A stretch of 64,000 bases of DNA from positions 1 through 64,000 of the forward strand of contig NZ_JAGSOH010000011.1 of the NCBI RefSeq assembly GCF_018139625.1. Direction: 5' to 3'. The translations under genes were made by a program, and so were the position numbers. The stretch comes from Actinospica acidithermotolerans (GTDB lineage: Bacteria; Actinomycetota; Actinomycetes; Streptomycetales; Catenulisporaceae). Below, piece after piece: positions 1-64,000 of this stretch. The notes under the pieces were generated by a model that made no database searches, was not told the DNA's origin, and was given only the letters and a program-made list of their open reading frames with translations. How positions within the stretch are numbered: the stretch's first letter is position 1; each line of letters starts with the position of its first letter.

Positions 1-54
1 CAGGAACGGCTCGATCAACGCCCACTCGGCATCGGTCACATCGAAACGCGCCAC
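1..54 (-). CDS. IS5-type transposase, first 18 codons, cut by window edge
   Basis: Reading leftward from a GTG at 54, the peptide VARFDVTDAEWALIEPFL is the typical opening of actinobacterial IS4/IS5-superfamily (DUF4096-containing) transposases. The rest lies outside the window. Family membership rests on the DxEWxLIEPFLP-type opening, which I recognise. Whether the element beyond the edge is intact cannot be seen. Confidence 0.7.
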   Translation of the reverse strand, partial: MARFDVTDAEWALIEPFL

Positions 55-102
55 ACCCGAGTTCTACCAGCCACGACCACTCGCCCAGCAAACCGCATCA
101 AA

Positions 103-240
103 GATCTGAACTACGAACAGTCCCTAGCCGCCAGCGGTTCGTCGCCGACGCCAGACGCGGTTGATCGATTGATCGAAATGCTGGCCGCCGCACTGACCGC
201 TCCGATGCCCGCGGAGACCGCCGGCCGCCTCGCCCCCTAG
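103..240 (+). pseudogene. C-terminal remnant of an unidentified protein
   Basis: An open frame runs to a TAG at 238-240 and ends in an amphipathic stretch (VDRLIEMLAAALTAP) resembling the last helix of TetR-family regulators. There is no start codon or ribosome binding site, and the frame begins next to the transposase end at 1-54. I infer a 3' gene tail truncated by the insertion. The identity is a guess; it could be chance coding in GC-rich DNA. Confidence 0.25.
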
Positions 241-261
241 CCCCGGGCCCAGATTGCCAAG

Positions 262-299
262 CGGAACAGAGTTCCATATCATGGCGGAACTCTGTTCCG
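262..299. promoter_or_regulatory. Tandem TetR-type operator, site A
   Basis: Two copies of a 15-bp palindrome lie at 262-276 (CGGAACAGAGTTCCA) and 285-299 (CGGAACTCTGTTCCG). They fit CGGAAC-N3-GTTCCG and are about 23 bp apart centre to centre, just upstream of the aldo/keto reductase start at 332. The same pair recurs at 1465-1504 and 2172-2210 around the TetR gene at 1542, so I infer this is its operator. Confidence 0.7.
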
Positions 300-331
300 T
301 TTATTTCGTCCGCCATGGAGGAACCACGGTC

Positions 332-943
332 ATGCAGTACCGCACACTGGGCACCACCGGCATCCAGGTCAGCTCCCTCGCGCTCGGCGCGATGAACTTC
401 GGCTCGATCGGACGCACGACCCAAGACGAGGTCACCGCGATATTCGACGCCGCCCTCGAAGCCGGAATCAACCTCATCGACACCGCGGACGTCTACAGCG
501 GCGGCGAGTCGGAGGAGATGGTCGGCAAGGCCGTCGCCGGCCGCCGCGACCAGGTGGTGCTGGCCACGAAGGCGGGCCCGCCGATGGGTGACGGGCTCGG
601 CCGCCAGGGCAGTTCGCGACGCTGGCTGGTCACTGCGCTGGACGAGAGCCTGCGCCGACTCGGCGTCGATCACATCGACCTCTACCAGATCCACCGCTGG
701 GACCCGCGCACCGGCGACGAGGAGACCCTCTCCCCGCTGACCGACCTGCAGCGCGCCGGCAAGATCGGTTCCTTCGGAACCATGGAGCACCTGCACTCGC
801 AGGTTGCCGCCGCCGACACCGTGCTCTCCACCGACGTGCTGGACGCTATCGACGCGATCGTCACCCCGGGAACCGACCTCGCGCCGGCCGAGAAGAACTA
901 CACCCCGCCCGCCGTGACCGACCCGTCGCTGCGCCGCCGCTGA
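332..943 (+). pseudogene. Aldo/keto reductase with large in-frame internal deletion
   Basis: The ATG at 332 follows GGAGG at 317-321. The N-terminal part is a clear NADPH-dependent aldo/keto reductase: MQYRTLGTTGIQVS opening, TADVY (Asp/Tyr), ATK (Lys) and YQIHR (His) catalytic residues. At about residue 150 the sequence jumps from GKIGSFGT straight to MEHLHSQVAAADTVLS, which normally lies near the C-terminus. About 120 residues of the barrel, including the usual NADP-binding strands, are missing without loss of frame. The protein is 203 residues against roughly 320-330 for the family. It is probably non-functional, although its operator, start and stop are intact. The gene converges on the DUF2255 pseudogene through a strong terminator. 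Confidence 0.8.
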
Positions 944-958
944 ACCACCCGGCGAAAG

Positions 959-990
959 GGCGGGCTCGGGGCCGCTGCCCCGAGCCCGCC
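959..990. terminator. Bidirectional terminator hairpin
   Basis: A perfect 14-bp stem (GGCGGGCTCGGGGC at 959-972 pairing with 977-990) with a CGCT tetraloop lies between two convergent genes, 15 bp after the aldo/keto reductase stop and 26 bp from the DUF2255 stop. It has no long T tract, as is common in actinomycetes. Confidence 0.8.
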
Positions 991-1015
991 GTAGCACGCG
1001 TGCGGTGACGCGGGA

Positions 1016-1398
1016 TCAGGCGAGGTCGGCGACGGGACGCACCCGCGCGATCTGATGACGCGATCGCTCGAGCAGGTCCGCGGAAAGATACGGATCACCC
1101 GCGTACTTCGCGCGATACGCCTCGTCGACCTGATCCTTGAGGGCCTCGTCGACGACCAGATCGAAGGCGACCGTCCCGCTGTACTGCTGCGTGCGGACCA
1201 GGCCGCCGCCTTCGCGAACGGCGCGGCGAACCAGCGCGACCCCGAGGTGGCCGACCGGACGAACACGTCGTCGCCCACGACGACCGACCATACCCAGATC
1301 GATGTTCCCGGGGTCACCCCGTCCTCCCGGTACGGCGCAACGTGGAAGTCGTCGGTCGCGGCGATGCTGGCGAGGGCTTCCGGTGTCCAGGTGGACAA
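1016..1398 (-). pseudogene. DUF2255 family protein, frameshifted
   Basis: Starting at the ATG at 1398 the frame reads MSTWTPEALASIAATDDFHV and continues to GDDVFVRSATSGSRWF, typical of DUF2255 (small nitroreductase/F420-like fold proteins of unknown role). Past about 1230 the family pattern moves to another frame (RRAVREGGGLVRTQQY, then VDEAYRAKYAGDPY), ending at a stop at 1016. One base is missing near 1225-1235. The combined product would be about 127 residues, normal for the family. It may be a recent mutation or a sequencing error. Its promoter region shares operator site B with the divergent TetR gene. Confidence 0.75.
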
Positions 1399-1464
1399 GG
1401 TAGTTACTCCTATTCCCGAGGCTACAGTCGGCGTCGGCTCCGCGCTCTGGCATCATGGAGCAAG

Positions 1465-1504
1465 CGGAACCTCGCTCCGATAACAATACGGAACGAAGTT
1501 CCGG
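1465..1504. promoter_or_regulatory. Tandem TetR-type operator, site B (divergent promoter)
   Basis: Two 15-mers, CGGAACCTCGCTCCG at 1465-1479 and CGGAACGAAGTTCCG at 1490-1504, match the CGGAAC-N3-GTTCCG motif of sites A and C with a 25-bp centre spacing. They lie between the DUF2255 gene (minus) and the TetR gene (plus), so autoregulation and control of the neighbour are likely. The first copy has one mismatch in its right arm. Confidence 0.7.
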
Positions 1505-1541
1505 ATAGCAATCGGTGCAAGGGAAGGACGGTGCGGGCGCG

Positions 1542-2129
1542 GTGAGCGACGGCAGCGCGGACACGGCGCGAGCGGCGGGACCGCGGCGGGCGGACGCCCG
1601 GCGCAACCAGGAGACCCTGCTCGACGCGGCGGCCGCGGTCTTCGTCAAGGCGGGCGTGGATGCGCCGGTGCGGGACATCGCGGCCAGGGCGGGCGTCGGG
1701 ACCGGCACGATCTACCGCCACTTCCCCACCCGGGCGGACCTGATCATCGCCGTCTACCGGCACCAGATCGAAGCGCTCGCGGAGGCCGAGCCGAGCCTGC
1801 TGGCCAGCAGCCCGACGCCGTACGCCGCGCTCGCCCGCTGGATCAACCAGTTCGTCGACTTCCTAGTCACCAAGCACGGACTCGCCGCAGCCCTCCGATC
1901 GGACGAGGCCGGCTTCGAAGCGCTGCACGCCCACTTCCTCGACCGCCTGCTACCCGTGTGCACCCGCCTGATCGGCGAGGCCGCCGCCGGGGAGATACGG
2001 CCCGACCTCGAGGCCTACGAGCTCATGCGCGGCGTCGGAAACCTCTGCATCGGCGCCGAGAGCGACCCGCGCTACGACGCCCGCCGCCTCGTCGACTTCC
2101 TCGTCGCCGGACTGCGCCGACCGAGCTGA
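1542..2129 (+). CDS. TetR/AcrR family transcriptional regulator
   Basis: A 195-residue regulator. The N-terminal helix-turn-helix is visible (ARRNQETLLDAAAAVF, then ARAGVGTGTIYRHFPTRADL), followed by a ligand-binding helical domain rich in Ala/Leu. I chose the GTG at 1542 (VSDGSADTAR), downstream of AAGGGAAGG at 1519-1527; the in-frame GTG at 1515 would sit upstream of that purine run. It lies between operator sites B and C and probably represses itself, the DUF2255 gene, the aldo/keto reductase and the alpha/beta hydrolase. The domain resembles SbtR-like regulators of small-molecule detoxification. The ligand is unknown. Confidence 0.88.
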   Translation: MSDGSADTARAAGPRRADARRNQETLLDAAAAVFVKAGVDAPVRDIAARAGVGTGTIYRHFPTRADLIIAVYRHQIEALAEAEPSLLASSPTPYAALARWINQFVDFLVTKHGLAAALRSDEAGFEALHAHFLDRLLPVCTRLIGEAAAGEIRPDLEAYELMRGVGNLCIGAESDPRYDARRLVDFLVAGLRRPS

Positions 2130-2171
2130 ACGCGGCGCGGCTCAACGGTTGCGGGTTCCGGGGTTGAAAAA

Positions 2172-2210
2172 CGGGACATCGTTCCGTATCGTTGTCGGAA
2201 CAGCGTTCCG
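2172..2210. promoter_or_regulatory. Tandem TetR-type operator, site C
   Basis: CGGGACATCGTTCCG (2172-2186) and CGGAACAGCGTTCCG (2196-2210) form the third pair of CGGAAC-N3-GTTCCG palindromes, 24 bp centre to centre, 75 bp upstream of the alpha/beta hydrolase start. The spacing matches sites A and B, suggesting two dimers on one face of the helix. Confidence 0.7.
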
Positions 2211-2284
2211 TTTACTCTTCGGCGATGAACGACGCCGATCCCGCCATCCCGGGGAACGCAAGGAATCTGAAAGAAGGCACTTCC

Positions 2285-3214
2285 ATGTCCGCTTCCAACA
2301 CCGCGAACGCGAGTGCGACCACGACGGTCATATCCGCGAAGCCGGTCATCCTGCCGGCTCCGGGACGCGGCGAGGACCTCCAGGTCCGCGTCTCCGCACC
2401 CGCGACCGGCGGCGACCTGCCCGTGCTGGTCTTCTCCCACGGGTTCGGCTGGTCGATGAACGGCTACGCCCCGCTGGCCGACTACTGGGCGGCCAACGGC
2501 TTCGTCGTCGTGCAGCCGACCCACCTCGACTCCAGGTCGATCGGCATGCCGCACGAGGATCCCCGCTTCCCGCGGATCTGGCGCATCCGGGTGGAGGACC
2601 TGGTCCGCGTGCTCGACGGCCTCGACACGGTGGAGTCCTCCGTTCCAGGACTCGCGGGGCGCGTGGACCGCAGCCGCATCGCCGTGGCCGGCCACTCCTG
2701 GGGAGCCCAGACGGCGAGCACCCTGCTCGGTGCGCGCGTGGTCGACGCGGACGGCGTACCCGGCGAGGACATGACCGACCCGCGCGTCACGGCCGGGGTG
2801 CTGCTCGCCCTGACCGGCCTGGGTGACAGCCTGACCCCGTTCGCCATCGAGCACCTGCCGTTCATGCGGCCGTCGTTCGACGGGATGAACGCCCCGGCAC
2901 TCATCGTCGCCGGGGACCACGACCAGTCGCAGCTCTCCACCCGCGGCCCGGACTGGTTCACCGACCCCTACACGTACAGCCCCGGCCCGAAGAGCCTGCT
3001 CACGCTATACGGGGCGGAGCACTCGCTCGGCGGCATCCCCGGCTACGAGGTCGCCGAGACGACGGATGAGAGCCCGGCGCGCGTGGCCCTGCTCCAACGA
3101 CTGAGCACCGCGTTCCTGCGCAGCGCCCTCTCGCCCGAGGACACGAGTTGGAAGGCGGCGGCCGCCGCGCTGGATGAGGACGCCGATCCGCTCGGCAAGG
3201 TGCAGAGCAAGTAG
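2285..3214 (+). CDS. Alpha/beta hydrolase, chlorophyllase/PAF-acetylhydrolase-like
   Basis: A 309-residue cytoplasmic serine hydrolase. The nucleophile elbow AGHSWGAQ lies near residue 138, the likely acid Asp in AGDHDQS near 210 and the His in GAEHSLGG near 245. The oxyanion motif FSHGFGWSM lies before them. This is the chlorophyllase/dienelactone-hydrolase-like group; the substrate is unknown. The ATG at 2285 follows AAGAAGG at 2271-2277; the in-frame ATG at 2225 lacks a ribosome binding site. Operator site C lies upstream, so it is probably induced when the TetR protein at 1542 binds its ligand. The luciferase-like gene follows after a hairpin. Confidence 0.85.
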   Translation: MSASNTANASATTTVISAKPVILPAPGRGEDLQVRVSAPATGGDLPVLVFSHGFGWSMNGYAPLADYWAANGFVVVQPTHLDSRSIGMPHEDPRFPRIWRIRVEDLVRVLDGLDTVESSVPGLAGRVDRSRIAVAGHSWGAQTASTLLGARVVDADGVPGEDMTDPRVTAGVLLALTGLGDSLTPFAIEHLPFMRPSFDGMNAPALIVAGDHDQSQLSTRGPDWFTDPYTYSPGPKSLLTLYGAEHSLGGIPGYEVAETTDESPARVALLQRLSTAFLRSALSPEDTSWKAAAAALDEDADPLGKVQSK

Positions 3215-3243
3215 GCGGCAGCTGATATTCGTCTCCGGACAGA

Positions 3244-3283
3244 CGGTGCCGGCAGGCGGTAGGAAACGCCCCTGCCGGCACCG
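3244..3283 (+). terminator. Strong hairpin between hydrolase and oxidoreductase genes
   Basis: CGGTGCCGGCAGG at 3244-3256 pairs perfectly with 3271-3283 (13 bp, 14-nt loop). It begins 30 bp after the hydrolase stop and ends 27 bp before the next start, so it could terminate or attenuate transcription into the next gene. Confidence 0.6.
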
Positions 3284-3309
3284 CCGATCGTGAAAGGTCG
3301 CAACGCCCC

Positions 3310-4191
3310 ATGACGCAACAGCCCACTGCGCGCTTCGGCATCATGACCGCGCCCTCGCAGGTCGAGTACCGCGACATCCTCCGGGTCTGGCACGAGGCCG
3401 ACCAGATCCCCGAGATCGAGCACGCCTGGCTGTTCGACCACCTCATGCCGATCGGCGGCGACCCGAACGGTCCGGCCTACGAGGGCTGGACGCTGCTCTC
3501 CGCCCTCGCCGCGCACACCCGGCGGCTGCGCCTCGGCGTGATGGTGACCAGCAACCGGTTCCGGCCGCCCGCGCTGCTGGCCAAGATCGCCACGACCGTG
3601 GACATCGTCTCCGGTGGCCGCCTCGACTTCGGCATCGGCGTCGGCTCACGACCCGGCCATCCGCTGGCTCGCCGCGAATACGAGGCACACGGGCTGCCCT
3701 TCGAAGACTCCGGCGATGCGGTGCAGAGCCTCGCCGAAGCCTGCGCGCTGATCCGGCGGCTGTGGACCGAGCCGGCGCCGTTCGACTTCGCCGGCGCGCA
3801 CCATCGCCTCACCGGCGCGTTCGGCAACCCCAAGCCGATCCAGCGGCCCCACCCGCCGATCCTGATCGGCGGTCGCTCGTCCGCCACGCTGCGGGTGGTC
3901 GCCGAGCACGCCGATATATGGAACATGCCGGGCGGCGAGATCGAAGACGCCATCGAGCGCAGTGCGCGGCTGGACCGCTACTGCACCGAGATCGGACGCG
4001 ATCCCTCCGCCATCACCCGCTCGATCGTGCTGCCGGTCTTCTACGGTCGTCCAGACGCAACCAGGGACATGGTTGCCCAGGCGACCGAAGCAGGCTTCCG
4101 GCACATCGTCCTCGGGCTTCCGTCGCCCTATCCCGATGGCGTCGCACGTTTCGTCGCCGATGAGATCATCGCCGCCTCGCTCGATTCTTGA
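3310..4191 (+). CDS. LLM class flavin/F420-dependent oxidoreductase
   Basis: A 293-residue bacterial-luciferase-fold oxidoreductase. Visible family features are the opening RFGIMTAPSQVEYRDILRVW, the WTLLSALAAHTRRLRLGVMV strand, the VDIVSGGRLDFGIGVG motif that contacts the cofactor, and PHPPILIGGRS. Actinobacterial members usually use F420 or FMN to reduce or oxygenate small molecules; which applies here cannot be read from sequence. The ATG at 3310 follows GAAAGG. It lies downstream of the hydrolase and may be co-induced with it, subject to the hairpin at 3244-3283. Confidence 0.85.
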   Translation: MTQQPTARFGIMTAPSQVEYRDILRVWHEADQIPEIEHAWLFDHLMPIGGDPNGPAYEGWTLLSALAAHTRRLRLGVMVTSNRFRPPALLAKIATTVDIVSGGRLDFGIGVGSRPGHPLARREYEAHGLPFEDSGDAVQSLAEACALIRRLWTEPAPFDFAGAHHRLTGAFGNPKPIQRPHPPILIGGRSSATLRVVAEHADIWNMPGGEIEDAIERSARLDRYCTEIGRDPSAITRSIVLPVFYGRPDATRDMVAQATEAGFRHIVLGLPSPYPDGVARFVADEIIAASLDS

Positions 4192-4263
4192 GCTATCCGG
4201 CCGCGGCGCTCGGGTGCGCCTCTACGGTCGAAGGCTCATGTGACGCGTGAATCGCGGTACGCC

Positions 4264-4296
4264 GACGGCCCGCACGCTCAATGCGCGCGGGTCGTC
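4264..4296. terminator. Hairpin between convergent genes
   Basis: GACGGCCCGCACGC (4264-4277) pairs with 4283-4296 across a TCAAT loop, with one G-U pair and one mismatch. It lies between the luciferase-like gene (plus) and the amidohydrolase gene (minus), so a bidirectional terminator is plausible. Confidence 0.5.
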
Positions 4297-4316
4297 TGCA
4301 TGTCGACCTGTCTACC

Positions 4317-5306
4317 TCAGGAGGCGGGAGACTTGACCTTGCCGGTCAGCTTCTCCCAGTTTCCGTAGGCGATCTTGCGCCGATCGTCATCACTGAGGAG
4401 TGGCGTCTTCTCCAGGAACGCGCGTGAGGCGCCGCCGCCGATGGTCGGGATGTACGGGTAGTCGGTGGAGAACATGATTCGGTCGATGCCGACGAGGTCG
4501 ATCGTCCACTCGAGGTACCGCTGCGAGTACATGCCGCTCGACGTGTAGGACACGTTCTGGCGCAGGTAATCCATCAGCGGTCGGTCTAGAGAGGGGCGCA
4601 TCGATCGGTCGAGCAGAGCGATGCGTTCGGCGTAGAAGAGTACGAGCTCGCCCCAGTGGCCGACGACGACCTGGAGGTCGGGGTGGCGGTCGAAGACGCG
4701 GCCGTAGATCAGGCGCAGCAGTTGGATGCCGGTCTCGTAGTGCCAGCCGATGGCTCCCGAGGAGAACATGAAGTCGGCGTCCTGGTCTCCGAGGCCGGAG
4801 TAGTAGGCGTCCTTGACGGCGCGAGGCGGTTCGGAGGGATGAATGTAGATGGGCGTGCCGAGCTCCGCGGCCGTGGCCCACAGATCGTCGAAGGCGGGGT
4901 GGTCGACGTTGCGCTCGCCGACTCGGCCGAACATGAAGCCGGCGCGGAAGCCCAGCTGTTCGACGCCGCGACGCAGCTCCGCGGCGGCCCGGGCCGGGTC
5001 GGGAGTGGGCAGGTTGACGAAGCCTTCGAAGCGGTCGGGGTGAGCGGCTACGGCTTCGGCGATGCGGTCGTTGGCGTCGACGGCTAGGGCTACGGCCTCG
5101 GCGGCGGGCAGCGTCTCGAGTCCGGGTGCCGACAAAGACAGCACCTGGACATCGACGCCCGCGTCGTCCATGTCGGCCAGACGGAGCTCGGACAGATCCG
5201 CGAGCTTGTCGCGCAGCGGTCCCCCGCCGAATCGCAGGGAACGCGCAGTCCACGCGTTGACCAGCGGCGGCGTGGATACGTGCTCTTCAAGGCAGATGAT
5301 CTTCAT
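4317..5306 (-). CDS. Amidohydrolase family protein (ACMSD/resorcylate decarboxylase-like)
   Basis: A 329-residue TIM-barrel metal-dependent hydrolase or decarboxylase of the amidohydrolase-2 family. Metal-site motifs are visible: EEH near residue 8, IYIHPSEPP near 165, VVGHWGE near 215 and FSTDYPY near 280. Relatives decarboxylate gamma-resorcylate or aminocarboxymuconate semialdehyde, or hydrolyse lactones; the substrate here is not evident. The ATG at 5306 has no strong ribosome binding site because a transposase fragment ends about 13 bp upstream (5319), so the native promoter may have been lost. The coding frame itself looks intact. Confidence 0.85.
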   Translation of the reverse strand: MKIICLEEHVSTPPLVNAWTARSLRFGGGPLRDKLADLSELRLADMDDAGVDVQVLSLSAPGLETLPAAEAVALAVDANDRIAEAVAAHPDRFEGFVNLPTPDPARAAAELRRGVEQLGFRAGFMFGRVGERNVDHPAFDDLWATAAELGTPIYIHPSEPPRAVKDAYYSGLGDQDADFMFSSGAIGWHYETGIQLLRLIYGRVFDRHPDLQVVVGHWGELVLFYAERIALLDRSMRPSLDRPLMDYLRQNVSYTSSGMYSQRYLEWTIDLVGIDRIMFSTDYPYIPTIGGGASRAFLEKTPLLSDDDRRKIAYGNWEKLTGKVKSPAS

Positions 5307-5318
5307 GAATTAGAAGCT

Positions 5319-5675
5319 CTAACACAGACGGATCACGTGTCGTAGTGCGATGACGCATACACCGAGGTTGAGGAAGGCCTCGTGGATGTCGGCGCGGCGT
5401 TCGTAGCGGATTCGGAGACGGCGCATGCCGTGAAGCCAGGCGAAGGTGCGCTCGACGACGTAGCGGACCTTGCCCAGTCCCGAGCCGTGCGGCGCACCGC
5501 GCTTCGCGATCTTCGGCTGGATGCCGCGGCGGCGCATCCTGCGGCGGAAGACCGGGAATTCGTAGGCCCGGTCGGCGTACACGGTCTTCGGCTTGCTGCG
5601 GGGGCGCCCGCGGCCACGTCCGCGCACCCGGGGTATCGCGTCGAGCAGAGCGAACAGTTGCGTGCTGTCGTGGCG
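5319..5675 (-). pseudogene. IS5-type transposase C-terminal fragment (copy 1)
   Basis: About 118 codons, from RHDSTQLFALLDAIPRV to the stop after LRHVIRLC, with YADRAYEFPVFRRRM and the VVERTFAWLHGMRRL segment carrying the catalytic Glu. The N-terminal half is absent. The upstream junction at about 5675 runs directly into the broken amidohydrolase, so this IS piece truncates that gene. It is nearly identical in protein sequence to the fragment at 8766-9281, which lies in the opposite orientation. Confidence 0.85.
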
Positions 5676-6855
5676 GGGGTGTCGGAGATCGTGCTGGCCG
5701 GGTCTCCGTGGACGAGCAGGAGGTCGGCGCGTGCTCCGGGGCGGATGACGCCGCGGTCGTGGAGGCCGAAGTAACTCGCGGGCACGGACGTCGCGGCGCG
5801 CAGGGCTTCGACCGGAGTGAGGCCCGCGCGGACGAGGAACTGCAGTTCGTGGTGCAGGCTGGCTCCTTGGGCGAGGCCGCCGTGGTGCTCGTCGGGTCCG
5901 GCGGCGTCGGTGCCCGCGAGGATGGGCACTCCGGCACGGTGAAGCGCGGCGACGGTCTGCAGTGAGAACTCGAAGTCGCCCTCAGGCCATGTGTTGAACG
6001 AGCCGTTCAGTGCTCGGAGCCAGGCTTCGTCCAGGCGGAGGGAGACGCGCGGGTCGGCCGCCAGGTCCTCGCCGGTCGTTCCGGTGATCGAGCGGTTGAG
6101 GACCAGGCAGGGGATGACGAAGACCTCTGCCTCGGCGATGGCGTTCACGATCTCGTCGGTCGGCGGCCGGTCGAGAAAGATGTGGGTGAAGCCGTCGGCG
6201 TCGGTCCGCAGCATCCGCATGGTGGCGTCGTACGTCAGGGCGTGGGCGACCACGAGCTTGTCGTGCGCGTGCGCCTCACGGACCGCGGCCGTGAACACCT
6301 CCTCACTCAGCTCGGGAAGGCCGGGCGCGGCAAGCACGCTGCCCTCCTCGGCGAGCAGCTTGATGAAGTCGGCACCTGCGTAGACCTGACCGGCGATGAA
6401 TCCCGGCAGGTCCTTGGGATCGGCCAGGCCGGGGATCGGCGCCGCCTCAGGACGGCAGGCACCTCGGGCTCGAACAGCTCCTCCCGGCTGACGAACAGTT
6501 CGTTCGGATGGCCGCACACGGCCGTCAACGGGAGACCGGCCGAGAGGATATCGGCCAAATCGTCGTCCGCAGCGATCCGCGCCCGGTCCTCCGGGCTACG
6601 CGGCGGCCCGCCCATCTCGAACACCGTGGTGACGCCGAACGACAACGCCTGGCGCAGCCCATCGTCGGTCGGATGCACGTGCGCGTCGATGAGACCGGGC
6701 AGCAGCATCCCACCGCAACCGTCGATGAGCTCGACTCCCGCCGGCGCCCCGTGGCCGACGCTCACGATTGCACCGTCGGTGCACCTCACTGTATCCGCGT
6801 CGAGCACGGTCTCGCCGTCGAAGACGCGGACATTCGTGACCGCAAACGTACTCAT
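5676..6855 (-). pseudogene. Imidazolonepropionase-like amidohydrolase, frameshifted and truncated
   Basis: From the ATG at 6855 (preceded by GAGGGGG) the frame encodes an amidohydrolase-1 protein: MSTFAVTNVRVFDGETVL, then the metal-binding LIDAHVHP. Near 6450 the frame breaks; the sequence continues in another frame as AAPIPGLADPKDLPGF, with VVAHALTYDA and ILAGTDAAGPDEHHGG (His and Asp metal ligands), up to DLLLVHGDPASTISDTP. There the transposase fragment at 5675 replaces the C-terminus. Two independent lesions make this a pseudogene. It starts 3 bp after the FMN reductase stop, so the two formed an operon. Confidence 0.85.
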
Positions 6856-6858
6856 GGC

Positions 6859-7449
6859 TCAGACCCCCTCGGCTGCCGAGTGAATGGCGGCCCGGAGCGG
6901 TGCCAGCTCCTCGTTGAGGGCCTCCAGCTCGGCGAGCATCGTGCCCGCCGCCTGCTCGATCAGCTCGTTCGCGACGAAGCACGCGTCGTCGTCGAGCATG
7001 GAGGCGACGAACGGGACGTGCACAGCGGTCGGCACCGGGACCATCTGAAGAGCCGTCACCACCTGCTGGAGCTGCTGGACGGCTCTGGTCCCCGCCGCCA
7101 TGCCGCCACAGGACACGAATCCCAGCGGCTTGCGACGCCACTCGTGGAAGAGGTAGTCGAGCGCGTTCTTTAGCGGGGCCAGGTATCCGTAGTTGTACTC
7201 GGCGGTCACGATGACTATCGCGTCGGCGGCTTCGACGGTCGCGCTCCACGCAAGCGCGTGCTCCTTCGTGTACTGACGCATGAACGGCGCACCGGGCTCG
7301 TCGAACAGCGGCAGGTCGAGCTCGGCCAGATCGGCGATCTCGACCTCGAAGCGGCCGTCCGCGACCGCGCGTGCCGCGAACCATTGAGCCACCGGCAGTC
7401 CGACCCGGCCCGGCCCGGTACTGCCGATCACAATCAGGAGCTTGGACAT
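6859..7449 (-). CDS. NAD(P)H-dependent FMN reductase
   Basis: A 196-residue flavodoxin-fold reductase (NADPH_FMN_red family). The phosphate-binding loop is IGSTGPGRVG near residues 8-17, and EYNYGYLAPLKNALDYL near 88 contacts the isoalloxazine ring. It probably reduces FMN or quinones, or serves a flavin monooxygenase. The ATG at 7449 has only a weak GGGA upstream. It is the first gene of a former two-gene operon with the broken amidohydrolase. The distant HpaB-type enzyme at 42387-43811 needs reduced flavin, but nothing ties the two together. Confidence 0.88.
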   Translation of the reverse strand: MSKLLIVIGSTGPGRVGLPVAQWFAARAVADGRFEVEIADLAELDLPLFDEPGAPFMRQYTKEHALAWSATVEAADAIVIVTAEYNYGYLAPLKNALDYLFHEWRRKPLGFVSCGGMAAGTRAVQQLQQVVTALQMVPVPTAVHVPFVASMLDDDACFVANELIEQAAGTMLAELEALNEELAPLRAAIHSAAEGV

Positions 7450-7474
7450 TCACGAATCCCGTCAGAGTAGTCGG

Positions 7475-8011
7475 TTATATCAGCGGTCGGGCAAGACTGA
7501 GCGAGAACCACACGATCTTTCCGGGCTCCTCGCGCGGCGGGATCGCACCCGGCCTGCATCCCCATTCATGGGAGAGCTCTTCCACGAGGAACAGGCCGCG
7601 GCCGTCTTCGCTGTCCACGTCCACGTGCTTGACTGTGGGCAGTGTCAGGCTGCTGTCCCACACCTCGACGCGTAGCCGCGTCGCGGCGGCGGTGGCGCGC
7701 ACGACGATCGTGGAGACGCGCTCGCCGGGCAGCGGCACGGGCGGCCCGGTGACGCGGCCGGATGCGATCGCGGCGTTCGTGACCAGTTCCGAGACCAGAA
7801 GCAGCGCGATCTCGATGCTCTCCTCGTCCGCATCCCAGTGGTCCAGGACTCCTCCGAGCCAGCCGCGGGAGAGTCCGGTCACGCCGGGAATCGCGGCGAA
7901 ATCGGCCTGTGACGACAGACGGCGATCGATCGGGCGCGGCAGGCGCGAGGCAACCGGGCAACCGGTCGTCTTGTTCGCTCTGGTGACCAGTGCGATCGCC
8001 TTCTCGCTCAT
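7475..8011 (-). CDS. ATP-binding protein, RsbW-like HATPase
   Basis: A 178-residue GHKL-type ATPase like the many Streptomyces RsbW/SpoIIAB-related regulators. The N box is LLVSELVTNAAIAS and the G box DGRGLFLVEELSHEWG. Such proteins act as anti-sigma kinases or single-domain regulators of morphology and stress; no sigma or anti-sigma partner is adjacent. The ATG at 8011 (MSEKAIALV) was chosen for the family's usual N-terminus; an upstream in-frame ATG at 8083 would add 24 residues. Neither has a clear ribosome binding site. Confidence 0.75.
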   Translation of the reverse strand: MSEKAIALVTRANKTTGCPVASRLPRPIDRRLSSQADFAAIPGVTGLSRGWLGGVLDHWDADEESIEIALLLVSELVTNAAIASGRVTGPPVPLPGERVSTIVVRATAAATRLRVEVWDSSLTLPTVKHVDVDSEDGRGLFLVEELSHEWGCRPGAIPPREEPGKIVWFSLSLARPLI

Positions 8012-8121
8012 GAAATCGAGTCTGATCCTGCTTCGCGCGGGGGCCAACACCGTCTCGGTACTGCGGCGATACGCGAGCGGCATCGATCGACGGCCCGGCC
8101 CGACGGGTCTACAGTGGGGGC

Positions 8122-8415
8122 GTGGAGTTACGCGAACTGCGGTATTTCGTCGCGGTCGCCGAGGAACTGCACTTCGGCAAGGCCGCCGAGCGGCTGGGAA
8201 TCGCCCAGCCGCCGGTCTCGCGCGCCATCGCCCGGCTTGAGCGGCAGTTCGGCGTCGCGCTGTTCGAGCGCACCAGCCGGAAGGTCACGCTCACCGAGGC
8301 CGGGGCCGTCCTGCTCGCCGAGGCACGCACGATCCTCAGCACGGTCGCCGCAGCCGAACGGCGTACGCGGGAGGCCGCGGACAAGCGCCCCCGGCTCGTG
8401 CTCGCCGTGAAGTGA
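8122..8415 (+). pseudogene. LysR family regulator, DNA-binding domain only
   Basis: From the GTG at 8122 the sequence [20 protein letters not shown] through [15 protein letters not shown] is a complete LysR winged helix-turn-helix. After about 95 residues it stops at 8415, exactly where an IS4 transposase fragment begins on the other strand. The effector-binding domain (about 200 residues) is missing, so this is a truncated gene, though a free DNA-binding domain could still be made. Confidence 0.85.
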
Positions 8416-8659
8416 GGCCGACGCACAGCTTGTCCCACACCTGCGTATAGCCCAGATCCGCGAACAACGCGGCGGCCAGGAGCAGATAGACCACCACCCG
8501 CGCGGGCAGCACCCGCACCCGCGACTGCACCCTCCCGGTACTTTCGAGCACGTCATCGACCATCTCGAACGGAACGAGACGAGTCAGCTCACCGAGATGC
8601 CCGGGCGCGAACGCCCCGCCCGCTACCCGAATCGAACGCGATGTGGAAACCTGGTCCAA
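8416..8659 (-). pseudogene. IS4-family transposase N-terminal fragment
   Basis: Reading leftward, GHLGELTRLVPFEMVDDVLE, then SRVRVLPARVVVYLLLAAAL and FADLGYTQVWDKLCVGL are the conserved N-terminal domain of actinobacterial IS4-family transposases. The catalytic DDE part is absent; the fragment ends at the LysR stump at 8415. It may extend a little rightward of the ATG at 8659. Confidence 0.75.
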
Positions 8660-8765
8660 CAGCGGAGCCCCTGTTCCGAGGATGTCTTGGAGTGACAGCC
8701 CTCTTCTACAGGAGCTCCGCTGCCTTGCCTACCGACAGGCCTAGACACGCACCCACCACGCCTAA

Positions 8766-9281
8766 CTGAACGGCGTTGGGCCTAGAAGCCCGGTCGATAG
8801 AGCGCGCCCCGGCTCGAAGCACCACCTGATCGTGGAGGGCTGGGCCATCCCGCTGGCAGCCAGCCTCACTGGCGGCAACCGGCACGACAGCACTCAGCTG
8901 TTCCCGCTGATCGACGCGATACCCAGGGTCCGCACTGGCGGCCGCGGTCGCCCTCGCAGCAGGCCGAAGACCCTGTACGCCGACCGCGGCTACGACTACC
9001 CCGTCTTCCGTCGCAGGCTGTGGCGCCGCGGTATCCAGCCGAAGATCGCCAAGCGCGGCGCCCCGCACGGCTCCGGCCTGGGCAAGGTCCGCGTCGTCGA
9101 GCGCACCTTCGCTTGGCTGCACGGCATGCGCCGTCTCCGGGTCCGCTACGAACGCCGGGCCGACATCCACGAAGCCTTCCTCAAGCTCGGTGTATGCGTC
9201 ATCGCACTACGACACGTGATCCGTCTGTGTTGGACACTCGACCCGCGGCTTTCCGAACACCTCGATCTCCGTTGGCTTTGA
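8766..9281 (+). pseudogene. IS5-type transposase C-terminal fragment (copy 2)
   Basis: An open frame from 8766 reads SPVDRARPGSKHHLIVEGW, then NRHDSTQLFPLIDAIPRV, YADRGYDYPVFRRRL and VVERTFAWLHGMRRL. It has the DDE-type Asp/Glu regions but no N-terminus. One residue is missing relative to copy 1 (GKVRVVE against GKVRYVVE). It is the inverted partner of the fragment at 5319-5675. Its terminus differs (VIRLCWTLDPRLSEH), showing that the IS end has been lost or that it reads into flanking DNA. Confidence 0.85.
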
Positions 9282-9363
9282 CGACTGGTCCGTCGACCCA
9301 GCCGGCCGTGACCGCGTGCCGGGTTCGGCGGGCACGGCCACGGCCGGCGGGTGAGACGTCCGT

Positions 9364-12300
9364 TTACACGGGCGGGGTGCCGGCGATGCTGAACAGGTCC
9401 TGGGTGGTCCAGTTGCCGCCGATGCCGGGCAGGAAGGTTTCCTGAAGTTCGTCGGTCCCTTCGTCGACCGTGTAGAGGCTGGTCCAGGTCAAGCCGCCGT
9501 TGGCCGCGTAGTGGACGAGCGGGGACACGGTCTGGCTGGCCGCCGGGGTGCCGTAGTTGGTCGACAGGTTCTGGAATCTCCAGGCGCCGCCGATGGCCGG
9601 CAGGTAGGCCTCGTCCACACCGCCGGTGGACTTGTCGAGGTAGTAGACGCTGGTGTAGCCGGTGTGGTAGAGCGCGGCTGGCGCCGTGGGGTTGCCTGTG
9701 GCCCAATCCTGGTCCGCAGCCGGGACGTGGTAGTTGGCTGTCAGGTCCTGGGTGGTCCAGTTATCGCCGATGGCCGGCAGGAAGGTCTCCCGCACGTCGC
9801 CGCTGCCGCTGTCGACTGTGAAGACGCTGGTGTAACCGTCGTGGAAGACGGCCGTCGGCGTGGTGACCGTGGGCGGGATGTGAAGGTTCGCCGACAGGTC
9901 CTGAGTGATCCACTTGCCGCCCATCGCCGACAGGTACGTCTCCTGCAGGTCACCATTCGCGTCGATGGTATAGACGCTGGTGTAGCCGTCATGGAAGATC
10001 GCGACCGGGGATGACCCCGGCAGGACTTTCGGGGTGCCGGAAGCAAGCGACAGGCTCTGGGTGTGCCACGCGTCGCCGGGGAAGCCGGCTGCGGGCAGAT
10101 AAGTCTCCTGCAGTTCGCCGTCCGCGTCCACGGTGTAGACACTGGCGTACCCGTCGTGGAACAAGCTGGACGGGGACGTGTCCGCCATGACCACCGGGGT
10201 CCCGGCGTCCTTAGTCAGGTCCTGGCTGAGCCAGGTGTCACCGAGGGCCCGCAGATACGTCTCCTGCAAGTCGCCGCTGCCGTCATCGACCGTGTAGACG
10301 CTGTCGAACCCGTCGTGGAACAGCGCCGAGGGCGCGGAACCGCCCGCCACGCCGGGGGACTTGGTCTGCGACGTCAGGTCCTGGGTAGCCCACTTCGCGC
10401 CCATGGCCGGCAGGTAGGTCTCCCACAAGTCGTTGATGCCGTCGACGGTGTAGGCACTGGTGTAGCCGTCGTGGTCCACCGTCCAACTCGACTGGGACGA
10501 TTGCTGGACGGCGACGGTCGCGGTGCCGTACTTGGCTGACAGATCCTGGGTGACCCACGCATTACCGGGGAACCCGGTGTTGGGCAGGTAGGTCTCCTGC
10601 AGGTCGTTGTTCAGCTCGTTGATCGTGTAGACGCTGGTCCAGTCGAGGTTGCCGCCGGCGTCCGGGTGCAACAGCACGATGGGGGTCTGATCGGTGGCCG
10701 GGGTGCCGTAGCCGGCCGAGAGGCTCTGGGTCTTCCATGGGTTGCCGATGGAGTCCAGGTAAGTCTCCTGCAACTGGTCGCTGCCCTGGTCGACGGTGTA
10801 GACGCTGGTGAAGTTCATGTGGACCAGGGCCACCGGCGCCGTTCCCGGCGCTACCGCCGGCGTCGCGTATGTCGCCGACAGGTCCTGGGTGACCCAGGGG
10901 TCACCGGGGAAGCTGGCGTTCGGCAGGTAAGTCTCGTCGAGGTGCCGATTCGACTGATCGACGGTGTACACACTGGTGAATCCGCAGGCCGCGGTCGCCC
11001 CGGACGCCCCTGCGGAGTGCATCACCGCGGTCGGCGTGGTGTCGGTCTTCGGGGTGCCGAAGTTGGCCGACAGGTCCTGGGAGCGCCAAGGATCGCCGAT
11101 GGCCTGCAGGTACGTCTCTTGCAGATCATGATTGGCCGCGTCGACGGTGTAAATGCTCGAGAAGCCGCAGTGCACGATCGCCACCGGGGAGGTTCCTGGC
11201 TGGACCTGCGGAATGCCGTAGTTCACCGACAGATCCTGTGTCGTCCAGTCGTCTCCGAGGACCGGCAGGTAGGTTTCCTGCAGATCACCATTGCGGTCCA
11301 CCGTGTATACGCTGGTGAAGCCGCACGTCGACGCCGACCCGGTCGCTCCGGCGGAATGCACGAGCGCGGTCGGAGTCTCATCGGTCGGCGGGGTGCCGTA
11401 GGCCGAGAGGTCTTGCGTCGTCCAGTTGCCCCCGATGGCCGGCAGGTATGTCTCCTGCAGATCGCCGTTGGCGGCATCGACCGTGTAGACGCTGGTGTAG
11501 CCGCAATGCACGATCGAAACCGGCGCGGTACCCGGCATCACCGCCGGGGTCCCGGACTCGGCCGACAAGTCCTGGGTGCTCCAGTCGGCGCCCATATCGG
11601 TCAGGTAGCTCTCCCGTAAATGGCCGTTGGCCGAGTCCACCGTGTAAACGCTGGAGAAGCCACTGGCTGCCGCACCGGTTGCTCCCGCGGCATGGACCAC
11701 CGCGGGCCCGGCGGCATTCGGCGTCACCCCCGCGGCGGAGCCCGCACCGCCGGAATCGCCGGTGTACCCGGCCGAAACGATGTTGGCCTGGACCGAGGCG
11801 TCGGCCGCGTCGGAGGGGTAGCCCGCGGTCATGACGCCCTCGAAGAACGAGCCGACGGCCCAGTTGCTGTTGTCACCGCCGGTGCCCAGGACGATCGCGC
11901 CTTCCTGCTGCATCGGCTTGTAGCCGCCACCCGAAGGAGCAGGGTCCGGCAGGCCCCCGTCCCACCACGTACTCAGGCCCCCTGATTGCGCGTTCCCGCC
12001 TCTGAGCGAGTAGGTGGTCTGCCCGTCGTTCTTCAGCATCGCGGTGACGAAGTCGTCGCCGATCAGGCCGGTGTTGGCCGTGTTCGACCCGTTCCCGCCC
12101 TGGAACAGGCCGTTCTCCAGATCGGCCTCGACCCAGGGGCCGCCACCGGTGCACGGCGGGAAATAGCATGTGGTGCTGAAGTTGACCGCGTCCATGTGCC
12201 CGTTGCCGGTGTCGCGCGTGTTGGTCTCGGCGTTGCCGAAGTCGAAGCAGCAGCCGTCGTTGACGTGCGTGCCGCTGGCCACCATGTACATGCCCTCGGG

Positions 12301-13569
12301 TTCACCGTTTGTTGCGATGCCGGTCGTGTTGTTGTCCCGATAACCGATCTGCCCGGTGAAGTCGATGCCGTAAGCCTTGTGGCCGTTCACGGTGACGGGC
12401 AGGGCTGTGGCGCTGGCGGGGCCATCCGCCCCGGCGGCCCCGCCGGCCCCCTCGACCGTGAGGTCGTTCTCCTGGGGCGATTGGTCGTAGACCCGGGTGA
12501 TCGTGCAGGTGGTGCCGTTGCAGAAGTTGTCTTGCTGCGAGGCGTCGACGTAGCCGCCTATCGCCAACAGACCGATGTCGGCCGCCGCGTTGTCCGAGGC
12601 GCGCTGCACCTGGTAGAGCGGGCCGCCGTAGTAGGAGAACAGCGCGCGGACCGTGCTGTACGAAGCCGTGCAGGGGGCGCCATCGTTGTCGTACACGTCG
12701 CAGGGCAGCGGCCCCGCCGCGGGGAGGTTGGAATCATACGTGACCACCCTGCCGGGGAGGAGCTCCTCCATCTCGATCCACTCTTCGCCGATCGCACTGA
12801 CGGTGTTGGCGAACGTGGGCCCGAACCATGTTCCGAACCTCGGCGATACATAGTTGTACAGCCAACGCCCGAAGTTCCCTATGTACGTCGGGAGGCTCGT
12901 CTTGAAGAACGGGCTGCCGTACTTCTCCCAGAGATAGCCGGAGAGAGCGCCAGCCGACGTCTTGATGAGAATATCGGTCCAAGCCGTCGAGGTCCCGAGG
13001 TCGTTATCCCAATAGTGCTGCCAGACCGACTGGAAGAAGCCCCCTGTCGCACCGCCGATCGGAGTGCAGACGAGCGGGATCACGGCGGACCCGACCCCGG
13101 TAACCGTCAGGCCCGTGATACATGCGCCCCTGGCCGCGAACCAGGCCGCGGTGGAAAGCACCACCCCGAGTGTCTCTTGCCACGTGGTCTGGTTCGTCTG
13201 AACATCTGGGCCCGTCACGGTGAGGTTCACGCCGGAGCCGTCGGAGGTCATGCTCGCCGACAAGTCGGTCTCCACCCAGCCCGACGTCACGGCGCCAGTG
13301 CCACCGTACTCCTCGACCTCTCGTTTGACCTGATCGCTCAGGCTGACGTGCTCCCTGGCGTCCTCCGTGTTGACCTGACTCACGGCCTCCTGCAAGGAGG
13401 ACGCGTCGATGCCGATGTCCGACGCGCTCAGGGTGAGCGTGAAACTTGCGTCGGCCGCCCGCGCAGGTGGCACTGTGATGAGCCCCGTCACGAGCAGCAG
13501 TGCTGCCAGGATCGCGACCGGGCGATGATAGCTCCCGAAGGGCCGTCTTATCCCTCGGTTTATTCGCAC
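9364..13569 (-). CDS. Secreted GH54 alpha-L-arabinofuranosidase with 14 C-terminal repeats
   Basis: A 1401-residue exported protein. The GTG at 13569 follows GGAG at a 7-nt spacing. A signal peptide occupies residues 1-37 (basic start, AILAALLLVTG core, ARA cleavage). Residues 38-285 are an unassigned region with a Gly-rich hydrophobic stretch. Residues about 286-600 match the GH54 catalytic domain: LPCDVYDNDGAPC start, SASD-type VRALFSYYGGPLYQVQRAS, the vicinal disulfide motif DGCCFDFGNAE, ADLENGLF (the usual nucleophile Glu) and GYPSDA (the usual acid/base Asp). Instead of the CBM42 domain normal in fungal AbfB, about 14 repeats of roughly 55 residues follow to the C-terminus. It should release arabinose from arabinoxylan or arabinan outside the cell. 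The domain match is from recalled motifs. Confidence 0.85.
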   Translation of the reverse strand: MRINRGIRRPFGSYHRPVAILAALLLVTGLITVPPARAADASFTLTLSASDIGIDASSLQEAVSQVNTEDAREHVSLSDQVKREVEEYGGTGAVTSGWVETDLSASMTSDGSGVNLTVTGPDVQTNQTTWQETLGVVLSTAAWFAARGACITGLTVTGVGSAVIPLVCTPIGGATGGFFQSVWQHYWDNDLGTSTAWTDILIKTSAGALSGYLWEKYGSPFFKTSLPTYIGNFGRWLYNYVSPRFGTWFGPTFANTVSAIGEEWIEMEELLPGRVVTYDSNLPAAGPLPCDVYDNDGAPCTASYSTVRALFSYYGGPLYQVQRASDNAAADIGLLAIGGYVDASQQDNFCNGTTCTITRVYDQSPQENDLTVEGAGGAAGADGPASATALPVTVNGHKAYGIDFTGQIGYRDNNTTGIATNGEPEGMYMVASGTHVNDGCCFDFGNAETNTRDTGNGHMDAVNFSTTCYFPPCTGGGPWVEADLENGLFQGGNGSNTANTGLIGDDFVTAMLKNDGQTTYSLRGGNAQSGGLSTWWDGGLPDPAPSGGGYKPMQQEGAIVLGTGGDNSNWAVGSFFEGVMTAGYPSDAADASVQANIVSAGYTGDSGGAGSAAGVTPNAAGPAVVHAAGATGAAASGFSSVYTVDSANGHLRESYLTDMGADWSTQDLSAESGTPAVMPGTAPVSIVHCGYTSVYTVDAANGDLQETYLPAIGGNWTTQDLSAYGTPPTDETPTALVHSAGATGSASTCGFTSVYTVDRNGDLQETYLPVLGDDWTTQDLSVNYGIPQVQPGTSPVAIVHCGFSSIYTVDAANHDLQETYLQAIGDPWRSQDLSANFGTPKTDTTPTAVMHSAGASGATAACGFTSVYTVDQSNRHLDETYLPNASFPGDPWVTQDLSATYATPAVAPGTAPVALVHMNFTSVYTVDQGSDQLQETYLDSIGNPWKTQSLSAGYGTPATDQTPIVLLHPDAGGNLDWTSVYTINELNNDLQETYLPNTGFPGNAWVTQDLSAKYGTATVAVQQSSQSSWTVDHDGYTSAYTVDGINDLWETYLPAMGAKWATQDLTSQTKSPGVAGGSAPSALFHDGFDSVYTVDDGSGDLQETYLRALGDTWLSQDLTKDAGTPVVMADTSPSSLFHDGYASVYTVDADGELQETYLPAAGFPGDAWHTQSLSLASGTPKVLPGSSPVAIFHDGYTSVYTIDANGDLQETYLSAMGGKWITQDLSANLHIPPTVTTPTAVFHDGYTSVFTVDSGSGDVRETFLPAIGDNWTTQDLTANYHVPAADQDWATGNPTAPAALYHTGYTSVYYLDKSTGGVDEAYLPAIGGAWRFQNLSTNYGTPAASQTVSPLVHYAANGGLTWTSLYTVDEGTDELQETFLPGIGGNWTTQDLFSIAGTPPV
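9370..11690 (-). repeat. Fourteen tandem propeller-like protein repeats
   Basis: Inside the GH54 gene, a unit of about 55 codons repeats 14 times. Each has a YTSVYTVD-like strand, a GDLQETYLP-like strand, W-T-QDLS, and a SPVAIVHDG-like strand. Four short beta strands per unit suggest propeller blades; 14 would make two seven-bladed rings. Some units carry a Cys before FTS (units 2-5) or a FPGD insertion (units 5, 7, 10). The DNA repeats are diverged rather than identical, arguing against assembly error. Confidence 0.85.
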
Positions 13570-14010
13570 CGCGATTCTCCATTCTCCTGTGATTAACAAA
13601 GGGGCTAGGCCGATTTGCAGCCCGCAGGGTGGTCGGCGGCCGCGATACGCCGAATTAGCCGCCGTACTTCCTGTCGGTCGATCGACCGCGCTGTGGAGCG
13701 TTTTGCCGACCATCGCTGGACGCTGCGCTACGCGAACGGGCACATCAGGGCCCGTGGAGCGGAGCATGTGGATCGAGTCAGGGCTCAAGAGCCTGTCGGC
13801 TCTCGATCCGCCCGCGCTGCCGGCTCGCCGCGGTCGGCACGAGCTGTCAGAGAGGCCGCGAGGAAGATCTGCGGCATACTCGCAGTGGTGCGGCAGAGGC
13901 ATAGCAGGGCTTTTGTTTTGTCGGGCAAACCACACCGGACACGGAGCCGCCGCCGCTCCGAGGAGAAGGAAGGCGGCGGGCGCGGGGTCCGGGTCTGCTG
14001 GTTCTGGGCG
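13570..14010. other. Intergenic region upstream of GH54 gene, with a 14-bp palindrome
   Basis: No credible gene. It should carry the GH54 promoter (minus strand) and the end of the aldehyde dehydrogenase transcript. A perfect palindrome CGGTCGATCGACCG lies at 13675-13688, about 110 bp upstream of the GH54 start, and could bind a sugar-responsive repressor; nothing else supports that. Confidence 0.4.
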
Positions 14011-15492
14011 CTATTCGGCGATGGGGTAGCGGGGGGTCTGCGGGCCTTCGATGGTGATCCACTGGATCTCGGTGAACTCGGTGAGTCCGGCGCGGCCTCC
14101 CGAGCGGCCGTAGCCGCTGTTCTTCACGCCGCCGAACGGGGCCTGGGGCTCGTCGTCGAGGGTGACCCCGTTGACATGGCACATCCCTGTGTTGATGCGC
14201 TTGGCCAGATCGAGGGCGAGGGCGACATCGCGGCTGAAGACCGCCGAGGTGAGGCCGTAGTCGTTGTCGTTGGCCACACGCAGGGCCTCCTCCGGCCCGT
14301 CCACGGGCACGATGGTGACCATGGGACCGAACGATTCCTCACGGTAGACGCGCATTTCCGCCGTGACGTCGGCGAGCACGGTCGGGACGAAGCACGGACC
14401 GTCGGCCGTGCCACCGGCCAGAACTCGCGCCCCATGCGTGCGGGCATCCTCGGTCAGTTCGGTGAGCCGTTGCAGAGACGCGGTGTTGACCACGGGGCCG
14501 ATGACGGTGCCGGGCTCACGCGGGTCACCGTAGGCGATGCCGGTGGCGACCTTCGCGAGGCGCTGTGCGAACTCCTCGGCGATGGCCCGGTCCACCACCA
14601 CCCGCTCCGTCGACAGGCAGCCCTGGCCGGAGTTGGCGAAAGCTCCGAAGGCCACGGCGCTGACGGCGTGCTCAAGGTCGGCGTCGGCCAGTATGATCAC
14701 GGGAGCCTTTCCACCGAGTTCGAGCACGGCCTGCTTCATGTGCGCGGCGGACTTCTCCCCGATCATCCGTCCGATCCGGGTCGAGCCGGTGAAGTGCACC
14801 CGCCGCACCGCGGGGTGGGCAATCAGCGCGTCCACGACCTCGGGAGCGTTCCGCGGCGCGTTGGTCACCAGGTTGAACACGCCCTCGGGCAGCCCGGCCT
14901 CGGCGAAGCACTCGGCCACGAGGCCGTGGGTGCGCGGTGTCTGCTCAGATGCCTTCACCACGACGGTGTTGCCCAGCGCGAGGGCGGCCGGGACCGAACT
15001 GCCGACCAGGAGCGCGGGAGCGTTCCACGGGACGATGCTCGCGACCACGCCGACCGGCCGGCGGATCGCCAGCGAGGTCCGGCCCGGGTTGTCGGACGGG
15101 ATCACCTCGCCGGTCAGTCCCTCGTAGACCGCGGTGGCGGCGTACCGCAGTTTCCCCGCGAGCGAGCGCGCGTTGTACGCGCCCCACGCCGCGGGGCCGC
15201 CCATCTCTGCCGTAGTCCACTCAGCCAGTTCCCCGGCCCTGGCCTCCAGCGCGGCCGCAGCGGCGAGCAGGTACCGGCTGCGCTCGGCCGGCAGCAGCGC
15301 CGACCACTTCTGGAAGGCGGCGTCGGCGGCGTCCACCGCGCGCACGACGTCGGCCGGCGCGGCGGCGGCGGCCGTTGAGGCGACCGCGCCGGTGAAGGGA
15401 TCCCGAACCTCGTAGGTCGCGCCGCCCTCGGCCGACTGCCACTGGCCGGCGATCAGCAGGCGCTGTTCATGGGTGTGTGTCTGGGTGCTCAT
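14011..15492 (-). CDS. Aldehyde dehydrogenase (benzaldehyde/vanillin dehydrogenase-like)
   Basis: A 493-residue NAD(P)-dependent aldehyde dehydrogenase. The catalytic Glu lies in VLELGGKAPV, the catalytic Cys in NSGQGCLSTERV, and the nucleotide-binding segment is PWNAPALLVGSSVPAAL. It oxidises an aldehyde to the acid; the overall sequence looks like salicylaldehyde/vanillin-type enzymes. The ATG at 15492 follows GGAG at 8 nt; the longer in-frame start at 15537 is less likely. It lies 57 bp downstream of the flavodoxin-like gene in the same direction, so both are probably expressed from the divergent promoter near 16240 under the TetR at 16272. Confidence 0.9.
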   Translation of the reverse strand: MSTQTHTHEQRLLIAGQWQSAEGGATYEVRDPFTGAVASTAAAAAPADVVRAVDAADAAFQKWSALLPAERSRYLLAAAAALEARAGELAEWTTAEMGGPAAWGAYNARSLAGKLRYAATAVYEGLTGEVIPSDNPGRTSLAIRRPVGVVASIVPWNAPALLVGSSVPAALALGNTVVVKASEQTPRTHGLVAECFAEAGLPEGVFNLVTNAPRNAPEVVDALIAHPAVRRVHFTGSTRIGRMIGEKSAAHMKQAVLELGGKAPVIILADADLEHAVSAVAFGAFANSGQGCLSTERVVVDRAIAEEFAQRLAKVATGIAYGDPREPGTVIGPVVNTASLQRLTELTEDARTHGARVLAGGTADGPCFVPTVLADVTAEMRVYREESFGPMVTIVPVDGPEEALRVANDNDYGLTSAVFSRDVALALDLAKRINTGMCHVNGVTLDDEPQAPFGGVKNSGYGRSGGRAGLTEFTEIQWITIEGPQTPRYPIAE

Positions 15493-15549
15493 TTCGTGTC
15501 TCCAGGCTTGTATGTGCCGCGCGGTCCGTGACGTCACACAAGACGTCGA

Positions 15550-16143
15550 TCAACCAGCGAGCGTGGCGCGGCCGGCCTGGTGGATGCGGGTGATCTCTGC
15601 GACGCGGGCGCCGAGGTGGCGTGCCGTGGTCAGGTCGGCCGCGTGCACGGCGTCCGGGCCCTGGTCGTTCCAGGTCTGGGCGCCCGCGCCCAGATAGAAG
15701 CCGAGGCGGTTGTCCTCGTGCTCGGTGCTGGTGGTGGTGTTCCACCCGGGGAGCAGGCCCAGGCTGATCCAGTGCATGCCGTGCTGTGCGGCGAGCATGG
15801 ACAGGTACTGCAGGGTGTGCAGCTTGTCGCCGCTCATCGATCCGGAGTTGGTGAACCCGGACGCGAGCTTGTCCTGCCACTGCCGGGTCATCCAGCGCTT
15901 CGAGGTCGCCTCGGCGAACGCGTGGAACGCCCCGGCCGCCGATCCCATGTAGGTCGGCGTTCCGAAGATGATCGCGTCGCTGTCGTCGAGGATCGTCCAC
16001 CTCTCGTCGGTCATGTCGGCCACGTCGACCAGGGTGGCGCGGGCTGCGGGCACCGACTCGATGCCGTCGCGGACGGCCTTGGCGATCTCGAGGGTGTGTC
16101 CGTACCCGGAGTAGTAGGCGATGGCTACGCGAATGTGGGGCAT
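15550..16143 (-). CDS. Flavodoxin family NAD(P)H:quinone reductase-like protein
   Basis: A 197-residue flavodoxin-fold protein. The FMN phosphate loop is YYSGYGHTLEIAK near residue 10, and GTPTYMGSAAG near 80 and FTNSGSMSGDK near 115 are typical of WrbA-like quinone reductases. It probably performs two-electron reduction of quinones. The ATG at 16143 has AAGGAG upstream. It is divergent from the TetR at 16272 and is followed by the aldehyde dehydrogenase, suggesting a stress response to electrophilic aldehydes or quinones. Confidence 0.85.
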   Translation of the reverse strand: MPHIRVAIAYYSGYGHTLEIAKAVRDGIESVPAARATLVDVADMTDERWTILDDSDAIIFGTPTYMGSAAGAFHAFAEATSKRWMTRQWQDKLASGFTNSGSMSGDKLHTLQYLSMLAAQHGMHWISLGLLPGWNTTTSTEHEDNRLGFYLGAGAQTWNDQGPDAVHAADLTTARHLGARVAEITRIHQAGRATLAG

Positions 16144-16200
16144 GTCGGGCTCCTTCGTCGTGCGGAATCGGCGGTCGGAACTGACGCGGACCGCTCGTTG

Positions 16201-16260
16201 TTGACGTTGATAACGCTATAGGCGTGACACTGTAGCTGTCAACGTCAACGGATCTCCGTT
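16201..16260. promoter_or_regulatory. Divergent promoter with inverted repeats
   Basis: On the minus strand, TTGACA (plus coordinates 16237-16242) and TATAGC (16215-16220) are 16 bp apart, a good sigma-70-type promoter for the flavodoxin gene. TTGACGTTGA at 16201-16210 is the exact reverse complement of 16239-16248, so the repeat straddles this promoter. A second repeat, AACGGA-TC-TCCGTT, lies at 16247-16260 just before the TetR start. These are likely TetR binding sites. Confidence 0.55.
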
Positions 16261-16271
16261 ATCATTGGCAC

Positions 16272-17057
16272 ATGAACCCAGAGGAACGACGCGGCGGGCC
16301 GGACCGGCAGCGTGAGCTCATTCTGAGCGCGGCGGTGAATCTGCTCGCCGAGGCCGGGCCGTCCGGCCTGTCCACCCGGGCGGTCGCGGCGGCAGCCGGA
16401 GTGCAGACGCCGACGCTGTACCGGCTCTTCGCGGACAAGGACGGACTGCTCGACGCCGTGGCCGACTTCGGCTTCGAGAGCTACCTGGCCGAAAAGCGCG
16501 CGTTCGAGACCAGCGACGACCCGATCGACGACCTGCGGCGCGGCTGGGACGTGCACGTCCAGTTCGGCTTGGCCAACCCCGCCATCTACACCCTGATGTA
16601 CGGGAACGCGCAGCCCGGGCGGCGACCCGCCGCGGCTGCGGAGAACCGCGCCATCATGCGCGCCATGCTCGAACGCGCCAACGCGCAAGGCCTGCTCCGC
16701 GTGCCCGTCGAGACGGCCACCGTGGCCATCGAGGCCTCGACGACCGGCTCGGTGCTGCTTCTCCTGGCCCTGCCCGAACAGGCGCGGCACGCCGGGCTGA
16801 TCCGGCCGCTGCGCGACATCGTGCTCGACGCCGTGACGGAGCGGACGGCATCGCGCGACGACCGCTCCCCCATCGCCGACCGCGCCCAGGCGCTGCTCGG
16901 GATCATCACCCCGGCCGGCGGCACCGACCCCGTGACCGACGCCGGATTCAGCGTCTTCGAAGCCGGCCTGCTGCGCGAATGGCTCGCCCGGCTCGAGGAG
17001 GCCGCCCAACGATCCGCCGGTGGCAGCGACCCGGCGCAGGGTGGCGGCGCTGAGTAG
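16272..17057 (+). CDS. TetR/AcrR family transcriptional regulator
   Basis: A 261-residue regulator with an N-terminal helix-turn-helix (LSTRAVAAAAGVQTPTLYRL, then FADKDGLL) and a long helical effector domain. The ATG at 16272 is preceded by the operator-like repeats at 16201-16260, and the gene is divergent from the flavodoxin and aldehyde dehydrogenase genes, its likely targets. The C-terminal tail (RSAGGSDPAQGGGAE) is low-complexity. Downstream lies degraded IS DNA. Confidence 0.88.
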   Translation: MNPEERRGGPDRQRELILSAAVNLLAEAGPSGLSTRAVAAAAGVQTPTLYRLFADKDGLLDAVADFGFESYLAEKRAFETSDDPIDDLRRGWDVHVQFGLANPAIYTLMYGNAQPGRRPAAAAENRAIMRAMLERANAQGLLRVPVETATVAIEASTTGSVLLLLALPEQARHAGLIRPLRDIVLDAVTERTASRDDRSPIADRAQALLGIITPAGGTDPVTDAGFSVFEAGLLREWLARLEEAAQRSAGGSDPAQGGGAE

Positions 17058-17189
17058 CCCGACACATGCCACTTGGCGCACTGCACGATGAAAGGCCACA
17101 GCGTCGTGATTCGAATACCCCTGAGCGATTGCATCCTGCCTGCCAGTGGCTTCTGCGGCTGAGTCTCCCGAACGGGTTCAACGCATGAT

Positions 17190-17580
17190 GCTCGGTGAAG
17201 CGGCCATCGAGGGCGGCGACCGGTCCGGATATGCGGATGCGAAACCGCCCCTTCGCGCGGCCGACGAGCACCACCGCATCGCGCTCCCCCGCGATCAACG
17301 CCTCCGGCATCGAGCGCCCCGAGGCACCGAGCAGATCTGTCAGCACGATCGAGATCTTGATCTGAGCGTCCTCCAGCATCTTCTTCAGGACGCTGAACCT
17401 GCCGCGTCCGCTCCCCCAGCAGACTCGCACAATGCCGCGTGAGATCACGCAACTGCCGAATCGGCTCCGGCGCCACTAACGACGCCTTGACCAGTCCGCA
17501 CTCGGCCAAGCGGCACAGCCACACTGCGTCCAGCACATCGGTCTCACGCCCGAGAAGACCCTTGACATGCGCCGGATGCT
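17190..17580 (-). pseudogene. IS110-family transposase remnant, frameshifted
   Basis: Reading leftward, HVKGLLGRETDVLDAVWLCR (the IS110 DEDD-domain Asp region), then PEPIRQLRDLTRH. After a frameshift near 17420 it continues as LKKMLEDAQIKISIVLTDLL and GASGRSMPEALIAG, and decays after RFTEHHAL. Both ends are missing. It abuts the GH29 remnant at about 17580. Confidence 0.8.
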
Positions 17581-17925
17581 GACGTGGTCGATGAGCGAGT
17601 GCAGCATCGTCTGGGTGTCGTACAGGGTGATGCCGGTGACGTAGCACCACGTGGAGGCGTAGACGCTGTCGTCGGTGAGCCAGTACGGAGTCAGGATGCT
17701 GCCGGCGCCGCCGCGTTCGTAGTCGAAGACCTCGCCGAGGCTGTCGAACCCGTCCTTGTACGTGGCCACCACGTCCTTGTTCCAGGGCACCGCCGCGTTG
17801 TAGTAGTCGGCCAGGAACTGCAGCCGGTAGGACTCCTCCACCCCGCTCAGGTCGAAGTCCTGCCAGATCACGTCCGGCTAATGGCCGGCGACCGCCTCGT
17901 GCAGCTTGTTGCACCAAACGCCGTG
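17581..17925 (-). pseudogene. GH29 alpha-L-fucosidase fragment
   Basis: Reading leftward, NKLHEAVAGH, a TAG stop, then PDVIWQDFDLSGVEESYRLQ and YKDGFDSLGEVFDYERGG, YWLTDDSVYASTWCY and TQTMLHSLIDHVS. This is the central part of a GH29 fucosidase, where the Asp of IWQDFD is the usual nucleophile region. The in-frame TAG falls where family members have Gln, consistent with a single C-to-T change. Both ends are replaced by IS sequence, so only about 115 codons survive. Confidence 0.75.
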
Positions 17926-17968
17926 CAAGCCGACATCGACGCTGCCGGATACGCCCCCGGCAGCGGCA

Positions 17969-19651
17969 CTAGAAGTCTGATGAAAATCTTCGTGTTCTGA
18001 TTCGGCGGGTCGGCGTAGCCGGCCCGCTGCTTTCCTGTTCACGCTGGTGTCGGCAGGTTCCAGCGCCCGTGGGTGCGGTTAAGGCGAGGTTGACGAGGGT
18101 GCGTAGGTTCAATGCGGCGGCGCGGGTGTGGATCCAGGTGTTGTTCGCGGTGGTGCCGCGGTAGCGCAGGCGCCGGTTGCCGTGGGCGACGAGCCAGGCC
18201 ACGGCGCGCTCGACCGGTGGCCGCCAGCGGCGGTAGGCGGTCTGCCAGTCGGGGTCGGTGGCGGCTTTTCGGCGGGCGGCGGCCTGCTGGTCGTGGTGGG
18301 GGCGGATGGTCAGGACGCACCCGGCCTTGGCTTTCGTGCATCGCTCGCGCAGTGGGCAGGTGGGGCACTGGTCGAAGACCACTTTGCGCTGCCGGTGGAT
18401 TCCACCGGGTGGGGTGAGGCGGACGGTGTGCCCGTTGGGGCAGGTCACCACGCCTGCGGTGGTGTCGATGGCGAACTCGTCGAGGCTGAATCCATCGGGC
18501 ACGGCCGTGGTCAGGGGTGCGGGTTTGAGGAACAGGTGGTGTCCGCGCTCGCGGAGTGTGGCGCCGGCCTGTCCGCTGCTGTAGGCGGTGTCGCCGAAGA
18601 TCTCGAGGTCGGCTGTCTGATCGTCCTGGTCGAGCAGGTCGAGCGCGACGGTGGCCTCGTGATGCTGCGCTCCGGCGCCGGCGCGGATGGCCACGGCGGT
18701 GTAGATCCCGGTCTCCGGCTCGATCGCGAGGTGGGCTTTGTACCCGTCCTGCTTGTGGCTTCGGGTCTTGTGCACGTGCCGGGCCTCGGGATCGACGGTG
18801 GAGATGACCCGGTCCGGTGCGGTGCCGCGGGTGATGCGCCAGCGTCCGTCACCCCCGTCCGAGCCGTCTGCCGGTTCCACGTCCTGGCCGGCCACGAGGG
18901 CGAGCAGGCCGAGCGCGTCGGCGGCCTTCGGGCCCTGCTCGCGCTCGGGCAGGGCTGCGAGCAGCCGGATCGCGTCGGTGACCAGCGCGTCGACCAGGTC
19001 GGCGCGGGCCGCCTGGTCGTTCCAGGCGATCTTCGGTTTGCCGGGGTCGGTGTAGTCGTGTCCGATACACACGGCCGCGATGACCTCGTCGGCCCCGGGT
19101 ACCTCGCGGCCGACGCGCCGGATCGCGGCGATGATCTGGGTGACGGTGTCCTGGGTGGCGACCGCGTCGTCGAGCACCGTGGAGTCCAGTGCCCGGCGCA
19201 CCCTGCCCTTGAGCACGCCGGTCTCCGAGACCACGGCCCGCACGGCGGTGAAGATGCGCTGCGGGTCGGCCGAGCGCGACAGACGGCGGCGGAAGTAGGC
19301 CAGCAGCGAGGAGTCGAACGCGGTGTCATACAGCCCGAGTCCGCATGCGGCCTTCCACCGCAGGTCGCAGCGCAACTCCTGGACCGTCTCGATATCCGAG
19401 TGGCCGTGCAGGGCCTGCAGGGTGACCGCGGCCGCCAGGATCTGCGGCGGCATCGAGGGACGGCCGTTGCGCGAGGGATACATGTCCGCGAACATCGCAG
19501 GCGGGAACAGCGCCTCCCGATGCTCGGCCAAAAACGCGAACACGCTCGAGGGCGGAATCAGCTCCCGGGGGCCGGGATGGCCGTGTCGGGTGAGGTGCTC
19601 GACGCGCTTGAGGCGGCGTTCACCGAGGAAAAAGGGGTTCCGCTCGAACAA
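17969..19651 (-). CDS. IS1182-family transposase
   Basis: About 560 residues with the classic IS1182 layout: ELIPPSSVFAFLAEHREALF and YPSRNGRPSMPPQILAAAV in the N-terminus; RRRLSRSADPQRIF; ALDSTVLDDAVATQDTV (first catalytic Asp); HVHKTRSHKQDGYKAHLAIE; FGDTAYSSG (second Asp); a Cys-rich CPTCPLRERCTKAKAGC; and RRWRPPVERAVAWLVAHGNR (catalytic Glu). The frame is uninterrupted and the element may be functional. The start is uncertain: the frame is open to 19714, and I place it at a TTG at 19651. Possible end repeats are GAAAATC at 17982 and GAAAACT reading in from 19664. Confidence 0.85.
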   Translation of the reverse strand: MFERNPFFLGERRLKRVEHLTRHGHPGPRELIPPSSVFAFLAEHREALFPPAMFADMYPSRNGRPSMPPQILAAAVTLQALHGHSDIETVQELRCDLRWKAACGLGLYDTAFDSSLLAYFRRRLSRSADPQRIFTAVRAVVSETGVLKGRVRRALDSTVLDDAVATQDTVTQIIAAIRRVGREVPGADEVIAAVCIGHDYTDPGKPKIAWNDQAARADLVDALVTDAIRLLAALPEREQGPKAADALGLLALVAGQDVEPADGSDGGDGRWRITRGTAPDRVISTVDPEARHVHKTRSHKQDGYKAHLAIEPETGIYTAVAIRAGAGAQHHEATVALDLLDQDDQTADLEIFGDTAYSSGQAGATLRERGHHLFLKPAPLTTAVPDGFSLDEFAIDTTAGVVTCPNGHTVRLTPPGGIHRQRKVVFDQCPTCPLRERCTKAKAGCVLTIRPHHDQQAAARRKAATDPDWQTAYRRWRPPVERAVAWLVAHGNRRLRYRGTTANNTWIHTRAAALNLRTLVNLALTAPTGAGTCRHQREQESSGPATPTRRIRTRRFSSDF

Positions 19652-19671
19652 CAGGTGAGTTTTCGGTACCG

Positions 19672-20274
19672 GGTGGTGAAGGCGCGCCCGGTCCCGACGC
19701 GCCCGACGCGGCAAGCGATCCGGCGCGCGAGGAGCGCCGCCGTACGCGCCGACGGCGAAAGGCCCGGGCGCACGCTGCCGGACTCGGCCGCTCCCGAGGC
19801 GGACTGACCAGCAAGATCCACCTGTCTGCGGACCGGGCCTGCCGACCGCTCTCGTTCGTCCTCACCCCCGGGCAGAGCGCCGACGGCCCGCAGTTGCGTG
19901 CCGTGCTGGAGAAGGTCAGGGTGCGCGGCCCGGTCGGGCGCCCGGCCACCCGTCCGCAGGCCGCTGCGGCAGACAAGGCCTACTCCTCGAAGGCCAACCG
20001 CGCCTACCTGCGCAAGCGGCGCATCAAGGGCGTGATCCCGGTCAAGGCCGACCAGGCCGCGAACCGGAAGAAGAAGGGCTCGCTCGGCGGACGCGAGTAC
20101 GCCTTCGACTCCGAGTTGTACAAGGACAGGAACACGGTCGAACGCTGCATCAACAAGCTCAAGTCCTGGCGCGGCATCGCCACCCGCTACGACAAGACGC
20201 CTGAAAGCTACAGCGCCGGCCTGCACCTGCGCGGCTCGCTCATCTGGCTCCGCAGCCTAAGGCCCGCCACATGA
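19672..20274 (+). pseudogene. IS5-family (IS427-like) transposase C-terminal fragment
   Basis: An open frame ending at 20274 contains GRSRGGLTSKIHLSADRACR, LTPGQSADGPQLRAVLE, DKAYSSKANRAYLRKRRIKG and the Glu segment KDRNTVERCINKLKSWRG. This is the catalytic half of an orfB-type transposase. The N-terminal orfA half is absent, apparently displaced by the adjacent IS1182 element. Confidence 0.75.
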
Positions 20275-20300
20275 TCCGAACTCGATACAGGCCCTAACAC

Positions 20301-20650
20301 CGGAGCCCTGCAGGCGGATGGCGCGAGCAAGTGTCTCGACGACCCGAACGGCAGTACGGCCGGTGGCAGATGCAGATCTGGGGCCGCAACGGGCGGGCGG
20401 ACCAGACGTGGACGCACACCTCGTCGGGCCAGTTGACCGTCACCAATAACGGCATGAGCGACTGCCTGGACGCTAACGTCCAGGGCACCGTACCCGGCAC
20501 GAAGGTGATCATCTGGCCCTGCAACGGCCAGAGCAACCAGCAGTGGCAGTTCGACTCCGACGGCACCGTCACCGGAGTGCAGTCAGGGCTCCGCCTCGAT
20601 GTGACCGGAGCGTCGACCGCCGACGGCGCGCTGTCGTTTCGAGGACCGCG
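20301..20650 (+). pseudogene. CBM13 / ricin-B lectin domain remnant
   Basis: Fragments of a ricin-type beta-trefoil: GASKCLDDPNGSTAGG in one frame, then after a shift near 20365 WQMQIWGRNGRADQTW, CLDANVQGTVPGTKVIIWPC, NGQSNQQWQFDSDGTV and LRLDVTGAS. QxW motifs are visible. It is the carbohydrate-binding end of a lost secreted glycoside hydrolase, perhaps the GH29 whose piece lies at 17581-17925. It breaks off near 20640 into an IS3 fragment. Confidence 0.7.
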
Positions 20651-20692
20651 CAGCACGGCCTGTTTCGCGCGGGAACCGGCCCCGGGACCCCG

Positions 20693-20824
20693 ATGATCGT
20701 CGGGTTCAACGACGAGTACCGGAAGGTCTACGGCCTCGAGCCGATCCGCCGTGCGCTCACCGCGCATGGAATACGGACCGCACCGCCGACCTACCGCAAG
20801 GCCCACTCGCGTCCGCCCTCGTAG
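20693..20824 (+). pseudogene. IS3-family transposase (orfB) N-terminal fragment
   Basis: From the ATG at 20693, MIVGFNDEYRKVYGLEPIRR and ALTAHGIRTAPPTYRKA match the start of IS3-group orfB transposases (HTH_21 region). The frame ends at a stop after 43 codons; the integrase core is missing. Confidence 0.65.
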
Positions 20825-20887
20825 CGCGTCCTTCCGGCGCCAACTGGCCGCGGACGCTCAATGATCGGCACACCGGCTCCAGCGACC

Positions 20888-21541
20888 TCACACAGCGCCG
20901 AGCCTGCCGACGGTGGTGTCGAGGTCGGGTAGCGGCCGCGTGCAGATCTCGTGTGCTTCGGCGGCGCCGAGGCCGAGCATGCGCAGCACGTCTTCGGTCA
21001 CCAGGTCGGTGGTCGCCGCATCGTCGCGCTCCGGCTGATCATGCAGTAACCAGCCCAGGCTCAGCGCGGCGCCGGCGACCGTCACGAGCGCCAGTTCGGG
21101 GTCGCGCACGGTGAATCGGCCGTCTCGGACGGCGGCCTCGATGTCGCGCCGCGCGCGGGGCGCCAGACCGTCGTCCGAGGTGGTCAGCGCGAAGCCGTAG
21201 TGCAGCAGCACCTTGCTCAGGGCCGGTTGCCTGCGGTGCAGTCGTCCGGTCAGGCGGAAGCTCTGCGCGAAGACGTGCGCCGGGTCTTCGAGACCCGCGG
21301 TCAGCTCGTCCAGCAGCGCACCCTGGGCTTCCAGCGCGGCATCCAGCGCCGCCCGGTGCAACTGCTCCCTGTTCTCGAAGTGGTTGTAGAACGACCCCAT
21401 CCCCACGTCCGCGGCCTGGGTGATCTCCAGGATCGGCGCGTTCGTCCGGCCGGCCGCGATGAGCGTCTGAGCGGCCCGGATCAGTGCCGAGCGCGTTCCG
21501 GCTTTGCGTCGCTCCAGTCGGCTCACGGCTTGCTCGGGCAT
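20888..21541 (-). CDS. TetR/AcrR family transcriptional regulator
   Basis: A 217-residue regulator. The helix-turn-helix reads ILEITQAADVGMGSFYNHFE, the signature of the AcrR subgroup also found in the regulator at 27497-28180. The ATG at 21541 follows GGAGGGAGGA. It is divergent from the aromatic-catabolism operon that starts at 21675, and the shared 130-bp region carries TGACGATATCGTCA over a probable -10 box. It therefore probably represses that operon and itself until an aromatic or CoA-type ligand binds. Confidence 0.88.
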   Translation of the reverse strand: MPEQAVSRLERRKAGTRSALIRAAQTLIAAGRTNAPILEITQAADVGMGSFYNHFENREQLHRAALDAALEAQGALLDELTAGLEDPAHVFAQSFRLTGRLHRRQPALSKVLLHYGFALTTSDDGLAPRARRDIEAAVRDGRFTVRDPELALVTVAGAALSLGWLLHDQPERDDAATTDLVTEDVLRMLGLGAAEAHEICTRPLPDLDTTVGRLGAV

Positions 21542-21590
21542 GGCGTCCTCCCTCCGAATCCGACCGGCTCAGCATAGCGGAAGCAGTCAC

Positions 21591-21651
21591 TGATGAGGAA
21601 TTCGTCAGAAGTCCTTGACTGACGACACGAGCGTGACTGACGATATCGTCA
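21591..21651. promoter_or_regulatory. Operator-promoter of the catabolic operon
   Basis: A perfect 14-bp palindrome, TGACGATATCGTCA, lies at 21638-21651. A near copy, TGATGA-N5-TCGTCA, lies at 21591-21607. TTGACT at 21615-21620 and GACGAT at 21639-21644 could be -35 and -10 boxes, so the palindrome would cover the -10. TGACTGACGA is also directly repeated at 21616-21625 and 21634-21643. These are likely sites for the divergent TetR at 20888. Confidence 0.65.
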
Positions 21652-21674
21652 ATTACACGAAGGAGTGTGGCCCC

Positions 21675-22805
21675 GTGATCGACGAAGATCCGCACACCGG
21701 TCTGCACAGCGAGCACGGCGCGCGCGCCGGCGAGCACCCCGGGCGCGCCGGGAACCCGGTGATCAAGGTTTGCGACCTGGCCTGGCTGGAGTTCGTCAAG
21801 CCCGATCTGGAGCGCGCTGCGATGTTCGCGGCGGCGTTCGGGTTAACCACGTCGCTGCGCACCGAGAACGAACTGCACCTGCGCGGTACCGATCCGGGCT
21901 CGGCATGCGTGATCATCCGCAGGGGCACTCGGTCGGCGTTCCTCGGCCCGGCGTTCCGGGCGGCCGAGCCGCGTGACGTGAAGCGGCTGGCGGAGGCCGC
22001 CGGGCAACGCGTCACCGAACTGCCGGAGCAACTGGGCGGAAGCTTTGTCGACCTGACCGATCCCAGCGGTCTGCGCGTCCGGGTCGTCGCCGGGGCACGA
22101 GACTTGCCCGCGTTGCCGCCGCAGGTGCCGCTCACACTCAACTTCGGCCACGAGGCACGGCGCACCAACGCCACGCAGCGTCCGCCGCGTGAGCCCGCGC
22201 ATGTGCAACGGCTCGGGCACGTCGTGCTGCAATCGACGAAGTACCGCCAGACGCTGGATTGGTACCTTGAGCACCTCGGTCTGCTCGTCAGCGACTTCCT
22301 CTACTACCCAGGGCAGCGCGAACGCGGTCCCGTGATGAGCTTCATTCGCTGCGACCGCGGTGCCACCCCAGCCGATCACCACACGCTTGCGCTGACGCTC
22401 GGCCCCGCGAACCGGTACGTGCACTCCGCCTACCAGGTCGCCGACCTGGACACCCTGGCCGCGGGCGGCGAGTACCTGCGCGACTGCGGCTACCAACACT
22501 CCTGGGGTATCGGGCGACACATCCAGGGCAGCCAGCTCTTCGACTACTGGCGCGACCCGGACGGGTTCATGGTCGAGCACTTCAGCGACGGCGATCTGTT
22601 CGACAACACGCTCGAACCGGGCTGGGCCCCGATGAGCGCCTCCGGTCTCGCCCAGTGGGGCCCGCCGGCCACCGCCGACTTCCTCGGTATCAAACCGGGC
22701 AAGGAATCGCTTCGTGAACTGCTCGCGACGCTCCATTCGCTGCGCGAAGACAACGAGTTCGACGTACGCCGCCTGCTGGGCCTGCTGAAGGTAGCCCGCT
22801 CGTGA
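21675..22805 (+). CDS. VOC family protein, extradiol dioxygenase-like
   Basis: A 376-residue protein with two vicinal-oxygen-chelate modules. The first (residues about 20-140) begins KVCDLAWLEFVKPDLERAAM. The second (about 175-300) begins RLGHVVLQSTKYRQTLDWYL and holds candidate iron ligands His in LGHVVLQ, His in ADHHTLAL and Glu in DGFMVEHFSDG. This is the layout of type-I extradiol catechol dioxygenases such as 2,3-dihydroxybiphenyl dioxygenase. The GTG at 21675 follows AAGGAG at 21660-21665. It is the first gene of an operon with an FAH hydrolase, an acyl-CoA ligase and a flavin hydroxylase, consistent with ring cleavage of a catechol. Confidence 0.85.
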   Translation: MIDEDPHTGLHSEHGARAGEHPGRAGNPVIKVCDLAWLEFVKPDLERAAMFAAAFGLTTSLRTENELHLRGTDPGSACVIIRRGTRSAFLGPAFRAAEPRDVKRLAEAAGQRVTELPEQLGGSFVDLTDPSGLRVRVVAGARDLPALPPQVPLTLNFGHEARRTNATQRPPREPAHVQRLGHVVLQSTKYRQTLDWYLEHLGLLVSDFLYYPGQRERGPVMSFIRCDRGATPADHHTLALTLGPANRYVHSAYQVADLDTLAAGGEYLRDCGYQHSWGIGRHIQGSQLFDYWRDPDGFMVEHFSDGDLFDNTLEPGWAPMSASGLAQWGPPATADFLGIKPGKESLRELLATLHSLREDNEFDVRRLLGLLKVARS

Positions 22806-22881
22806 ACTGCGCCCTCTCCCCCACGTCGGTTCACGCGCCGACGTGTAACTCCGCCCAATCCGCCCGTTTCCTGGAGAACCG

Positions 22882-23823
22882 TTGAGTACCTCGATCCTGC
22901 GCACTGCCGACGCCTGGTATGTCGCCACCACCGGCGGGGCCGTGAAGATCGCCACCGGCGCCCGGACGACCGGTGAACTGCTGGCCGACCGGTCGGCCAT
23001 CGCGGCTGCCGCCGCGGGCGCGAGCACGGACCGCGTCGAGGATCTCGCGCTGGTCTCACCGGTGACCGCGCCCTGCCGTGTGGTCGCCCAGATGACCAAC
23101 TTCGCCTCCCACGTGACGGACTCCGGGATGGACCCGAAGACCGTGCCGCTGACGTTCTTCCGCAAGGCCTCCGGGTCCATCAGCGGCCCGGCGGACGACG
23201 TGATCAAGCCCGCGCACGTCACCCTGCTCGACTACGAGGTCGAGATCGGATTGGTCGTCGGCCGCGGCATCCCGGTCGGCACTACGATCACGGCCGGTAG
23301 CCTGCACGAATACGTGGCCGGCCTGGTAGTGACCAACGACGTTTCGGCCCGCGACGTCCAACTGCCTAAGACCCAGTTCTACGAGGCGAAGTCCTATCCG
23401 AGCTTCACCCCGGTAGGGCCGGCGCTCGTCCTGCTCGAGGCCGACGAACTCAAACGGTTCACCGACCTCCGGCTGACGCTCTCGGTCAACGGGGCCTTGC
23501 GGCAGAACGCGCTCGTCGGCACAGACATGATCTACCGGCCGCTGGAGGCGCTGCGGGCGCTGACCCGGTTCCAGCGGCTGGACGCCGGCGACCTGGTCCT
23601 GACCGGGACGCCTGCCGGCACCGCGCTTTCCGCGCCGCCCAAGGCCGTGGAGAAGATCGCCGGGCTGCTGCCCCCGGCGATGAAGTGGCGCATGTTCTTC
23701 AAGGGACAGGCGAAGAACCCGAAGTACCTGGCCGACGGCGACTTCGTCGAGGCCCGCGTCGCCACCGACGACGGCGCCATCGACCTCGGTACTCAGCGCA
23801 CGATGGTGCGGTACGCGCGATGA
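22882..23823 (+). CDS. Fumarylacetoacetate hydrolase family protein
   Basis: A 313-residue FAH-fold enzyme. The metal site is visible as LLDYEVEIGLVVGRG (Glu-x-Glu) and NDVSARDVQ (Asp), with LTGTPAGTALS near the C-terminus. Relatives hydrolyse C-C bonds in acylpyruvates or decarboxylate/hydrate meta-cleavage products. The start is a TTG at 22882 with GGAG 8-9 bp upstream. The stop overlaps the next start (ATGA at 23820-23823), so translation of hydrolase and ligase is coupled. In this operon it would process the product of ring opening. Confidence 0.88.
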   Translation: MSTSILRTADAWYVATTGGAVKIATGARTTGELLADRSAIAAAAAGASTDRVEDLALVSPVTAPCRVVAQMTNFASHVTDSGMDPKTVPLTFFRKASGSISGPADDVIKPAHVTLLDYEVEIGLVVGRGIPVGTTITAGSLHEYVAGLVVTNDVSARDVQLPKTQFYEAKSYPSFTPVGPALVLLEADELKRFTDLRLTLSVNGALRQNALVGTDMIYRPLEALRALTRFQRLDAGDLVLTGTPAGTALSAPPKAVEKIAGLLPPAMKWRMFFKGQAKNPKYLADGDFVEARVATDDGAIDLGTQRTMVRYAR

Positions 23824-25721
23824 GCGGAACCCTGACGAGCGGAACCCCGATGATCGAGGATCTGCTCTGGCCGCGCTACGCCGAACCCGCCGACCTCCTC
23901 GCGATCGAGGCGATTCCGCTCGCCGACCGTGCATTGCCGGAGTCGACCTACGCACTGCTGTCCCGTGCCGCCAGGCTGTGGCCGCAGCGCACGGCGGTCC
24001 GCGTACTGCCCGACGCCGCCCGCTGGGGCGAACCCGTCGACCGGACCTTCACCGGCCTGCTGTCCGACGTCAACCGCTATGCGAACCTGCTGCTCGAACT
24101 GGGTGTTCGGCGCGGTGACGCGGTCGCGCTGATGTCGCCCAACTGCACCGAACTGGTACCGGCTCTTCTGGCCGCTCAACTGGCCGGCATTGCCGCGCCG
24201 CTGAACGGCGGCCTGGCCCGCGACCATCTCACGGAACTGCTCCGCCTGTCCGGCGCACGTGTCCTGATCACTGCGGGGCCGGAACTGGCACCGGACATGT
24301 GGGACCGCGCGATGGCGCTGGCGGGGCTGCTCGACGCGATCCTCGTACTTCGCCCGACCGGCGCCACAGGCGCTCGGGCCGCGCTGCCCGCCCTCGACGG
24401 CGTGCGTGTGGGCTACCTCGACGAACTCGCCGCCGGGGCGGATCCTGACACTTTCGCCGGGCGGCCACCGCAGTCGTCGGACCTGGCCGCGCTGTTCCAC
24501 ACGGGCGGAACCACCGGTGCACCCAAGCTCGCCGCGCACACACATGCCAATGAAGTCGCCGACGCGTGGTCATTAGCTCTCAACTCATTGATGGCCGGAG
24601 ACTCAGTAGTCTTCGCAGGCCTGCCGCTTTTCCATGTCAACGCCCTAGTTGTCACCCTGTTAACGCCGCTGTTCAAGGGCCAGCAGACGGTGTGGGCGGG
24701 TCCGCTCGGCTACCGCGATCCGGCCCTCTACGCGCAGTTCTGGAAGATCGTCGAGCACTACCGGATCGCCGCGATGAGCGCGGTGCCCACTGTGTACGCG
24801 GCACTCGCGCAGTGCCCTGTCGACGCCGACATCAGTAGTCTGCGCTTGCCCATGGTCGGCGCCTCGCCTCTGCCCGCCGCGGTCCGGGCGGAGTTCCAGT
24901 CCCGCACCGGCGTCGCGCTCCTCGAGGGCTACGGGCTCACCGAGGCCACGTGTGCCAGCGCTCGGAGCTTCCCCGACGATGCCAGACCGGACACGCTCGG
25001 CCAGCGCATGCCGTACCAGCAGATGAAGGTGCTGCGCCCGGGCACCTGGGAGGAGGTGCCGCCCGGCCAAGTCGGCGTGCTGGCCATCAGCGGTCCGACC
25101 GTCTTCCCCGGATACGTCGTCGCACGTGACGAGCACGGTCACGTTCTCGACGGACTCGCCAAGCTCAACGACGGCTGGCTGGACACCGGCGATCTGGCCC
25201 GCGTCGACGGTGACGGGTTCGTACGCCTGGCCGGCCGGGCCAAGGACCTCATCATCCGCGGCGGCCACAACATCGACCCCGCCATCATCGAGGACGTCTT
25301 GCTAGCTCACCCCGCGGTGACCGCCGCCTGCGCGGTCGGCGCCCCAGACGAGCACTCCGGCGAAGTGCCGGTCGCGTACGTGACCCTCTCCCCCGGGACC
25401 AAAGCCACCGAGGAGGACCTACTGGCCTGGGCCGCCAACCGCGCGCCCGAACGGCCCGCCGCGCCGAAGGCGGTCACGGTGCTCGACGCGTTGCCCGTCA
25501 CCGCGATCGGCAAGCCCTACAAGCTCCCGCTGCGCGCCGATGCCGCCCGCCGCGCGATCGGCAAGGCACTGGCCGGCTTCAGCGGCGTAACCGTCGACGC
25601 GGTGATCGAGAACGGCGCCGTGGTGGCGAGGGTCGGCGTGCCCTCCGCACTCGACGGATCCGCGGTCAAAGACGTGTTGGACCGCTACGCCATCGCCTCG
25701 CGACTGGAGTCACGGCCGTGA
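23820..25721 (+). CDS. Acyl-CoA synthetase (AMP-forming)
   Basis: A 633-residue adenylate-forming ligase, acyl-CoA synthetase type. Core motifs are FHTGGTTGAPKLAAHTH (P-loop-like), LEGYGLTEAT, DTGDLARVDGDG and the C-terminal Lys in ITAIGKPYKLPLR (written TAIGKPYKLP). It activates a carboxylic acid, probably the aromatic or phenylpropanoid substrate or a chain-shortened acid, as a CoA thioester. The ATG at 23820 overlaps the preceding stop; an in-frame ATG at 23850 is an alternative. The C-terminus is about 60 residues longer than in typical members. Confidence 0.88.
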   Translation: MSGTLTSGTPMIEDLLWPRYAEPADLLAIEAIPLADRALPESTYALLSRAARLWPQRTAVRVLPDAARWGEPVDRTFTGLLSDVNRYANLLLELGVRRGDAVALMSPNCTELVPALLAAQLAGIAAPLNGGLARDHLTELLRLSGARVLITAGPELAPDMWDRAMALAGLLDAILVLRPTGATGARAALPALDGVRVGYLDELAAGADPDTFAGRPPQSSDLAALFHTGGTTGAPKLAAHTHANEVADAWSLALNSLMAGDSVVFAGLPLFHVNALVVTLLTPLFKGQQTVWAGPLGYRDPALYAQFWKIVEHYRIAAMSAVPTVYAALAQCPVDADISSLRLPMVGASPLPAAVRAEFQSRTGVALLEGYGLTEATCASARSFPDDARPDTLGQRMPYQQMKVLRPGTWEEVPPGQVGVLAISGPTVFPGYVVARDEHGHVLDGLAKLNDGWLDTGDLARVDGDGFVRLAGRAKDLIIRGGHNIDPAIIEDVLLAHPAVTAACAVGAPDEHSGEVPVAYVTLSPGTKATEEDLLAWAANRAPERPAAPKAVTVLDALPVTAIGKPYKLPLRADAARRAIGKALAGFSGVTVDAVIENGAVVARVGVPSALDGSAVKDVLDRYAIASRLESRP

Positions 25722-25794
25722 CCTCCCAAAGCCGGACTTGTTCCGTTTCCCTCCCGTCGTCTCCGGTCTGACCTTCTGACCTCAAGGACTCATC

Positions 25795-25887
25795 GTGATT
25801 GTGTTGACAACGAAGTCGACCCCGATAGCCGCGGCGCTTCCCGTGCTCGGCGCAGACCGTCTCTCCACTGTGGGGATGTGGTCGTGA
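25795..25887 (+). CDS. Possible 30-residue leader peptide coupled to the hydroxylase
   Basis: A GTG at 25795, seven bases after AAGGA, opens a 30-codon frame (MIVLTTKSTPIAAALPVLGA and onward) whose TGA at 25885-25887 overlaps the hydroxylase GTG at 25884 (GTGA). The arrangement suggests translational coupling. No homology is recognised; it may instead be the stump of a deleted gene. Confidence 0.35.
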   Translation: MIVLTTKSTPIAAALPVLGADRLSTVGMWS

Positions 25888-27398
25888 ACCCGCGAGTAGT
25901 GATCATCGGTGCGGGTCCCACCGGGCTGACCGCCGCGGCGCTGCTCACCCGGTACGGCGTCGAATGCGTGGTGCTGGAGCGGTGGGGAGCGGTTTACCCG
26001 CAGCCTCGCGCCGTGCACCTGGACGACGAGGTCTACCGCATCCTCGGGCGACTCGGGCTGGCCGAGGATTTCGCCGCGGTGTCCTGGCCGTGCCATGGTC
26101 TGCGGTTGCTGGATCCGGGCCTACGAGTGCTCGCCGAATTCCGTCGCGCCCCGGGCGACGGCCGCCACGGCTACCCGCAGGCGAACATGTTCGACCAGCC
26201 GGACCTCGAGCGGCTGCTGCGATCGCGATTGGAAGCGATCGGCGGTATCACCCCGCGCGGCGACACCGAGGTCACCTCGATCACCCAGAACGAGACCGGG
26301 CCGGTGCGGGTCGAGGTGACCGACCGCGTCACCGGCGCGCGCGAGACGATCCACGCGGACTACGTCCTGGGCTGTGACGGCGCCAACAGCCTTGCCAGGG
26401 CATCGATCGGCGCCATGATGACCGATCTGCGGTTCGATCAGCGCTGGCTCGTGGTCGACGTCGCCACGAGAACCGACCTCGGCGAGTGGGAGGGTGTGCA
26501 CCAGGTCTGCAACCCGCAACGCGCCGCGACTTACATGCGCATCGGCAAGACCCGCTACCGCTGGGAACTCCGGTTGCTGCCAGGGGAAAGCGGCGAGGAC
26601 TTCCGTGAACGAGACCGGCTGCATCCGCTCATCGCGCCGTGGACCAAGCACGTCCCGGCCGACGAACTGGAGATCGTCCGCGTCGCCGAGTACACGTTCC
26701 GCGCACAGATCGCAGACCGATGGCGAGATAGAAGGGTGTTCCTGCTCGGCGACGCCGCTCACCTGACCCCGCCGTTCATCGGCCAGGGCATGGGCGCCGG
26801 ACTGCGCGACGCCGCAAACCTGGCGTGGAAACTCGCGGGGGTCATCGGCGGGACCCTTCCGGAGGATGTGCTCGCCTCTTATGAGGCGGAACGCAAACCG
26901 CACGCCCGGGCCATGGTCCGCATGGCCGTGCTGATCGGCAAGGCCATGACCGAAGGGGGCCGGTTCGGGGATCTGATCCGGAAGGTCGTCGCGCCCCGTC
27001 TGGCGCTCGTTCCCGCCCTCGCCGCGCACGTCCTCGACAGCGAGACACCCGCGCTGCGCCGGTCGATCCTGATCGAGCGGCCACGCCTGCGGCGAACCTT
27101 GGCGGGGCATCTATGCCCCAACACCGTTCTCGACGACGGACGCCGTCTCGACGACGTCGTAGCCGGCCGGTTCGCCGTCGTCACGGCACTCACGCCGTCG
27201 GAGGCTGATCGAACAGCGATACAAAGCTGCGGTGCGGTGCTCATCACCGCCCACCGCTCCGGCGAGCTGGACCGCTGGCTTCGCGCCGGCCGCACCGACG
27301 CCGCCATCGTCCGCCCAGACGGCACAGCGCTTCGGTCAAGCAACAGTCTGTCCCAACTGTGCCGGTCATTGCCGCGATTCACTGCGGCCTGGATCTGA
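25884..27398 (+). CDS. FAD-dependent aromatic monooxygenase (MhpA-like)
   Basis: A 504-residue class-A flavoprotein hydroxylase. The ADP-binding fold is VIIGAGPTGLTAAALL at the N-terminus, the DG-type motif is VLGCDGANS near residue 165, and the flavin ribityl motif is LLGDAAHLTPPF near 285. It resembles 3-(3-hydroxyphenyl)propionate hydroxylase, which adds an ortho hydroxyl to make a catechol for ring cleavage. I chose the GTG at 25884 because GGGGA lies 8 bp upstream and the leader frame ends there; a GTG at 25878 is possible. It completes the operon begun at 21675. Confidence 0.88.
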   Translation: MNPRVVIIGAGPTGLTAAALLTRYGVECVVLERWGAVYPQPRAVHLDDEVYRILGRLGLAEDFAAVSWPCHGLRLLDPGLRVLAEFRRAPGDGRHGYPQANMFDQPDLERLLRSRLEAIGGITPRGDTEVTSITQNETGPVRVEVTDRVTGARETIHADYVLGCDGANSLARASIGAMMTDLRFDQRWLVVDVATRTDLGEWEGVHQVCNPQRAATYMRIGKTRYRWELRLLPGESGEDFRERDRLHPLIAPWTKHVPADELEIVRVAEYTFRAQIADRWRDRRVFLLGDAAHLTPPFIGQGMGAGLRDAANLAWKLAGVIGGTLPEDVLASYEAERKPHARAMVRMAVLIGKAMTEGGRFGDLIRKVVAPRLALVPALAAHVLDSETPALRRSILIERPRLRRTLAGHLCPNTVLDDGRRLDDVVAGRFAVVTALTPSEADRTAIQSCGAVLITAHRSGELDRWLRAGRTDAAIVRPDGTALRSSNSLSQLCRSLPRFTAAWI

Positions 27399-27496
27399 GC
27401 GCCCGGCATGCCAACGAGTGAGCGGCCGACACACGGCGAGAGGACATGCGCCGGCCAGGGCGACCGGGGAATCGCCGCCCGAGGGGCGGGAGCGAG

Positions 27497-28180
27497 TTAC
27501 GGCAGTTCGGACAGGGGTCGAGTGGCCAACTTACGAGCCTCCTCGAGCGGGAGGCCGAGCATCCGCAGCACGAGCTCGGCCATCTCCTCACCAGCGTGGG
27601 CGTCGAGATCGGCGACAGAGTTGAGCTGCAGCAAACCGACAACGGCGCCCCCGACGGCACTGAGGGCGACGGCGGGGTTGTCGATGTGGAAACGACCGGC
27701 CTTCTGGCCCTTGACCAGATCACGCAGCGCTCGCGGGCCGAGGCCGACCTCGGCATGCACATACTGGAGGCCGCGCAGCCGCAGAATCTGGGTGATCTCA
27801 GGATGCAGGACGGCCAGGCGCAGAGTGAGCCGGATACTGGCGGCGAACAGTTCGGCCGGATCCTCGATGTCCCTGTTCAGCTCGTCTACCAACTGACCGT
27901 ACTCGTCCAACGCGTCGGCGACCGCGGCCTCGAACAGCGCTGCCTTGGTATCGAAGTGGTTGTAGAAGCTGCCGAATCCCACGTCGGCCCGCTGGGCGAT
28001 CTCCTGGATACTCGCGTTCGTATCGCCGGTCTCGGCGAGGATCTGCCGCGCGGCCTTGACCAGGGCGTTCCGTGTATGCGCGCGCCGACGCTCGAAGCGG
28101 GAACCAGCAGAGGCGTCGAAGAAGTGGACGAGTGCGCCATCGGCAGCCTCTACGAATCCGCTCCGTTCTGCGCGGGTCAT
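27497..28180 (-). CDS. TetR/AcrR family transcriptional regulator
   Basis: A 227-residue regulator with the helix-turn-helix IQEIAQRADVGFGSFYNHFD, closely related to the regulator at 20888-21541 (shared FYNHF and RMLGL motifs). A 40-residue N-terminal extension precedes the DNA-binding domain. The ATG at 28180 follows AGAGGAAG. It converges on the hydroxylase gene. A short palindrome, GAATCAGATTC, lies at 28197-28207 upstream. It is probably a second regulator of aromatic catabolism and a paralogue of the first. Confidence 0.87.
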   Translation of the reverse strand: MTRAERSGFVEAADGALVHFFDASAGSRFERRRAHTRNALVKAARQILAETGDTNASIQEIAQRADVGFGSFYNHFDTKAALFEAAVADALDEYGQLVDELNRDIEDPAELFAASIRLTLRLAVLHPEITQILRLRGLQYVHAEVGLGPRALRDLVKGQKAGRFHIDNPAVALSAVGGAVVGLLQLNSVADLDAHAGEEMAELVLRMLGLPLEEARKLATRPLSELP

Positions 28181-28242
28181 CGCAGTCTTCCTCTCAGAAT
28201 CAGATTCGCTTTACCGGCTCCTCGCGATCCGTCTCACTCCGA

Positions 28243-29253
28243 TCAGGCGAGGTTGTCGGCCTGCAGCGCGAGGGCCAGCTCTGATACGGCCTGCGGGTCG
28301 GCTAAGGTCCTGCCGGTGCGCTCGGTGACCCGGTTGAGCCGATACCGGACGGTGTTCGGATGGCAGAACAGCATCTGCGCGGCGGTGTCGACAGAGCCCC
28401 CGCACGCCAGCCAGGTCCTCAGGGTGCCGAGGAGCACTGCCCGGTCCTCTTCGGGCAACTGGTTGATGGAGCCGAGGACCGCGTCGGCCAGCTCCGCCAT
28501 GACGTCCGGGGCGCTGGCGGCCAGCACCGCGAGCGGTGCCTTTTCGAACGCTGTGACCACGGCGGACCCGCGCGGGGCGCTGACCATGGCCAACGTGGCG
28601 AACCGGTGCGCTCGCCGCGCTCCGCTCAGCTCCTGGAACCGCGGACTGATCCCGCTTCGGTGCGGCCATGCCGTTGAGAGCACATCTGTCAGCGCCTCGA
28701 GCCATGCGGTCCCGCGAACCGCCACCACGCCTGCCACCGCGGCGTGTCCGGCGGCCCGCACCCACCAGGCAGACCGCAGACCCGCGACGCTCAACCCGCG
28801 TTCGACGACCCGGATCCCCTCCTGCTCGCCGATCTCCAAAGTCTCCGCCGCCACCACGACGTATGGGCCGTCATGTGGCAGCCTCAGTGCCTCCACGGTG
28901 TCCCACAGGGTCTGAGCGCGTTCGACGTGCCCGTCAAGGATCGCGCCGACGAGCGCCGAACGTTCGCGCTCTTGGGCTGCTGCCTTCTCCCCCGCCCGCT
29001 TGTCCGCCGACAGGACCGGCACCCGGAGCAAAGCGTCGAGATGCGCGCGGCATGTGCGCACGAGGACCTCACGTGCCGGATATTTATCGTGAGCGGCAAC
29101 TTCCTTCATGATCTGGTCCGTTATGGCCTCGGCAAGCACATCACACCTGGCGGCCAGCACTGATGCCGGCAAACCGGCGTCTTCGGAAAAGTCTGCCGTT
29201 TCGGCAGACGTCCCCGTGGCTTCATATCTATCAGCGTGAGGCTCCAAAATCAT
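28243..29253 (-). CDS. PucR/CdaR-type transcriptional regulator
   Basis: A 336-residue regulator with the C-terminal HTH_30 domain of PucR/CdaR proteins (CHPNTVRYRLNRVTERTGR). The N-terminal half is a helical RsbRD-like sensory region (VLAARCDVLAEAITDQIM), and the middle carries a GGDEF-like PucR fold. The ATG at 29253 (MILEPHADRY) is preceded by AGAGGG; a longer frame reaches 29358 but lacks a ribosome binding site. Such proteins activate catabolic operons in response to their substrates, which fits the neighbouring aromatic cluster, but direct control is an inference. Confidence 0.85.
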   Translation of the reverse strand: MILEPHADRYEATGTSAETADFSEDAGLPASVLAARCDVLAEAITDQIMKEVAAHDKYPAREVLVRTCRAHLDALLRVPVLSADKRAGEKAAAQERERSALVGAILDGHVERAQTLWDTVEALRLPHDGPYVVVAAETLEIGEQEGIRVVERGLSVAGLRSAWWVRAAGHAAVAGVVAVRGTAWLEALTDVLSTAWPHRSGISPRFQELSGARRAHRFATLAMVSAPRGSAVVTAFEKAPLAVLAASAPDVMAELADAVLGSINQLPEEDRAVLLGTLRTWLACGGSVDTAAQMLFCHPNTVRYRLNRVTERTGRTLADPQAVSELALALQADNLA

Positions 29254-29629
29254 TACGCCCTCTTGGTATTCGGGGAAAGCTCCGCATTGTCTTGACCAGG
29301 CTAACCGGTCGGTGCGGTCAGAGATATTTTGGCGGCGGTCATCGAATCGGCCCATCACTGTGATCGACCATTTCTTGGCATCGCGCGCTGTACAGCGCGA
29401 GAGCTCGTCTTACCGGCTGGCAGGTGTGGGCTACGTAGTGCCAGCCTCAGTGGTCGACTGTCGATTGCCGTGATGCGTGATCCGCCGAAGCAGGGTGATC
29501 ATTCTTGGAACGTCCAAGCGGGCCACAGCGGTCCGCGGCTGGAAGTGCAGCCGCCATCAAAAGGGCGCAATAGACGGGAAATCGGCATAGAGCGCGGATC
29601 GATCTATGCGAGCCGTCGGATAGGCCGAG
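29254..29629. other. Intergenic region, no gene seen
   Basis: About 375 bp between the divergent PucR-like gene and the DUF7455 gene. It is somewhat less GC-rich than its surroundings and must hold both promoters. I see no convincing hairpin, repeat or RNA gene. Confidence 0.5.
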
Positions 29630-29845
29630 ATGAACGAGACGTGCGACCGGTGTGGACCCGCGGTACGGGCTGCGTACCGCGTGCAAGAGCAAGGGGAACT
29701 CACGCTGTGCCGGCATTGTGCGCTGGACGTCTGGCCCACGCTGTCCGCGCAGGGCTGGAGCATACTGTCAATCGACGCCACCACGCTCGCGCCTCAAGCC
29801 GGCGAGCAGGACGACGCCCCGCGTGACGTGGGCGCGAATGAATGA
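29630..29845 (+). CDS. DUF7455-type small zinc-ribbon protein
   Basis: A 71-residue protein with two CxxC pairs (ETCDRCGPA at residues 3-9 and TLCRHCALD around 27), a probable zinc site, followed by an acidic tail. The pattern CDRCGPAVRAAY then LCRHC is the actinobacterial DUF7455 family, of unknown function and common in Streptomyces. The ATG at 29630 has only a weak purine stretch upstream. It converges on the GH8 gene. Confidence 0.75.
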   Translation: MNETCDRCGPAVRAAYRVQEQGELTLCRHCALDVWPTLSAQGWSILSIDATTLAPQAGEQDDAPRDVGANE

Positions 29846-29896
29846 AGGCAAAGCCCGAGCCCGGCCTCGAGGAGAGTGACGAGCCCGCAGGTTCAT

Positions 29897-31024
29897 TCAG
29901 CAGCCGTTCAGCAGGCGGCTTCCGAGCAGGGTCTGGCCGAACGCGGCCCAGGCGCCACCGTAGTATCCGGGATCGCGTCGCTGCTCGCTCGCAGCCCGGC
30001 TGAGCAGGCTGTCGCTGGCGGCCGCGGCCCCGGCGGCGGCAGCGGCGGCAGCGGCGGCTGTGTAGGGCAGCGCGTTGACCGTTGGAGTCAGGATCGAGCC
30101 ATCGAGCGTCAGAGCAAGGGCGCTGGAACGCCCGGGGAGCCGCAGTAACGCCCACCACTTGGCAGCCAGAGTCCTGGCCTGTGGGAGGCACGACGCGGCG
30201 AACCAGACGACCGTGCGTTGGGCATCGAGCCCGTACTGAGCCTCAGGGTAAACCGTGCCGTCAGCCGCCAGTCCTGCCCAGTCGGGCGGCAACAGCGCAC
30301 CGGACCGGGTCAGTTGCTGAGCCAGGGCCACCGCACCGTCCGCTATGCGCAGCCACTGGTCGTTTCCGGTGAGGCGGGCCAGTCCGGTCAGCGCGGGCAG
30401 CGACCAGTAGCTCGGGTCCAGCGTGGCGGGACGGCCGGTGGCCCACGGGCCGGCTGCCAGGATGGACATTCCACCGGCGCCCGTGGTCAGCTCGAAATTC
30501 AGGACCGCGTCGGCGACGCGCATGCCGTCCTGATGCGGGCCGGCCGCGCCCGGCCCCTCGTAACGCAGCAGCGCCCACGCGATCAACAGGTCGGCGTCGC
30601 TGGCCGAGCCCGGGTCGAGAACGTGGCCCGCCGCGTCCGCATGCCAGGCGAAAAGGCCGTCCGGCAGTTGCAGATGATCCCGCGTCCAACCCCAGATGCG
30701 AACGAATAGATCGCTTCGGCCGGCGACCTCGGCCAGCAGCAAGCCATAGGCTTGGCCCTCGCTGACCGTGTCGCCGCCCTGATCCGGACGCCATACGCGA
30801 CCGTCGGGGCGCACGTAGGAGGCGAGGAACCGGCCGGCCACCGGCGGCGGCTGACCGGAGGCGAGCGGCTCGGACGTTACTGCACCGACGGAGCCGCCCC
30901 CGTCGGCTATGGGACCGCTGCCGCTGCGCGCGCCCGCGAATGCGCTGAGCAGGCAGACGAGCAGTGGACACAAGAGGGCAACGACCCGTTCCGCAGCCAT
31001 GCCTCGCGCCGGTCGTGTGGTCAT
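29897..31024 (-). CDS. Secreted glycoside hydrolase family 8 (endoglucanase-like)
   Basis: A 375-residue exported enzyme. A signal peptide covers residues 1-32 (VVALLCPLLVCLLSAFAGA core). The GH8 proton-donor Glu is in TVSEGQAYGLLLAE near residue 80, and the Asp is in SASDADLLIAWALL near 135. Further conserved pieces are RIWGWTRDHLQ and PSYWSLPAL. It should cut beta-1,4-glucan (cellulose, or exopolysaccharide as in BcsZ). The ATG at 31024 follows GGGAGG; an in-frame ATG at 31000 would remove eight residues. An alanine run near residues 325-340 is unusual. It is a single-gene unit. Confidence 0.87.
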   Translation of the reverse strand: MTTRPARGMAAERVVALLCPLLVCLLSAFAGARSGSGPIADGGGSVGAVTSEPLASGQPPPVAGRFLASYVRPDGRVWRPDQGGDTVSEGQAYGLLLAEVAGRSDLFVRIWGWTRDHLQLPDGLFAWHADAAGHVLDPGSASDADLLIAWALLRYEGPGAAGPHQDGMRVADAVLNFELTTGAGGMSILAAGPWATGRPATLDPSYWSLPALTGLARLTGNDQWLRIADGAVALAQQLTRSGALLPPDWAGLAADGTVYPEAQYGLDAQRTVVWFAASCLPQARTLAAKWWALLRLPGRSSALALTLDGSILTPTVNALPYTAAAAAAAAAGAAAASDSLLSRAASEQRRDPGYYGGAWAAFGQTLLGSRLLNGC

Positions 31025-31339
31025 CCGTGCTGGCCTCCCTCAGGTGTTGGACGTCGAACGCTACTGGTTACTGGTCTGCCACCCGCTCCGGCTCCGAGGA
31101 GAAGGCGAACGGAGGCAGCAGCGCAGCGCTGCGACGGAATCTCGCGGCCACACAACAGGTTCAGGGGAGAACCCGGAGCACGACATCAAGGGGAATGACC
31201 ATATTCGCCCTGTGGACGTCCGGCTGTACCGGCGAGCTCTTGGCTTGTTCTCATTCCCTCCGAACAGGCGTAGTCTCAAACGAGATCCGGAGACGGTAAA
31301 GGTATTGTCCTGAACCCTGACACACCTTCTTCGCTGGAG
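31025..31339. other. GH8 upstream region to IS21 left end
   Basis: About 315 bp with no gene. It should contain the GH8 promoter and a fairly long leader. I compared it with the c-di-AMP riboswitch pattern and could not support a match. Confidence 0.45.
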
Positions 31340-31571
31340 TGACGGCGGACGTGGAAGAGTCGTGGTGGGCGGACATGTGAGTCCCGATCCGCGGACATGA
31401 GAAGTCTGGGTAGGCGGCCATCTGTAGCCGCGCGGTGACCGTGCGAGTTCCCGTCTTGATCCGTTAGCGAAGAGACCCCTCCGATGGGTTTTGCTGATGT
31501 TTGCACGCATTAGCTCAACCGCACCGAAGAGGTCCCGTGACGAAGTCTGGCAGGGAGATCGTGGAAATACT

Positions 31572-32487
31572 GAGCCTTTCCGATCGTCACCGGATCGGGG
31601 GACGTGACGGCCGAGGCTCCTCGCTTGTTGTTCGTCTGCCAAGAAGAACGCAAGCCGAGGAGCCTCGATGGTCACCTATGTTGCCCGACTGAACGTCGAC
31701 CCGGACGTGGTTTCCGCCATCGAGAATCTGGTTGCCACTCGAAGGAGTGAGATCGGCTCGCCGTGGCGGGCGCTGACCTCGTTCGATCAGGCCGTGCTCT
31801 ACCTGGTGTGGATCCGCCACGATTTCACCTTCGCCGAGCTCGGCGCGCATTTCGGCGTCTCGACCGATCGCGCCTGGGCGTACGCGACCGAGACCGCCGA
31901 GGTCCTCGCGGACAAGGCGCCGGATCTGGCGCAGGGCCTGAGCGAGGCCGGGCCGGAGCGACACGCGGTGCTCGACGGCACGCTGATCGCCACCGACCGC
32001 TGCTCGTCCGCCCCGGCCGGATCCGCCGGAGATAATCAGGATCCGTACTACTCCGGGAAGCACCACCGGCACGGCGTCAACGTCCAGGGCGTGATCGGAC
32101 TGGACGGTGAGCTGCTGTTTCTGGGCGAGGCACGGTGCGGATCGACCCATGACACCGCGGCTGCCCGCGCCGACGGCATCATCGAGGCCGCGCACGCAGC
32201 GGACGTTGAGCTGGTCGCCGACCTCGGCTACCACGGCGTCGGCGGGACGGTGCGCACTCCGGTCAAGCGCAAGCCCGGACGCGGCATCTCGCCACGCGAC
32301 CAGCGCGCCAACCGCGAGCACGCCCGCGTGCGCTGCCGAGGCGAACGCGGCTTCGCCCAGCTCAAGGTGTTCAAAGTGCTCCGCCGCGTACGCATCAGCC
32401 CGTGCCGGATCACCACGCTCGCCCGCTCGATCCACACCGTCATCAGGCTACGAGCATCACCTGCCCGAGTGTAGATCGGAAAGGCTC
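31572..32487 (+). mobile_element. Intact 916-bp IS5-type element nested in istA
   Basis: Perfect 14-bp terminal inverted repeats GAGCCTTTCCGATC (31572-31585) and its complement (32474-32487) are flanked by a 3-bp direct repeat ACT (31569-31571 and 32488-32490). An ANT-type 3-bp duplication is what I recall for the ISL2 group of the IS5 family. It carries one transposase gene. Intact repeats and duplication indicate a fairly recent insertion. Confidence 0.9.
31668..32474 (+). CDS. IS5-family (ISL2-like) transposase
   Basis: A 268-residue transposase of the DDE_Tnp_4 type. An N-terminal helix-turn-helix (FTFAELGAHFGVSTDRAWAY) precedes the first Asp (HAVLDGTLIATDRCS), with KHHRHGVNVQGV, the second Asp in VADLGYHGVGG and a Glu in NREHARVRCRGERGF. 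The ATG at 31668 follows GAGGAG. It fills the nested IS, and its frame is uninterrupted, so the element is probably mobile. Confidence 0.88.
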   Translation: MVTYVARLNVDPDVVSAIENLVATRRSEIGSPWRALTSFDQAVLYLVWIRHDFTFAELGAHFGVSTDRAWAYATETAEVLADKAPDLAQGLSEAGPERHAVLDGTLIATDRCSSAPAGSAGDNQDPYYSGKHHRHGVNVQGVIGLDGELLFLGEARCGSTHDTAAARADGIIEAAHAADVELVADLGYHGVGGTVRTPVKRKPGRGISPRDQRANREHARVRCRGERGFAQLKVFKVLRRVRISPCRITTLARSIHTVIRLRASPARV

Positions 32488-33948
32488 ACTCAGGGCATAC
32501 GACCTGACGCAGACCGTGTGGTCGGCCGCGCAGCTCGCGGGCTGCGACCCGAAGACGGTCGCGCGTTACGTCGAGGCACGGGATGCCGGTCGCAGTCCGT
32601 ACGAGCGTGAGCGGCGGCCGCGGGCCATCGACCCGTTCCTGGACAAGATCGAGCAATGGGTGGAGGAGTCGGCCGGGAAGATCCGCGCCGACGTGGTGCA
32701 CCGCAAGCTTTCGGCCATGGGGTTCGCGGGCAACGAGCGCTCGACGAGGCGGGCGGTGGCCGAGGCGAAGGCCGCCTGGAAGGCGGGCCGGCGCCGCACC
32801 TACCGGCCGTGGGTCCCGGAGCCCGGGCTCTGGTTGCAGGTGGACTGGGGCAAGGGGCCTGAGATTCAGGGCCGGAAGACCTGGCTGTTCTGCGCATGGC
32901 TGGCCTGGTCGCGGTTCCGGGTCGTGATCCCGGTGTGGGACTCGACCGTCGGGACGCTCGCGTCGAACCTGGATACGACGTTCCGCGCGATCGGCGGGGT
33001 TCCGACGTACGTGCTCTCGGACAACGCCAAGACCATCACGCTCGAGCACGTCGCCGGGGTTCCGGTGCGCCATCCACAAATGGTCGAGCTCGGCCGGCAC
33101 TACGGCTGCTCGGTCGAATCGTGTGTCCCGTTCGACCCGGAGACCAAGGGCGGGGTCGAGGCCACCGTGAAGATCGCGAAGTGGGACCTGGTGCCCACCG
33201 GCGCGAACCTGCTGGGCGGATACGACTCCTTCGACGCCCTGGCCGAGGCCTGCGCAGTGTTCTGCGACCGGGTCAACAACCGGGTGCACCGGGAGACCGG
33301 AAAGACCCCGACGGCCAGGTTGGAGATCGAGCGCGGCACGCTGCACCGGGTCCCGCACGCCCCGTTCGCCCTCGCCGCCGGTGAACAGCGCCTGGTCGAC
33401 GAGGGGCAGACGATCCGCTTCGGGTCGGTGCGCTACTCCACCCCGCCCGGACACGTGGGCACCTACGTCTACTGCCGGGTCGTGGGCGAGGATCTGGTCA
33501 TCACCGCGGACACCAATGCGGGCCTGACCGAGATCACCCGCCACCGTCTGTCGACCCCGGGCAACCCGCGCATCAACGATGCGCACTACCCCAACCACCC
33601 CGGCGGCCGGGCGATCACCGCCCCCAGGCCGCGGCCGCGCACCCCGGCGGAGATCGCGTTCCTGCAGATCGGGCCGGGCGCCGAACGCTGGCTGACCGAC
33701 GCCGCGGCCACCGGCGCCGCCCGCATCCGCGCCAAGATGGGCCACGCTCTCGAACTCGCCGCGCTGCTGGGCGCCGACGTGATCGACACCGCCTTGGACA
33801 TGGCGGCCGAAGCCGGGCGCTTCGCCGACGGCGACCTGGCCTCCATCGCCGACCACGTCGCAGCCCTCGGCAGCCTTGGCGAGGTCACCCGCGCCGACGA
33901 GGCCCACTCCGTGCAACCCGGAACCTTCGGCTGGGACGCCTACGGCCG

Positions 33949-34140
33949 ATGACCGCGAACCCGACCGCGGTCCCGCTCGAACGCCAGGACGCGCTCTACA
34001 TCCGCGACGTACTCGACCTGGCCGACCGGTACCTGCGCAACCCCTGGCGGACCTCTGGCCTCGCGACCGGCATCGCCGCAGCCTGCGCCGACGGCGCCCA
34101 GCGCCTTGCCCGCCACCTCGACGAGAAGAAAGAACACTGA
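33949..34140 (+). CDS. Small protein encoded between istA and istB
   Basis: A 63-residue frame, MTANPTAVPLERQDALYIRD to LARHLDEKKEH, overlaps the istA stop (ATGA) and its own stop overlaps the istB start (TGATG). It is soluble and helical with a charged tail; no known domain recognised. The tight coupling on both sides argues that it is translated. Classical IS21 elements carry only istA and istB, so this is an accessory gene of unknown role. Confidence 0.7.
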   Translation: MTANPTAVPLERQDALYIRDVLDLADRYLRNPWRTSGLATGIAAACADGAQRLARHLDEKKEH

Positions 34141-34913
34141 TGGCCACCCCCTCAGCCCCGCCGATCCCCGACGACCTCGACCGGCTGCTGCGCCGCATGC
34201 GCCTGCCCTACCTGCGCAAAGCCGCACCCGACGTCCTCGCCACCGCCCGCGCCCAACGCTGGGACCCCGCCGAAGTCCTCAAAGTCCTGATCACCGAGGA
34301 GGTCGTCGGACGCGACGCCGCCACCCGGCGGCTACGCCGCACGACCGCGAACTTCCCCACCGGCAAGACCCTCGGCTCCTGGCGGCCGGAGGAGTCCACC
34401 ATCCCGGAAGCGACCCAGAACGCGCTGGTCACCCTCGAATGGATCGGCCGCGCGGAGAACCTGGTAATCGCCGGACCCTCGGGTACGGGCAAAAGCCACC
34501 TCACCGAAGGCCTCGCACACGCCGCGATCGAGAAAGACCTGAAGGTCGCCTGGTTCACCCTCGAGACCCTGCACGCCGTCATCGCCAAGACGAAGATCGA
34601 CGGCTCGACCGCACGCACCGTCGCCCGGATCTGCCGGGCCGACCTGATCGTCATCGACGACATCGGCATGCTCCCGGTCCAAGCCGAGGCCGCCGAGGCG
34701 TTCTACCGGATCATAGACGCCGCATACGAGAGACGCTCGATAGCCGTGACCAGCAACATTCACCCTTCAGGCTTTGACACGATCATGCCTAAGACCATTG
34801 CGACCGCTGCCGTCGACAGACTACTTCACCACGCGCATCTCGTCCTGACTTCCGGCGATTCGCACCGCCTCGCCCAGGCCCTGGCCGGCAAGGGGGTGGT
34901 CCCGTTGGCCTGA
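34140..34913 (+). CDS. istB: IS21 helper ATPase IstB
   Basis: A 257-residue AAA+ ATPase. Walker A is AGPSGTGKSHLTEGL near residue 117 and Walker B LIVIDDIGMLP near 170; sensor-1 is SIAVTSNIHPSGF. IstB oligomerises on target DNA and directs IstA to insert. The ATG at 34140 overlaps the preceding stop. The frame is complete, so the protein could act in trans even though istA here is broken. Confidence 0.93.
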   Translation: MATPSAPPIPDDLDRLLRRMRLPYLRKAAPDVLATARAQRWDPAEVLKVLITEEVVGRDAATRRLRRTTANFPTGKTLGSWRPEESTIPEATQNALVTLEWIGRAENLVIAGPSGTGKSHLTEGLAHAAIEKDLKVAWFTLETLHAVIAKTKIDGSTARTVARICRADLIVIDDIGMLPVQAEAAEAFYRIIDAAYERRSIAVTSNIHPSGFDTIMPKTIATAAVDRLLHHAHLVLTSGDSHRLAQALAGKGVVPLA

Positions 34914-35247
34914 CCACTCCAGCGGGAACCCCACGGCCGCCCACCAGGACATCGGTGGGCACCAGCCTGGACTTCTGCTGTCCGCCAGCCTCGCCATCCG
35001 CTGTCCGCCCAACAAGGTCACTTCGTGGCCGTTGACAGGCGGGCGAGCCGACAGTGGGGCGGCGGCCCGGGGCGTCACGCGTCCTCATCCGATCCCGCGC
35101 CAGACCGCGCTACCGGACCCGATGGGGACAGCTGGGCCGATCAAAGTTCGGCGTGTGACTTGCGGCCGCAGACTCACCAAGATCTTGCCGATGTGGGCGC
35201 TCCGCTCTTGGAGATGTGAAATGCGTCGACAATTCCAGGCGTATTCT

Positions 35248-36135
35248 TCAGTCGGTCGCGCGAGCCTCCCGGTGCGGCAGCAGGGCGACGGCGGCTTCGA
35301 CGAATTCCCGGATGAGGGCGGTGGTGCGTCCGGCGGGCCAGGCCACCGCGACGTGGTTGGGGCTGAGATCCTCGACCGGGATCGTTTCGATGTCCGGCCT
35401 GGTGTAGAAGTTCGCGGTGGACGCGGGGATGACCGCGATGCCCTGGCCGCCCGCGACGAGTTCGAGCTTTTCCTCGACGCTGTTGATCGCCGGTACCGGG
35501 CGGCGCTCACCGGTGCGCAACTCCAGCGCGATGTCCCGCCATTCGGGGACGGCGTCCGGGTCCTGCAGCAGATGCTCGGCTGCGAGGTCGGCGACCTGGA
35601 CGGCCTCCTTCCCGGCGAGGCGGTGGCCCGAGGCGACCACGGCGAGGCGCGGCTCATCGTAGAGCGGCCTGATCTCCAGGCCCGCTGGGTCGATCGGGAG
35701 CCGGAGGATCCCGACGTCCGCGCGCCCGTCGTGCAGCACGTCGACCTGGTCGTGCCAGCCGGTGCGCAGCATCCGCACGTCGAGCCCGGGGTGGCGCTCG
35801 CGCAGCCGGCTGATGACGGGAGTCAGCGTGATCCCGGGCATGAACCCGATCGTGAAGCGGGCGACGCCCTCGCCCGCGGCGAGCACCCGCCGGAGCAACG
35901 CGTCCGCGTTCGCCAGCAGGGGTTTGGCGTCGCGGACGAGTTGCTCGCCGGCCGGGGTCAGCTCGGTGTGCCGGCGGTCGCGCATGAACAGTTCCGTACC
36001 CAACTCGCCTTCGAGCGCCCGGATCTGGCGGGAGAGCACCGGCTGCGCGATGTGCAGCCGTTCCGCGGCGCGCCCGAAGTGGAGCTCCTCGGCGACCGCG
36101 AGGAAGTAGCGAAGCTTGCGCAGGTCGACGTCCAT
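35248..36135 (-). CDS. LysR family transcriptional regulator
   Basis: A 295-residue full-length LysR protein. The N-terminal helix-turn-helix is [20 protein letters not shown], then HIAQPVLSRQIRALEGELG; the C-terminal effector domain begins FTIGFMPGITLTPVISRL. The ATG at 36135 follows GAGGAG. It is the downstream neighbour of the epimerase gene in the same direction, 122 bp away. It may regulate the epimerase or the SDR at 37391. The right end of the IS21 element lies about 210 bp beyond its stop. Confidence 0.88.
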   Translation of the reverse strand: MDVDLRKLRYFLAVAEELHFGRAAERLHIAQPVLSRQIRALEGELGTELFMRDRRHTELTPAGEQLVRDAKPLLANADALLRRVLAAGEGVARFTIGFMPGITLTPVISRLRERHPGLDVRMLRTGWHDQVDVLHDGRADVGILRLPIDPAGLEIRPLYDEPRLAVVASGHRLAGKEAVQVADLAAEHLLQDPDAVPEWRDIALELRTGERRPVPAINSVEEKLELVAGGQGIAVIPASTANFYTRPDIETIPVEDLSPNHVAVAWPAGRTTALIREFVEAAVALLPHREARATD

Positions 36136-36257
36136 GCGGCTCCTCGGAGGGGGTGCGGGTGGTCTGGATTTTCCGGGTGCTCCGTGCGCTCCGGCTTGCG
36201 CAGCTGCCCTGGTCGGTCCGGTCCGGCGGTCCCGGTCGGCGTTGACGATCTGTGTGC

Positions 36258-37115
36258 TCAGCGGCAGGAGAGATCGGCGAGCGGGTCGGCGTGCGTCGGC
36301 GCCCAGCCCAACTCGCGCCGGGCCTTGGCCGCGCTCAGGCGCTGGTCGAGCGCGAACGCGTCCGCGACGGGCCCCATCTGCGCGCGAGCCTGCTCGATCG
36401 TGATCGAGGCCGTCTTGCCCTCCAGTCCGGCACCGCGCGCCGCCGCCTCGGCGACCTGCTTCATCGTCGGGTGGCCCTCGCCGACTCCGATATAGACCGA
36501 TCCCGCCTTGCCCGATATCGCTGCGGCGTAGAGCGTGGCGACGTCGTCGACGTGCACGAGCGCCCACCGGTTCGCACCGTTGCCGATATACGGAATGGCA
36601 CCGTTCAGCTTACCGGGCGTGATGAAGAAGTGATCGATCAGCCGGTTGTCGCCGCCGTAGAGCAGCCCCGGCTGAACGATGACGGGACGGGCGCCATCGG
36701 CGGCCCGCGCCAGGACCGCGTCCTCGACCGGCCGTCGCCACGCCACCACGCTCGGCGGGTTCCACGGCGCGGTCTCGTCCGCCACGCCATCGGTGTCGCC
36801 GTAGACCCAACTGCCGCCGGTGTGCACGTAGGCCCCGGCCCCCGCGCCGTCCTGCATCGCCTCGGCCGCGGCGAGATCCATTTCCGGAGAATCGGCCTGC
36901 GCGAGATGGATCACCGCCTCGGCGCCGGCCGCCGCGTGGTTGAGCACGTCCAGGTCGGTCAGTGAGCCGCGTACCGCAGCCGCACCCGCTCCGGTCACGG
37001 CCTGCGCCGACTGCTCGCCGCGGGCCAGCGCCTGCACGACGTGGCCGCGCCGCACCAGTTCCGCGATCGTGGCCCGGCCGATGTAGCCGGATCCACCGGT
37101 CAGGAAAATCCTCAT
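36258..37115 (-). CDS. NAD-dependent epimerase/dehydratase family protein
   Basis: A 285-residue extended-type SDR. The Rossmann motif is FLTGGSGYIGRATIAELVRR at the N-terminus. The usual YxxxK is replaced: the corresponding region reads HTGGSWVYGDTDGV, with Tyr but no clear Lys four residues on, as in some atypical reductases. Related proteins act as NAD(P)-binding reductases or isomerases of unknown substrates. The ATG at 37115 follows GAGGGA. It is divergent from the SDR at 37391 across a 275-bp region holding a large foldback sequence. Confidence 0.8.
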   Translation of the reverse strand: MRIFLTGGSGYIGRATIAELVRRGHVVQALARGEQSAQAVTGAGAAAVRGSLTDLDVLNHAAAGAEAVIHLAQADSPEMDLAAAEAMQDGAGAGAYVHTGGSWVYGDTDGVADETAPWNPPSVVAWRRPVEDAVLARAADGARPVIVQPGLLYGGDNRLIDHFFITPGKLNGAIPYIGNGANRWALVHVDDVATLYAAAISGKAGSVYIGVGEGHPTMKQVAEAAARGAGLEGKTASITIEQARAQMGPVADAFALDQRLSAAKARRELGWAPTHADPLADLSCR

Positions 37116-37212
37116 GTCGTCCCTCGTCGTTCTCGGTCGTTGATCGTCGGCCCGCGGCGGCCCTCGTCGTCCACCGGGCTCGCGTCCAGCATGCGGCCTG
37201 ATCAACGGCACC

Positions 37213-37317
37213 GTCCAAGACCTGTTCCGCCCTTTGTGATACCCGCAGGGCATCACATGCGGCCTGAGCCGCGCTGATGCCGCGAGGGCACCACAGGGCG
37301 AGCAACAGGTCTTGGAC
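37213..37317. repeat. 105-bp foldback (near-perfect palindrome)
   Basis: GTCCAAGACCTGTT at 37213-37226 is exactly complementary to 37304-37317, and the pairing continues inward (GCCCT, GTG, GGCATCA blocks) to a centre GCGGC-CTGA-GCCGC at 37259-37272. The arms are about 50 bp with scattered mismatches. It lies between divergent genes, so it is not a terminator for either. It may be a small transposon derivative (MITE) or a regulatory cruciform. Confidence 0.75.
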
Positions 37318-37390
37318 AGCGGCCCACCGCCGGACCGAATGTGGAACCGACACCCGAAGCAACCTCTAACACCCCTCGGGAGGTATGACG

Positions 37391-38161
37391 ATGGCTCACG
37401 TCCTGATCACCGGATCCTCCGACGGCCTCGGCCTGATGGCCGGCCGCCTGCTGACCGACCAAGGCCACACGGTCACTCTGCACGCGCGCAACACCGAGCG
37501 GGCCGCACATGCCCGTGCGGCGCTGCCCGCCGCCGAAGACGTGCTGGTGGCAGACCTGCGCACGCTCGACGGGATCCGTGGGCTGGCCGACGCGGCCAAC
37601 GCGGCGGCCCGGTTCGACGCCGCGATCCACAATGCGGGCATCGGCTACCGCGAACCGCGCCGCGTCGAGACCGCCGATGGCCTGTCCGAACTGTTCACCG
37701 TGAATGTGCTCGCCCCCTACCTGCTGACCGCGCTCATGACGCGCCCCGGTCGGCTGGTCTACCTCAGCTCGGGCATGGCCCGTAGCGGAGATCCCGATCT
37801 GACCGATCCGCAGTGGACCCATCGGCGCTGGAACGGGGCACAGGCCTACAGCGACAGCAAGCTGTTCGACGTCCTGCTCGCCTTCGGTGTCGCACGGCGC
37901 TGGCCGGAGGTCAGCTCGAACTCCGTGGAGCCCGGGTGGGTGCCGACGAAGATGGGCGGTCCCGGCGCGCCGGACGACCTGGATCAGGGCCCGGTGACGC
38001 AGGCGTGGCTCGCCGTCAGCGATGACGAGGCCGCGAAGGTCACCGGCCGGCACTTCTACCACCGCCAGGAGCGTTCCGTCTCCGCCGAGGCGCGCGAGCC
38101 CGCGATCCAAGACGCCCTGCTCGACTACTGCGCCGAACTCACCGGTACCGCGATCAAGTAG
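37391..38161 (+). CDS. Short-chain dehydrogenase/reductase
   Basis: A 256-residue SDR. The cofactor motif is LITGSSDGLGLMAG near residue 6, NAG lies in AAIHNAGIGY, and the catalytic YxxxK is AYSDSKLFDV. It resembles SDRs related to retinol or protochlorophyllide reductases that act on unknown carbonyls. I chose the ATG at 37391 because GGGAGG at 37377-37382 is 8 bp away; the ATG at 37385 is too close. It is divergent from the epimerase gene. Confidence 0.87.
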   Translation: MAHVLITGSSDGLGLMAGRLLTDQGHTVTLHARNTERAAHARAALPAAEDVLVADLRTLDGIRGLADAANAAARFDAAIHNAGIGYREPRRVETADGLSELFTVNVLAPYLLTALMTRPGRLVYLSSGMARSGDPDLTDPQWTHRRWNGAQAYSDSKLFDVLLAFGVARRWPEVSSNSVEPGWVPTKMGGPGAPDDLDQGPVTQAWLAVSDDEAAKVTGRHFYHRQERSVSAEAREPAIQDALLDYCAELTGTAIK

Positions 38162-38220
38162 CTGAATCAGCAAGCGTGAATCAGGCAACTTAACACGCAT
38201 CAGATATCGGAGCACTCGTC

Positions 38221-38282
38221 ATGCCCAACGAAACTTTGATCACCGGCGGCCACGTCGTGACGCTCGACGATGCGTTCGGCCC
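38221..38282 (+). pseudogene. Start of a truncated amidohydrolase-like gene
   Basis: An ATG at 38221 with GGAG upstream encodes MPNETLITGGHVVTLDDAFG, typical of the opening beta-sandwich of amidohydrolases. After about 20 codons the sequence changes to the end of another gene on the opposite strand. Only the 5' stub remains. Confidence 0.5.
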
Positions 38283-38543
38283 CGGGTACTCCCCGAGGGG
38301 CTCGAAGCCCGCGGCGAGCATCTCCGCCCTTGCCGCAGCGGCATCGACCACGAGGCCCTTGCAGTGCTTGCAGCCCTTGCCCGCGCGTACGTTGCTCAGC
38401 GTCCGCTCAAGCTCTTCTTTGCAGGTCATGCACTTGACAAGCCACTTCCTGTCGACGCCCTGGTAGGAGCCGATGGGCTCGAAGCCTGCAGCCCGCATCT
38501 CATCCTCGGCCTGAGCATTCGTCAGCCTCACTCCCGCAGCCAT
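38283..38543 (-). pseudogene. Treble-clef/zinc-ribbon repeat protein fragment
   Basis: Reading leftward from the ATG at 38543, AGFEPIGSYQGVDRKWLVKC, MTCKEELERTLSNVRAGKGC and KHCKGLVVDAAAARAEMLAA, then a second unit starting AGFEPLGEYPG that is cut at 38283. One full CxxC...CxxC zinc module and the start of another are visible. Similar repeats occur in actinobacterial proteins of unknown function, some near mobile elements. No ribosome binding site is seen. Confidence 0.6.
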
Positions 38544-38621
38544 GGCCGCTAAGATAGGGAAGTCCACTGACACGTCGAGCGAATCTATACTCCCAAGGCT
38601 CGAGTGGCTTGAACCGAACCC

Positions 38622-38837
38622 ACCGTGGCGGCCCGATCCGACGTCACCGACCGTGACGCCGCCCGCGAGGTCCTGCTCCAGCTGTGCCTGGAGCACCCCG
38701 GGATCACCCAGGTGTGGGCCGACCAGGGCTACAGCGGCGAACTCGTCGCCTGGGCCAAGGACACCCTCGGACTGCTGCTGCGCATCTCGAAGAAACCCCC
38801 GGGCCAGGTCGGATTCAAGGCGGACAGGGAGTGCTGA
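38622..38837 (+). pseudogene. IS5-family transposase internal fragment
   Basis: VAARSDVTDRDAAREVLLQL, CLEHPGITQVWADQGYSGEL and VAWAKDTLGLLLRISKKPPG match the middle of DDE_Tnp_1 transposases, where the Asp of WADQGY is catalytic. The frame ends at 38837 before the Glu region (RWVVERSLAW). Both ends are missing. Confidence 0.7.
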
Positions 38838-38958
38838 GGTCTTCCTAGGACGATCAGGGACACCCACCGCGCTCAGATCCCGCCTACCGTCGGCCCTTGC
38901 GTCGAGGTGCTGCGCGGGCTGGGCCCGACGGCCGTGGACGTGCGGCGCATGACCACGA

Positions 38959-38974
38959 CCGTCCTTGAGGACGG
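38959..38974 (-). terminator. Hairpin after alcohol dehydrogenase gene
   Basis: CCGTCCT (38959-38965) and AGGACGG (38968-38974) form a 7-bp stem directly after the dehydrogenase stop at 38977. It would mark the end of the minus-strand biosynthetic run. Confidence 0.45.
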
Positions 38975-38976
38975 GC

Positions 38977-40014
38977 TCAGCCGCCGATCCGGACCACGGC
39001 GCGGCACGAGGTGGCGCCACCCGACCGGAGCCGGGCGAAGCTCTCCGGGAACTGCTCGAGCGAGATGACGTCGCCGAGCAGAAGGTCAGGCTTCTCCTCG
39101 CGCTCGACGACCCCGACCGCCTCCGGGATGGTGTTGCGGATCGTCCTGGACATCTTGATGGTCAGCGCCTTCTTCCTCGCCTCGGAGTGCGAGAGGGAAA
39201 GCGCGTCGTCCTCGGCGATCCCGACGACGATCACCTTTCCGCCGGCGGCGGTGAGCGTCGTGGCGTTGCCCAGGGACGACCTGGCCCCGGCGGCCTCGAA
39301 GTAGAGGTCGACCGGCCCGATGCCGGCGTCCAGCATCTCCCCCGCGATCTTCTCGGCGTTCTTGCCGGATGGGTCCACGACCAGGTCGGCGCCCAGCTTC
39401 AGGGCGACCTCCCGCCGATCGGCTCTCGGCTCCGCCACCACGAGGGGGTGGACGCCGGACTGCTTCAGCAGAAGCACCAGGCACGCGCCGATTCCGCCGC
39501 CGCCGGCGACGAACGCGCTCTGGCCGATGCGCGGCCGGCCGAGGCTCAGGGCGTGCAGGCCGACTGCGAGAGGCTCGACCAGTACGCCTCGAAGCGGCTG
39601 CGACAGCCGCACCGGGTGCAGATGGTCGACCGGGTACTTCACGTAGTCCTGGAGGAAGCCTCCGGCGGCACCGAACCCCGCGAAAATCGAGTGAGGGCAC
39701 AGATTGGGCTTGCCGCTCCGGCAGTACCCGCACTGCCCGCAGGGAATCCCCGGGTTGGCGACGACGAAGTCGCCTACCCGGGCGCGGTCCGACGCGCTGC
39801 CGACGGATATGACCTGGCCGACCATCTCGTGTCCGAGAACCATCGGTTCGGCGACCTTCGGCGTCGCGGCGGTGAAGCCCATGTCGGAGCCGCAGATACC
39901 GCAGTAGAGCACGCGCACCAGCGCCTCGGACGGAGCCAGCTCCTCGTCGAGGAGACCTACCTCGAGCTCGAAGCTGTCCTCACCGAGGTAGTTGACCTGC
40001 CGATTGGGCAACAT
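38977..40014 (-). CDS. Zinc-dependent alcohol dehydrogenase (MDR superfamily)
   Basis: A 345-residue medium-chain dehydrogenase. Catalytic zinc ligands are visible in YCGICGSDMGF and LGHEMVGQV; the structural-zinc region CGQCGYCRSGKPNLC is complete; the Rossmann motif is AFVAGGGGIGACLV. It is of the sorbitol/threonine dehydrogenase kind and should oxidise or reduce a polyol or amino alcohol. The ATG at 40014 follows GGGAGA. It is the last gene of the minus-strand run 38977-48430, but a 308-bp transposon-derived element separates it from the SDR upstream. Confidence 0.88.
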   Translation of the reverse strand: MLPNRQVNYLGEDSFELEVGLLDEELAPSEALVRVLYCGICGSDMGFTAATPKVAEPMVLGHEMVGQVISVGSASDRARVGDFVVANPGIPCGQCGYCRSGKPNLCPHSIFAGFGAAGGFLQDYVKYPVDHLHPVRLSQPLRGVLVEPLAVGLHALSLGRPRIGQSAFVAGGGGIGACLVLLLKQSGVHPLVVAEPRADRREVALKLGADLVVDPSGKNAEKIAGEMLDAGIGPVDLYFEAAGARSSLGNATTLTAAGGKVIVVGIAEDDALSLSHSEARKKALTIKMSRTIRNTIPEAVGVVEREEKPDLLLGDVISLEQFPESFARLRSGGATSCRAVVRIGG

Positions 40015-40036
40015 CGATTCTCCCAGCTGGAGGACT

Positions 40037-40344
40037 GATCGGGTTTCGTTGCGTGGGGGTGGCGAAGCTGTCGAGTCGCGGCGGGTGATCACGAAGGGTG
40101 TGTCCAGGCCGTATAAAGAAGCACGCCTCTGACCTGGACGTTCGCTACCGGCATCGACCTGGGCACCCTTCTGATTGCGCTCTCCGTGGAACTGACCGAC
40201 CGCATCGTGCCTTCGATGGAATCCGCCCCGGACCGCCCCGGGCGCCCGCCGGAGGTCACCGATGCCGACTCGTGTCTTCGTCCACGAGCCATCGGCCCGA
40301 CCAGCACCAGCGACCGCGCCACCCCTAGGCAACGAAACCCGATC
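40037..40344. mobile_element. 308-bp deletion derivative of an IS982-like element (MITE)
   Basis: The 28-bp ends 40037-40064 and 40317-40344 are inverted repeats with two mismatches, beginning GATCGGGTTTCGTTGC. Inside, on the plus strand, a stub reads TGIDLGTLLIALSVELTDRI and RPGRPPEVTDAD, which resembles the first 60 residues of IS982-type transposases; the rest is deleted. It fills almost all of the gap between two operon genes. It could be moved only by a transposase supplied in trans. Confidence 0.75.
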
Positions 40345-40350
40345 AATCGT

Positions 40351-41112
40351 CTAGGCGCTGAGGTAGCCGCCGTCGACCACGAGGGTCGTTCCGGTCATGT
40401 AGTCCGAGGCCGCCGAGACGAGGAACGCCACCGGGCCGACCATGTCCGCCACCGATCCCCACCGCCCGAGCGGAATCCGGGCGAGGAACGGCGCGCTGAG
40501 CGCCTCGTCGGTGATGAGCTGGTCGGTCATCTCCGTGTGGATGTAGCCGGGGGCAACCGCGTTGACGGTGATGCCGAAGGGCCCGAGCTCGGCGGCGAGC
40601 GCCTTCGTCAGACCCGCGACCGCGTGCTTCGAGGCGGTGTAGGCGATGCAGCGCCGGCCGCCCGTGATCGAGGTCAGCGAGGAGATGTTGATGATCTTCG
40701 CGCGCGCGTCGCGGGCCTTGCAGTTCTGCGCCATGAACTGGGCCAGCTTAAAGACGGCACTGGCATTGACATCAAGGACCTGGTTCCAGTCCTCCCAGGA
40801 GTAGTCCCACATCCACTCCCGGAGGTTGATCCCGGCGCAGTTGACGAGCACGTTCGGGCTGCCCCCGAGGGAGTCCTCCGCGAAGCGCCACAGCGCTTGC
40901 AGATCGTCTCGGACGATGCCCTCGAGGTCCATCCGGTACATCTTCGGGCCCGCGACGGTGTAGGTCCCGCTGGGCGCTTCGAGGCGGCTGTGGTACGTCG
41001 CCGCCACGGAGGCGCCCAGCTCGGCCAGGCCCCAGGCCAGTTCGGCGCCGATGCCGGATCCACCGCCGGTGACGATGATCCTGCTCGAGCGGATGTCGAA
41101 CAACTCGCGCAC
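40351..41112 (-). CDS. Short-chain dehydrogenase/reductase (classical)
   Basis: A 253-residue classical SDR: TGGGSGIGAELAWG near residue 15, NCAGINLREW near 90, catalytic YTASKHAVAGL near 155, and PGYIHTEMTDQL. It looks like gluconate/3-oxoacyl-type reductases, so it probably handles a polyol or beta-keto substrate. The start is a GTG at 41112 after AAGGGGG. It lies 12 bp downstream of the radical SAM gene, indicating one operon. Confidence 0.9.
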   Translation of the reverse strand: MRELFDIRSSRIIVTGGGSGIGAELAWGLAELGASVAATYHSRLEAPSGTYTVAGPKMYRMDLEGIVRDDLQALWRFAEDSLGGSPNVLVNCAGINLREWMWDYSWEDWNQVLDVNASAVFKLAQFMAQNCKARDARAKIINISSLTSITGGRRCIAYTASKHAVAGLTKALAAELGPFGITVNAVAPGYIHTEMTDQLITDEALSAPFLARIPLGRWGSVADMVGPVAFLVSAASDYMTGTTLVVDGGYLSA

Positions 41113-41124
41113 GCGCTGCCCCCT

Positions 41125-42132
41125 TCAGGACGTCTGTATCCGTGCGAAGAAATCCTCGGAGCGGATCGCGAAGGATTCGGAGCCGAACCGCTTCAGGTAC
41201 CCGGTGAAGATGTTCTCGACCTCGCTGCCGCTCATGTCCCTGGTCTCGTGCCCGTTCATGTTCGGGACGTTGCAGAAGCTGAGGTATCCCCCGGTCGAGA
41301 GCCGGAGCTGGTACAGGCCCTCCTGGCAGTAGAACGGGCACCCGTCGCACTCCGGCAGGCGCAGCGAGGTCGCGGCGCTCTTGGTGTAGGCGGTGAAGCC
41401 GTCGCGCGGGGACGTGCAGGACTCGATCGCAGCGCCGTACTCCTCGAAGAACCCGAACGTCGAGAACTCACCCCCGAGGTTCGCGGCGACGATGGCCTGG
41501 ACCTCCTTCGGGTCGACGTACTCTGAGAAGAAGTACTCCCGCGAGGCCGACTGATCCCGGTCGTAATAGTAGAGCAGCTCGAGGAACAGGATCTCCGGAA
41601 TCCCGAATGACCGGCATGTCTCGATGGCGAGCGGGATCTCGTCGATCTTCGACCGCACCGCGACCGTGTTGACCCGGATCTTCAGGAACTCCTGCGCCAT
41701 CCGCATGTTGTCCAGGACCTTGGGCAGGCGGTCCAGCCCCGTGCTCTCGGCGAAGCCCTCGCGGGTGAAGGAGGGGAGCGAGATCTTCAGGACGTTGAGT
41801 CCGGCCGAGGCCAGGTCGCGCACAAGGGCCGGACGCATGGTCACGCCGTTGGAGTTGATCTCCGGCACAGCGCCCAGTTCACGCACCTGCTCCACCAGCT
41901 TGGCGATGCCGCGGAAGAGCAGCGGCTCGCCGCCGGTGAACTGGACGTACTCTCCGCCGGTCGCCACGTAGGCCCTGAGCACCTTGAGCAGTTGCTCGCG
42001 CTCGAGGCTGGTGCCGAAGAGGTAATCCGGCTGGAAATTCTCCATCGCCTCCGGGGGACCACCGCAGAACTGGCAATGGAGCTGGCACTTTTCCGTGATC
42101 GATACGCGTAGCTTGGGCAGCCTCTTGATCAT
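41125..42132 (-). CDS. Radical SAM enzyme with C-terminal Cys cluster
   Basis: A 335-residue radical SAM protein. The CxxxCxxC motif binding the SAM [4Fe-4S] cluster is CQLHCQFC at residues 16-23; GGEPLLF follows near 65. The C-terminal region has further cysteines (PECDGCPFYCQEG near 260, SFCNVPN near 285), suggesting an auxiliary Fe-S cluster of SPASM or twitch type. It belongs broadly with MoaA-like enzymes. The ATG at 42132 follows GGGAG. The reaction is unknown; candidates include carbon-skeleton rearrangement, epimerisation or C-C bond formation on the cluster's product. Confidence 0.88.
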   Translation of the reverse strand: MIKRLPKLRVSITEKCQLHCQFCGGPPEAMENFQPDYLFGTSLEREQLLKVLRAYVATGGEYVQFTGGEPLLFRGIAKLVEQVRELGAVPEINSNGVTMRPALVRDLASAGLNVLKISLPSFTREGFAESTGLDRLPKVLDNMRMAQEFLKIRVNTVAVRSKIDEIPLAIETCRSFGIPEILFLELLYYYDRDQSASREYFFSEYVDPKEVQAIVAANLGGEFSTFGFFEEYGAAIESCTSPRDGFTAYTKSAATSLRLPECDGCPFYCQEGLYQLRLSTGGYLSFCNVPNMNGHETRDMSGSEVENIFTGYLKRFGSESFAIRSEDFFARIQTS

Positions 42133-42386
42133 GTCAACGACTCCCTTCTGGTTTCATTGTGAATATGGACTCTAACATGTGGTTCAATGAGTGTCTACCC
42201 TGAATTGCGTAGACTCTGCAAGACGGGATCATCATTCGGGGTTCAGTGGGTTGATTTCTCGCCCGATCCGGTCCATGCATTCTTTTTTCGGGTAGGAGTG
42301 ATCGTTGGGTGGCCGCCCGGCCTGGTTCTCGTGGATTTCCGGTTGTCTCGGCTGGACGTGATCGCGCTGGTCAGTTGGCCGGGCGG

Positions 42387-43811
42387 TCAGGCGAATACAG
42401 GAGTGGCGGCCGTGAGCAGTTTGTCGACCGGCTTTCTCACCAGCGCCAGATCCATTCTGTTGAACGCCGAGGAATACGCCCGGGCCGGTTCGCCAGCGAA
42501 GTAGCGCTCGAACAGGCTCTGCCGCCGGCCGAAGGACGAGCCGGTGAGTTCTCTGGCGATTGCGAACAACTGCACCCGGCTGAGACCTCCGATCGTCGCG
42601 CCTTGAAAATAGTGCTCGATAGTTTCCAGGACCTCTTCCTCCGCGTCCTCGACGGACGGCGTGAGCATCAGGCCGCCCGCTGCGATCTCCTCCAGCATGG
42701 TGAGCGCGGTCGGATAGAAGTCGTTGAAGTAGCGGAGCCCGGCGCTGATGGACCGGGACTGCGGCCGGACGGTGGGTCCGCTCGGCTCCGCGTGCGTGAT
42801 CGCGGTGGTCAGACAGGCCTCGGTGACGTCGAGCCAGGTGCTGATCCGGCCGAGCTTCTCGGTGATGTTCGGATATCCGGTGATCCCGATGGCCTGAGCC
42901 ACCGCCGTGCCGACGGCGAGCAGGAAGCGCCCCTTCACCAGCTGGCGCGTGAGCACCTGCTGTCCGACGTGCTCGAAGAATCCACACTCCGCCTTGAACT
43001 GGTTGCTCTTGTAGGGATCGGAGAAGATGAAGACCCGTTCCCAGGGAATCAGCACCCGGTCGAAGACCGCGACCGCGTCCATCTCATCGAACCGGCGGGC
43101 CAGTTGCCGGTCCGGGCCCGCGTACGAGCCGCGGCAGACGAACGAAAGGCCCTCGGTCCCGACCGGCACCGAGAACCCCAGGCCGAGATCGTAGTCGTCC
43201 TCGCGCAGGATGCGCCCGGCGCCCATCACGAGCAGTTCGTCGGCGAGCGGGGCCGACGTCGCCATCATCCGGGCACCGCTCACCCGCACGCCGTTCGAGT
43301 TCTCCCCGATGTACTGCAGTGCGATGGGACGCTCGCGGGTGACGAGGTCGCCCAACTCGCGGGAGCGGTCCGTCTGCGGGTTGGTGAAGCTGTGCGTGAC
43401 GAACAGGTTGCCGGACTTCACGTGCTCGTGGAACCTACGGACGTTGTCTGCGTATTCTCCGAACCAGTCGCTGTGCGCGTTCATCGCTGCCACCCACGTG
43501 TGCAGGTAGTCAGGACTTCGTCCGAGAAATCCGTAGGTGGCTTCCGCCAGAATCTCGTACGCACGGCCCCGTGCGCTCAGCGCGGCAGCGTCGACGGGTG
43601 GACGGAAGGCCGCGGGATAGCGCGTCGCCCCATCGTCGTACGCCAACTGCCCGGCCAGGTCCTCGCGCAGTTGCAGGTCGTACAGGGCACCGATCTCCAG
43701 CGCATTGCCCCGAAGGTGCTCGGAGCCGAGAACCCGGTCGACCAGCCGGCCGTTCAGCCAGATCCTCCGGTCGTCGTCGATGGCCGCGAAGTAGTCACGC
43801 GAATTCCTCAA
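42387..43811 (-). CDS. HpaB-family flavin-dependent monooxygenase
   Basis: A 474-residue enzyme of the 4-hydroxyphenylacetate 3-monooxygenase (HpaB) family, which uses free FADH2 to hydroxylate phenols or, in natural-product pathways, amines and carrier-bound aromatics. Recognisable pieces are the N-terminal SRDYFAAIDDDRRIWLNGRL, HSFTNPQTDRS (contacting flavin or substrate), RVLIPWERVFIF and the C-terminal RYFNDFYPTALTMLEEIA. The start is a TTG at 43811 with GGAGG just upstream. No flavin reductase (HpaC) is encoded nearby. It is separated from the radical SAM gene by 254 bp, so that gene may have its own promoter. Confidence 0.87.
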   Translation of the reverse strand: MRNSRDYFAAIDDDRRIWLNGRLVDRVLGSEHLRGNALEIGALYDLQLREDLAGQLAYDDGATRYPAAFRPPVDAAALSARGRAYEILAEATYGFLGRSPDYLHTWVAAMNAHSDWFGEYADNVRRFHEHVKSGNLFVTHSFTNPQTDRSRELGDLVTRERPIALQYIGENSNGVRVSGARMMATSAPLADELLVMGAGRILREDDYDLGLGFSVPVGTEGLSFVCRGSYAGPDRQLARRFDEMDAVAVFDRVLIPWERVFIFSDPYKSNQFKAECGFFEHVGQQVLTRQLVKGRFLLAVGTAVAQAIGITGYPNITEKLGRISTWLDVTEACLTTAITHAEPSGPTVRPQSRSISAGLRYFNDFYPTALTMLEEIAAGGLMLTPSVEDAEEEVLETIEHYFQGATIGGLSRVQLFAIARELTGSSFGRRQSLFERYFAGEPARAYSSAFNRMDLALVRKPVDKLLTAATPVFA

Positions 43812-43855
43812 TGCTCCTCCGTTCCGTCCTCAGCGGACAGGCTGATATGTGCGCG

Positions 43856-44575
43856 TCACAGCACTCGCCACCCGCTCGTCGCGTCGACATCGTCGCGAAT
43901 GCCGAGGAGCCCGGCCAGATCGTCGCCGAAGAACGGCGCCAGCAGATCGGTCCGGCTCAGGAAAGGCCGGCCGCCCAGCGTTCCGAAGAGCAGGTCCCAG
44001 AGGAAGATCGCCGTCCCCTCCGTGACGGGCGCGTAGTCGGCGACGATCTGGGAGACGACCTGTGCCTGGGGGCATGCGGTCTTTACGAAGTTGATCGCCT
44101 CTCTCGTGGCGAGAACCGTCCTGACCGACACCGGGCCACGCCAGGACGCGGGCGGCAGGGAGGAGAGGACTGACACCGCCGTCTTGCCCGAGAACATGAT
44201 GTCGTCGAGCACTGTGAGCGGCCCGCCGGCGAGCGGCAGAACCTGAAGGTCTTCCTCAACCTCCACGGCGGCCGTCTCGCCGTGGGTACCGTGTCTTCGC
44301 TTCGGATGAACGGCGATGACCGCGCAGTCGCGACTCGCGTGCGCGAAACGCGCCGCGAGGATCCGCGGGCGCGTGCCGACGACCAGCGCGGTGGCGCAGG
44401 CGCCGTGGGCGGTGGCTTCCCAGAGGCTCCGGAATCCGGCGAAGTCGATGTAGCTCACCTGTGCCGGAGCCGTTCGCGTGAGGCTGTCTATGCGGTGGCG
44501 GAGCGACCTCTCCATGCCCGCCATGTCGTCGCAGACGCCGAACAGCGGAAGGTCGTCGATGAGGTGCAGCTTCAT
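43856..44575 (-). CDS. Phosphoribosyltransferase-fold protein
   Basis: A 239-residue protein. LTVLDDIMFSGKTAVSVLSS near residue 130 matches the PRPP-binding loop of type-I phosphoribosyltransferases (hydrophobics, two acidics, then small residues), and ATALVVGTRPRILAARFAHA would be an earlier strand. The remainder is not recognisable. It could transfer phosphoribose, or be a PRT-fold enzyme recruited to another reaction. The ATG at 44575 overlaps the cupin stop (ATGA), so the two are translationally coupled. Confidence 0.65.
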   Translation of the reverse strand: MKLHLIDDLPLFGVCDDMAGMERSLRHRIDSLTRTAPAQVSYIDFAGFRSLWEATAHGACATALVVGTRPRILAARFAHASRDCAVIAVHPKRRHGTHGETAAVEVEEDLQVLPLAGGPLTVLDDIMFSGKTAVSVLSSLPPASWRGPVSVRTVLATREAINFVKTACPQAQVVSQIVADYAPVTEGTAIFLWDLLFGTLGGRPFLSRTDLLAPFFGDDLAGLLGIRDDVDATSGWRVL

Positions 44576-44925
44576 CGCGGCGCCTCGATGTCGAAGGCCT
44601 CGACCAGCACGATCCGATCCGTCTGGAGGAGGGACTGCGGCCAGTGCCAGTGCCGCAGTTCCAGCGCGTCCCTTTGGCACCGGAAGGCGTGTTCGCAGTT
44701 GGGCGACATGATGAACAGGTCGCCTGGATTGAGTTCCACCGCCTGCCCGGCCAGCGAGGCCAGGCCGGTGCCCGCCGCCACGAAGGTGATCTGTCCCATG
44801 ATCCGGTGCACGACGAGGGGATGCGGGCTGTCGGTCGTCAGCACCTGGGGCGGCTCGCCCAATGCGTCCAACATCGCGGTCAGGACGGGTCGCATCTCAT
44901 CGCTGACCTTCAGTGCTTGAAACAT
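44572..44925 (-). CDS. Cupin-domain protein
   Basis: A 117-residue single-domain cupin. The beta-barrel core reads VVHRIMGQITFVAAGTGLAS, AVELNPGDLFIMSPNCEHAF and ELRHWHWPQ. Several His residues could bind a metal. Small cupins act as isomerases, epimerases, dioxygenases or binding proteins; which applies here is unclear. The ATG at 44925 is 3 bp after the SDR stop, and the stop overlaps the PRT-fold gene. Confidence 0.75.
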   Translation of the reverse strand: MFQALKVSDEMRPVLTAMLDALGEPPQVLTTDSPHPLVVHRIMGQITFVAAGTGLASLAGQAVELNPGDLFIMSPNCEHAFRCQRDALELRHWHWPQSLLQTDRIVLVEAFDIEAPR

Positions 44926-44928
44926 GCT

Positions 44929-45666
44929 CTATCCCATCGTCAGGGTTCCGCAGACGTTGATGGCCTGGCCGTTGACCGCGCGCCCGGCCAGGGCGAGCCA
45001 GCGGATGACGTCGGCGACCTCGTCGGGCTCCAACAGGCGCCCGAGCCCGGTCCGACGGGCCATCGCGGCCTGGTATTCATCCGGACGCAGACCGTGCAGC
45101 CGCGAGATCTCGCGGCGCCCGTCGTCCGCCCCGGCGGTGTCCACCGCCCCCGGGCACACGCAGTTCGCCCGCACCCCGAACGGACCGACCTCCGCGGCCA
45201 GACTCTGGGTGTAGGCGATCAGACCGGCGTTCGCGGCGCTATAGGCGGGCAGGTAGGCGACGCCCGGTTTCGCAGCGGTTGACGACACGTTCACGATGGA
45301 GCCCTGACCTGCCGCGCGCATCGGCTCGACGACGACGCGCGTGAGCATCATCGGAGCGACGAGGTTCAACGTGAGGTCGTGCTGGATGTGGTCGGGCGTG
45401 ATCGCGATGGCCGTCGCTGGCTGGGCTCCCCCGGCGTTGTTGACCAGCACCTCCGGCGTGACCCCGCGCGACGTCAGGTACTCGGCCAGCTCCTGGCACG
45501 CGGCCGCCACCGTCGACCCCTCGGCGAGGTCCGCCTTGATGAACATCGCGCAGTGCTGAGGCCGGGTCAACCCGAGCACGATGCAGTCGTGGCTGTCGGA
45601 GAATCGGCGCAGCACCGCCGCGCCGATCCCGCGAGAGGCCCCTGTGATGATCGCTGTCGGCCTCAT
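44929..45666 (-). CDS. SDR-family oxidoreductase with Asn in place of catalytic Lys
   Basis: A 245-residue SDR: TGASRGIGAAVLRRF at the N-terminus, NNAGGAQPA near 90, Ser in VNVSSTAAK, and the active-site Tyr in LPAYSAANAGLIAYTQ. The YxxxK Lys is Asn (Y-S-A-A-N), so proton relay and cofactor orientation should be altered. It may be a catalytically changed SDR (dehydratase, cyclase or binding role) or inactive. The C-terminus (RAVNGQAINVCGTLTMG) is normal. The ATG at 45666 lies 3 bp after the ThDP enzyme stop, in the same operon. Confidence 0.87.
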   Translation of the reverse strand: MRPTAIITGASRGIGAAVLRRFSDSHDCIVLGLTRPQHCAMFIKADLAEGSTVAAACQELAEYLTSRGVTPEVLVNNAGGAQPATAIAITPDHIQHDLTLNLVAPMMLTRVVVEPMRAAGQGSIVNVSSTAAKPGVAYLPAYSAANAGLIAYTQSLAAEVGPFGVRANCVCPGAVDTAGADDGRREISRLHGLRPDEYQAAMARRTGLGRLLEPDEVADVIRWLALAGRAVNGQAINVCGTLTMG

Positions 45667-45669
45667 GCG

Positions 45670-47379
45670 TCAGTCTTCGATCCAGCCGCGCAGGCATGCC
45701 GGCACCTCGTCCGGATGACAGAGCACCTCTACGCCGACCGTTCCGCGCGTCGCCAGCGCGGCCGCCAGCACCTCGTCGACCTGGTCGGCGTGGTCGATAC
45801 GGAAGGTGCGAAGCCCCATCGCGCTCATCCACTGGGCGAAGTCGATGCTGGGGATGTCGGTTCCCATGGGTTCGCGATCGAAGTCCAACCGCTGGCCGAG
45901 GCGGACGCGGCCGTGGCTGCGGTTGTTGAAGACGACGACGAGGAGGTTGAGTTCGTGCTCGGCGGCGACGGTCAGTTCGGCGCCGTGCATGAGCATGGAG
46001 CCGTCCCCGGTGACGCAGACTGTGAGCGGCCCTCGCCCTGCGGCGCCTTCCTGACCGGCCGCCATGGCCATGCCGACCGACGCGCCGATCGCCCAGCCCA
46101 TGGCGCCCACGCCGCAGTTGAGCTGTACTCCACCGGTTCGGCCGGCGCGGCACAGCGAGATCGTGTCGAGCCAGTGGTTGCCGGCGTCCGGGATGACCAC
46201 GGCGTCCGGAGGCAGCATCCGGCTCAGCCGGGAAATCGTGCCGGCCACGGACGGCATCCCGTGCGACTCGGGCTTCTGACGCAGCGCTGCTCGCTCGGCG
46301 CGCTTCTGGAAGGCCGACACAAGCTCGGCTGCGGAGCAATCCGGCTCTGCGGCGGTGTCGGTACCGCCTGCGGCTATGGCCGACGTCAGCGCCGACACGG
46401 CTTCCCGCGCGTCTCCGACGATGCCGATATCGGCCCGCATCCGGAAGCCGACCTGCTCGGCGGAGATGTCGATGCGAATCGTCGCGGCGTTCTCGAGGAC
46501 CGCTGCCAGCGGGTTCGCGTAGTAGCGCGACAGGCTGGCGCCGACGACAAGGACGACGTCCGGCTGGTAGGACGACACCGCTTGGGCGATGTCAGACCGT
46601 TGACCCGGACCGAAGTGGCCGAGCAGCATGGGGTGATCGCGAGGCAGGCAGGACACTGCCTTCGTCGACGTCACGACGACCGCTCCCAACTGCGTGGACA
46701 GTCGAGCGATCTCCGGTTGCGCGCGGGCGAGCATGCTGCCCCAGCCGGCGAGAATCAGCGGGCGGCGCGCTGAGCGAAGCAGTTCCGCCGCAGCGAGGAC
46801 GCATGGCGCGGCCGGCACGTCGCCGACGGTCGGCGGGGAGGCCGACCGCGACGGCGGAACCGGGATGTCGAGCTGCTGCTGGTCCAGGGGGATGCTCAGG
46901 TGCACGGGGCCCCGGCGTCCGCTGAGCGCCAACGTGATCGCGGTGTCGATCATGAACGCGGCGTTCTCCGGGGCGACGATCTCCAGCGCGGTCTTGGTGA
47001 TGGGCGCGAGCAGGGCGGCCGGGGAGGCCGATCGGTCCAGCAGGAAAGACTCCTGGAACACTCCGCGGCCGAAGGTCGTGGGCGAGCCCTGGCCCGAGAT
47101 GACCAGCATGGGCACGGAATCCTGATAGGCCGATGCCACGCCGGTCGCCGTATTGGTGACGCCGGGGCCGGACGTCGTCAGGACGACGCCGAGGTTTCCG
47201 GTCGCACGGGCGTAACCGTCGGCCATGAACGCGGCGCCGCCCTCGTGGCGGGCCAGGATGATCTGGGGATCTTTCCGGAACGCGTGCCATACCGGCATCA
47301 CGAAGTAGCCCGGCACGCCGAAGGCCCGGGTCACCCCCGCAGCGGCCAATTGCTGGTGCAGATAGCCCGTCAATATCAC
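45670..47379 (-). CDS. ThDP-dependent enzyme, acetolactate synthase-like
   Basis: A 569-residue three-domain thiamine diphosphate enzyme. The activating Glu is in ARHEGGAAFMADGYARATG near residue 45; TSGPGVTNTATGVA follows; the ThDP-Mg motif runs from VTGDGSMLMHG to VVFNNRSHG near 430-460. It fits the acetolactate synthase/carboxyethylarginine synthase/benzaldehyde lyase group and could decarboxylate a 2-oxo acid and join the acyl anion to another carbonyl, building the product's carbon skeleton. The start is a GTG at 47379, 4 bp after the aminotransferase stop. No small regulatory subunit is present, which argues against branched-chain amino acid synthesis. Confidence 0.88.
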   Translation of the reverse strand: MILTGYLHQQLAAAGVTRAFGVPGYFVMPVWHAFRKDPQIILARHEGGAAFMADGYARATGNLGVVLTTSGPGVTNTATGVASAYQDSVPMLVISGQGSPTTFGRGVFQESFLLDRSASPAALLAPITKTALEIVAPENAAFMIDTAITLALSGRRGPVHLSIPLDQQQLDIPVPPSRSASPPTVGDVPAAPCVLAAAELLRSARRPLILAGWGSMLARAQPEIARLSTQLGAVVVTSTKAVSCLPRDHPMLLGHFGPGQRSDIAQAVSSYQPDVVLVVGASLSRYYANPLAAVLENAATIRIDISAEQVGFRMRADIGIVGDAREAVSALTSAIAAGGTDTAAEPDCSAAELVSAFQKRAERAALRQKPESHGMPSVAGTISRLSRMLPPDAVVIPDAGNHWLDTISLCRAGRTGGVQLNCGVGAMGWAIGASVGMAMAAGQEGAAGRGPLTVCVTGDGSMLMHGAELTVAAEHELNLLVVVFNNRSHGRVRLGQRLDFDREPMGTDIPSIDFAQWMSAMGLRTFRIDHADQVDEVLAAALATRGTVGVEVLCHPDEVPACLRGWIED

Positions 47380-47383
47380 GTGC

Positions 47384-48430
47384 TCACCCCGTTTCCAGTT
47401 CCTGCGCGACCTTTTCCAGCGCCGTCCGGATGCTGTCCATCTCGTCCGCGTGTCCGGCGCTGATGCGCACGTGGTCCGGCCACCCCATGTCGGTGAGATC
47501 GCGGACGAGCACGCCGTGAACGGCCAGCCTCTCGCTGACGACGTGGGCCGGCCAGGGCAGCTTGACCAGCGTGAAGTTGGTAACCGACGGATTCACCTCG
47601 GCCCATGGCTGGGTCGTCAGCCATGCCTCGAAGCTGCGGACGGCTGTGCGAGTGTGCCCGCGGACGACGTCGGTGAACTCGGCGTCGGCCAGACTCGCCT
47701 CGGCTGCGGCCAGCGCTACCCGGTTGACGTTGAAGACCAGCACATCCTTGAGGCGCCGCATCCGCTCGCAGATGTCGGGCCGCGTCATCGCGTAGCCGCA
47801 GCGCAGGCCGGCGAGACCGTGGATCTTGGAGAAGGTGCGCAGGACGATCACCGGCAGGCCGGCCCGCACGTGCGTTATCGCCGACGTGGCTTCGTCCGGA
47901 TCCGTGAATTCGATGTATGCCTCGTCGATGACGAGAACAGCGCCGCGCTGGTGCGCGACCCGGGCCAGATACTCGATCTCGGCCGGATCCAGCGCAACGC
48001 CCGTCGGATTATGCGGATTACATATGTAGACGACGCTCCGAGAGCGCATCGCACTCGCGCTGGCCTCGGTGTCCATCCTCAGATCCCGTAACGGAAGAAT
48101 GATCGGGGATTGCCTGGCCGCGCGGACGGCGTTCACGTGTCCGGGATATGTTCGGTCGCCGACAATTGCCCCGGCGGACGGATCGACCAAAGCCAGAGCC
48201 GAAATCAACAGGAGTTCATCGATGCCGTTTCCGACGATCACGTGATTCGGCGTCAGATTCTCGCGTCCGGCGATAGCGGCCACAAGCCGCGCCGCCGCGG
48301 CATCGGGGTAGCGATTGAGTCTGTCGGCCTCGTCGAGCGCCGCCTGCCGGGCCCGGGGGCTGCAGCCGAACCCGCTCTCGCTCAGGTTGAGCCGCGCGAT
48401 CGGGTCGCTGGGTGAAGCTATGACCTGCAT
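47384..48430 (-). CDS. PLP-dependent aminotransferase (histidinol-phosphate aminotransferase-like)
   Basis: A 348-residue fold-type I aminotransferase: RYPDAAAARLVAAIAG, GNGIDELLLISALAL (PLP phosphate region), NPHNPTGVALDP, VIDEAYIEF (Asp to PLP nitrogen) and TFSKIHGLAGLRCGY with the PLP Lys. It resembles HisC but stands alone without other his genes, so it probably serves the cluster. The ATG at 48430 (MQVIASPSDPIARLNLSES) fits the family's start; an in-frame TTG at 48484 abuts GGAGGA too closely. It is the first large gene of the minus-strand run. Confidence 0.88.
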   Translation of the reverse strand: MQVIASPSDPIARLNLSESGFGCSPRARQAALDEADRLNRYPDAAAARLVAAIAGRENLTPNHVIVGNGIDELLLISALALVDPSAGAIVGDRTYPGHVNAVRAARQSPIILPLRDLRMDTEASASAMRSRSVVYICNPHNPTGVALDPAEIEYLARVAHQRGAVLVIDEAYIEFTDPDEATSAITHVRAGLPVIVLRTFSKIHGLAGLRCGYAMTRPDICERMRRLKDVLVFNVNRVALAAAEASLADAEFTDVVRGHTRTAVRSFEAWLTTQPWAEVNPSVTNFTLVKLPWPAHVVSERLAVHGVLVRDLTDMGWPDHVRISAGHADEMDSIRTALEKVAQELETG

Positions 48431-48480
48431 GGACACCACGCGGTGCAGTCTCGCGGTATCCGATCGCTGGTCGTCATCAT
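48418..48480 (-). CDS. Possible 20-residue leader peptide overlapping the aminotransferase start
   Basis: GGAGGA at 48485-48490 is well placed for an ATG at 48480, which opens a 20-codon frame (MMTTSDRIPRDCTAWCPCRS) ending at a TAG at 48418, 13 bp past the aminotransferase ATG at 48430. The aminotransferase start itself lacks a good ribosome binding site, so it may depend on reinitiation. This could be chance. Confidence 0.3.
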   Translation of the reverse strand: MMTTSDRIPRDCTAWCPCRS

Positions 48481-48484
48481 CCAA

Positions 48485-48917
48485 TCCTCCAATTACCGGC
48501 GAAGAAAACGGTGCGAGGCGACGGTCAATCAGGTTAACTCGGCGACTTCGAGCGGGTGAACCCGGGCGTTCGCAGAGCTTGGAGATGGTGACGCCACGGG
48601 ACGAGAGGCCAGATAGGAGAGCCCTTACTGCCCCCGGGCTCTAGCGGAGAATATCACTCACTTAGGCCCCTGTGAACCTCGCGGCTGCCGCTGGTAGCCA
48701 TCGGTTGACCCATGGCTTCGGCGCCTTGACTTCGGGTCCGAGGCCCGCACCGTCCAACCGGACCAAAATCCTGTGACAGTAGCGAACCGGGAACGGCCGG
48801 CCTCCGACTATGAGCCCGTCATCGCAGCCGCTACGCTTCCCAAGTGATTTCCGGATCACCCGACATCGTCGGCGGCGATGGGCTCGTTATCTACCGGGAT
48901 GCTGGAGGAATACGCGG
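48485..48917. other. Divergent promoter region of the biosynthetic cluster
   Basis: About 430 bp between the aminotransferase (minus) and the first ABC exporter gene (plus). No gene supported. It should hold the two main cluster promoters; the less GC-rich stretches near 48510-48545 and 48645-48665 are candidates. The TCCCGCCGGCGGGA motif seen elsewhere in the cluster is absent here. Confidence 0.5.
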
Positions 48918-50783
48918 GTGGGGAAGAGAGATCGCGTCCTGGCCTGGCTTCGCCTGGCACGACTGATTCCGCTGGCCGGACCCACGGCCTACCTGCCCAT
49001 GGGGGTGCTGGCCCTCGCGTACGGTGTGCTGCCGTCGGTGTTCACCGTGGCGATGGGCCTGGTGGTGCGCACGCTCACCGCCGGCCCGGTCGCGCGCATC
49101 AGCCCGGCCGAGATCCTCTCGAGGGCAGGCACCGACCTCAAGATCGGCTTCGCCGCGCTGGTCCTGCAGCAGGCGCTCACGCCGCTCCAGGAAGCGGTCG
49201 CGGTCCTGGCCGCGCGCCGGATCGACCGGCACACCCTCGCGGACGTCCTGCGCACCGCGCTGCGATCCCCACTGGAGCACGTGGAGGACGAGCGAGCCGT
49301 AGACGCGGTCGCAGAGGTGAGCGACGCCTTCGTCCGCAACGCTCCGACGCCGGGCGTCGCCGCCGCCGCGCTGCCCCAGCTTGCCGGGCGCTACCTGCAA
49401 CTCGTCAGCGCCGTGGTACTGGTCGCGGTCACCATCTCGGTCGGGGTGGCGGTTCTGCTGCTCATCGGCGCGGTCATCCTCCGGTACGGACAGCGTGGGT
49501 CCTTGGACAAGTTCGCCGCCGAGCGGGCGAAGCTCGCCGGTGCCCGGCGCCGAATGAACTACATCGAGATGCTCGGCATCGAGCCACGCGCGGCCAAGGA
49601 GATCAGGGTCCTCAACCTGCTGCCCTGGCTGCGGCAGCGCTACGACCGGGAGGTCGAGGGATACCTGGTCCCGCTGTGGCGTCGCCGGCGCGCGGTGCTC
49701 TTCCGCCCGTTCCTGGTCTACACCGGCATCGGCTTCCTCATCGCGGTGACGGCCTTCGTCCTGCTCGGGCAGGGTTTCGAGCCCGCGCAGGGCGTGGTGT
49801 TCCTGGCCGTCGCGATCCAGGCGATCCTGGTGCCGCTGCGCTTCGGCACCTACTTCCCCGAATGCGACATGCAGACGCAGTACGGGATGCAGTGCCAGTC
49901 CACGATCGCCGAGTTCCGCGCGTCGGTCGGCCGTCCGGTCGCCCGGCCCGAGCCCGGCGCGCGGCCGACGGCGGCGGCGGTCGAACCGGGCGCGTTGCAC
50001 GCGATCCGGTTCCGCGAGGTCAGGTTCGGCTACGGCCGACGCGGCGCCGAGGTGCTGCGCGGACTCGACTTCGAACTGCCGGCCGGCCGCTCGACCGCTC
50101 TGGTCGGGGTCAACGGCGCCGGCAAGACCACGGTCGTGAAGCTGCTTTCCGGGCTGTACGCGCCGACCGGCGGCCGTATCACGGTCGACGGACGCGACCT
50201 GGCCGGACTCGACCCCGCCGGGTGGCGGCGTGAGGTGGCCGTCATCTTCCAGAATTCCGTTCGGTTCGACCTGACGCTGCGGGAGAACCTGTTGCTGGGG
50301 GCCGCGCACCGTCCGGTCGACCTGGACGCGATGCACGCGGCGCTGGCCCGGGCCAGCGCGACCGACATCGCCGACCGCCTGCCGCACGGCTTGGACACCG
50401 TCCTGTCGCCGGAGTACACCCGGGGCACCGGCCTGTCCGGCGGGCAGTGGCAGCGCATCGCCCTCGCCCGCGCGTTCTACGCGGTCGGACAGGGTGCCAC
50501 CGTGCTCGTGCTGGACGAGCCGACCGCCCAGCTCGACGTGCGCGCGGAGGTCGACTTCTACGAACGATTCCTGGAGCTGACCGAGGGACTGACCACTTTG
50601 GTGATCTCGCACCGCTTCTCCACCGTCCGCCGCGCCGACCGGATCGCGGTGCTGTCCGAGGGCCGGATCGGCGAATCGGGCAGCCACGACGAGCTGCTCG
50701 ACGCGGACGGCACCTACGCCTCGATGTTCCGCGTGCAGCGCGAGAGGTTCACCGCGGCGCTCGGCCGGGGGGATGACCGGTGA
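48918..50783 (+). CDS. ABC exporter, fused membrane and ATPase domains (subunit 1)
   Basis: A 621-residue half-transporter. Residues about 1-340 form the membrane domain with hydrophobic helices (PMGVLALAYGVLPSVFTVAM, VVLVAVTISVGVAVLLLIGA, and FLIAVTAFVLLG). The C-terminal ATPase has Walker A VGVNGAGKTTVVKLL, Q-loop VIFQNSV, signature LSGGQWQRIALARA, Walker B VLVLDEPTAQLD and switch His in ISHRFSTVR. The GTG at 48918 lies 7 bp after GGAGGAA. The stop overlaps the second transporter start, so the two likely form a heterodimer that exports the cluster's product and gives self-resistance. Confidence 0.9.
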   Translation: MGKRDRVLAWLRLARLIPLAGPTAYLPMGVLALAYGVLPSVFTVAMGLVVRTLTAGPVARISPAEILSRAGTDLKIGFAALVLQQALTPLQEAVAVLAARRIDRHTLADVLRTALRSPLEHVEDERAVDAVAEVSDAFVRNAPTPGVAAAALPQLAGRYLQLVSAVVLVAVTISVGVAVLLLIGAVILRYGQRGSLDKFAAERAKLAGARRRMNYIEMLGIEPRAAKEIRVLNLLPWLRQRYDREVEGYLVPLWRRRRAVLFRPFLVYTGIGFLIAVTAFVLLGQGFEPAQGVVFLAVAIQAILVPLRFGTYFPECDMQTQYGMQCQSTIAEFRASVGRPVARPEPGARPTAAAVEPGALHAIRFREVRFGYGRRGAEVLRGLDFELPAGRSTALVGVNGAGKTTVVKLLSGLYAPTGGRITVDGRDLAGLDPAGWRREVAVIFQNSVRFDLTLRENLLLGAAHRPVDLDAMHAALARASATDIADRLPHGLDTVLSPEYTRGTGLSGGQWQRIALARAFYAVGQGATVLVLDEPTAQLDVRAEVDFYERFLELTEGLTTLVISHRFSTVRRADRIAVLSEGRIGESGSHDELLDADGTYASMFRVQRERFTAALGRGDDR

Positions 50784-52543
50784 ACAGCATCCGCAGCGCC
50801 GGGGAGATCCTGCGCATGGCCTGGCGGATGGACCGGGTCAAGATGGTCAAGGCGGCCGTGCTGCTGGGCGGCGGCTTCCTCGCCACGCCGCTGGCCGCGC
50901 TCGGCCTGCGTGCGTTCACCAACAGCCTGCTCGCCGGCGAAGCGGACCGGGCCACGCTGCTCGGCCTCCTCCTCGCCGTGCTGCTGATGCTCGAGCTGAT
51001 GGGCACCCACTTCGCCCATCTGTCGTACTTCGAGCTCGGCGAGATGACCCAGGTCCACCTGCAGCACCGCCTGTTCACCGCCACCAACTCCGTGGTGTCG
51101 CTGGCCCGCCGGGAGCAGCCGGACTACGCCAACGACCTGCAGGTCACTCAGTCCCGGGCGTGGAACCTCAACCGCGCGCTCGAGGCCACCCTCCAGTTCG
51201 GCGGCCTCCTGGTCCAGCTGTGTGTGAGCACGTTTCTGCTGGCCCGGCTGAACTGGGTGCTCGTCCTGGTGCCGTGCCTGTCGGTACTGCTGATCCTCGC
51301 AAGCGCGCGGGCGCAGCGGGCCGTCAACCTCTCGGAGGAGCGGGCCGCCGAGCCGGCCCGCCGGGCCCGGCACTTCCTGCGCCTGGCGACCACCCCGGAG
51401 AGCCTGGTCGAGCTGCGGCTCCTGGGCCTGGAGGACGAGGTGGTGGAGCGGCACACGGCGGAGTGGGACGCGACCACCCGGCAGATGTGGCGCGGCCAGA
51501 GCCGGGCGGCGCTGATCAAGAGCCTGGGTCAGCTCGGCTTCGCCCTCGGATATGCGGGCGCGCTGATCTTCGTGTTCCGGCAGATCGCCGGCGACACGGC
51601 CACGGTCGGCGATTTCGTCTTGGTGCTCGCGCTCGCGGTGCAGACCACCATGCAGATCAGTACTGCGGTGACCCTGCTGGCCGTGCTGCAGCAGTCGTCG
51701 GTGACGATCGGGCGGATCACCCGGCTGGCCGACGCGGAGCCCGGCCCGGCCCCCGCGCACCGTGAGCCGATCCCCGGGGCCGGACTGCGCCTCGAGCACG
51801 TCACGTTCAGCTACCACGGGGGCGCCGAGCCGGTTCTGAGGGACGTGAACCTGTCGATCCCGCCCGGCGCGAGGGTCGCGGTGGTCGGCGAGAACGGCGC
51901 CGGCAAGACGACCCTCGTCAAACTCATGTGCGGGTTGTACCAGCCGACCTCCGGCCGGATTTCGCTCAACGGGCACGCGGTCGACACGGGCGAGATGTCG
52001 GTGGCAGCCCTCTTCCAGGACTTCGCCAGGGTCGAGTTGTCGTTGCGCGACAGCATCGGCATCGGGAAGTGCCGGGGCGCCGAGCCCGCGGACGACGGCG
52101 CGGTGCACGCCGCCTTGGAGCGGGCGGACACCACGGAGTTGGTCGACCGCCTGCCCGACGGCTTGGACGGCATCCTGGGCACCCACTACACCGACGGCGC
52201 GGAACTGTCCGGCGGCCAGTGGCAGCGCGTCGGCCTGGCGCGTGCGCTGGTGCCGGAGTCCCCGGCGTTGCTGATGCTGGACGAGCCGGCGGCCGCACTC
52301 GACCCGACGGCCGAGCACGCCCTCTTCGAGCGGTTCGCGGTGGCCGCGGGGGCGCAGGAGCGCCGCAGCGCGATCACCGTCTACGTCTCGCACCGGTTCT
52401 CGACCGTACGGATGGCCGACCTCATCGTCGTGATGGAGCGCGGAAGGGTCGCCGCGGCCGGCACGCACGACGAGCTCATGCGCGCCGGCGGCACGTACGC
52501 CGAGCTCTACACCATGCAGGCCCGGGCCTACGCCGACGTCTGA
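50780..52543 (+). CDS. ABC exporter, fused membrane and ATPase domains (subunit 2)
   Basis: A 587-residue half-transporter starting at a GTG at 50780 that overlaps the preceding stop (GTGA). Membrane helices include AVLLGGGFLATPLAALGLRA and LVLVPCLSVLLILA. The ATPase is complete: Walker A VGENGAGKTTLVKLM, Q-loop ALFQDFA, signature LSGGQWQRVGLARA, Walker B LLMLDEPAAALD and His in VSHRFSTVR. Both subunits have intact motifs, so both ATP sites may be active, unlike exporters with one degenerate site. It is the partner of the protein encoded at 48918. Confidence 0.9.
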   Translation: MNSIRSAGEILRMAWRMDRVKMVKAAVLLGGGFLATPLAALGLRAFTNSLLAGEADRATLLGLLLAVLLMLELMGTHFAHLSYFELGEMTQVHLQHRLFTATNSVVSLARREQPDYANDLQVTQSRAWNLNRALEATLQFGGLLVQLCVSTFLLARLNWVLVLVPCLSVLLILASARAQRAVNLSEERAAEPARRARHFLRLATTPESLVELRLLGLEDEVVERHTAEWDATTRQMWRGQSRAALIKSLGQLGFALGYAGALIFVFRQIAGDTATVGDFVLVLALAVQTTMQISTAVTLLAVLQQSSVTIGRITRLADAEPGPAPAHREPIPGAGLRLEHVTFSYHGGAEPVLRDVNLSIPPGARVAVVGENGAGKTTLVKLMCGLYQPTSGRISLNGHAVDTGEMSVAALFQDFARVELSLRDSIGIGKCRGAEPADDGAVHAALERADTTELVDRLPDGLDGILGTHYTDGAELSGGQWQRVGLARALVPESPALLMLDEPAAALDPTAEHALFERFAVAAGAQERRSAITVYVSHRFSTVRMADLIVVMERGRVAAAGTHDELMRAGGTYAELYTMQARAYADV

Positions 52544-53010
52544 CGGCTTCATTTCCACCCCTTTCGCGCATGGCCTTCCCGCCATTCGGCGAGTGTCCAC
52601 CGCGAGCCGGTTGGTTCCGGAACCTAACCCGTGTCCCGCCGGCGGGACACGGGACCGAGTAAGTGTGCTGTTTATGATCTTTCCCGGCTCGGACCCTCAG
52701 GCAAGGGCGTTTTCGCCACACGCACCCCACTAGACAACCTTGACGACGGTGGGGATTATAGAATGATGACCAGGGGGGGAGTCTTGCTGGCCATCCCACG
52801 GGCGCACGACGGGGTTCTCAGGCAACTCAGGACTCATCATCCTCAGACGGGGAGGTACATCCACGGCTGGAATACACACACCATGAGCTCTGTCGGGGCT
52901 TGCCCACAACGTGTCACGCCCCCGATTCGGCGCGTTTCCTTGAATTCCTATGCCATCCGTACACATGTCGACGATCATTTCGAATTGATGGGAAGTCAGG
53001 AGAACAGCTT
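52544..53010. other. Leader region of the LmbU-type regulator gene
   Basis: About 465 bp without a supported gene. It contains the large palindrome at 52628-52653 and a less GC-rich stretch (about 52735-52765) that may hold a promoter. A short frame beginning with ATGATG at 52764 was not considered convincing. Confidence 0.5.
52628..52653. promoter_or_regulatory. 26-bp perfect palindrome with CGCCGGCG core
   Basis: A perfect, loop-free 26-bp palindrome centred between 52640 and 52641, with inner part TGTCCCGCCGGCGGGACA. The 14-bp core TCCCGCCGGCGGGA (52634-52647) recurs at 56539-56552. As I recall, LmbU recognises a CGCCGGCG palindrome in the lincomycin cluster, and an LmbU-type gene starts 360 bp downstream. 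It might instead serve as a terminator stem for the exporter genes, which end 84 bp upstream. Confidence 0.65.
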
Positions 53011-53853
53011 GTGGCCACCCGCATGGCAGTTCAGGCCGCGGACCGCGGAATCCTCTCCCCCGAAATCCTTCGCACGCGGCCGCGGGGCGTGCGGGCCACG
53101 CATGGGGCGCCGCGGGGCCCGGAGCACTGTGCGGCGGGCAAGGAGGCTCGGCACCCGCCGGGGACCGTCGATGCCCTGCCGGGCGATTCGGTCCGGTGCC
53201 CGACCGCCTCGCTGACCAGCCTCCGGCTACCGCACAAGCTCACGCTGGAGCGATGGATCGGCATCGGGCGAGACCTGTCGACGACGACCAGTTCCGCAGC
53301 CTGGTGGTTGGGCGACTGGCTGATCTACGGGGAAGCGGCCTTCACCGGCCGGTACCGGAACGCGATCGAGCAGACCTCGCTCGACTACAAGACGCTGCGC
53401 AACTACGCCTGGGTCGCGCGCAGGTTCCCGCCGGACCGCCGGCACGAGACGCTCAGCTTCGGCCACCACGCCGAGGTCGCCGCGCTGGCGGCACCCGAGC
53501 AGGACTTCTGGCTGCGCAAGGCGGCGACGCTGTCCTGGTCGCGCAATAAACTCCGGCGCATCGTCCGGGAGAGCCTGCGCGAGCGAGAGGAGTCACCGAT
53601 TGCCCGGCACCGCGACGGGGCGCCGCACGCGATCGCGCCCGGCCGCCTGCCGCCGCTCCCCCACGAGGCGGACGACCCCCCGCCGGCCGAACGGCTGAGC
53701 GTGCGGTTGACGCACCAGCAACTCGCCGCCATCCGCCAGGCCGCCGACTGCGCCCAGGTGCCGGTCGACACCTGGGCCGCCAGGATCCTGCTGAAGGAGG
53801 CCGCGCGCAGCGCCGTCGGGAAAGGCGGTGACCGGGAGCGGCCCGACGCATAG
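53011..53853 (+). CDS. LmbU-family transcriptional regulator
   Basis: A 280-residue regulator. The central part (residues about 70-190) has the LmbU pattern: LRLPHKLTLERWIGIGRDL, AAWWLGDWLIYGEAAF, YKTLRNYAWVARRF, LSFGHHAEVAALAAPEQDFW and WSRNKLRRIVRESL. LmbU-type proteins are cluster-situated activators of antibiotic pathways (lincomycin, hormaomycin, others). The C-terminus (RLSVRLTHQQLAAIRQAADC) looks like a short ribbon-helix-type segment. I chose the GTG at 53011, 8 bp after AGGAG; the frame is open upstream to 52900. It is probably the master activator of the surrounding cluster. Confidence 0.88.
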   Translation: MATRMAVQAADRGILSPEILRTRPRGVRATHGAPRGPEHCAAGKEARHPPGTVDALPGDSVRCPTASLTSLRLPHKLTLERWIGIGRDLSTTTSSAAWWLGDWLIYGEAAFTGRYRNAIEQTSLDYKTLRNYAWVARRFPPDRRHETLSFGHHAEVAALAAPEQDFWLRKAATLSWSRNKLRRIVRESLREREESPIARHRDGAPHAIAPGRLPPLPHEADDPPPAERLSVRLTHQQLAAIRQAADCAQVPVDTWAARILLKEAARSAVGKGGDRERPDA

Positions 53854-53869
53854 GGCTGATGTACGCCGC

Positions 53870-53900
53870 GGGGCGTTTCGGCGGCAGCCGGGAACGCCCC
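53870..53900. terminator. Hairpin between convergent regulator and UGP genes
   Basis: GGGGCGTT (53870-53877) pairs with AACGCCCC (53893-53900) across a 15-nt GC-rich loop, in the 47-bp gap between two convergent genes. It is likely a bidirectional terminator. Confidence 0.6.
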
Positions 53901-54947
53901 TCAGTGCGTTCCGTGCAGATCCTCCAGGGCGGTGCGCAGGACCGCCTCGTGCCTGACCATCTCAGCGCGCGTCTTCAGCGGCAGGAAGCGCCGCTCCGAA
54001 ACGCCCAGGAAGGCGGCCGGGAGCAGGGTCGCCAGGTGGTGCAGCGGACACTCGATCTGCACCGCCACCCGCCCCTCGACGTCCTTCTCGTAATAGCGCC
54101 ACGGCAAGGGCAGATCGTCGTCGGTGACGTCGGTGTCGAGGATGAACGTGTTCGTGTTGAGCGGCAACGGCGGGAGCAGTTCCGCGCGCCCGCCGAGTTC
54201 CGCGGCGTCCAGCAGCAGCGGACGGCCGTCGAGCCGCACCACCCGCGCGCCGGAGCTCGCCGGGTTGGGCGGACGGACCACTTCCACGCTCACCCTGCGC
54301 CCCCGGAGCAGGTGGCTGCCGACGACCAGCGGATCCGGCCGGGCCAGCAGGTTGTCGAGATTCGAGATCAGCAGGTGGCGTACGCCGGACCCGCGCAGCC
54401 GGTCCAGCACACCGGACCGGACCAGCGCCCCCGGCAGTTCGCCGTGCCCGGTGGGATACGGCGAGACCTCCCCGTCGCCGGTCCGGAACACCTCGCCGTC
54501 CGGGGTCAGCCGGAGTGCGAAACCCTGCTGGAACAGAAAGGGTTCGGGCAGTCCGAGTTCGGCCACGTGCGCACGGATCGGTTCGTGCGTCGCCCACCCG
54601 GTCATCACGGCGACCGGCACCGCGCCGCCGTACCGGTCGGCGGCGGCTTGCGCTTGTCGAAGCTTGATCTCAAGGAACGTCTGACCGTCGAGCACCGGGA
54701 CCGTGGCCTTGACCGCGCCGCCGAAGCGTGTCGCCATCCCCCCGCCGAGCACGACCACCGCGACCTCGCCGCGGCTCAGGGCCGCGGTGCCGGCCGCTTC
54801 GGCGGCCGCGTGCTCCGCCGAGCCCGGCGGCGGCAGGTCGACGACGTCCTCCGGCTCCGGGGGCGCCAACGCGCCGAGCACCACGTTGGCCGCCGCCGAA
54901 AGCCGTCCGCGGGCAACCGCTTCACTGAAGTCCTCTGCCACGTTCAC
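53901..54947 (-). CDS. UTP-glucose-1-phosphate uridylyltransferase-like protein
   Basis: A 348-residue nucleotidyltransferase of the eukaryotic-type UGPase/UDP-sugar pyrophosphorylase group. VVLGGGMATRFGGAVKATVP near residue 60 is the nucleotide-binding loop; LLISNLDNLLARPDP near 170 matches the UGPase NLDN motif; NTNTFILD lies near 260. It should make UDP-glucose or a related UDP-sugar, the usual donor for the GT8 enzyme encoded in the same run. The start is a GTG at 54947 overlapping the ThDP enzyme stop (GTGA), so they are translationally coupled. This is not the bacterial GalU family. Confidence 0.8.
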   Translation of the reverse strand: MNVAEDFSEAVARGRLSAAANVVLGALAPPEPEDVVDLPPPGSAEHAAAEAAGTAALSRGEVAVVVLGGGMATRFGGAVKATVPVLDGQTFLEIKLRQAQAAADRYGGAVPVAVMTGWATHEPIRAHVAELGLPEPFLFQQGFALRLTPDGEVFRTGDGEVSPYPTGHGELPGALVRSGVLDRLRGSGVRHLLISNLDNLLARPDPLVVGSHLLRGRRVSVEVVRPPNPASSGARVVRLDGRPLLLDAAELGGRAELLPPLPLNTNTFILDTDVTDDDLPLPWRYYEKDVEGRVAVQIECPLHHLATLLPAAFLGVSERRFLPLKTRAEMVRHEAVLRTALEDLHGTH

Positions 54948-56470
54948 GGTCGCACCGTGCTCTGCACCATGGCCACCGCCGGCAGCGGGCCGTCGAGCAG
55001 GGTCCGGAGACGGTCCGCGCCCTGCTCGCCCTGCTCGTCGACGTGCCAGGCGTCGCACACCGCGATGCCGCAGGCCCGGATCAGCCCGGCCAGGTCGACC
55101 GCGGGCAGTGGCTGCCCGCCGGTCTTGGCCTGCACCCCGTTCACGAGCACCACGCTCAGCAGCGGCAGACCGTGCTCGGCGGCGGACACGAGCCCGCCGA
55201 GCCCGCTGTGCACGACCGCGTAGTCGCCGATCACCGCGATGGACCGGCGGCCCGCGCGAGCCGCCCCGCCCGCCACCGCGATGGCCGAGCCGAGACTCAG
55301 CGCGACGTCCACCGCGTCGTACGGCGGGTAGCACAGCCTGATCGAGGAACCCACATCGGCCGCCACGAACGCGCCGCCGCGATGCAGTTCCGCGATGGCG
55401 TGGAAGACCTGCTCGTACGGGCCGAGTGGCGGGACCACGGCGGACTTGCGCTCGATATCCGTCCACGAGCAGGTCTGATCGGTCTCGATCACCTTCAACA
55501 GGTCGGCCCTGGTGACCGTCCCCCACAACGGCAGATGGCCGGTGAGCCGACCGCGCAGCCGGCCCGGATCGGCCATCCGGCCGGCCAGCCACTGCTCGGC
55601 CACCGGGTCCGGCTCCTCGACCACGATCGTGCGGTCGTGCGCCTCCGCCCACGCCACCACGGAGGCGGGCAGCGGAACCGTCGCTTCGACCGCGAGCACG
55701 CAGCAGTTCATCTCGACGGCGGTGATCGCGGTTCCGCCGACGGCGATCACCGCCGTCCGGCAGTCCCCGCCGCAACGGTCGAGGATCAGACCGGCCCGGT
55801 CGACGAAGGAGCGGATCAGCGGCGCGGTGACCAAAAAGCGGCGTTGATGGCGGCCGAATTTCGTCAGCTTGTGCGCCACGTCCGGGTCGAGGCGAGGAGC
55901 CGGCGAACGGGTCGGCACCCTGATCGGCGAGGCGGGAGCAGCTTCGGGCCGAGCGCTGCAGTCCCGGTGCAGCGTCGGGGTGATCCGGATCAGCACCGGC
56001 ACCCCAGCCTGCTCGGAGAGTTCGACGGCGCTCTCAACCAGGTGATCCGCATCGCCGAGCAACGTCGGTTCCAGCACCGGCACCCCGGCTATCTCGGCCA
56101 ACCGCCGCGAGTCCTGCACCGACGTCGAGCCGTTGGCGTCCGGGTCGTCGCCCACCACGAGCAGCACGGCGGCACCGGTCGAGTGCACCGTGGCGTTCAG
56201 CAGCGAGTCCAGCGCGATGTTCAGGCCGTTGTGCTTGAACACCACGGCGGAGCGCACGCCCGCGGCGGACAGGCCGACGGCCTCCTCGACGGCGGACTTC
56301 TCGTTGACCGCCCACTCGAAGCGCTCCGCGCCGTGCTCGGCCAGAATCTCGGCGACGTGCGTGCTCGGCGCACCCGCTACCGCCGAGGTGCGATCGATGT
56401 GCCGGAGCAGCGCCTGCGCCAGATGCCGGCAAGCCTGCGCGTCCGGGGTCTTCGCCCGATCGTCGGACAT
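54944..56470 (-). CDS. IorA-like ThDP enzyme lacking the ferredoxin domain
   Basis: A 508-residue thiamine diphosphate enzyme. The N-terminal half matches the alpha subunit of indolepyruvate ferredoxin oxidoreductase: FEWAVNEKSAVEEAVGLSAA, VVFKHNGLNIALDSLLNA and TSVQDSRRLAEIAGVPVLEP. The ThDP-binding half has AVIGDYAVVHSGLGGL and VVLVNGVQAKTGGQPLP. IorA normally ends in a two-cluster ferredoxin domain and pairs with IorB; here the protein stops after the ThDP domain and no IorB is nearby. A non-redox decarboxylase role, as in phosphonopyruvate decarboxylases, is more likely. The ATG at 56470 follows GAAGGTGAGGA. Confidence 0.8.
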   Translation of the reverse strand: MSDDRAKTPDAQACRHLAQALLRHIDRTSAVAGAPSTHVAEILAEHGAERFEWAVNEKSAVEEAVGLSAAGVRSAVVFKHNGLNIALDSLLNATVHSTGAAVLLVVGDDPDANGSTSVQDSRRLAEIAGVPVLEPTLLGDADHLVESAVELSEQAGVPVLIRITPTLHRDCSARPEAAPASPIRVPTRSPAPRLDPDVAHKLTKFGRHQRRFLVTAPLIRSFVDRAGLILDRCGGDCRTAVIAVGGTAITAVEMNCCVLAVEATVPLPASVVAWAEAHDRTIVVEEPDPVAEQWLAGRMADPGRLRGRLTGHLPLWGTVTRADLLKVIETDQTCSWTDIERKSAVVPPLGPYEQVFHAIAELHRGGAFVAADVGSSIRLCYPPYDAVDVALSLGSAIAVAGGAARAGRRSIAVIGDYAVVHSGLGGLVSAAEHGLPLLSVVLVNGVQAKTGGQPLPAVDLAGLIRACGIAVCDAWHVDEQGEQGADRLRTLLDGPLPAVAMVQSTVRP

Positions 56471-56538
56471 GATCCTCACCTTCTTGCCACCGGCGCGCCG
56501 GTGCACAGGATGAATGCGCGGTCGATGAAGCAGCGGTG

Positions 56539-56552
56539 TCCCGCCGGCGGGA
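56539..56552. promoter_or_regulatory. TCCCGCCGGCGGGA palindrome upstream of the IorA-like gene
   Basis: An exact second copy of the 14-bp core found at 52634-52647, here in a 17-bp identity (GTGTCCCGCCGGCGGGA, 56536-56552). It lies in the 105-bp gap between the GT2 and IorA-like genes, about 70 bp upstream of the latter. It is a probable binding site for the LmbU-type regulator and suggests an internal promoter for the IorA-like and UGP genes. Confidence 0.65.
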
Positions 56553-56575
56553 AAGTCGCGAAGTCGGGGCCCGGT

Positions 56576-57838
56576 TCACCCGCGCCGGCGGATCTCGGTG
56601 ACGAAGACGTGAGGCGTTCCCGGCAGGGTCCGGGCGTCCAAGAACGAGTTCTCCAGGATGCAGCCCAGATCGGCCGGCTGGGCGATCGGCGAAGCCGGCT
56701 CGGATTCGCGGGTGCCTGCCAGGTAGACGGTCGGTGCGAGCCGCAGACCCTCGACGATGAGCGCGGACAGGTCGCCCGGCGTGAGGATCCGCCAGTTGTC
56801 CCAGTGGACCACGTCGCCGAAACTGTCGTCGTCGAACAGGGTGCTGATGCCGATCAGCGGCCGGTTCGTCGCCGAGCGGGGCTGCGTGCAGTCCAGAGTG
56901 GCGGCGGGCGTGCTGGACAGTTGATCGCCCAGCCGCCCGGCCCAGAGCCGGTCGGCGTTGCCCGGCAGGATGTCCTGGAGGTCCTTCAACGCCGCGTCCG
57001 ACCCTCCCCCCGGCCGCAGCAGGTACCGCGCGTATTGCGGCTGAGACTGCACCGAAAGGCGGTTGCCGCTGCGGAGCCTCTCGATGTCGAAGTGCTGGTG
57101 CTTGTGTTCGAAATACGTGAGCCCTTCCGCCGCGCCAGCCCAGTTCTTGACGGAATTGAGGAAATGCGGGACGTGGCACACGGTAGCCTCCGGAACAAAG
57201 AGGAAACGTTGTCCGTCTCGCTGCCAGTGTGTGTAGACGCGGTAGCCGAACTCCGTGTCCTCGTATCCCCAGTTGCGGAAGTTCTCGTCGAACCCGCCGA
57301 CGTCCTCGTATACGCGGCGCGGGAGCGAGAAGTTATGCGAGATCGTGAACAGCCAGGGCGAAGCCTCCAGCAGTCCCGGCTGTTCGAGCCCGTAGTAATA
57401 TCGGAGGTCGTCCTGTTCGCGGCTGACGTCCCAGGGGGTGGCGTCGGCGTCGGCCACCCCGTGCAGGGTGGCCCAGTCCGGCTCGATCCGCCGGCCAAGT
57501 ACCAGCAGATCGTGCGACGTGTGCCGCTTCAGATGAACGCTCACCAGGTCCGGGTGGGCGATCGAGTCGGCGTCCAGAAACAGCAGGAGTTCGCCGGAGG
57601 CGGCGGCGACGGCAGTGTTGCGGGCCGCGGATCGGCCGCGGTTCTCCTCGTGCCGCACCACCCGCACCGCCAGATCGGGGTACTCCCCCGCCACGTCCCG
57701 CCCGACCGGCTCGGGGCTCGCGTCGTCGGCGATGACGACCTCGAAGGCATCGGAAGGCGCGGTCTGACCGGCGAGGGACTTCAGGGTCCGCGCCAGCGCT
57801 TCGGGCTGCGCGTAGGCCGGAATGATGATCGACAGCAT
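56576..57838 (-). CDS. Glycosyltransferase family 2 protein
   Basis: A 420-residue GT-A-fold glycosyltransferase: MLSIIIPAYAQPEALARTLK start, VIADDASPEPV near 35, metal-binding LLFLDADSIAHPDL near 90, and the C-terminal acceptor/base region GGFDENFRNWGYEDTEFGYR near 200. A C-terminal extension of about 160 residues (from ADRLWAGRLGDQL) is not part of the usual domain and includes HWDNWRILTPGDLSALIVEG. It is cytoplasmic, with no membrane helices. The ATG at 57838 follows GAGAGGA. It lies downstream of the GT8 gene. The donor sugar is unknown. Confidence 0.87.
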   Translation of the reverse strand: MLSIIIPAYAQPEALARTLKSLAGQTAPSDAFEVVIADDASPEPVGRDVAGEYPDLAVRVVRHEENRGRSAARNTAVAAASGELLLFLDADSIAHPDLVSVHLKRHTSHDLLVLGRRIEPDWATLHGVADADATPWDVSREQDDLRYYYGLEQPGLLEASPWLFTISHNFSLPRRVYEDVGGFDENFRNWGYEDTEFGYRVYTHWQRDGQRFLFVPEATVCHVPHFLNSVKNWAGAAEGLTYFEHKHQHFDIERLRSGNRLSVQSQPQYARYLLRPGGGSDAALKDLQDILPGNADRLWAGRLGDQLSSTPAATLDCTQPRSATNRPLIGISTLFDDDSFGDVVHWDNWRILTPGDLSALIVEGLRLAPTVYLAGTRESEPASPIAQPADLGCILENSFLDARTLPGTPHVFVTEIRRRG

Positions 57839-57898
57839 GAGCAGTCCTCTCCCCTTCGCCCGGCGTCCGCCGCGTTGCCTCGAGCGCCCGCGAACCGG

Positions 57899-58765
57899 TC
57901 AGGCGACCGGATCGAAGACGGCGGGCTGGAAGCGGCGATACAGGTCGCGCATCTCAGAAGCCGGATAGTCGTCGTTCCAGGGCTTCAGGCGACCGCCGAA
58001 GTGGATGATGGCGGCGTCCTTCTCGGCCTCGACCAGTTCGGCGAGTGGATTGACGTCCTCGGCCGGGTGGACGTAGTCGGGTCCGCGCGGGGACATCGCG
58101 AAGGTGTCCCAGCGGTACTCGAGCCGCTGCCAGTCGTCTGCGGCGGCGTAGTTGAGCGCGTCCTGGTCGGGGAAGCCGACCTTGTCGGGGTTGGCGATCA
58201 GGAACTCGGCCGCTCGCTCGAACAGGCGGGTACCGCGGATCCGGGGGAGGTCGAGCAGCATGACGGCGCTGCAGAAGTACTCGCGGCCCTCGGGGAGGCC
58301 GAACTCCCGCCAGAAGCGCAGTCCGGGACCGTGCCCGAGCAGCGGGCTGATCGGGTCGCGGACGGCGCCGACAGGGTGCCCGCCGAGGTCGCGCTCGAGC
58401 AGCGGCCGCAAGTCCGCGAGCACCAGCGTGTCGGCGTCCATGTACAGCACCCGCGGCTCGTCCTCGATCACGTCGGGGATGGTCATCCGCGCGAACACGG
58501 CCCTGCTGTACCAGGCCGTGACCGGCAGGTTCGAATCGGTTTCGGGGATCGCGCGGATCTCGACCGCCAGGCCGAGGGCCGCGCCGTCGCGCAGGATCGA
58601 CGCCGTACTCCCGGACGAGAGCCCCTGGTCCAGGACGATGAACCGCAGTTCCCCGACCGCCGGACCGTGTGCCGCCGCGATGGACCGCATCACGGTGCGC
58701 AGTGGCTCGACATAGCCGTCGTCGATCGCGCAGACAATCGGAGCCAAACCTGTTGCCACGTTCAT
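57899..58765 (-). CDS. Glycosyltransferase family 8 protein
   Basis: A 288-residue GT8 (glycogenin/LgtC-like) retaining transferase: IVCAIDDGYVEPLRTVMRSI start, DxD metal motif VLYMDADTLVLADL near 97, YFCSAVMLLDL near 160, FPDQDALNYAA near 195 and the C-terminal IIHFGGRLKPW. GT8 enzymes use UDP-glucose or UDP-galactose, which fits the UGPase-like gene in the same run. I chose the ATG at 58765; in-frame starts at 58783 and 58792 are also possible, and no strong ribosome binding site decides between them. Confidence 0.85.
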   Translation of the reverse strand: MNVATGLAPIVCAIDDGYVEPLRTVMRSIAAAHGPAVGELRFIVLDQGLSSGSTASILRDGAALGLAVEIRAIPETDSNLPVTAWYSRAVFARMTIPDVIEDEPRVLYMDADTLVLADLRPLLERDLGGHPVGAVRDPISPLLGHGPGLRFWREFGLPEGREYFCSAVMLLDLPRIRGTRLFERAAEFLIANPDKVGFPDQDALNYAAADDWQRLEYRWDTFAMSPRGPDYVHPAEDVNPLAELVEAEKDAAIIHFGGRLKPWNDDYPASEMRDLYRRFQPAVFDPVA

Positions 58766-59045
58766 ACGTACCCCAACAAGCATTTGAGTCACGGGAACGG
58801 CCCGTCGAATATGAGCGCGACAGATAGTCGGGAAAGTGTTTCTCGAAGAATCCGAGACGAACTTTCACGCCGGCCGGTAAATGGCTGTCCTTCCCTCCCC
58901 GTTCATCGTCGCACTGCGAGAATACTGAGCGGCCGCAATGACGTCCAGCAATGTGGCGTGGCAGTGGACTGTCGTCGGCACTTCTGATGTGATGAAGTGC
59001 GCGCGCTCTCTTCAATCAGGGCCCTCGGCAGACGTGCCGCCGGAG

Positions 59046-59759
59046 TCAGCCGGTCAGCGCGTCCGGGAGTTCGTCGAGGGAGTGGATGACCCGGATGCCG
59101 TCGCGCACGTCGTGCCCGTAGCTGGCGAATCCGCGGTCCAACCAGAACGCGTGCAGTCCCGCATCGCTGGCTCCCTCGGCGTCGAGGCTGTACTTGTCGC
59201 CGACATAGGCGACCTCGTCCGGTGCGAGGCCGAGTGACGCGCAGCCGGCGAGGAAGATGCTCGGTGCGGGCTTGCTCGCGCCGTGCTGGTCGGCGCAGAC
59301 GACTGCGTCGCCGACGTATTGAAGCAGGCCGATAGCCTGGAGCTTGTGCCGCTGATGGTCGACCGACGCGTTGGAGACGACGCCGAGCCGGTAGTCGGGT
59401 GCCAGCCTCCTGAGGACCGGCTCGGCATCGGGAAAGGCGGCCCAGGCCGCGTTGCGGTGGATTTCGTAGCCGGCGAACCACGCGGAGGCCTCCCGATCCG
59501 ACAGGCCGCGGTAGCCGAGGTGCGAAAGGAACTCCCGGGTGCGTTCACGCTGCTGCCCGGTGAGGGTCTGCTCGCCGTTGAGGTATCGGGCGAAGTGCAC
59601 CTCCATGATGGCGCGCCAGAGCCGGACCGCGGTGGCGGCGTCGGGGAACCGATCGACCAGTTGCTGCGCCCGCAGGTGGGTGAGCAGACCGGCCTGGTCC
59701 GATGCCGAGTAGTCGAACAGAGTGTCGTCTACGTCGAAGAGCACACCTTTGATCGGCAC
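59046..59759 (-). CDS. HAD-superfamily phosphatase
   Basis: A 237-residue HAD hydrolase with a helical cap: motif I VLFDVDDTLFDYS near residue 8 (nucleophile Asp), motif II VVSNAS near 125, motif III Lys in GASKPAPSIF near 163 and motif IV YVGDKYSLDAEGA near 185. It probably removes phosphate from a sugar or pathway intermediate. The GTG at 59759 follows GGGGAGG. It is the first gene of the minus-strand run that continues with GT8, GT2, IorA-like and UGPase-like genes, after a 280-bp gap. Confidence 0.88.
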   Translation of the reverse strand: MPIKGVLFDVDDTLFDYSASDQAGLLTHLRAQQLVDRFPDAATAVRLWRAIMEVHFARYLNGEQTLTGQQRERTREFLSHLGYRGLSDREASAWFAGYEIHRNAAWAAFPDAEPVLRRLAPDYRLGVVSNASVDHQRHKLQAIGLLQYVGDAVVCADQHGASKPAPSIFLAGCASLGLAPDEVAYVGDKYSLDAEGASDAGLHAFWLDRGFASYGHDVRDGIRVIHSLDELPDALTG

Positions 59760-59829
59760 GACGCCTCCCCTTCCGACGCCCGGAGCATGAGTCGGCTCCC
59801 CTTGATCGTGAGCATGCCGCTATGTCCGT

Positions 59830-59851
59830 GCGGCACGCCTCGTCGTGCCGC
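59830..59851 (-). terminator. Hairpin after the GH3 gene
   Basis: GCGGCACG (59830-59837) and CGTGCCGC (59844-59851) form a perfect 8-bp stem with a 6-nt loop, 20 bp past the GH3 stop. It separates the sugar-utilisation genes from the biosynthetic run. Confidence 0.6.
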
Positions 59852-59870
59852 CTCGGCGGCAGAGCACCGG

Positions 59871-64000: not shown

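Follow-up and report, generated by a model that had tools for sequence, protein, structure and literature searches.

The nearest known counterparts of the enzymes and the regulator considered here are HpaB of Thermus thermophilus (2yyg), a 4-hydroxyphenylacetate 3-hydroxylase, the GTP 3',8-cyclase MoaA (1tv7), the ThDP enzymes BbmA and CsmA (8x3x, 8x3z), IorA, the alpha subunit of indolepyruvate:ferredoxin oxidoreductase, and LmbU, the regulator of the lincomycin cluster, for which CGCCGGCG has been described as site sequence or core and whose relatives in antibiotic clusters typically carry an N-terminal auto-inhibitory domain (PMC6510168). Proteins resembling all of these are encoded in a ~21-kb gene block of a soil-type actinomycete, which is absent from the closest relatives according to synteny comparison. 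A described pathway with this combination was not found in open-access papers or in family and PDB libraries, and the open-access literature contained nothing usable on BbmA/CsmA and ThDP C-N chemistry. We give about even odds (roughly 0.5) to the reading that the block is a strain-specific, non-canonical natural-product cluster of ~21 kb, in which a scaffold would be built by ThDP chemistry starting from an aryl-pyruvate, glycosylated and exported.

Limits and layout of the island

Within the window, that is the whole stretch of 64,000 nucleotides that was analysed, homology to sister-genus genomes ends on the left at 38,280 and homology to both congeneric genomes restarts on the right at 59,867; the interval in between therefore constitutes an accessory island. 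These breakpoints independently confirm the limits that an earlier note on this DNA had given to the unit, and every enzyme class named in that note was found where it had been placed, nearly all with intact catalytic motifs. Table 1 collects the observed families, motifs, gene order and limits. By its tetranucleotide composition the island does not stand out as foreign, and the window contains no Rfam elements. The first run of genes, from the aminotransferase to the Zn-dependent dehydrogenase, and the second, from the HAD phosphatase to the UDPGP-family enzyme, both lie on the minus strand, with the exporter and regulator genes between them on the plus strand. Pfam detected no KS, condensation, adenylation or carrier domains among the island genes; the claim that the unit lacks a PKS, NRPS or RiPP core was borne out, as neither such genes nor a convincing RiPP precursor were found in the island.

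Do the two runs belong together? It could be imagined that the first run, the exporters and the LmbU-family regulator form an antibiotic-type cluster, and that the HAD, GT8, GT2, IorA-like and UDPGP genes are an adjacent but separate surface-glycan or unrelated module. The regulator/exporter block does separate the runs, the best match of the GT2 protein is an exopolysaccharide enzyme, and the left flank resembles the sister genus and the right flank the own genus, so that the island could be composite. However, a single pair of synteny breakpoints encloses both runs, the second run contains no polymerase, flippase or polyprenyl-phosphate transferase, and a ThDP enzyme is not usual among glycan genes; two adjacent accessory units thus appear improbable. 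In favor of the natural-product reading is the compact same-strand spacing with overlaps, which ranges from -4 to +4 nt among the five genes for the aminotransferase, the ALS-like enzyme, SDR1, the cupin and the PRT-like protein, and amounts to a 4-nt overlap between the genes of the IorA-like and UDPGP-family proteins, the latter gene overlapping the stop codon of the former.

Table 1. Features of the island, with positions in the window, strand and supporting evidence
Feature	Position	Strand	Evidence and remarks
Accessory island	38281..59866		synteny breakpoints vs relatives
Zn-dependent MDR alcohol/polyol dehydrogenase (Zn-ADH)	38977..40014	-	PF08240 (ADH_N) 1.6e-25, PF00107
MITE-like insertion, 32-nt terminal inverted repeats	40033..40348		between SDR2 and ADH; arms 91% complementary
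SDR2, KduD-like polyol/ketosugar dehydrogenase	40351..41112	-	PF13561 3.8e-50; YTASK intact
MoaA-like radical SAM enzyme with auxiliary-cluster cysteines	41125..42132	-	PF04055 1.7e-18
HpaB-type FADH2-dependent phenol hydroxylase	42387..43811	-	PF11794 2.1e-61, PF03241 2.2e-40
PRT-like protein	43859..44575	-	PRPP-loop-like motif VLDDIMFSGKT only
Single-domain cupin	44572..44925	-	PF07883 8.9e-7
SDR1, atypical	44929..45666	-	PF00106 6.8e-34
ALS-like ThDP carboligase/decarboxylase	45670..47379	-	PF02776/PF00205/PF02775 (N, M, C domains), 1.5e-36 to 5.7e-26
PLP aminotransferase, fold type I, HisC-like	47384..48484	-	PF00155 (Aminotran_1_2) 9e-45
ABC half-exporter 1	48810..50783	+	PF00005 1.2e-27; Walker A, LSGGQ, Walker B intact
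ABC half-exporter 2, overlaps half-exporter 1	50780..52543	+	PF00005 2.6e-26; motifs intact
26-bp perfect palindrome, CGCCGGCG centre	52628..52653		upstream of LmbU gene; candidate LmbU operator
LmbU-family transcriptional regulator	53023..53853	+	NF038070 1.5e-61, 207.3 bits, cutoff 125
UDPGP-family sugar-1-phosphate nucleotidyltransferase	53901..54947	-	PF01704 2.2e-25; GGGMATRFGG; coordinates approximate
IorA-like ThDP enzyme without ferredoxin domain	54944..56506	-	TIGR03336 195 bits, cutoff 651
GT2 glycosyltransferase, EpsD/MftF-like	56576..57838	-	PF00535 7.4e-27
GT8 retaining glycosyltransferase	57899..58792	-	PF01501 1.2e-28; DxD present
HAD-family phosphatase	59046..59759	-	PF00702 6.4e-25; DVDDT nucleophile motif

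Enzymes encoded in the two runs

The aminotransferase contains the NPHNPTG motif and the TFSKIHGLAGLRCGY lysine region and scores 225 bits against NCBIfam hisC, under the cutoff of 276.6. In the ALS-like enzyme the HEGGAAFMADGYAR and GDG...NN motifs are intact; with 291 bits against TIGR00118 it stays below the cutoff of 538 for biosynthetic acetolactate synthases. Its best PDB matches are BbmA and CsmA, aligned over residues 7-560, with scores of 274 bits for BbmA and 187 for CsmA against 168 for ALS isozyme 1; no acetolactate synthase with a solved structure is as near to it as BbmA, although 274 bits is a distant match, from which no function is transferred. SDR1 has kept the NAD-binding TGASRGIG and the NNAG motif, and its catalytic lysine is replaced (YSAAN, i.e. 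YxxxN for YxxxK). The cupin retains motif 2, GDLFIMSPNCEH, and its motif 1 is without the canonical HxH. What had been called a PRT-fold protein does show a PRPP-loop-like motif, but a family match was not found in Pfam, NCBIfam or PHROG; single-sequence fold prediction gave a low-confidence model (pLDDT 36).

The HpaB-type protein has the HpaB_N and HpaB domains together with the active-site Arg, Tyr and His of such monooxygenases. In a full-length alignment with the T. thermophilus enzyme (E 7e-78), R98, Y102 and H140 correspond to R100, Y104 and H142, and by this comparison the protein retains the catalytic residues expected of a genuine phenol hydroxylase. The island protein differs from its Thermus counterpart in its divergent sequence and its natural-product-like surroundings, and against TIGR02309, the HpaB-1 equivalog model, it obtains 310.9 bits for a cutoff of 480.2, indicating the same superfamily but not the same equivalog. 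The island contains no flavin reductase gene.

The radical SAM enzyme is a member of its superfamily by CX3CX2C (at residue 16), GGE and the Pfam domain, and has a CX2C...C arrangement at 262-287. With MoaA it shares CX3CX2C and a second, C-terminal Cys cluster followed by LRLSxxGxLxxC; it differs by additional residues between the auxiliary cysteines and scores 102.9 bits against NCBIfam moaA (TIGR02666; cutoff 284), and the role of MoaA is not expected. Upstream of its gene is a 254-bp low-GC gap without a further copy in the genome. Short ORFs in this gap were examined as possible RiPP precursors; with a GC3 of ~0.5 (0.78 in one 18-aa ORF) compared with 0.91 for the radical SAM gene, their codon composition spoke against this and they were rejected. 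A second radical SAM/GT2 cluster lies beyond the window.

SDR2 scores 222 bits against kduD (cutoff 339), and the Zn-ADH has both the catalytic and the structural zinc motifs. The gap between their genes is due to the MITE-like insertion, of which one partial copy (114 bp, 75%) occurs elsewhere in the genome. In the program-made list the ADH and UDPGP ORFs start too far upstream; for the Zn-ADH the ATG at 40014 is the likely start according to the GC3 profile.

In the second run, the TIGR03336 match of the IorA-like enzyme spans positions 20-474 of 595. It has the N-terminal and catalytic ThDP domains in common with IorA and contains NEKSAVE and GDY...VN motifs; unlike IorA, it lacks the C-terminal 4Fe-4S ferredoxin domain and CxxCxxC; an IorB-like gene is absent among the island genes, whereas IorA proper is defined by the ferredoxin domain and an IorB partner. 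The GT2 protein scores 145 bits against NF041875 (cutoff 370), and the UDPGP-family protein matches plant UGPase 2icx at 6e-16.

Several of these features would suit a different route, in which an unusual nucleoside or aminosugar is assembled by the PRT-like protein, the MoaA-like enzyme, the polyol-type dehydrogenases, the HAD and the UDPGP enzyme, with a two-carbon branch contributed by the ThDP enzyme and an attached aryl group hydroxylated by HpaB. The PRPP-loop-like motif and the MoaA-like auxiliary cluster region point in this direction, as do the KduD/IolM-type best matches of SDR2 and ADH, BlsE (cytosylglucuronate decarboxylase) as weak structural neighbor of the radical SAM enzyme and the pyrimidine nucleotidases among the best HAD matches. 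However, the PRT assignment is based on one motif, and the island contains neither a DegT-type sugar aminotransferase nor an NDP-sugar dehydratase, and we regard a sugar or nucleoside pathway as rather unlikely.

Regulation, export and relatives of the gene set

The regulator passes the NF038070 family model by a wide margin, like LmbU itself, and a CGCCGGCG-centred palindrome precedes its gene; unlike in the lincomycin cluster, the accompanying genes are unrelated to lincosamide biosynthesis. This palindrome is the longest perfect one in the window, and one of equal length occurred in 0 of 30 simulated windows. Across the window CGCCGGCG is found 18 times for 15 expected and thus not enriched over chance. 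The GC3 profile leaves the start of the gene uncertain between 53023, which would give an N-terminal extension of ~64 residues, and 53191, which would give almost none. That LmbU regulators and paired exporters mark antibiotic clusters, as had been argued, applies insofar as both are present; since the LmbU family is also found outside antibiotic clusters (PMC6510168), its presence is suggestive, not diagnostic.

How widespread is this set of genes? The radical SAM enzyme has no close relative in >500 genomes, and a single-protein scan of genome contigs gave no match; the PRT-like, IorA-like and ALS-like proteins have no close relative in 326-395 class genomes, with 0 homologues of the PRT-like protein in 395. 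The best HpaB among the matches listed is ~36% identical and has neighbors that do not match, and besides generic SDR, ADH, ABC, ALS, aminotransferase and GT2 similarity, the best 80 HpaB loci listed carry nothing further of the cluster. In four actinomycete genomes, what the HpaB neighborhoods share with the island is limited to ABC transporters or a fragmentary match to ADH. Searches of plasmids with the island proteins yielded distant matches only: the best relative of the aminotransferase (38%) has genes for a PLP decarboxylase and for an MFS transporter beside it, and the best GT8 relative (46%), split into two pieces, lies on a Pseudonocardia plasmid of unrelated content. Within the genomes searched, the gene set is an orphan.

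Members of the HpaB, SDR, ADH, ALS and aminotransferase families are found in degradation and in primary metabolism as well, and the genes could in principle be a catabolic or housekeeping set. Against this stand the regulator and dual exporters, the absence of a ring-cleavage dioxygenase, CoA ligase or uptake system from the island, the lack of the island in close relatives and the high divergence of every core protein tested, which make such a set very improbable.

A possible pathway and its significance

What could a natural-product cluster of this composition produce? For the substrates, the order of steps, the product and a single pathway from both runs we infer the following: 1) the HisC-like aminotransferase would interconvert an aromatic amino acid with the corresponding 2-keto acid, or else aminate the acyloin arising in the following step; 2) the BbmA/ALS-like enzyme would decarboxylate a 2-keto acid and couple its acyl unit with a second carbonyl group; 3) SDR1, the cupin and the PRT-like protein may activate the adduct or alter its structure; 4) HpaB would ortho-hydroxylate a phenol, its reduced flavin being provided in trans; 5) the MoaA-like enzyme may catalyze C-H functionalization or a rearrangement; 6) SDR2 and Zn-ADH would set the oxidation level. 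The IorA-like enzyme, devoid of ferredoxin domain and IorB, could work non-oxidatively on aryl-pyruvate, as decarboxylase or as carboligase, the HAD and UDPGP enzymes would make a UDP-sugar that GT8 and GT2 attach, LmbU would turn on the cluster and the ABC pair would export the product. The aryl-pyruvate assignment is suggested by HpaB, the IorA clade and the HisC-like aminotransferase, families each of which accepts other substrates, and the polyol-like SDR2/ADH and the PRT-like gene, which suggests nucleotide chemistry, would fit a sugar or nucleoside route equally. The interpretation in the earlier note is partly supported: the gene set, the lack of PKS and NRPS genes and of a convincing RiPP precursor, the LmbU-family regulator with its exporter pair and the unit limits stand, the union of both runs in one pathway is a proposal, and the diagnostic value given to LmbU does not stand.

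It is possible, though tentative, that the product represents a new scaffold class, arising from two aryl-pyruvate-type ThDP enzymes and a PRT-like enzyme, with MoaA-like radical SAM tailoring and glycosylation and with neither an assembly line nor a ribosomal peptide at its core. Cluster finders that look for PKS, NRPS or RiPP signatures easily overlook clusters without such a core. The unit has sharp limits, seems intact and is rare, and the reactions of its MoaA-like radical SAM enzyme, PRT-like protein, Lys-less SDR and ferredoxin-less IorA are not predictable; it is therefore a compact target for a new compound and new enzymology.

Limits and gene content of the island

The contig holding the window is 95.7 kb long, with the window as its first 64 kb, and belongs to an actinomycete genome of 7.9 Mb. 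To the right of the island, a block of GH3 and solute-binding-protein genes is about 73-80% conserved in the genomes of both congeners, of which one is a single contig. This homology ends at 59,867, 107 bp past the HAD gene. On the left, the 80-84% identity that a LysR/epimerase/SDR block shares with genomes from a different genus of the family ends at 38,280. Between these endpoints no DNA-level match was found in the relatives' stretches compared, indicating that the island is real; at the protein level the same stretches gave generic SDR and ABC similarity only. As the left and right flanks suggest different relatives, the island may be composite. In its own genus the left block has weak matches only, as opposed to those in the other genus, and horizontal transfer of this block is suggested. 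Transposase genes (DDE_Tnp_4, Mu-type C-terminal domain, IstB) lie left of the island.

Genes were called by third-position GC (GC3) and then scanned with Pfam and NCBIfam. All enzyme classes that the earlier note had read from the sequence were recovered where it had placed them, the PRT fold by one motif only, and every part of the cluster except the PRT-like protein belongs to a known superfamily. The ADH and UDPGP reading frames as originally listed were overextended on the 5' side; according to the GC3 profile, the starts lie at an ATG near 40,014 and a GTG near 54,947, respectively, the latter overlapping the stop of the IorA-like gene. Directly beyond the window lies a second small cluster, whose GT2 shares 31% identity with the GT2 of the window, EpsD being the best family common to both.

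Features of the island and its surroundings (L009, contig piece downstream of the window)
Feature	Position	Strand	Location
Transposase genes	31668-34913		left of island
LysR/epimerase/SDR block	35264-38280		left flank
Zn-ADH	about 38977-40014	-	run 1
MITE-like element	40033-40348		SDR2-ADH gap
SDR2	40351-41112	-	run 1
Radical SAM	41125-42132	-	run 1
Low-GC gap	42133-42386		before radical SAM gene
HpaB	42387-43811	-	run 1
PRT-like	43859-44575	-	run 1
Cupin	44572-44925	-	run 1
SDR1	44929-45666	-	run 1
ALS-like ThDP enzyme	45670-47379	-	run 1
Aminotransferase	47384-48484	-	run 1
ABC half-exporter	48810-50783	+	exporter pair
ABC half-exporter	50780-52543	+	exporter pair
Palindrome	52,628-52,653		between exporter and LmbU genes
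LmbU-family regulator	53023 or 53191 to 53853	+	
UDPGP	about 53901-54947	-	run 2
IorA-like	54944-56506	-	run 2
GT2	56576-57838	-	run 2
GT8	57899-58792	-	run 2
HAD	59046-59759	-	run 2
GT2-PIG-L deacetylase fusion, MFS transporter, FMO-like oxygenase, radical SAM protein	L009:11767-17521 (contig 71.8-77.5 kb)		second cluster

Operon structure and regulation

From the aminotransferase to the PRT-like gene the intergenic spacings are 4, 3, 3 and -4 nt, followed by 44 nt to HpaB, 254 nt to the radical SAM gene and 12 nt to SDR2. The 254-bp gap has about 54% GC, different from its surroundings, and occurs only once in the genome. The gap of about 336 bp between SDR2 and ADH is occupied by a 316-bp MITE-like element whose terminal inverted repeats are 32 nt long. 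The element adjoins the SDR2 stop codon and has one partial relative elsewhere in the genome; part of its interior may resemble the start of a transposase. Subtracting the element would leave about 20 bp between the two genes.

The LmbU-family gene scores above the family cutoff. The reported LmbU site, CGCCGGCG (PMC6510168), occurs 18 times in the window as compared to 15 expected, a count that proves nothing. Upstream of the LmbU gene, one copy lies in the middle of a perfect palindrome of 26 bp, which exceeds in length every other one of the window and had no equal among 30 simulated windows. This palindrome could also be the stem of a transcription terminator, but no T-run follows it.

Rarity and candidate chemistry

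For the radical SAM enzyme, neither 394 genomes of the order nor 140 of the phylum (samples that overlap) gave a relative at E < 1e-25, and genomes of the family gave none at E < 1e-30. The IorA-like enzyme had none below 1e-40 among 346 class genomes, the PRT-like protein none below 1e-6 among 395 and the ALS-like enzyme none below 1e-75 among 326. HpaB has four distant relatives below 1e-60 among 346 genomes, and best identity is about 36% among the matches listed (at least 462 confirmed relatives); none of the 80 loci of the best relatives of these contains a recognisable radical SAM, PRT-like, IorA-like or UDPGP gene of the island kind. Since the genome samples are partial, rarity of these genes is established and not uniqueness.

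Catalytic motifs are largely kept. The ALS-like enzyme has its glutamate and ThDP motifs, and the IorA-like enzyme the PYR-domain glutamate and the GDY...VN metal site, while a motif check found no ferredoxin cysteines in it. In an alignment with the T. thermophilus enzyme, R98, Y102 and H140 of HpaB fall on R100, Y104 and H142, the catalytic set of that enzyme. Both zinc sites of the ADH, the ATPase motifs of the ABC pair and YTASK of SDR2 are intact. The cupin keeps motif 2, its motif 1 being without HxH. SDR1, inside the biosynthetic operon, reads YSAAN (YxxxN) and, lacking the catalytic lysine, may not be a normal reductase.

Three hints point toward aryl-pyruvates, namely HpaB with a phenol-hydroxylase active site, the IorA-clade ThDP enzyme and the HisC-like aminotransferase, all from families tied to such compounds. 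Sugar or nucleotide chemistry is indicated instead by the polyol-type dehydrogenases, the PRPP-loop-like motif and the MoaA-type radical SAM enzyme (CX3CX2C, and a C-terminal CX2C...C region with the LRLSxxGxLxxC signature), but is the less probable reading. The aryl-pyruvate route, whose enzymes are better identified, is therefore preferred, with a probability of roughly one half. Considerably more certain than either route is the island's status as a natural-product cluster of one kind or another, as the earlier note had proposed: a real, bounded and apparently intact orphan cluster with an unusual combination of enzymes.

Follow-up and report, generated by a model that had tools for sequence, protein, structure and literature searches.

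The closest described systems are the LmbU-family regulators, which switch on gene clusters for clinically relevant antibiotics. An N-terminal auto-inhibitory extension is listed as a trait of cluster-situated members of this family, along with a C-terminal ribbon-helix-helix-like element and homodimer formation. In S. lincolnensis, LmbU forms a homodimer and binds DNA through a helix-turn-helix; its target in the promoters of lmbA and lmbW is a palindrome with CGCCGGCG at its core, and it acts as a repressor at its own promoter (PMC6510168). The form of the motif used for scanning is the 10-bp TCGCCGGCGA, with 176 matches in one genome (PMC10763038), and a 2025 review gives it as CGCCGGCG only (PMC12945683). 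NovE, a further LmbU-family protein, has been reported to regulate novobiocin synthesis positively, going by its citation in PMC7014725. An LmbU regulator paired with an operator is thus of a known kind; what is new here is a 16-18 bp operator, its marking of LmbU clusters and its copies within LmbU coding sequence. The extended 16-18 bp motif was printed in no LmbU paper found in the open-access literature.

The window, a stretch of 64,000 nucleotides from Actinospica acidithermotolerans, was found to carry two exact copies of the 14-mer TCCCGCCGGCGGGA, designated site 1 and site 2 (Table 1). The sequence-only reading had described this pair, the enclosure of the first copy in a 26-bp perfect palindrome (CCCGTGTCCCGCCGGCGGGACACGGG), a 17-bp stretch common to both sites (GTGTCCCGCCGGCGGGA) and an LmbU-type gene nearby, all of which were recovered; its placement of both copies between genes also agrees with the gene calls. 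Site 1 contains the 18-bp LmbU-box consensus TGTCCCGCCGGCGGGACA with 0 mismatches, and site 2 (TGTCCCGCCGGCGGGAAA) departs from it where A replaces the last C of the 16-mer. As in the lincomycin cluster, the sites are CGCCGGCG-core palindromes upstream of cluster genes (PMC6510168; PMC10763038), here within promoter regions of the cluster to which the regulator belongs, and the LmbU-family regulator is cluster-situated; its action on its own promoter is reported for the lincomycin system and would be expected here. The published 10-bp form was unmatched at both sites, which instead read CCGCCGGCGG.

Table 1. Coordinates of sites, candidate promoters and genes in the window
Feature	Position	Strand	Basis or remark
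Site 1, 26-bp perfect palindrome	52628-52653	.	Sequence
Site 1, exact 14-mer	52634-52647		
Site 1, 18-bp consensus match	52632-52649		
Intergenic gap holding site 1	52544-53010		Gene calls
Site 2, 18-bp box	56537-56554	.	One consensus mismatch
Site 2, exact 14-mer	56539-56552		
Intergenic gap holding site 2	56471 (or 56507)-56575		Gene calls
Candidate lmbU promoter, TTGACG-16-AATGAT	52740-52767	+	Promoter-like sequence
Overlapping candidate lmbU promoter, TAGACA-17-GATTAT	52731-52759	+	Promoter-like sequence
lmbU-family regulator gene, 280 aa	53011-53853	+	NF038070 (LmbU_fam_TF), 207 bits, cut-off 125
UDPGP-type nucleotidyltransferase gene, second downstream of site 2	53901-54947	-	PF01704, 92 bits
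IorA-like thiamine-diphosphate enzyme gene, first downstream of site 2	54944-56470	-	TPP_enzyme_C
ABC exporter gene	50780-52543	+	Partner gene 48918-50783
Run of biosynthetic genes	38977-48076	-	
Transposase gene	17969-19651		DDE domain
IS21-like pair	32516-34913		IstB ATPase

The palindrome of site 1 begins 84 bp past the end of the ABC exporter gene and lies 370 bp from the start of lmbU, with a candidate lmbU promoter approximately 90 bp downstream of the site; two such promoter-like sites were found, against 0.1 expected in shuffled sequence. Site 2 is located 22 bp from the stop of a GT2 gene and 66 bp upstream of the IorA-like ATG (56470), which is preceded in the sequence by a plausible ribosome-binding site. 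The earlier suggestion that the sites directly control the sugar/thiamine-diphosphate gene run needs narrowing, since site 2 falls inside this minus-strand run and can drive its last two genes only. The first of these scored 195 bits against TIGR03336, under the cut-off of 651. Two glycosyltransferases are also among the minus-strand neighbours of lmbU. Elsewhere in the window, a minus-strand run encodes an HpaB-type hydroxylase, a radical SAM enzyme, two short-chain dehydrogenases, a three-domain thiamine-diphosphate enzyme and an aminotransferase; it is likely to be the rest of the cluster, and no LmbU box was found within it. A transposase gene and an IS21-like pair were also observed.

Within the window, copies of TCCCGCCGGCGGGA at up to two mismatches numbered 2, against 2.28 in shuffles, so that counting within the window alone gives weak evidence. 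The 8-bp core occurs 18 times in the window, mostly in coding sequence; the earlier identification of CGCCGGCG as the LmbU element therefore stands as to its published identity (PMC6510168), but the core is not the informative part of the site. A genome-wide scan had been proposed as the check, with a motif that proved common or lay in coding regions counting against the idea. The 7.89-Mb genome yielded 3 exact, 2 one-mismatch and 134 two-mismatch copies of the 14-mer; an even spread of the 134 two-mismatch copies over the 819 variants possible at that distance would predict approximately 0.16 exact copies. All three exact copies were intergenic and situated at the only two loci carrying LmbU-family genes, where the chance of a random site falling within 3 kb of either locus is about 0.0017, and of three in three about 5e-9.

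There are three LmbU-family genes in this genome, namely that of the window and two adjacent genes on contig C77 (L004:5079-7102, G000:C77). The third copy of the 14-mer (site 3) follows the stop codon of one C77 gene by approximately 20 bp and precedes by approximately 250 bp an operon whose products are an aminotransferase, a chalcone/stilbene-synthase-type ketosynthase and an enoyl-CoA-hydratase-family protein; this operon may represent a 3,5-dihydroxyphenylglycine precursor set. With site 3 placed between the second LmbU gene and this operon, one kind of box appears to act in two clusters. A genome-wide scan in which the centre was relaxed to N4 was dropped, having returned 5 matches in this genome (two LmbU-locus sites among them) versus 4 for the reversed control; the relaxed centre loses specificity in this GC-rich genome.

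The operator was then defined from a sample of 79 LmbU loci across the Actinobacteria with 6-kb flanks; its consensus comes from loci of other species, with the same core used as seed. The 14-mer was common across these loci and nearly always extended to the 16-mer GTCYCGCCGGCGRGAC, with 36 exact and 17 one-mismatch copies of the motif, whereas seven control palindromes of similar make-up gave 0 copies at zero or one mismatch. GTCYCG and CGRGAC half-sites were found 58 times at a spacer of 4, whereas each of the other spacers between 0 and 12 gave 0-2 copies, and the spacer-4 pair was present in 50 of the 79 loci. The best-conserved part of the consensus is YGTCYCG-N4-CGRGACR; the pattern searched for prescribed the two half-sites but left spacing, centre and flanks unconstrained. 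The centre is usually CCGG, but CTGG, TCGA and others occur, and nearly all spacer-4 copies have T or C before GTC and A or G after GAC. Independent support for the outer bases came from the lists of one- and two-mismatch copies, whose departures lie nearly all in the centre. Site 1 fits this consensus with 0 mismatches and site 2 with 1.

Judged from these loci, it is the outer GTCYCG...CGRGAC half-sites that are conserved, with CGCCGGCG as the middle and uninformative alone. The conserved unit is hence 16-18 bp, unlike the 8-bp core or the 10-bp form published for lincomycin LmbU, and it differs further in having C/G rather than T/A at the flank and in its centre being the less conserved part. 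As the family consensus allows Y/R at the flank, the published TCGCCGGCGA is too narrow. No spacer-4 site was detected in the 6-kb flanks of 29 of the 79 loci, such that some LmbU proteins may use other sites. When 39 sites were classified with a simple codon-usage gene caller, 17 were in tandem gaps, 11 in divergent gaps and 10 inside called LmbU genes, and the remaining one was scored as convergent at a contig end; no site fell in a gene other than one for LmbU, even though coding calls covered 84% of the sequence. Two of the divergent sites (L064 and L098) are better read as lying inside LmbU genes that the caller missed.

The 16-mer was also found to track LmbU genes between genomes. Among 12 genomes of the same family, it occurred in 5/5 with an LmbU gene and in 1/7 without (G008). 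The corresponding figures were 14/19 and 10/129 for 148 genomes of the order (Fisher 1e-9), where 40 of the 46 sites in LmbU-bearing genomes were within 60 kb of an LmbU gene, and 11/14 and 11/282 for 296 genomes of the class. With duplicates removed, the combined counts were 23/29 and 20/382 (p=1e-20); the genomes are related, so these p-values overstate independence, and the pattern was repeated across many genera. The flanking Y/R rule was obeyed by 36 of 38 copies in LmbU loci versus 5 of 21 in genomes lacking LmbU (the copies of the 20 such genomes plus that of G008), the latter rate being that of chance, as chance matches should show.

A further group of copies is located within LmbU genes themselves. 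The codons for an SRRRD motif just after the recognition helix read G TCY CGC CGG CGR GAC, the full 16-mer, in 12 of 20 LmbU genes, for which the codon usage of these loci predicts 2.2%, and less with the preceding G counted. This excess has p=1.5e-15, or 1.5e-8 after collapse into 15 groups, close relatives having been collapsed by eye. The 12 sites comprise the 10 inside called LmbU genes together with L064 and L098 (L091:6231-6246, L064:6435-6450, L098:536-551 and nine further loci). Two of these genes, L091 and L098, combine the rare codons TCT (2%) and CGA (5%), a pairing that preserves the palindrome. Since the pattern was noticed only after looking, a second set of LmbU genes is the fairer test, though small: the exact 16-mer was present in 2 of 4 SRRRD genes, a third had a centre variant, and L102 supplied one more TCT/CGA pair. 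NovE has relatives in aminocoumarin producers, and at the S. niveus locus L091 and the S. rishiriensis locus L064 the box is inside the regulator coding sequence, whereas the window gene has DRRHE in place of SRRRD and no box there.

With their location, rarity, conservation, fixed spacing and co-occurrence with LmbU genes directly observed, the two palindromes are very probably operators of an LmbU-family transcription factor; binding by the window protein, the geometry of the dimer, and activation as against repression at each site we infer. An LmbU dimer probably binds the 18-bp YGTCYCG-N4-CGRGACR through a ParB/Noc-like helix-turn-helix, with each subunit taking one GTCYCG half-site and variation in the 4-bp centre being tolerated. 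The symmetry of the box and its constant spacing would both fit such a dimer on two half-sites. Autoregulation would then run through site 1, upstream of lmbU, and control of the two-gene IorA-like/nucleotidyltransferase operon through site 2. Counting against this reading are the rather long distance from site 1 to the lmbU start, the one consensus base that site 2 is missing, the LmbU loci that carry no such box in their flanks and the individual weakness of the fold matches described below.

The palindromes could instead be operators belonging to a different regulator found alongside LmbU genes, or to one of the C77 paralogues, a reading that we consider improbable. The same box is common to three LmbU-family genes in the genome, one C77 gene directly adjoins site 3, and conservation alone cannot assign a paralogue to each copy. 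However, no other regulator family was seen to track the motif in an unsystematic look, and the helix-turn-helix of the window protein is intact: it keeps the LRNYAWVARR helix (LRNYAWVAR) with R137, R143 and R144, of which the first two are near-invariant and the third invariant across 44 homologues, whereas in one C77 paralogue N replaces this near-invariant recognition-helix arginine at the position of R137. Window residue R137 probably corresponds to R101 of the published LmbU.

Less probable again is that the palindromes are transcription terminators. All three copies in this genome lie 10-90 bp past a stop codon, site 1 could form an 11-bp RNA stem folding at -25.3 kcal/mol (z -2.8), and some sites in other species have arms of at least 5 pairs beyond 16 bp. 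Yet neither site has a U-tract/T-run or a terminator call, site 2 folds no better than shuffles (z +0.5), divergent gaps that have no stop codon nearby hold 11 sites of related loci (including L064 and L098, better read as intragenic), and others are inside LmbU coding sequence. Moreover, a terminator needs neither one fixed sequence nor restriction to LmbU-bearing genomes. Site 1 alone, with its 11-bp stem, may have a dual operator/terminator role. That these are chance GC-rich palindromes is extremely unlikely and, at the level of the family, already refuted, for whilst the 8-bp core is common, with its 18 copies in the window, the extended motif is rare genome-wide, control palindromes are absent, the spacing is fixed and co-occurrence with LmbU is strong.

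Returning to the LmbU operator reading, the protein that would bind these sites was modelled with AlphaFold2, which predicted a high-confidence helical DNA-binding domain (residues 79-201), a low-confidence N-terminal extension of about 60 residues and a C-terminal two-helix element (235-270) without a clear strand. The solved folds nearest to the predicted domain were those of ParB, Spo0J and Noc, matches that are weak individually (best E 0.17) and consistent as a group; a template taken from Spo0J served in the 2019 LmbU paper as well. Searching the sequences of solved structures with the family profile gave no relative, and a dedicated LmbU family is missing from Pfam, where DUF1016_N is weakly matched by 30 of the 44 members. 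The parS and NBS sites of ParB and Noc are, like the LmbU box, palindromes read by dimers of a helix-turn-helix protein, in their case of the ParB family, to which the predicted LmbU domain is most similar. The parS sequence is TGTTTCACGTGAAACA, and the outer TGTYYC/GRRACA is common to it and the LmbU box, although the centre between the outer blocks is 2 bp longer in the latter. LmbU also differs from ParB and Noc in being without a CTPase domain, and is a cluster-situated regulator rather than a partition protein. This model-based resemblance is offered as a lead only.

The broader proposal is that LmbU regulators recognise an 18-bp, parS-like palindrome by means of a ParB-type domain, that in some lineages the coding sequence of the regulator includes a working operator for it (the SRRRD codons), and that the box predicts LmbU-controlled clusters genome-wide; taken as a whole, we regard it as evenly balanced. 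If true, an intragenic copy would act as a built-in feedback roadblock, the regulator binding within its own gene. These copies suggest an unrecognised feedback arrangement and a DNA-level constraint on a protein motif. The 8-bp core is too common for target prediction, whereas the 16-18 bp box, nearly absent where LmbU is absent, would render LmbU regulons predictable from sequence and provide a direct means of switching on silent clusters.

The length of the palindrome arms varied between loci. Pairing beyond 18 bp was overall slightly above expectation, and a minority of sites, comprising site 1 and about eight in other loci, had arms of at least 5 pairs beyond the 16-mer, more than by chance. 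In a group of syntenic LmbU loci (L026, L028, L030, L035, L055, L057, L058 and L083) the box is near 8.5-8.9 kb, with that of L058 near 5.7 kb. It lies 33-52 bp after a small gene (in L028, one for a 77-aa carrier protein) and, on those contigs that extend further, precedes a gene of approximately 1.1-1.2 kb (in L028, an FAD-dependent oxidoreductase). In several boxes of this group the perfect arms are unusually long, at 28-36 bp.
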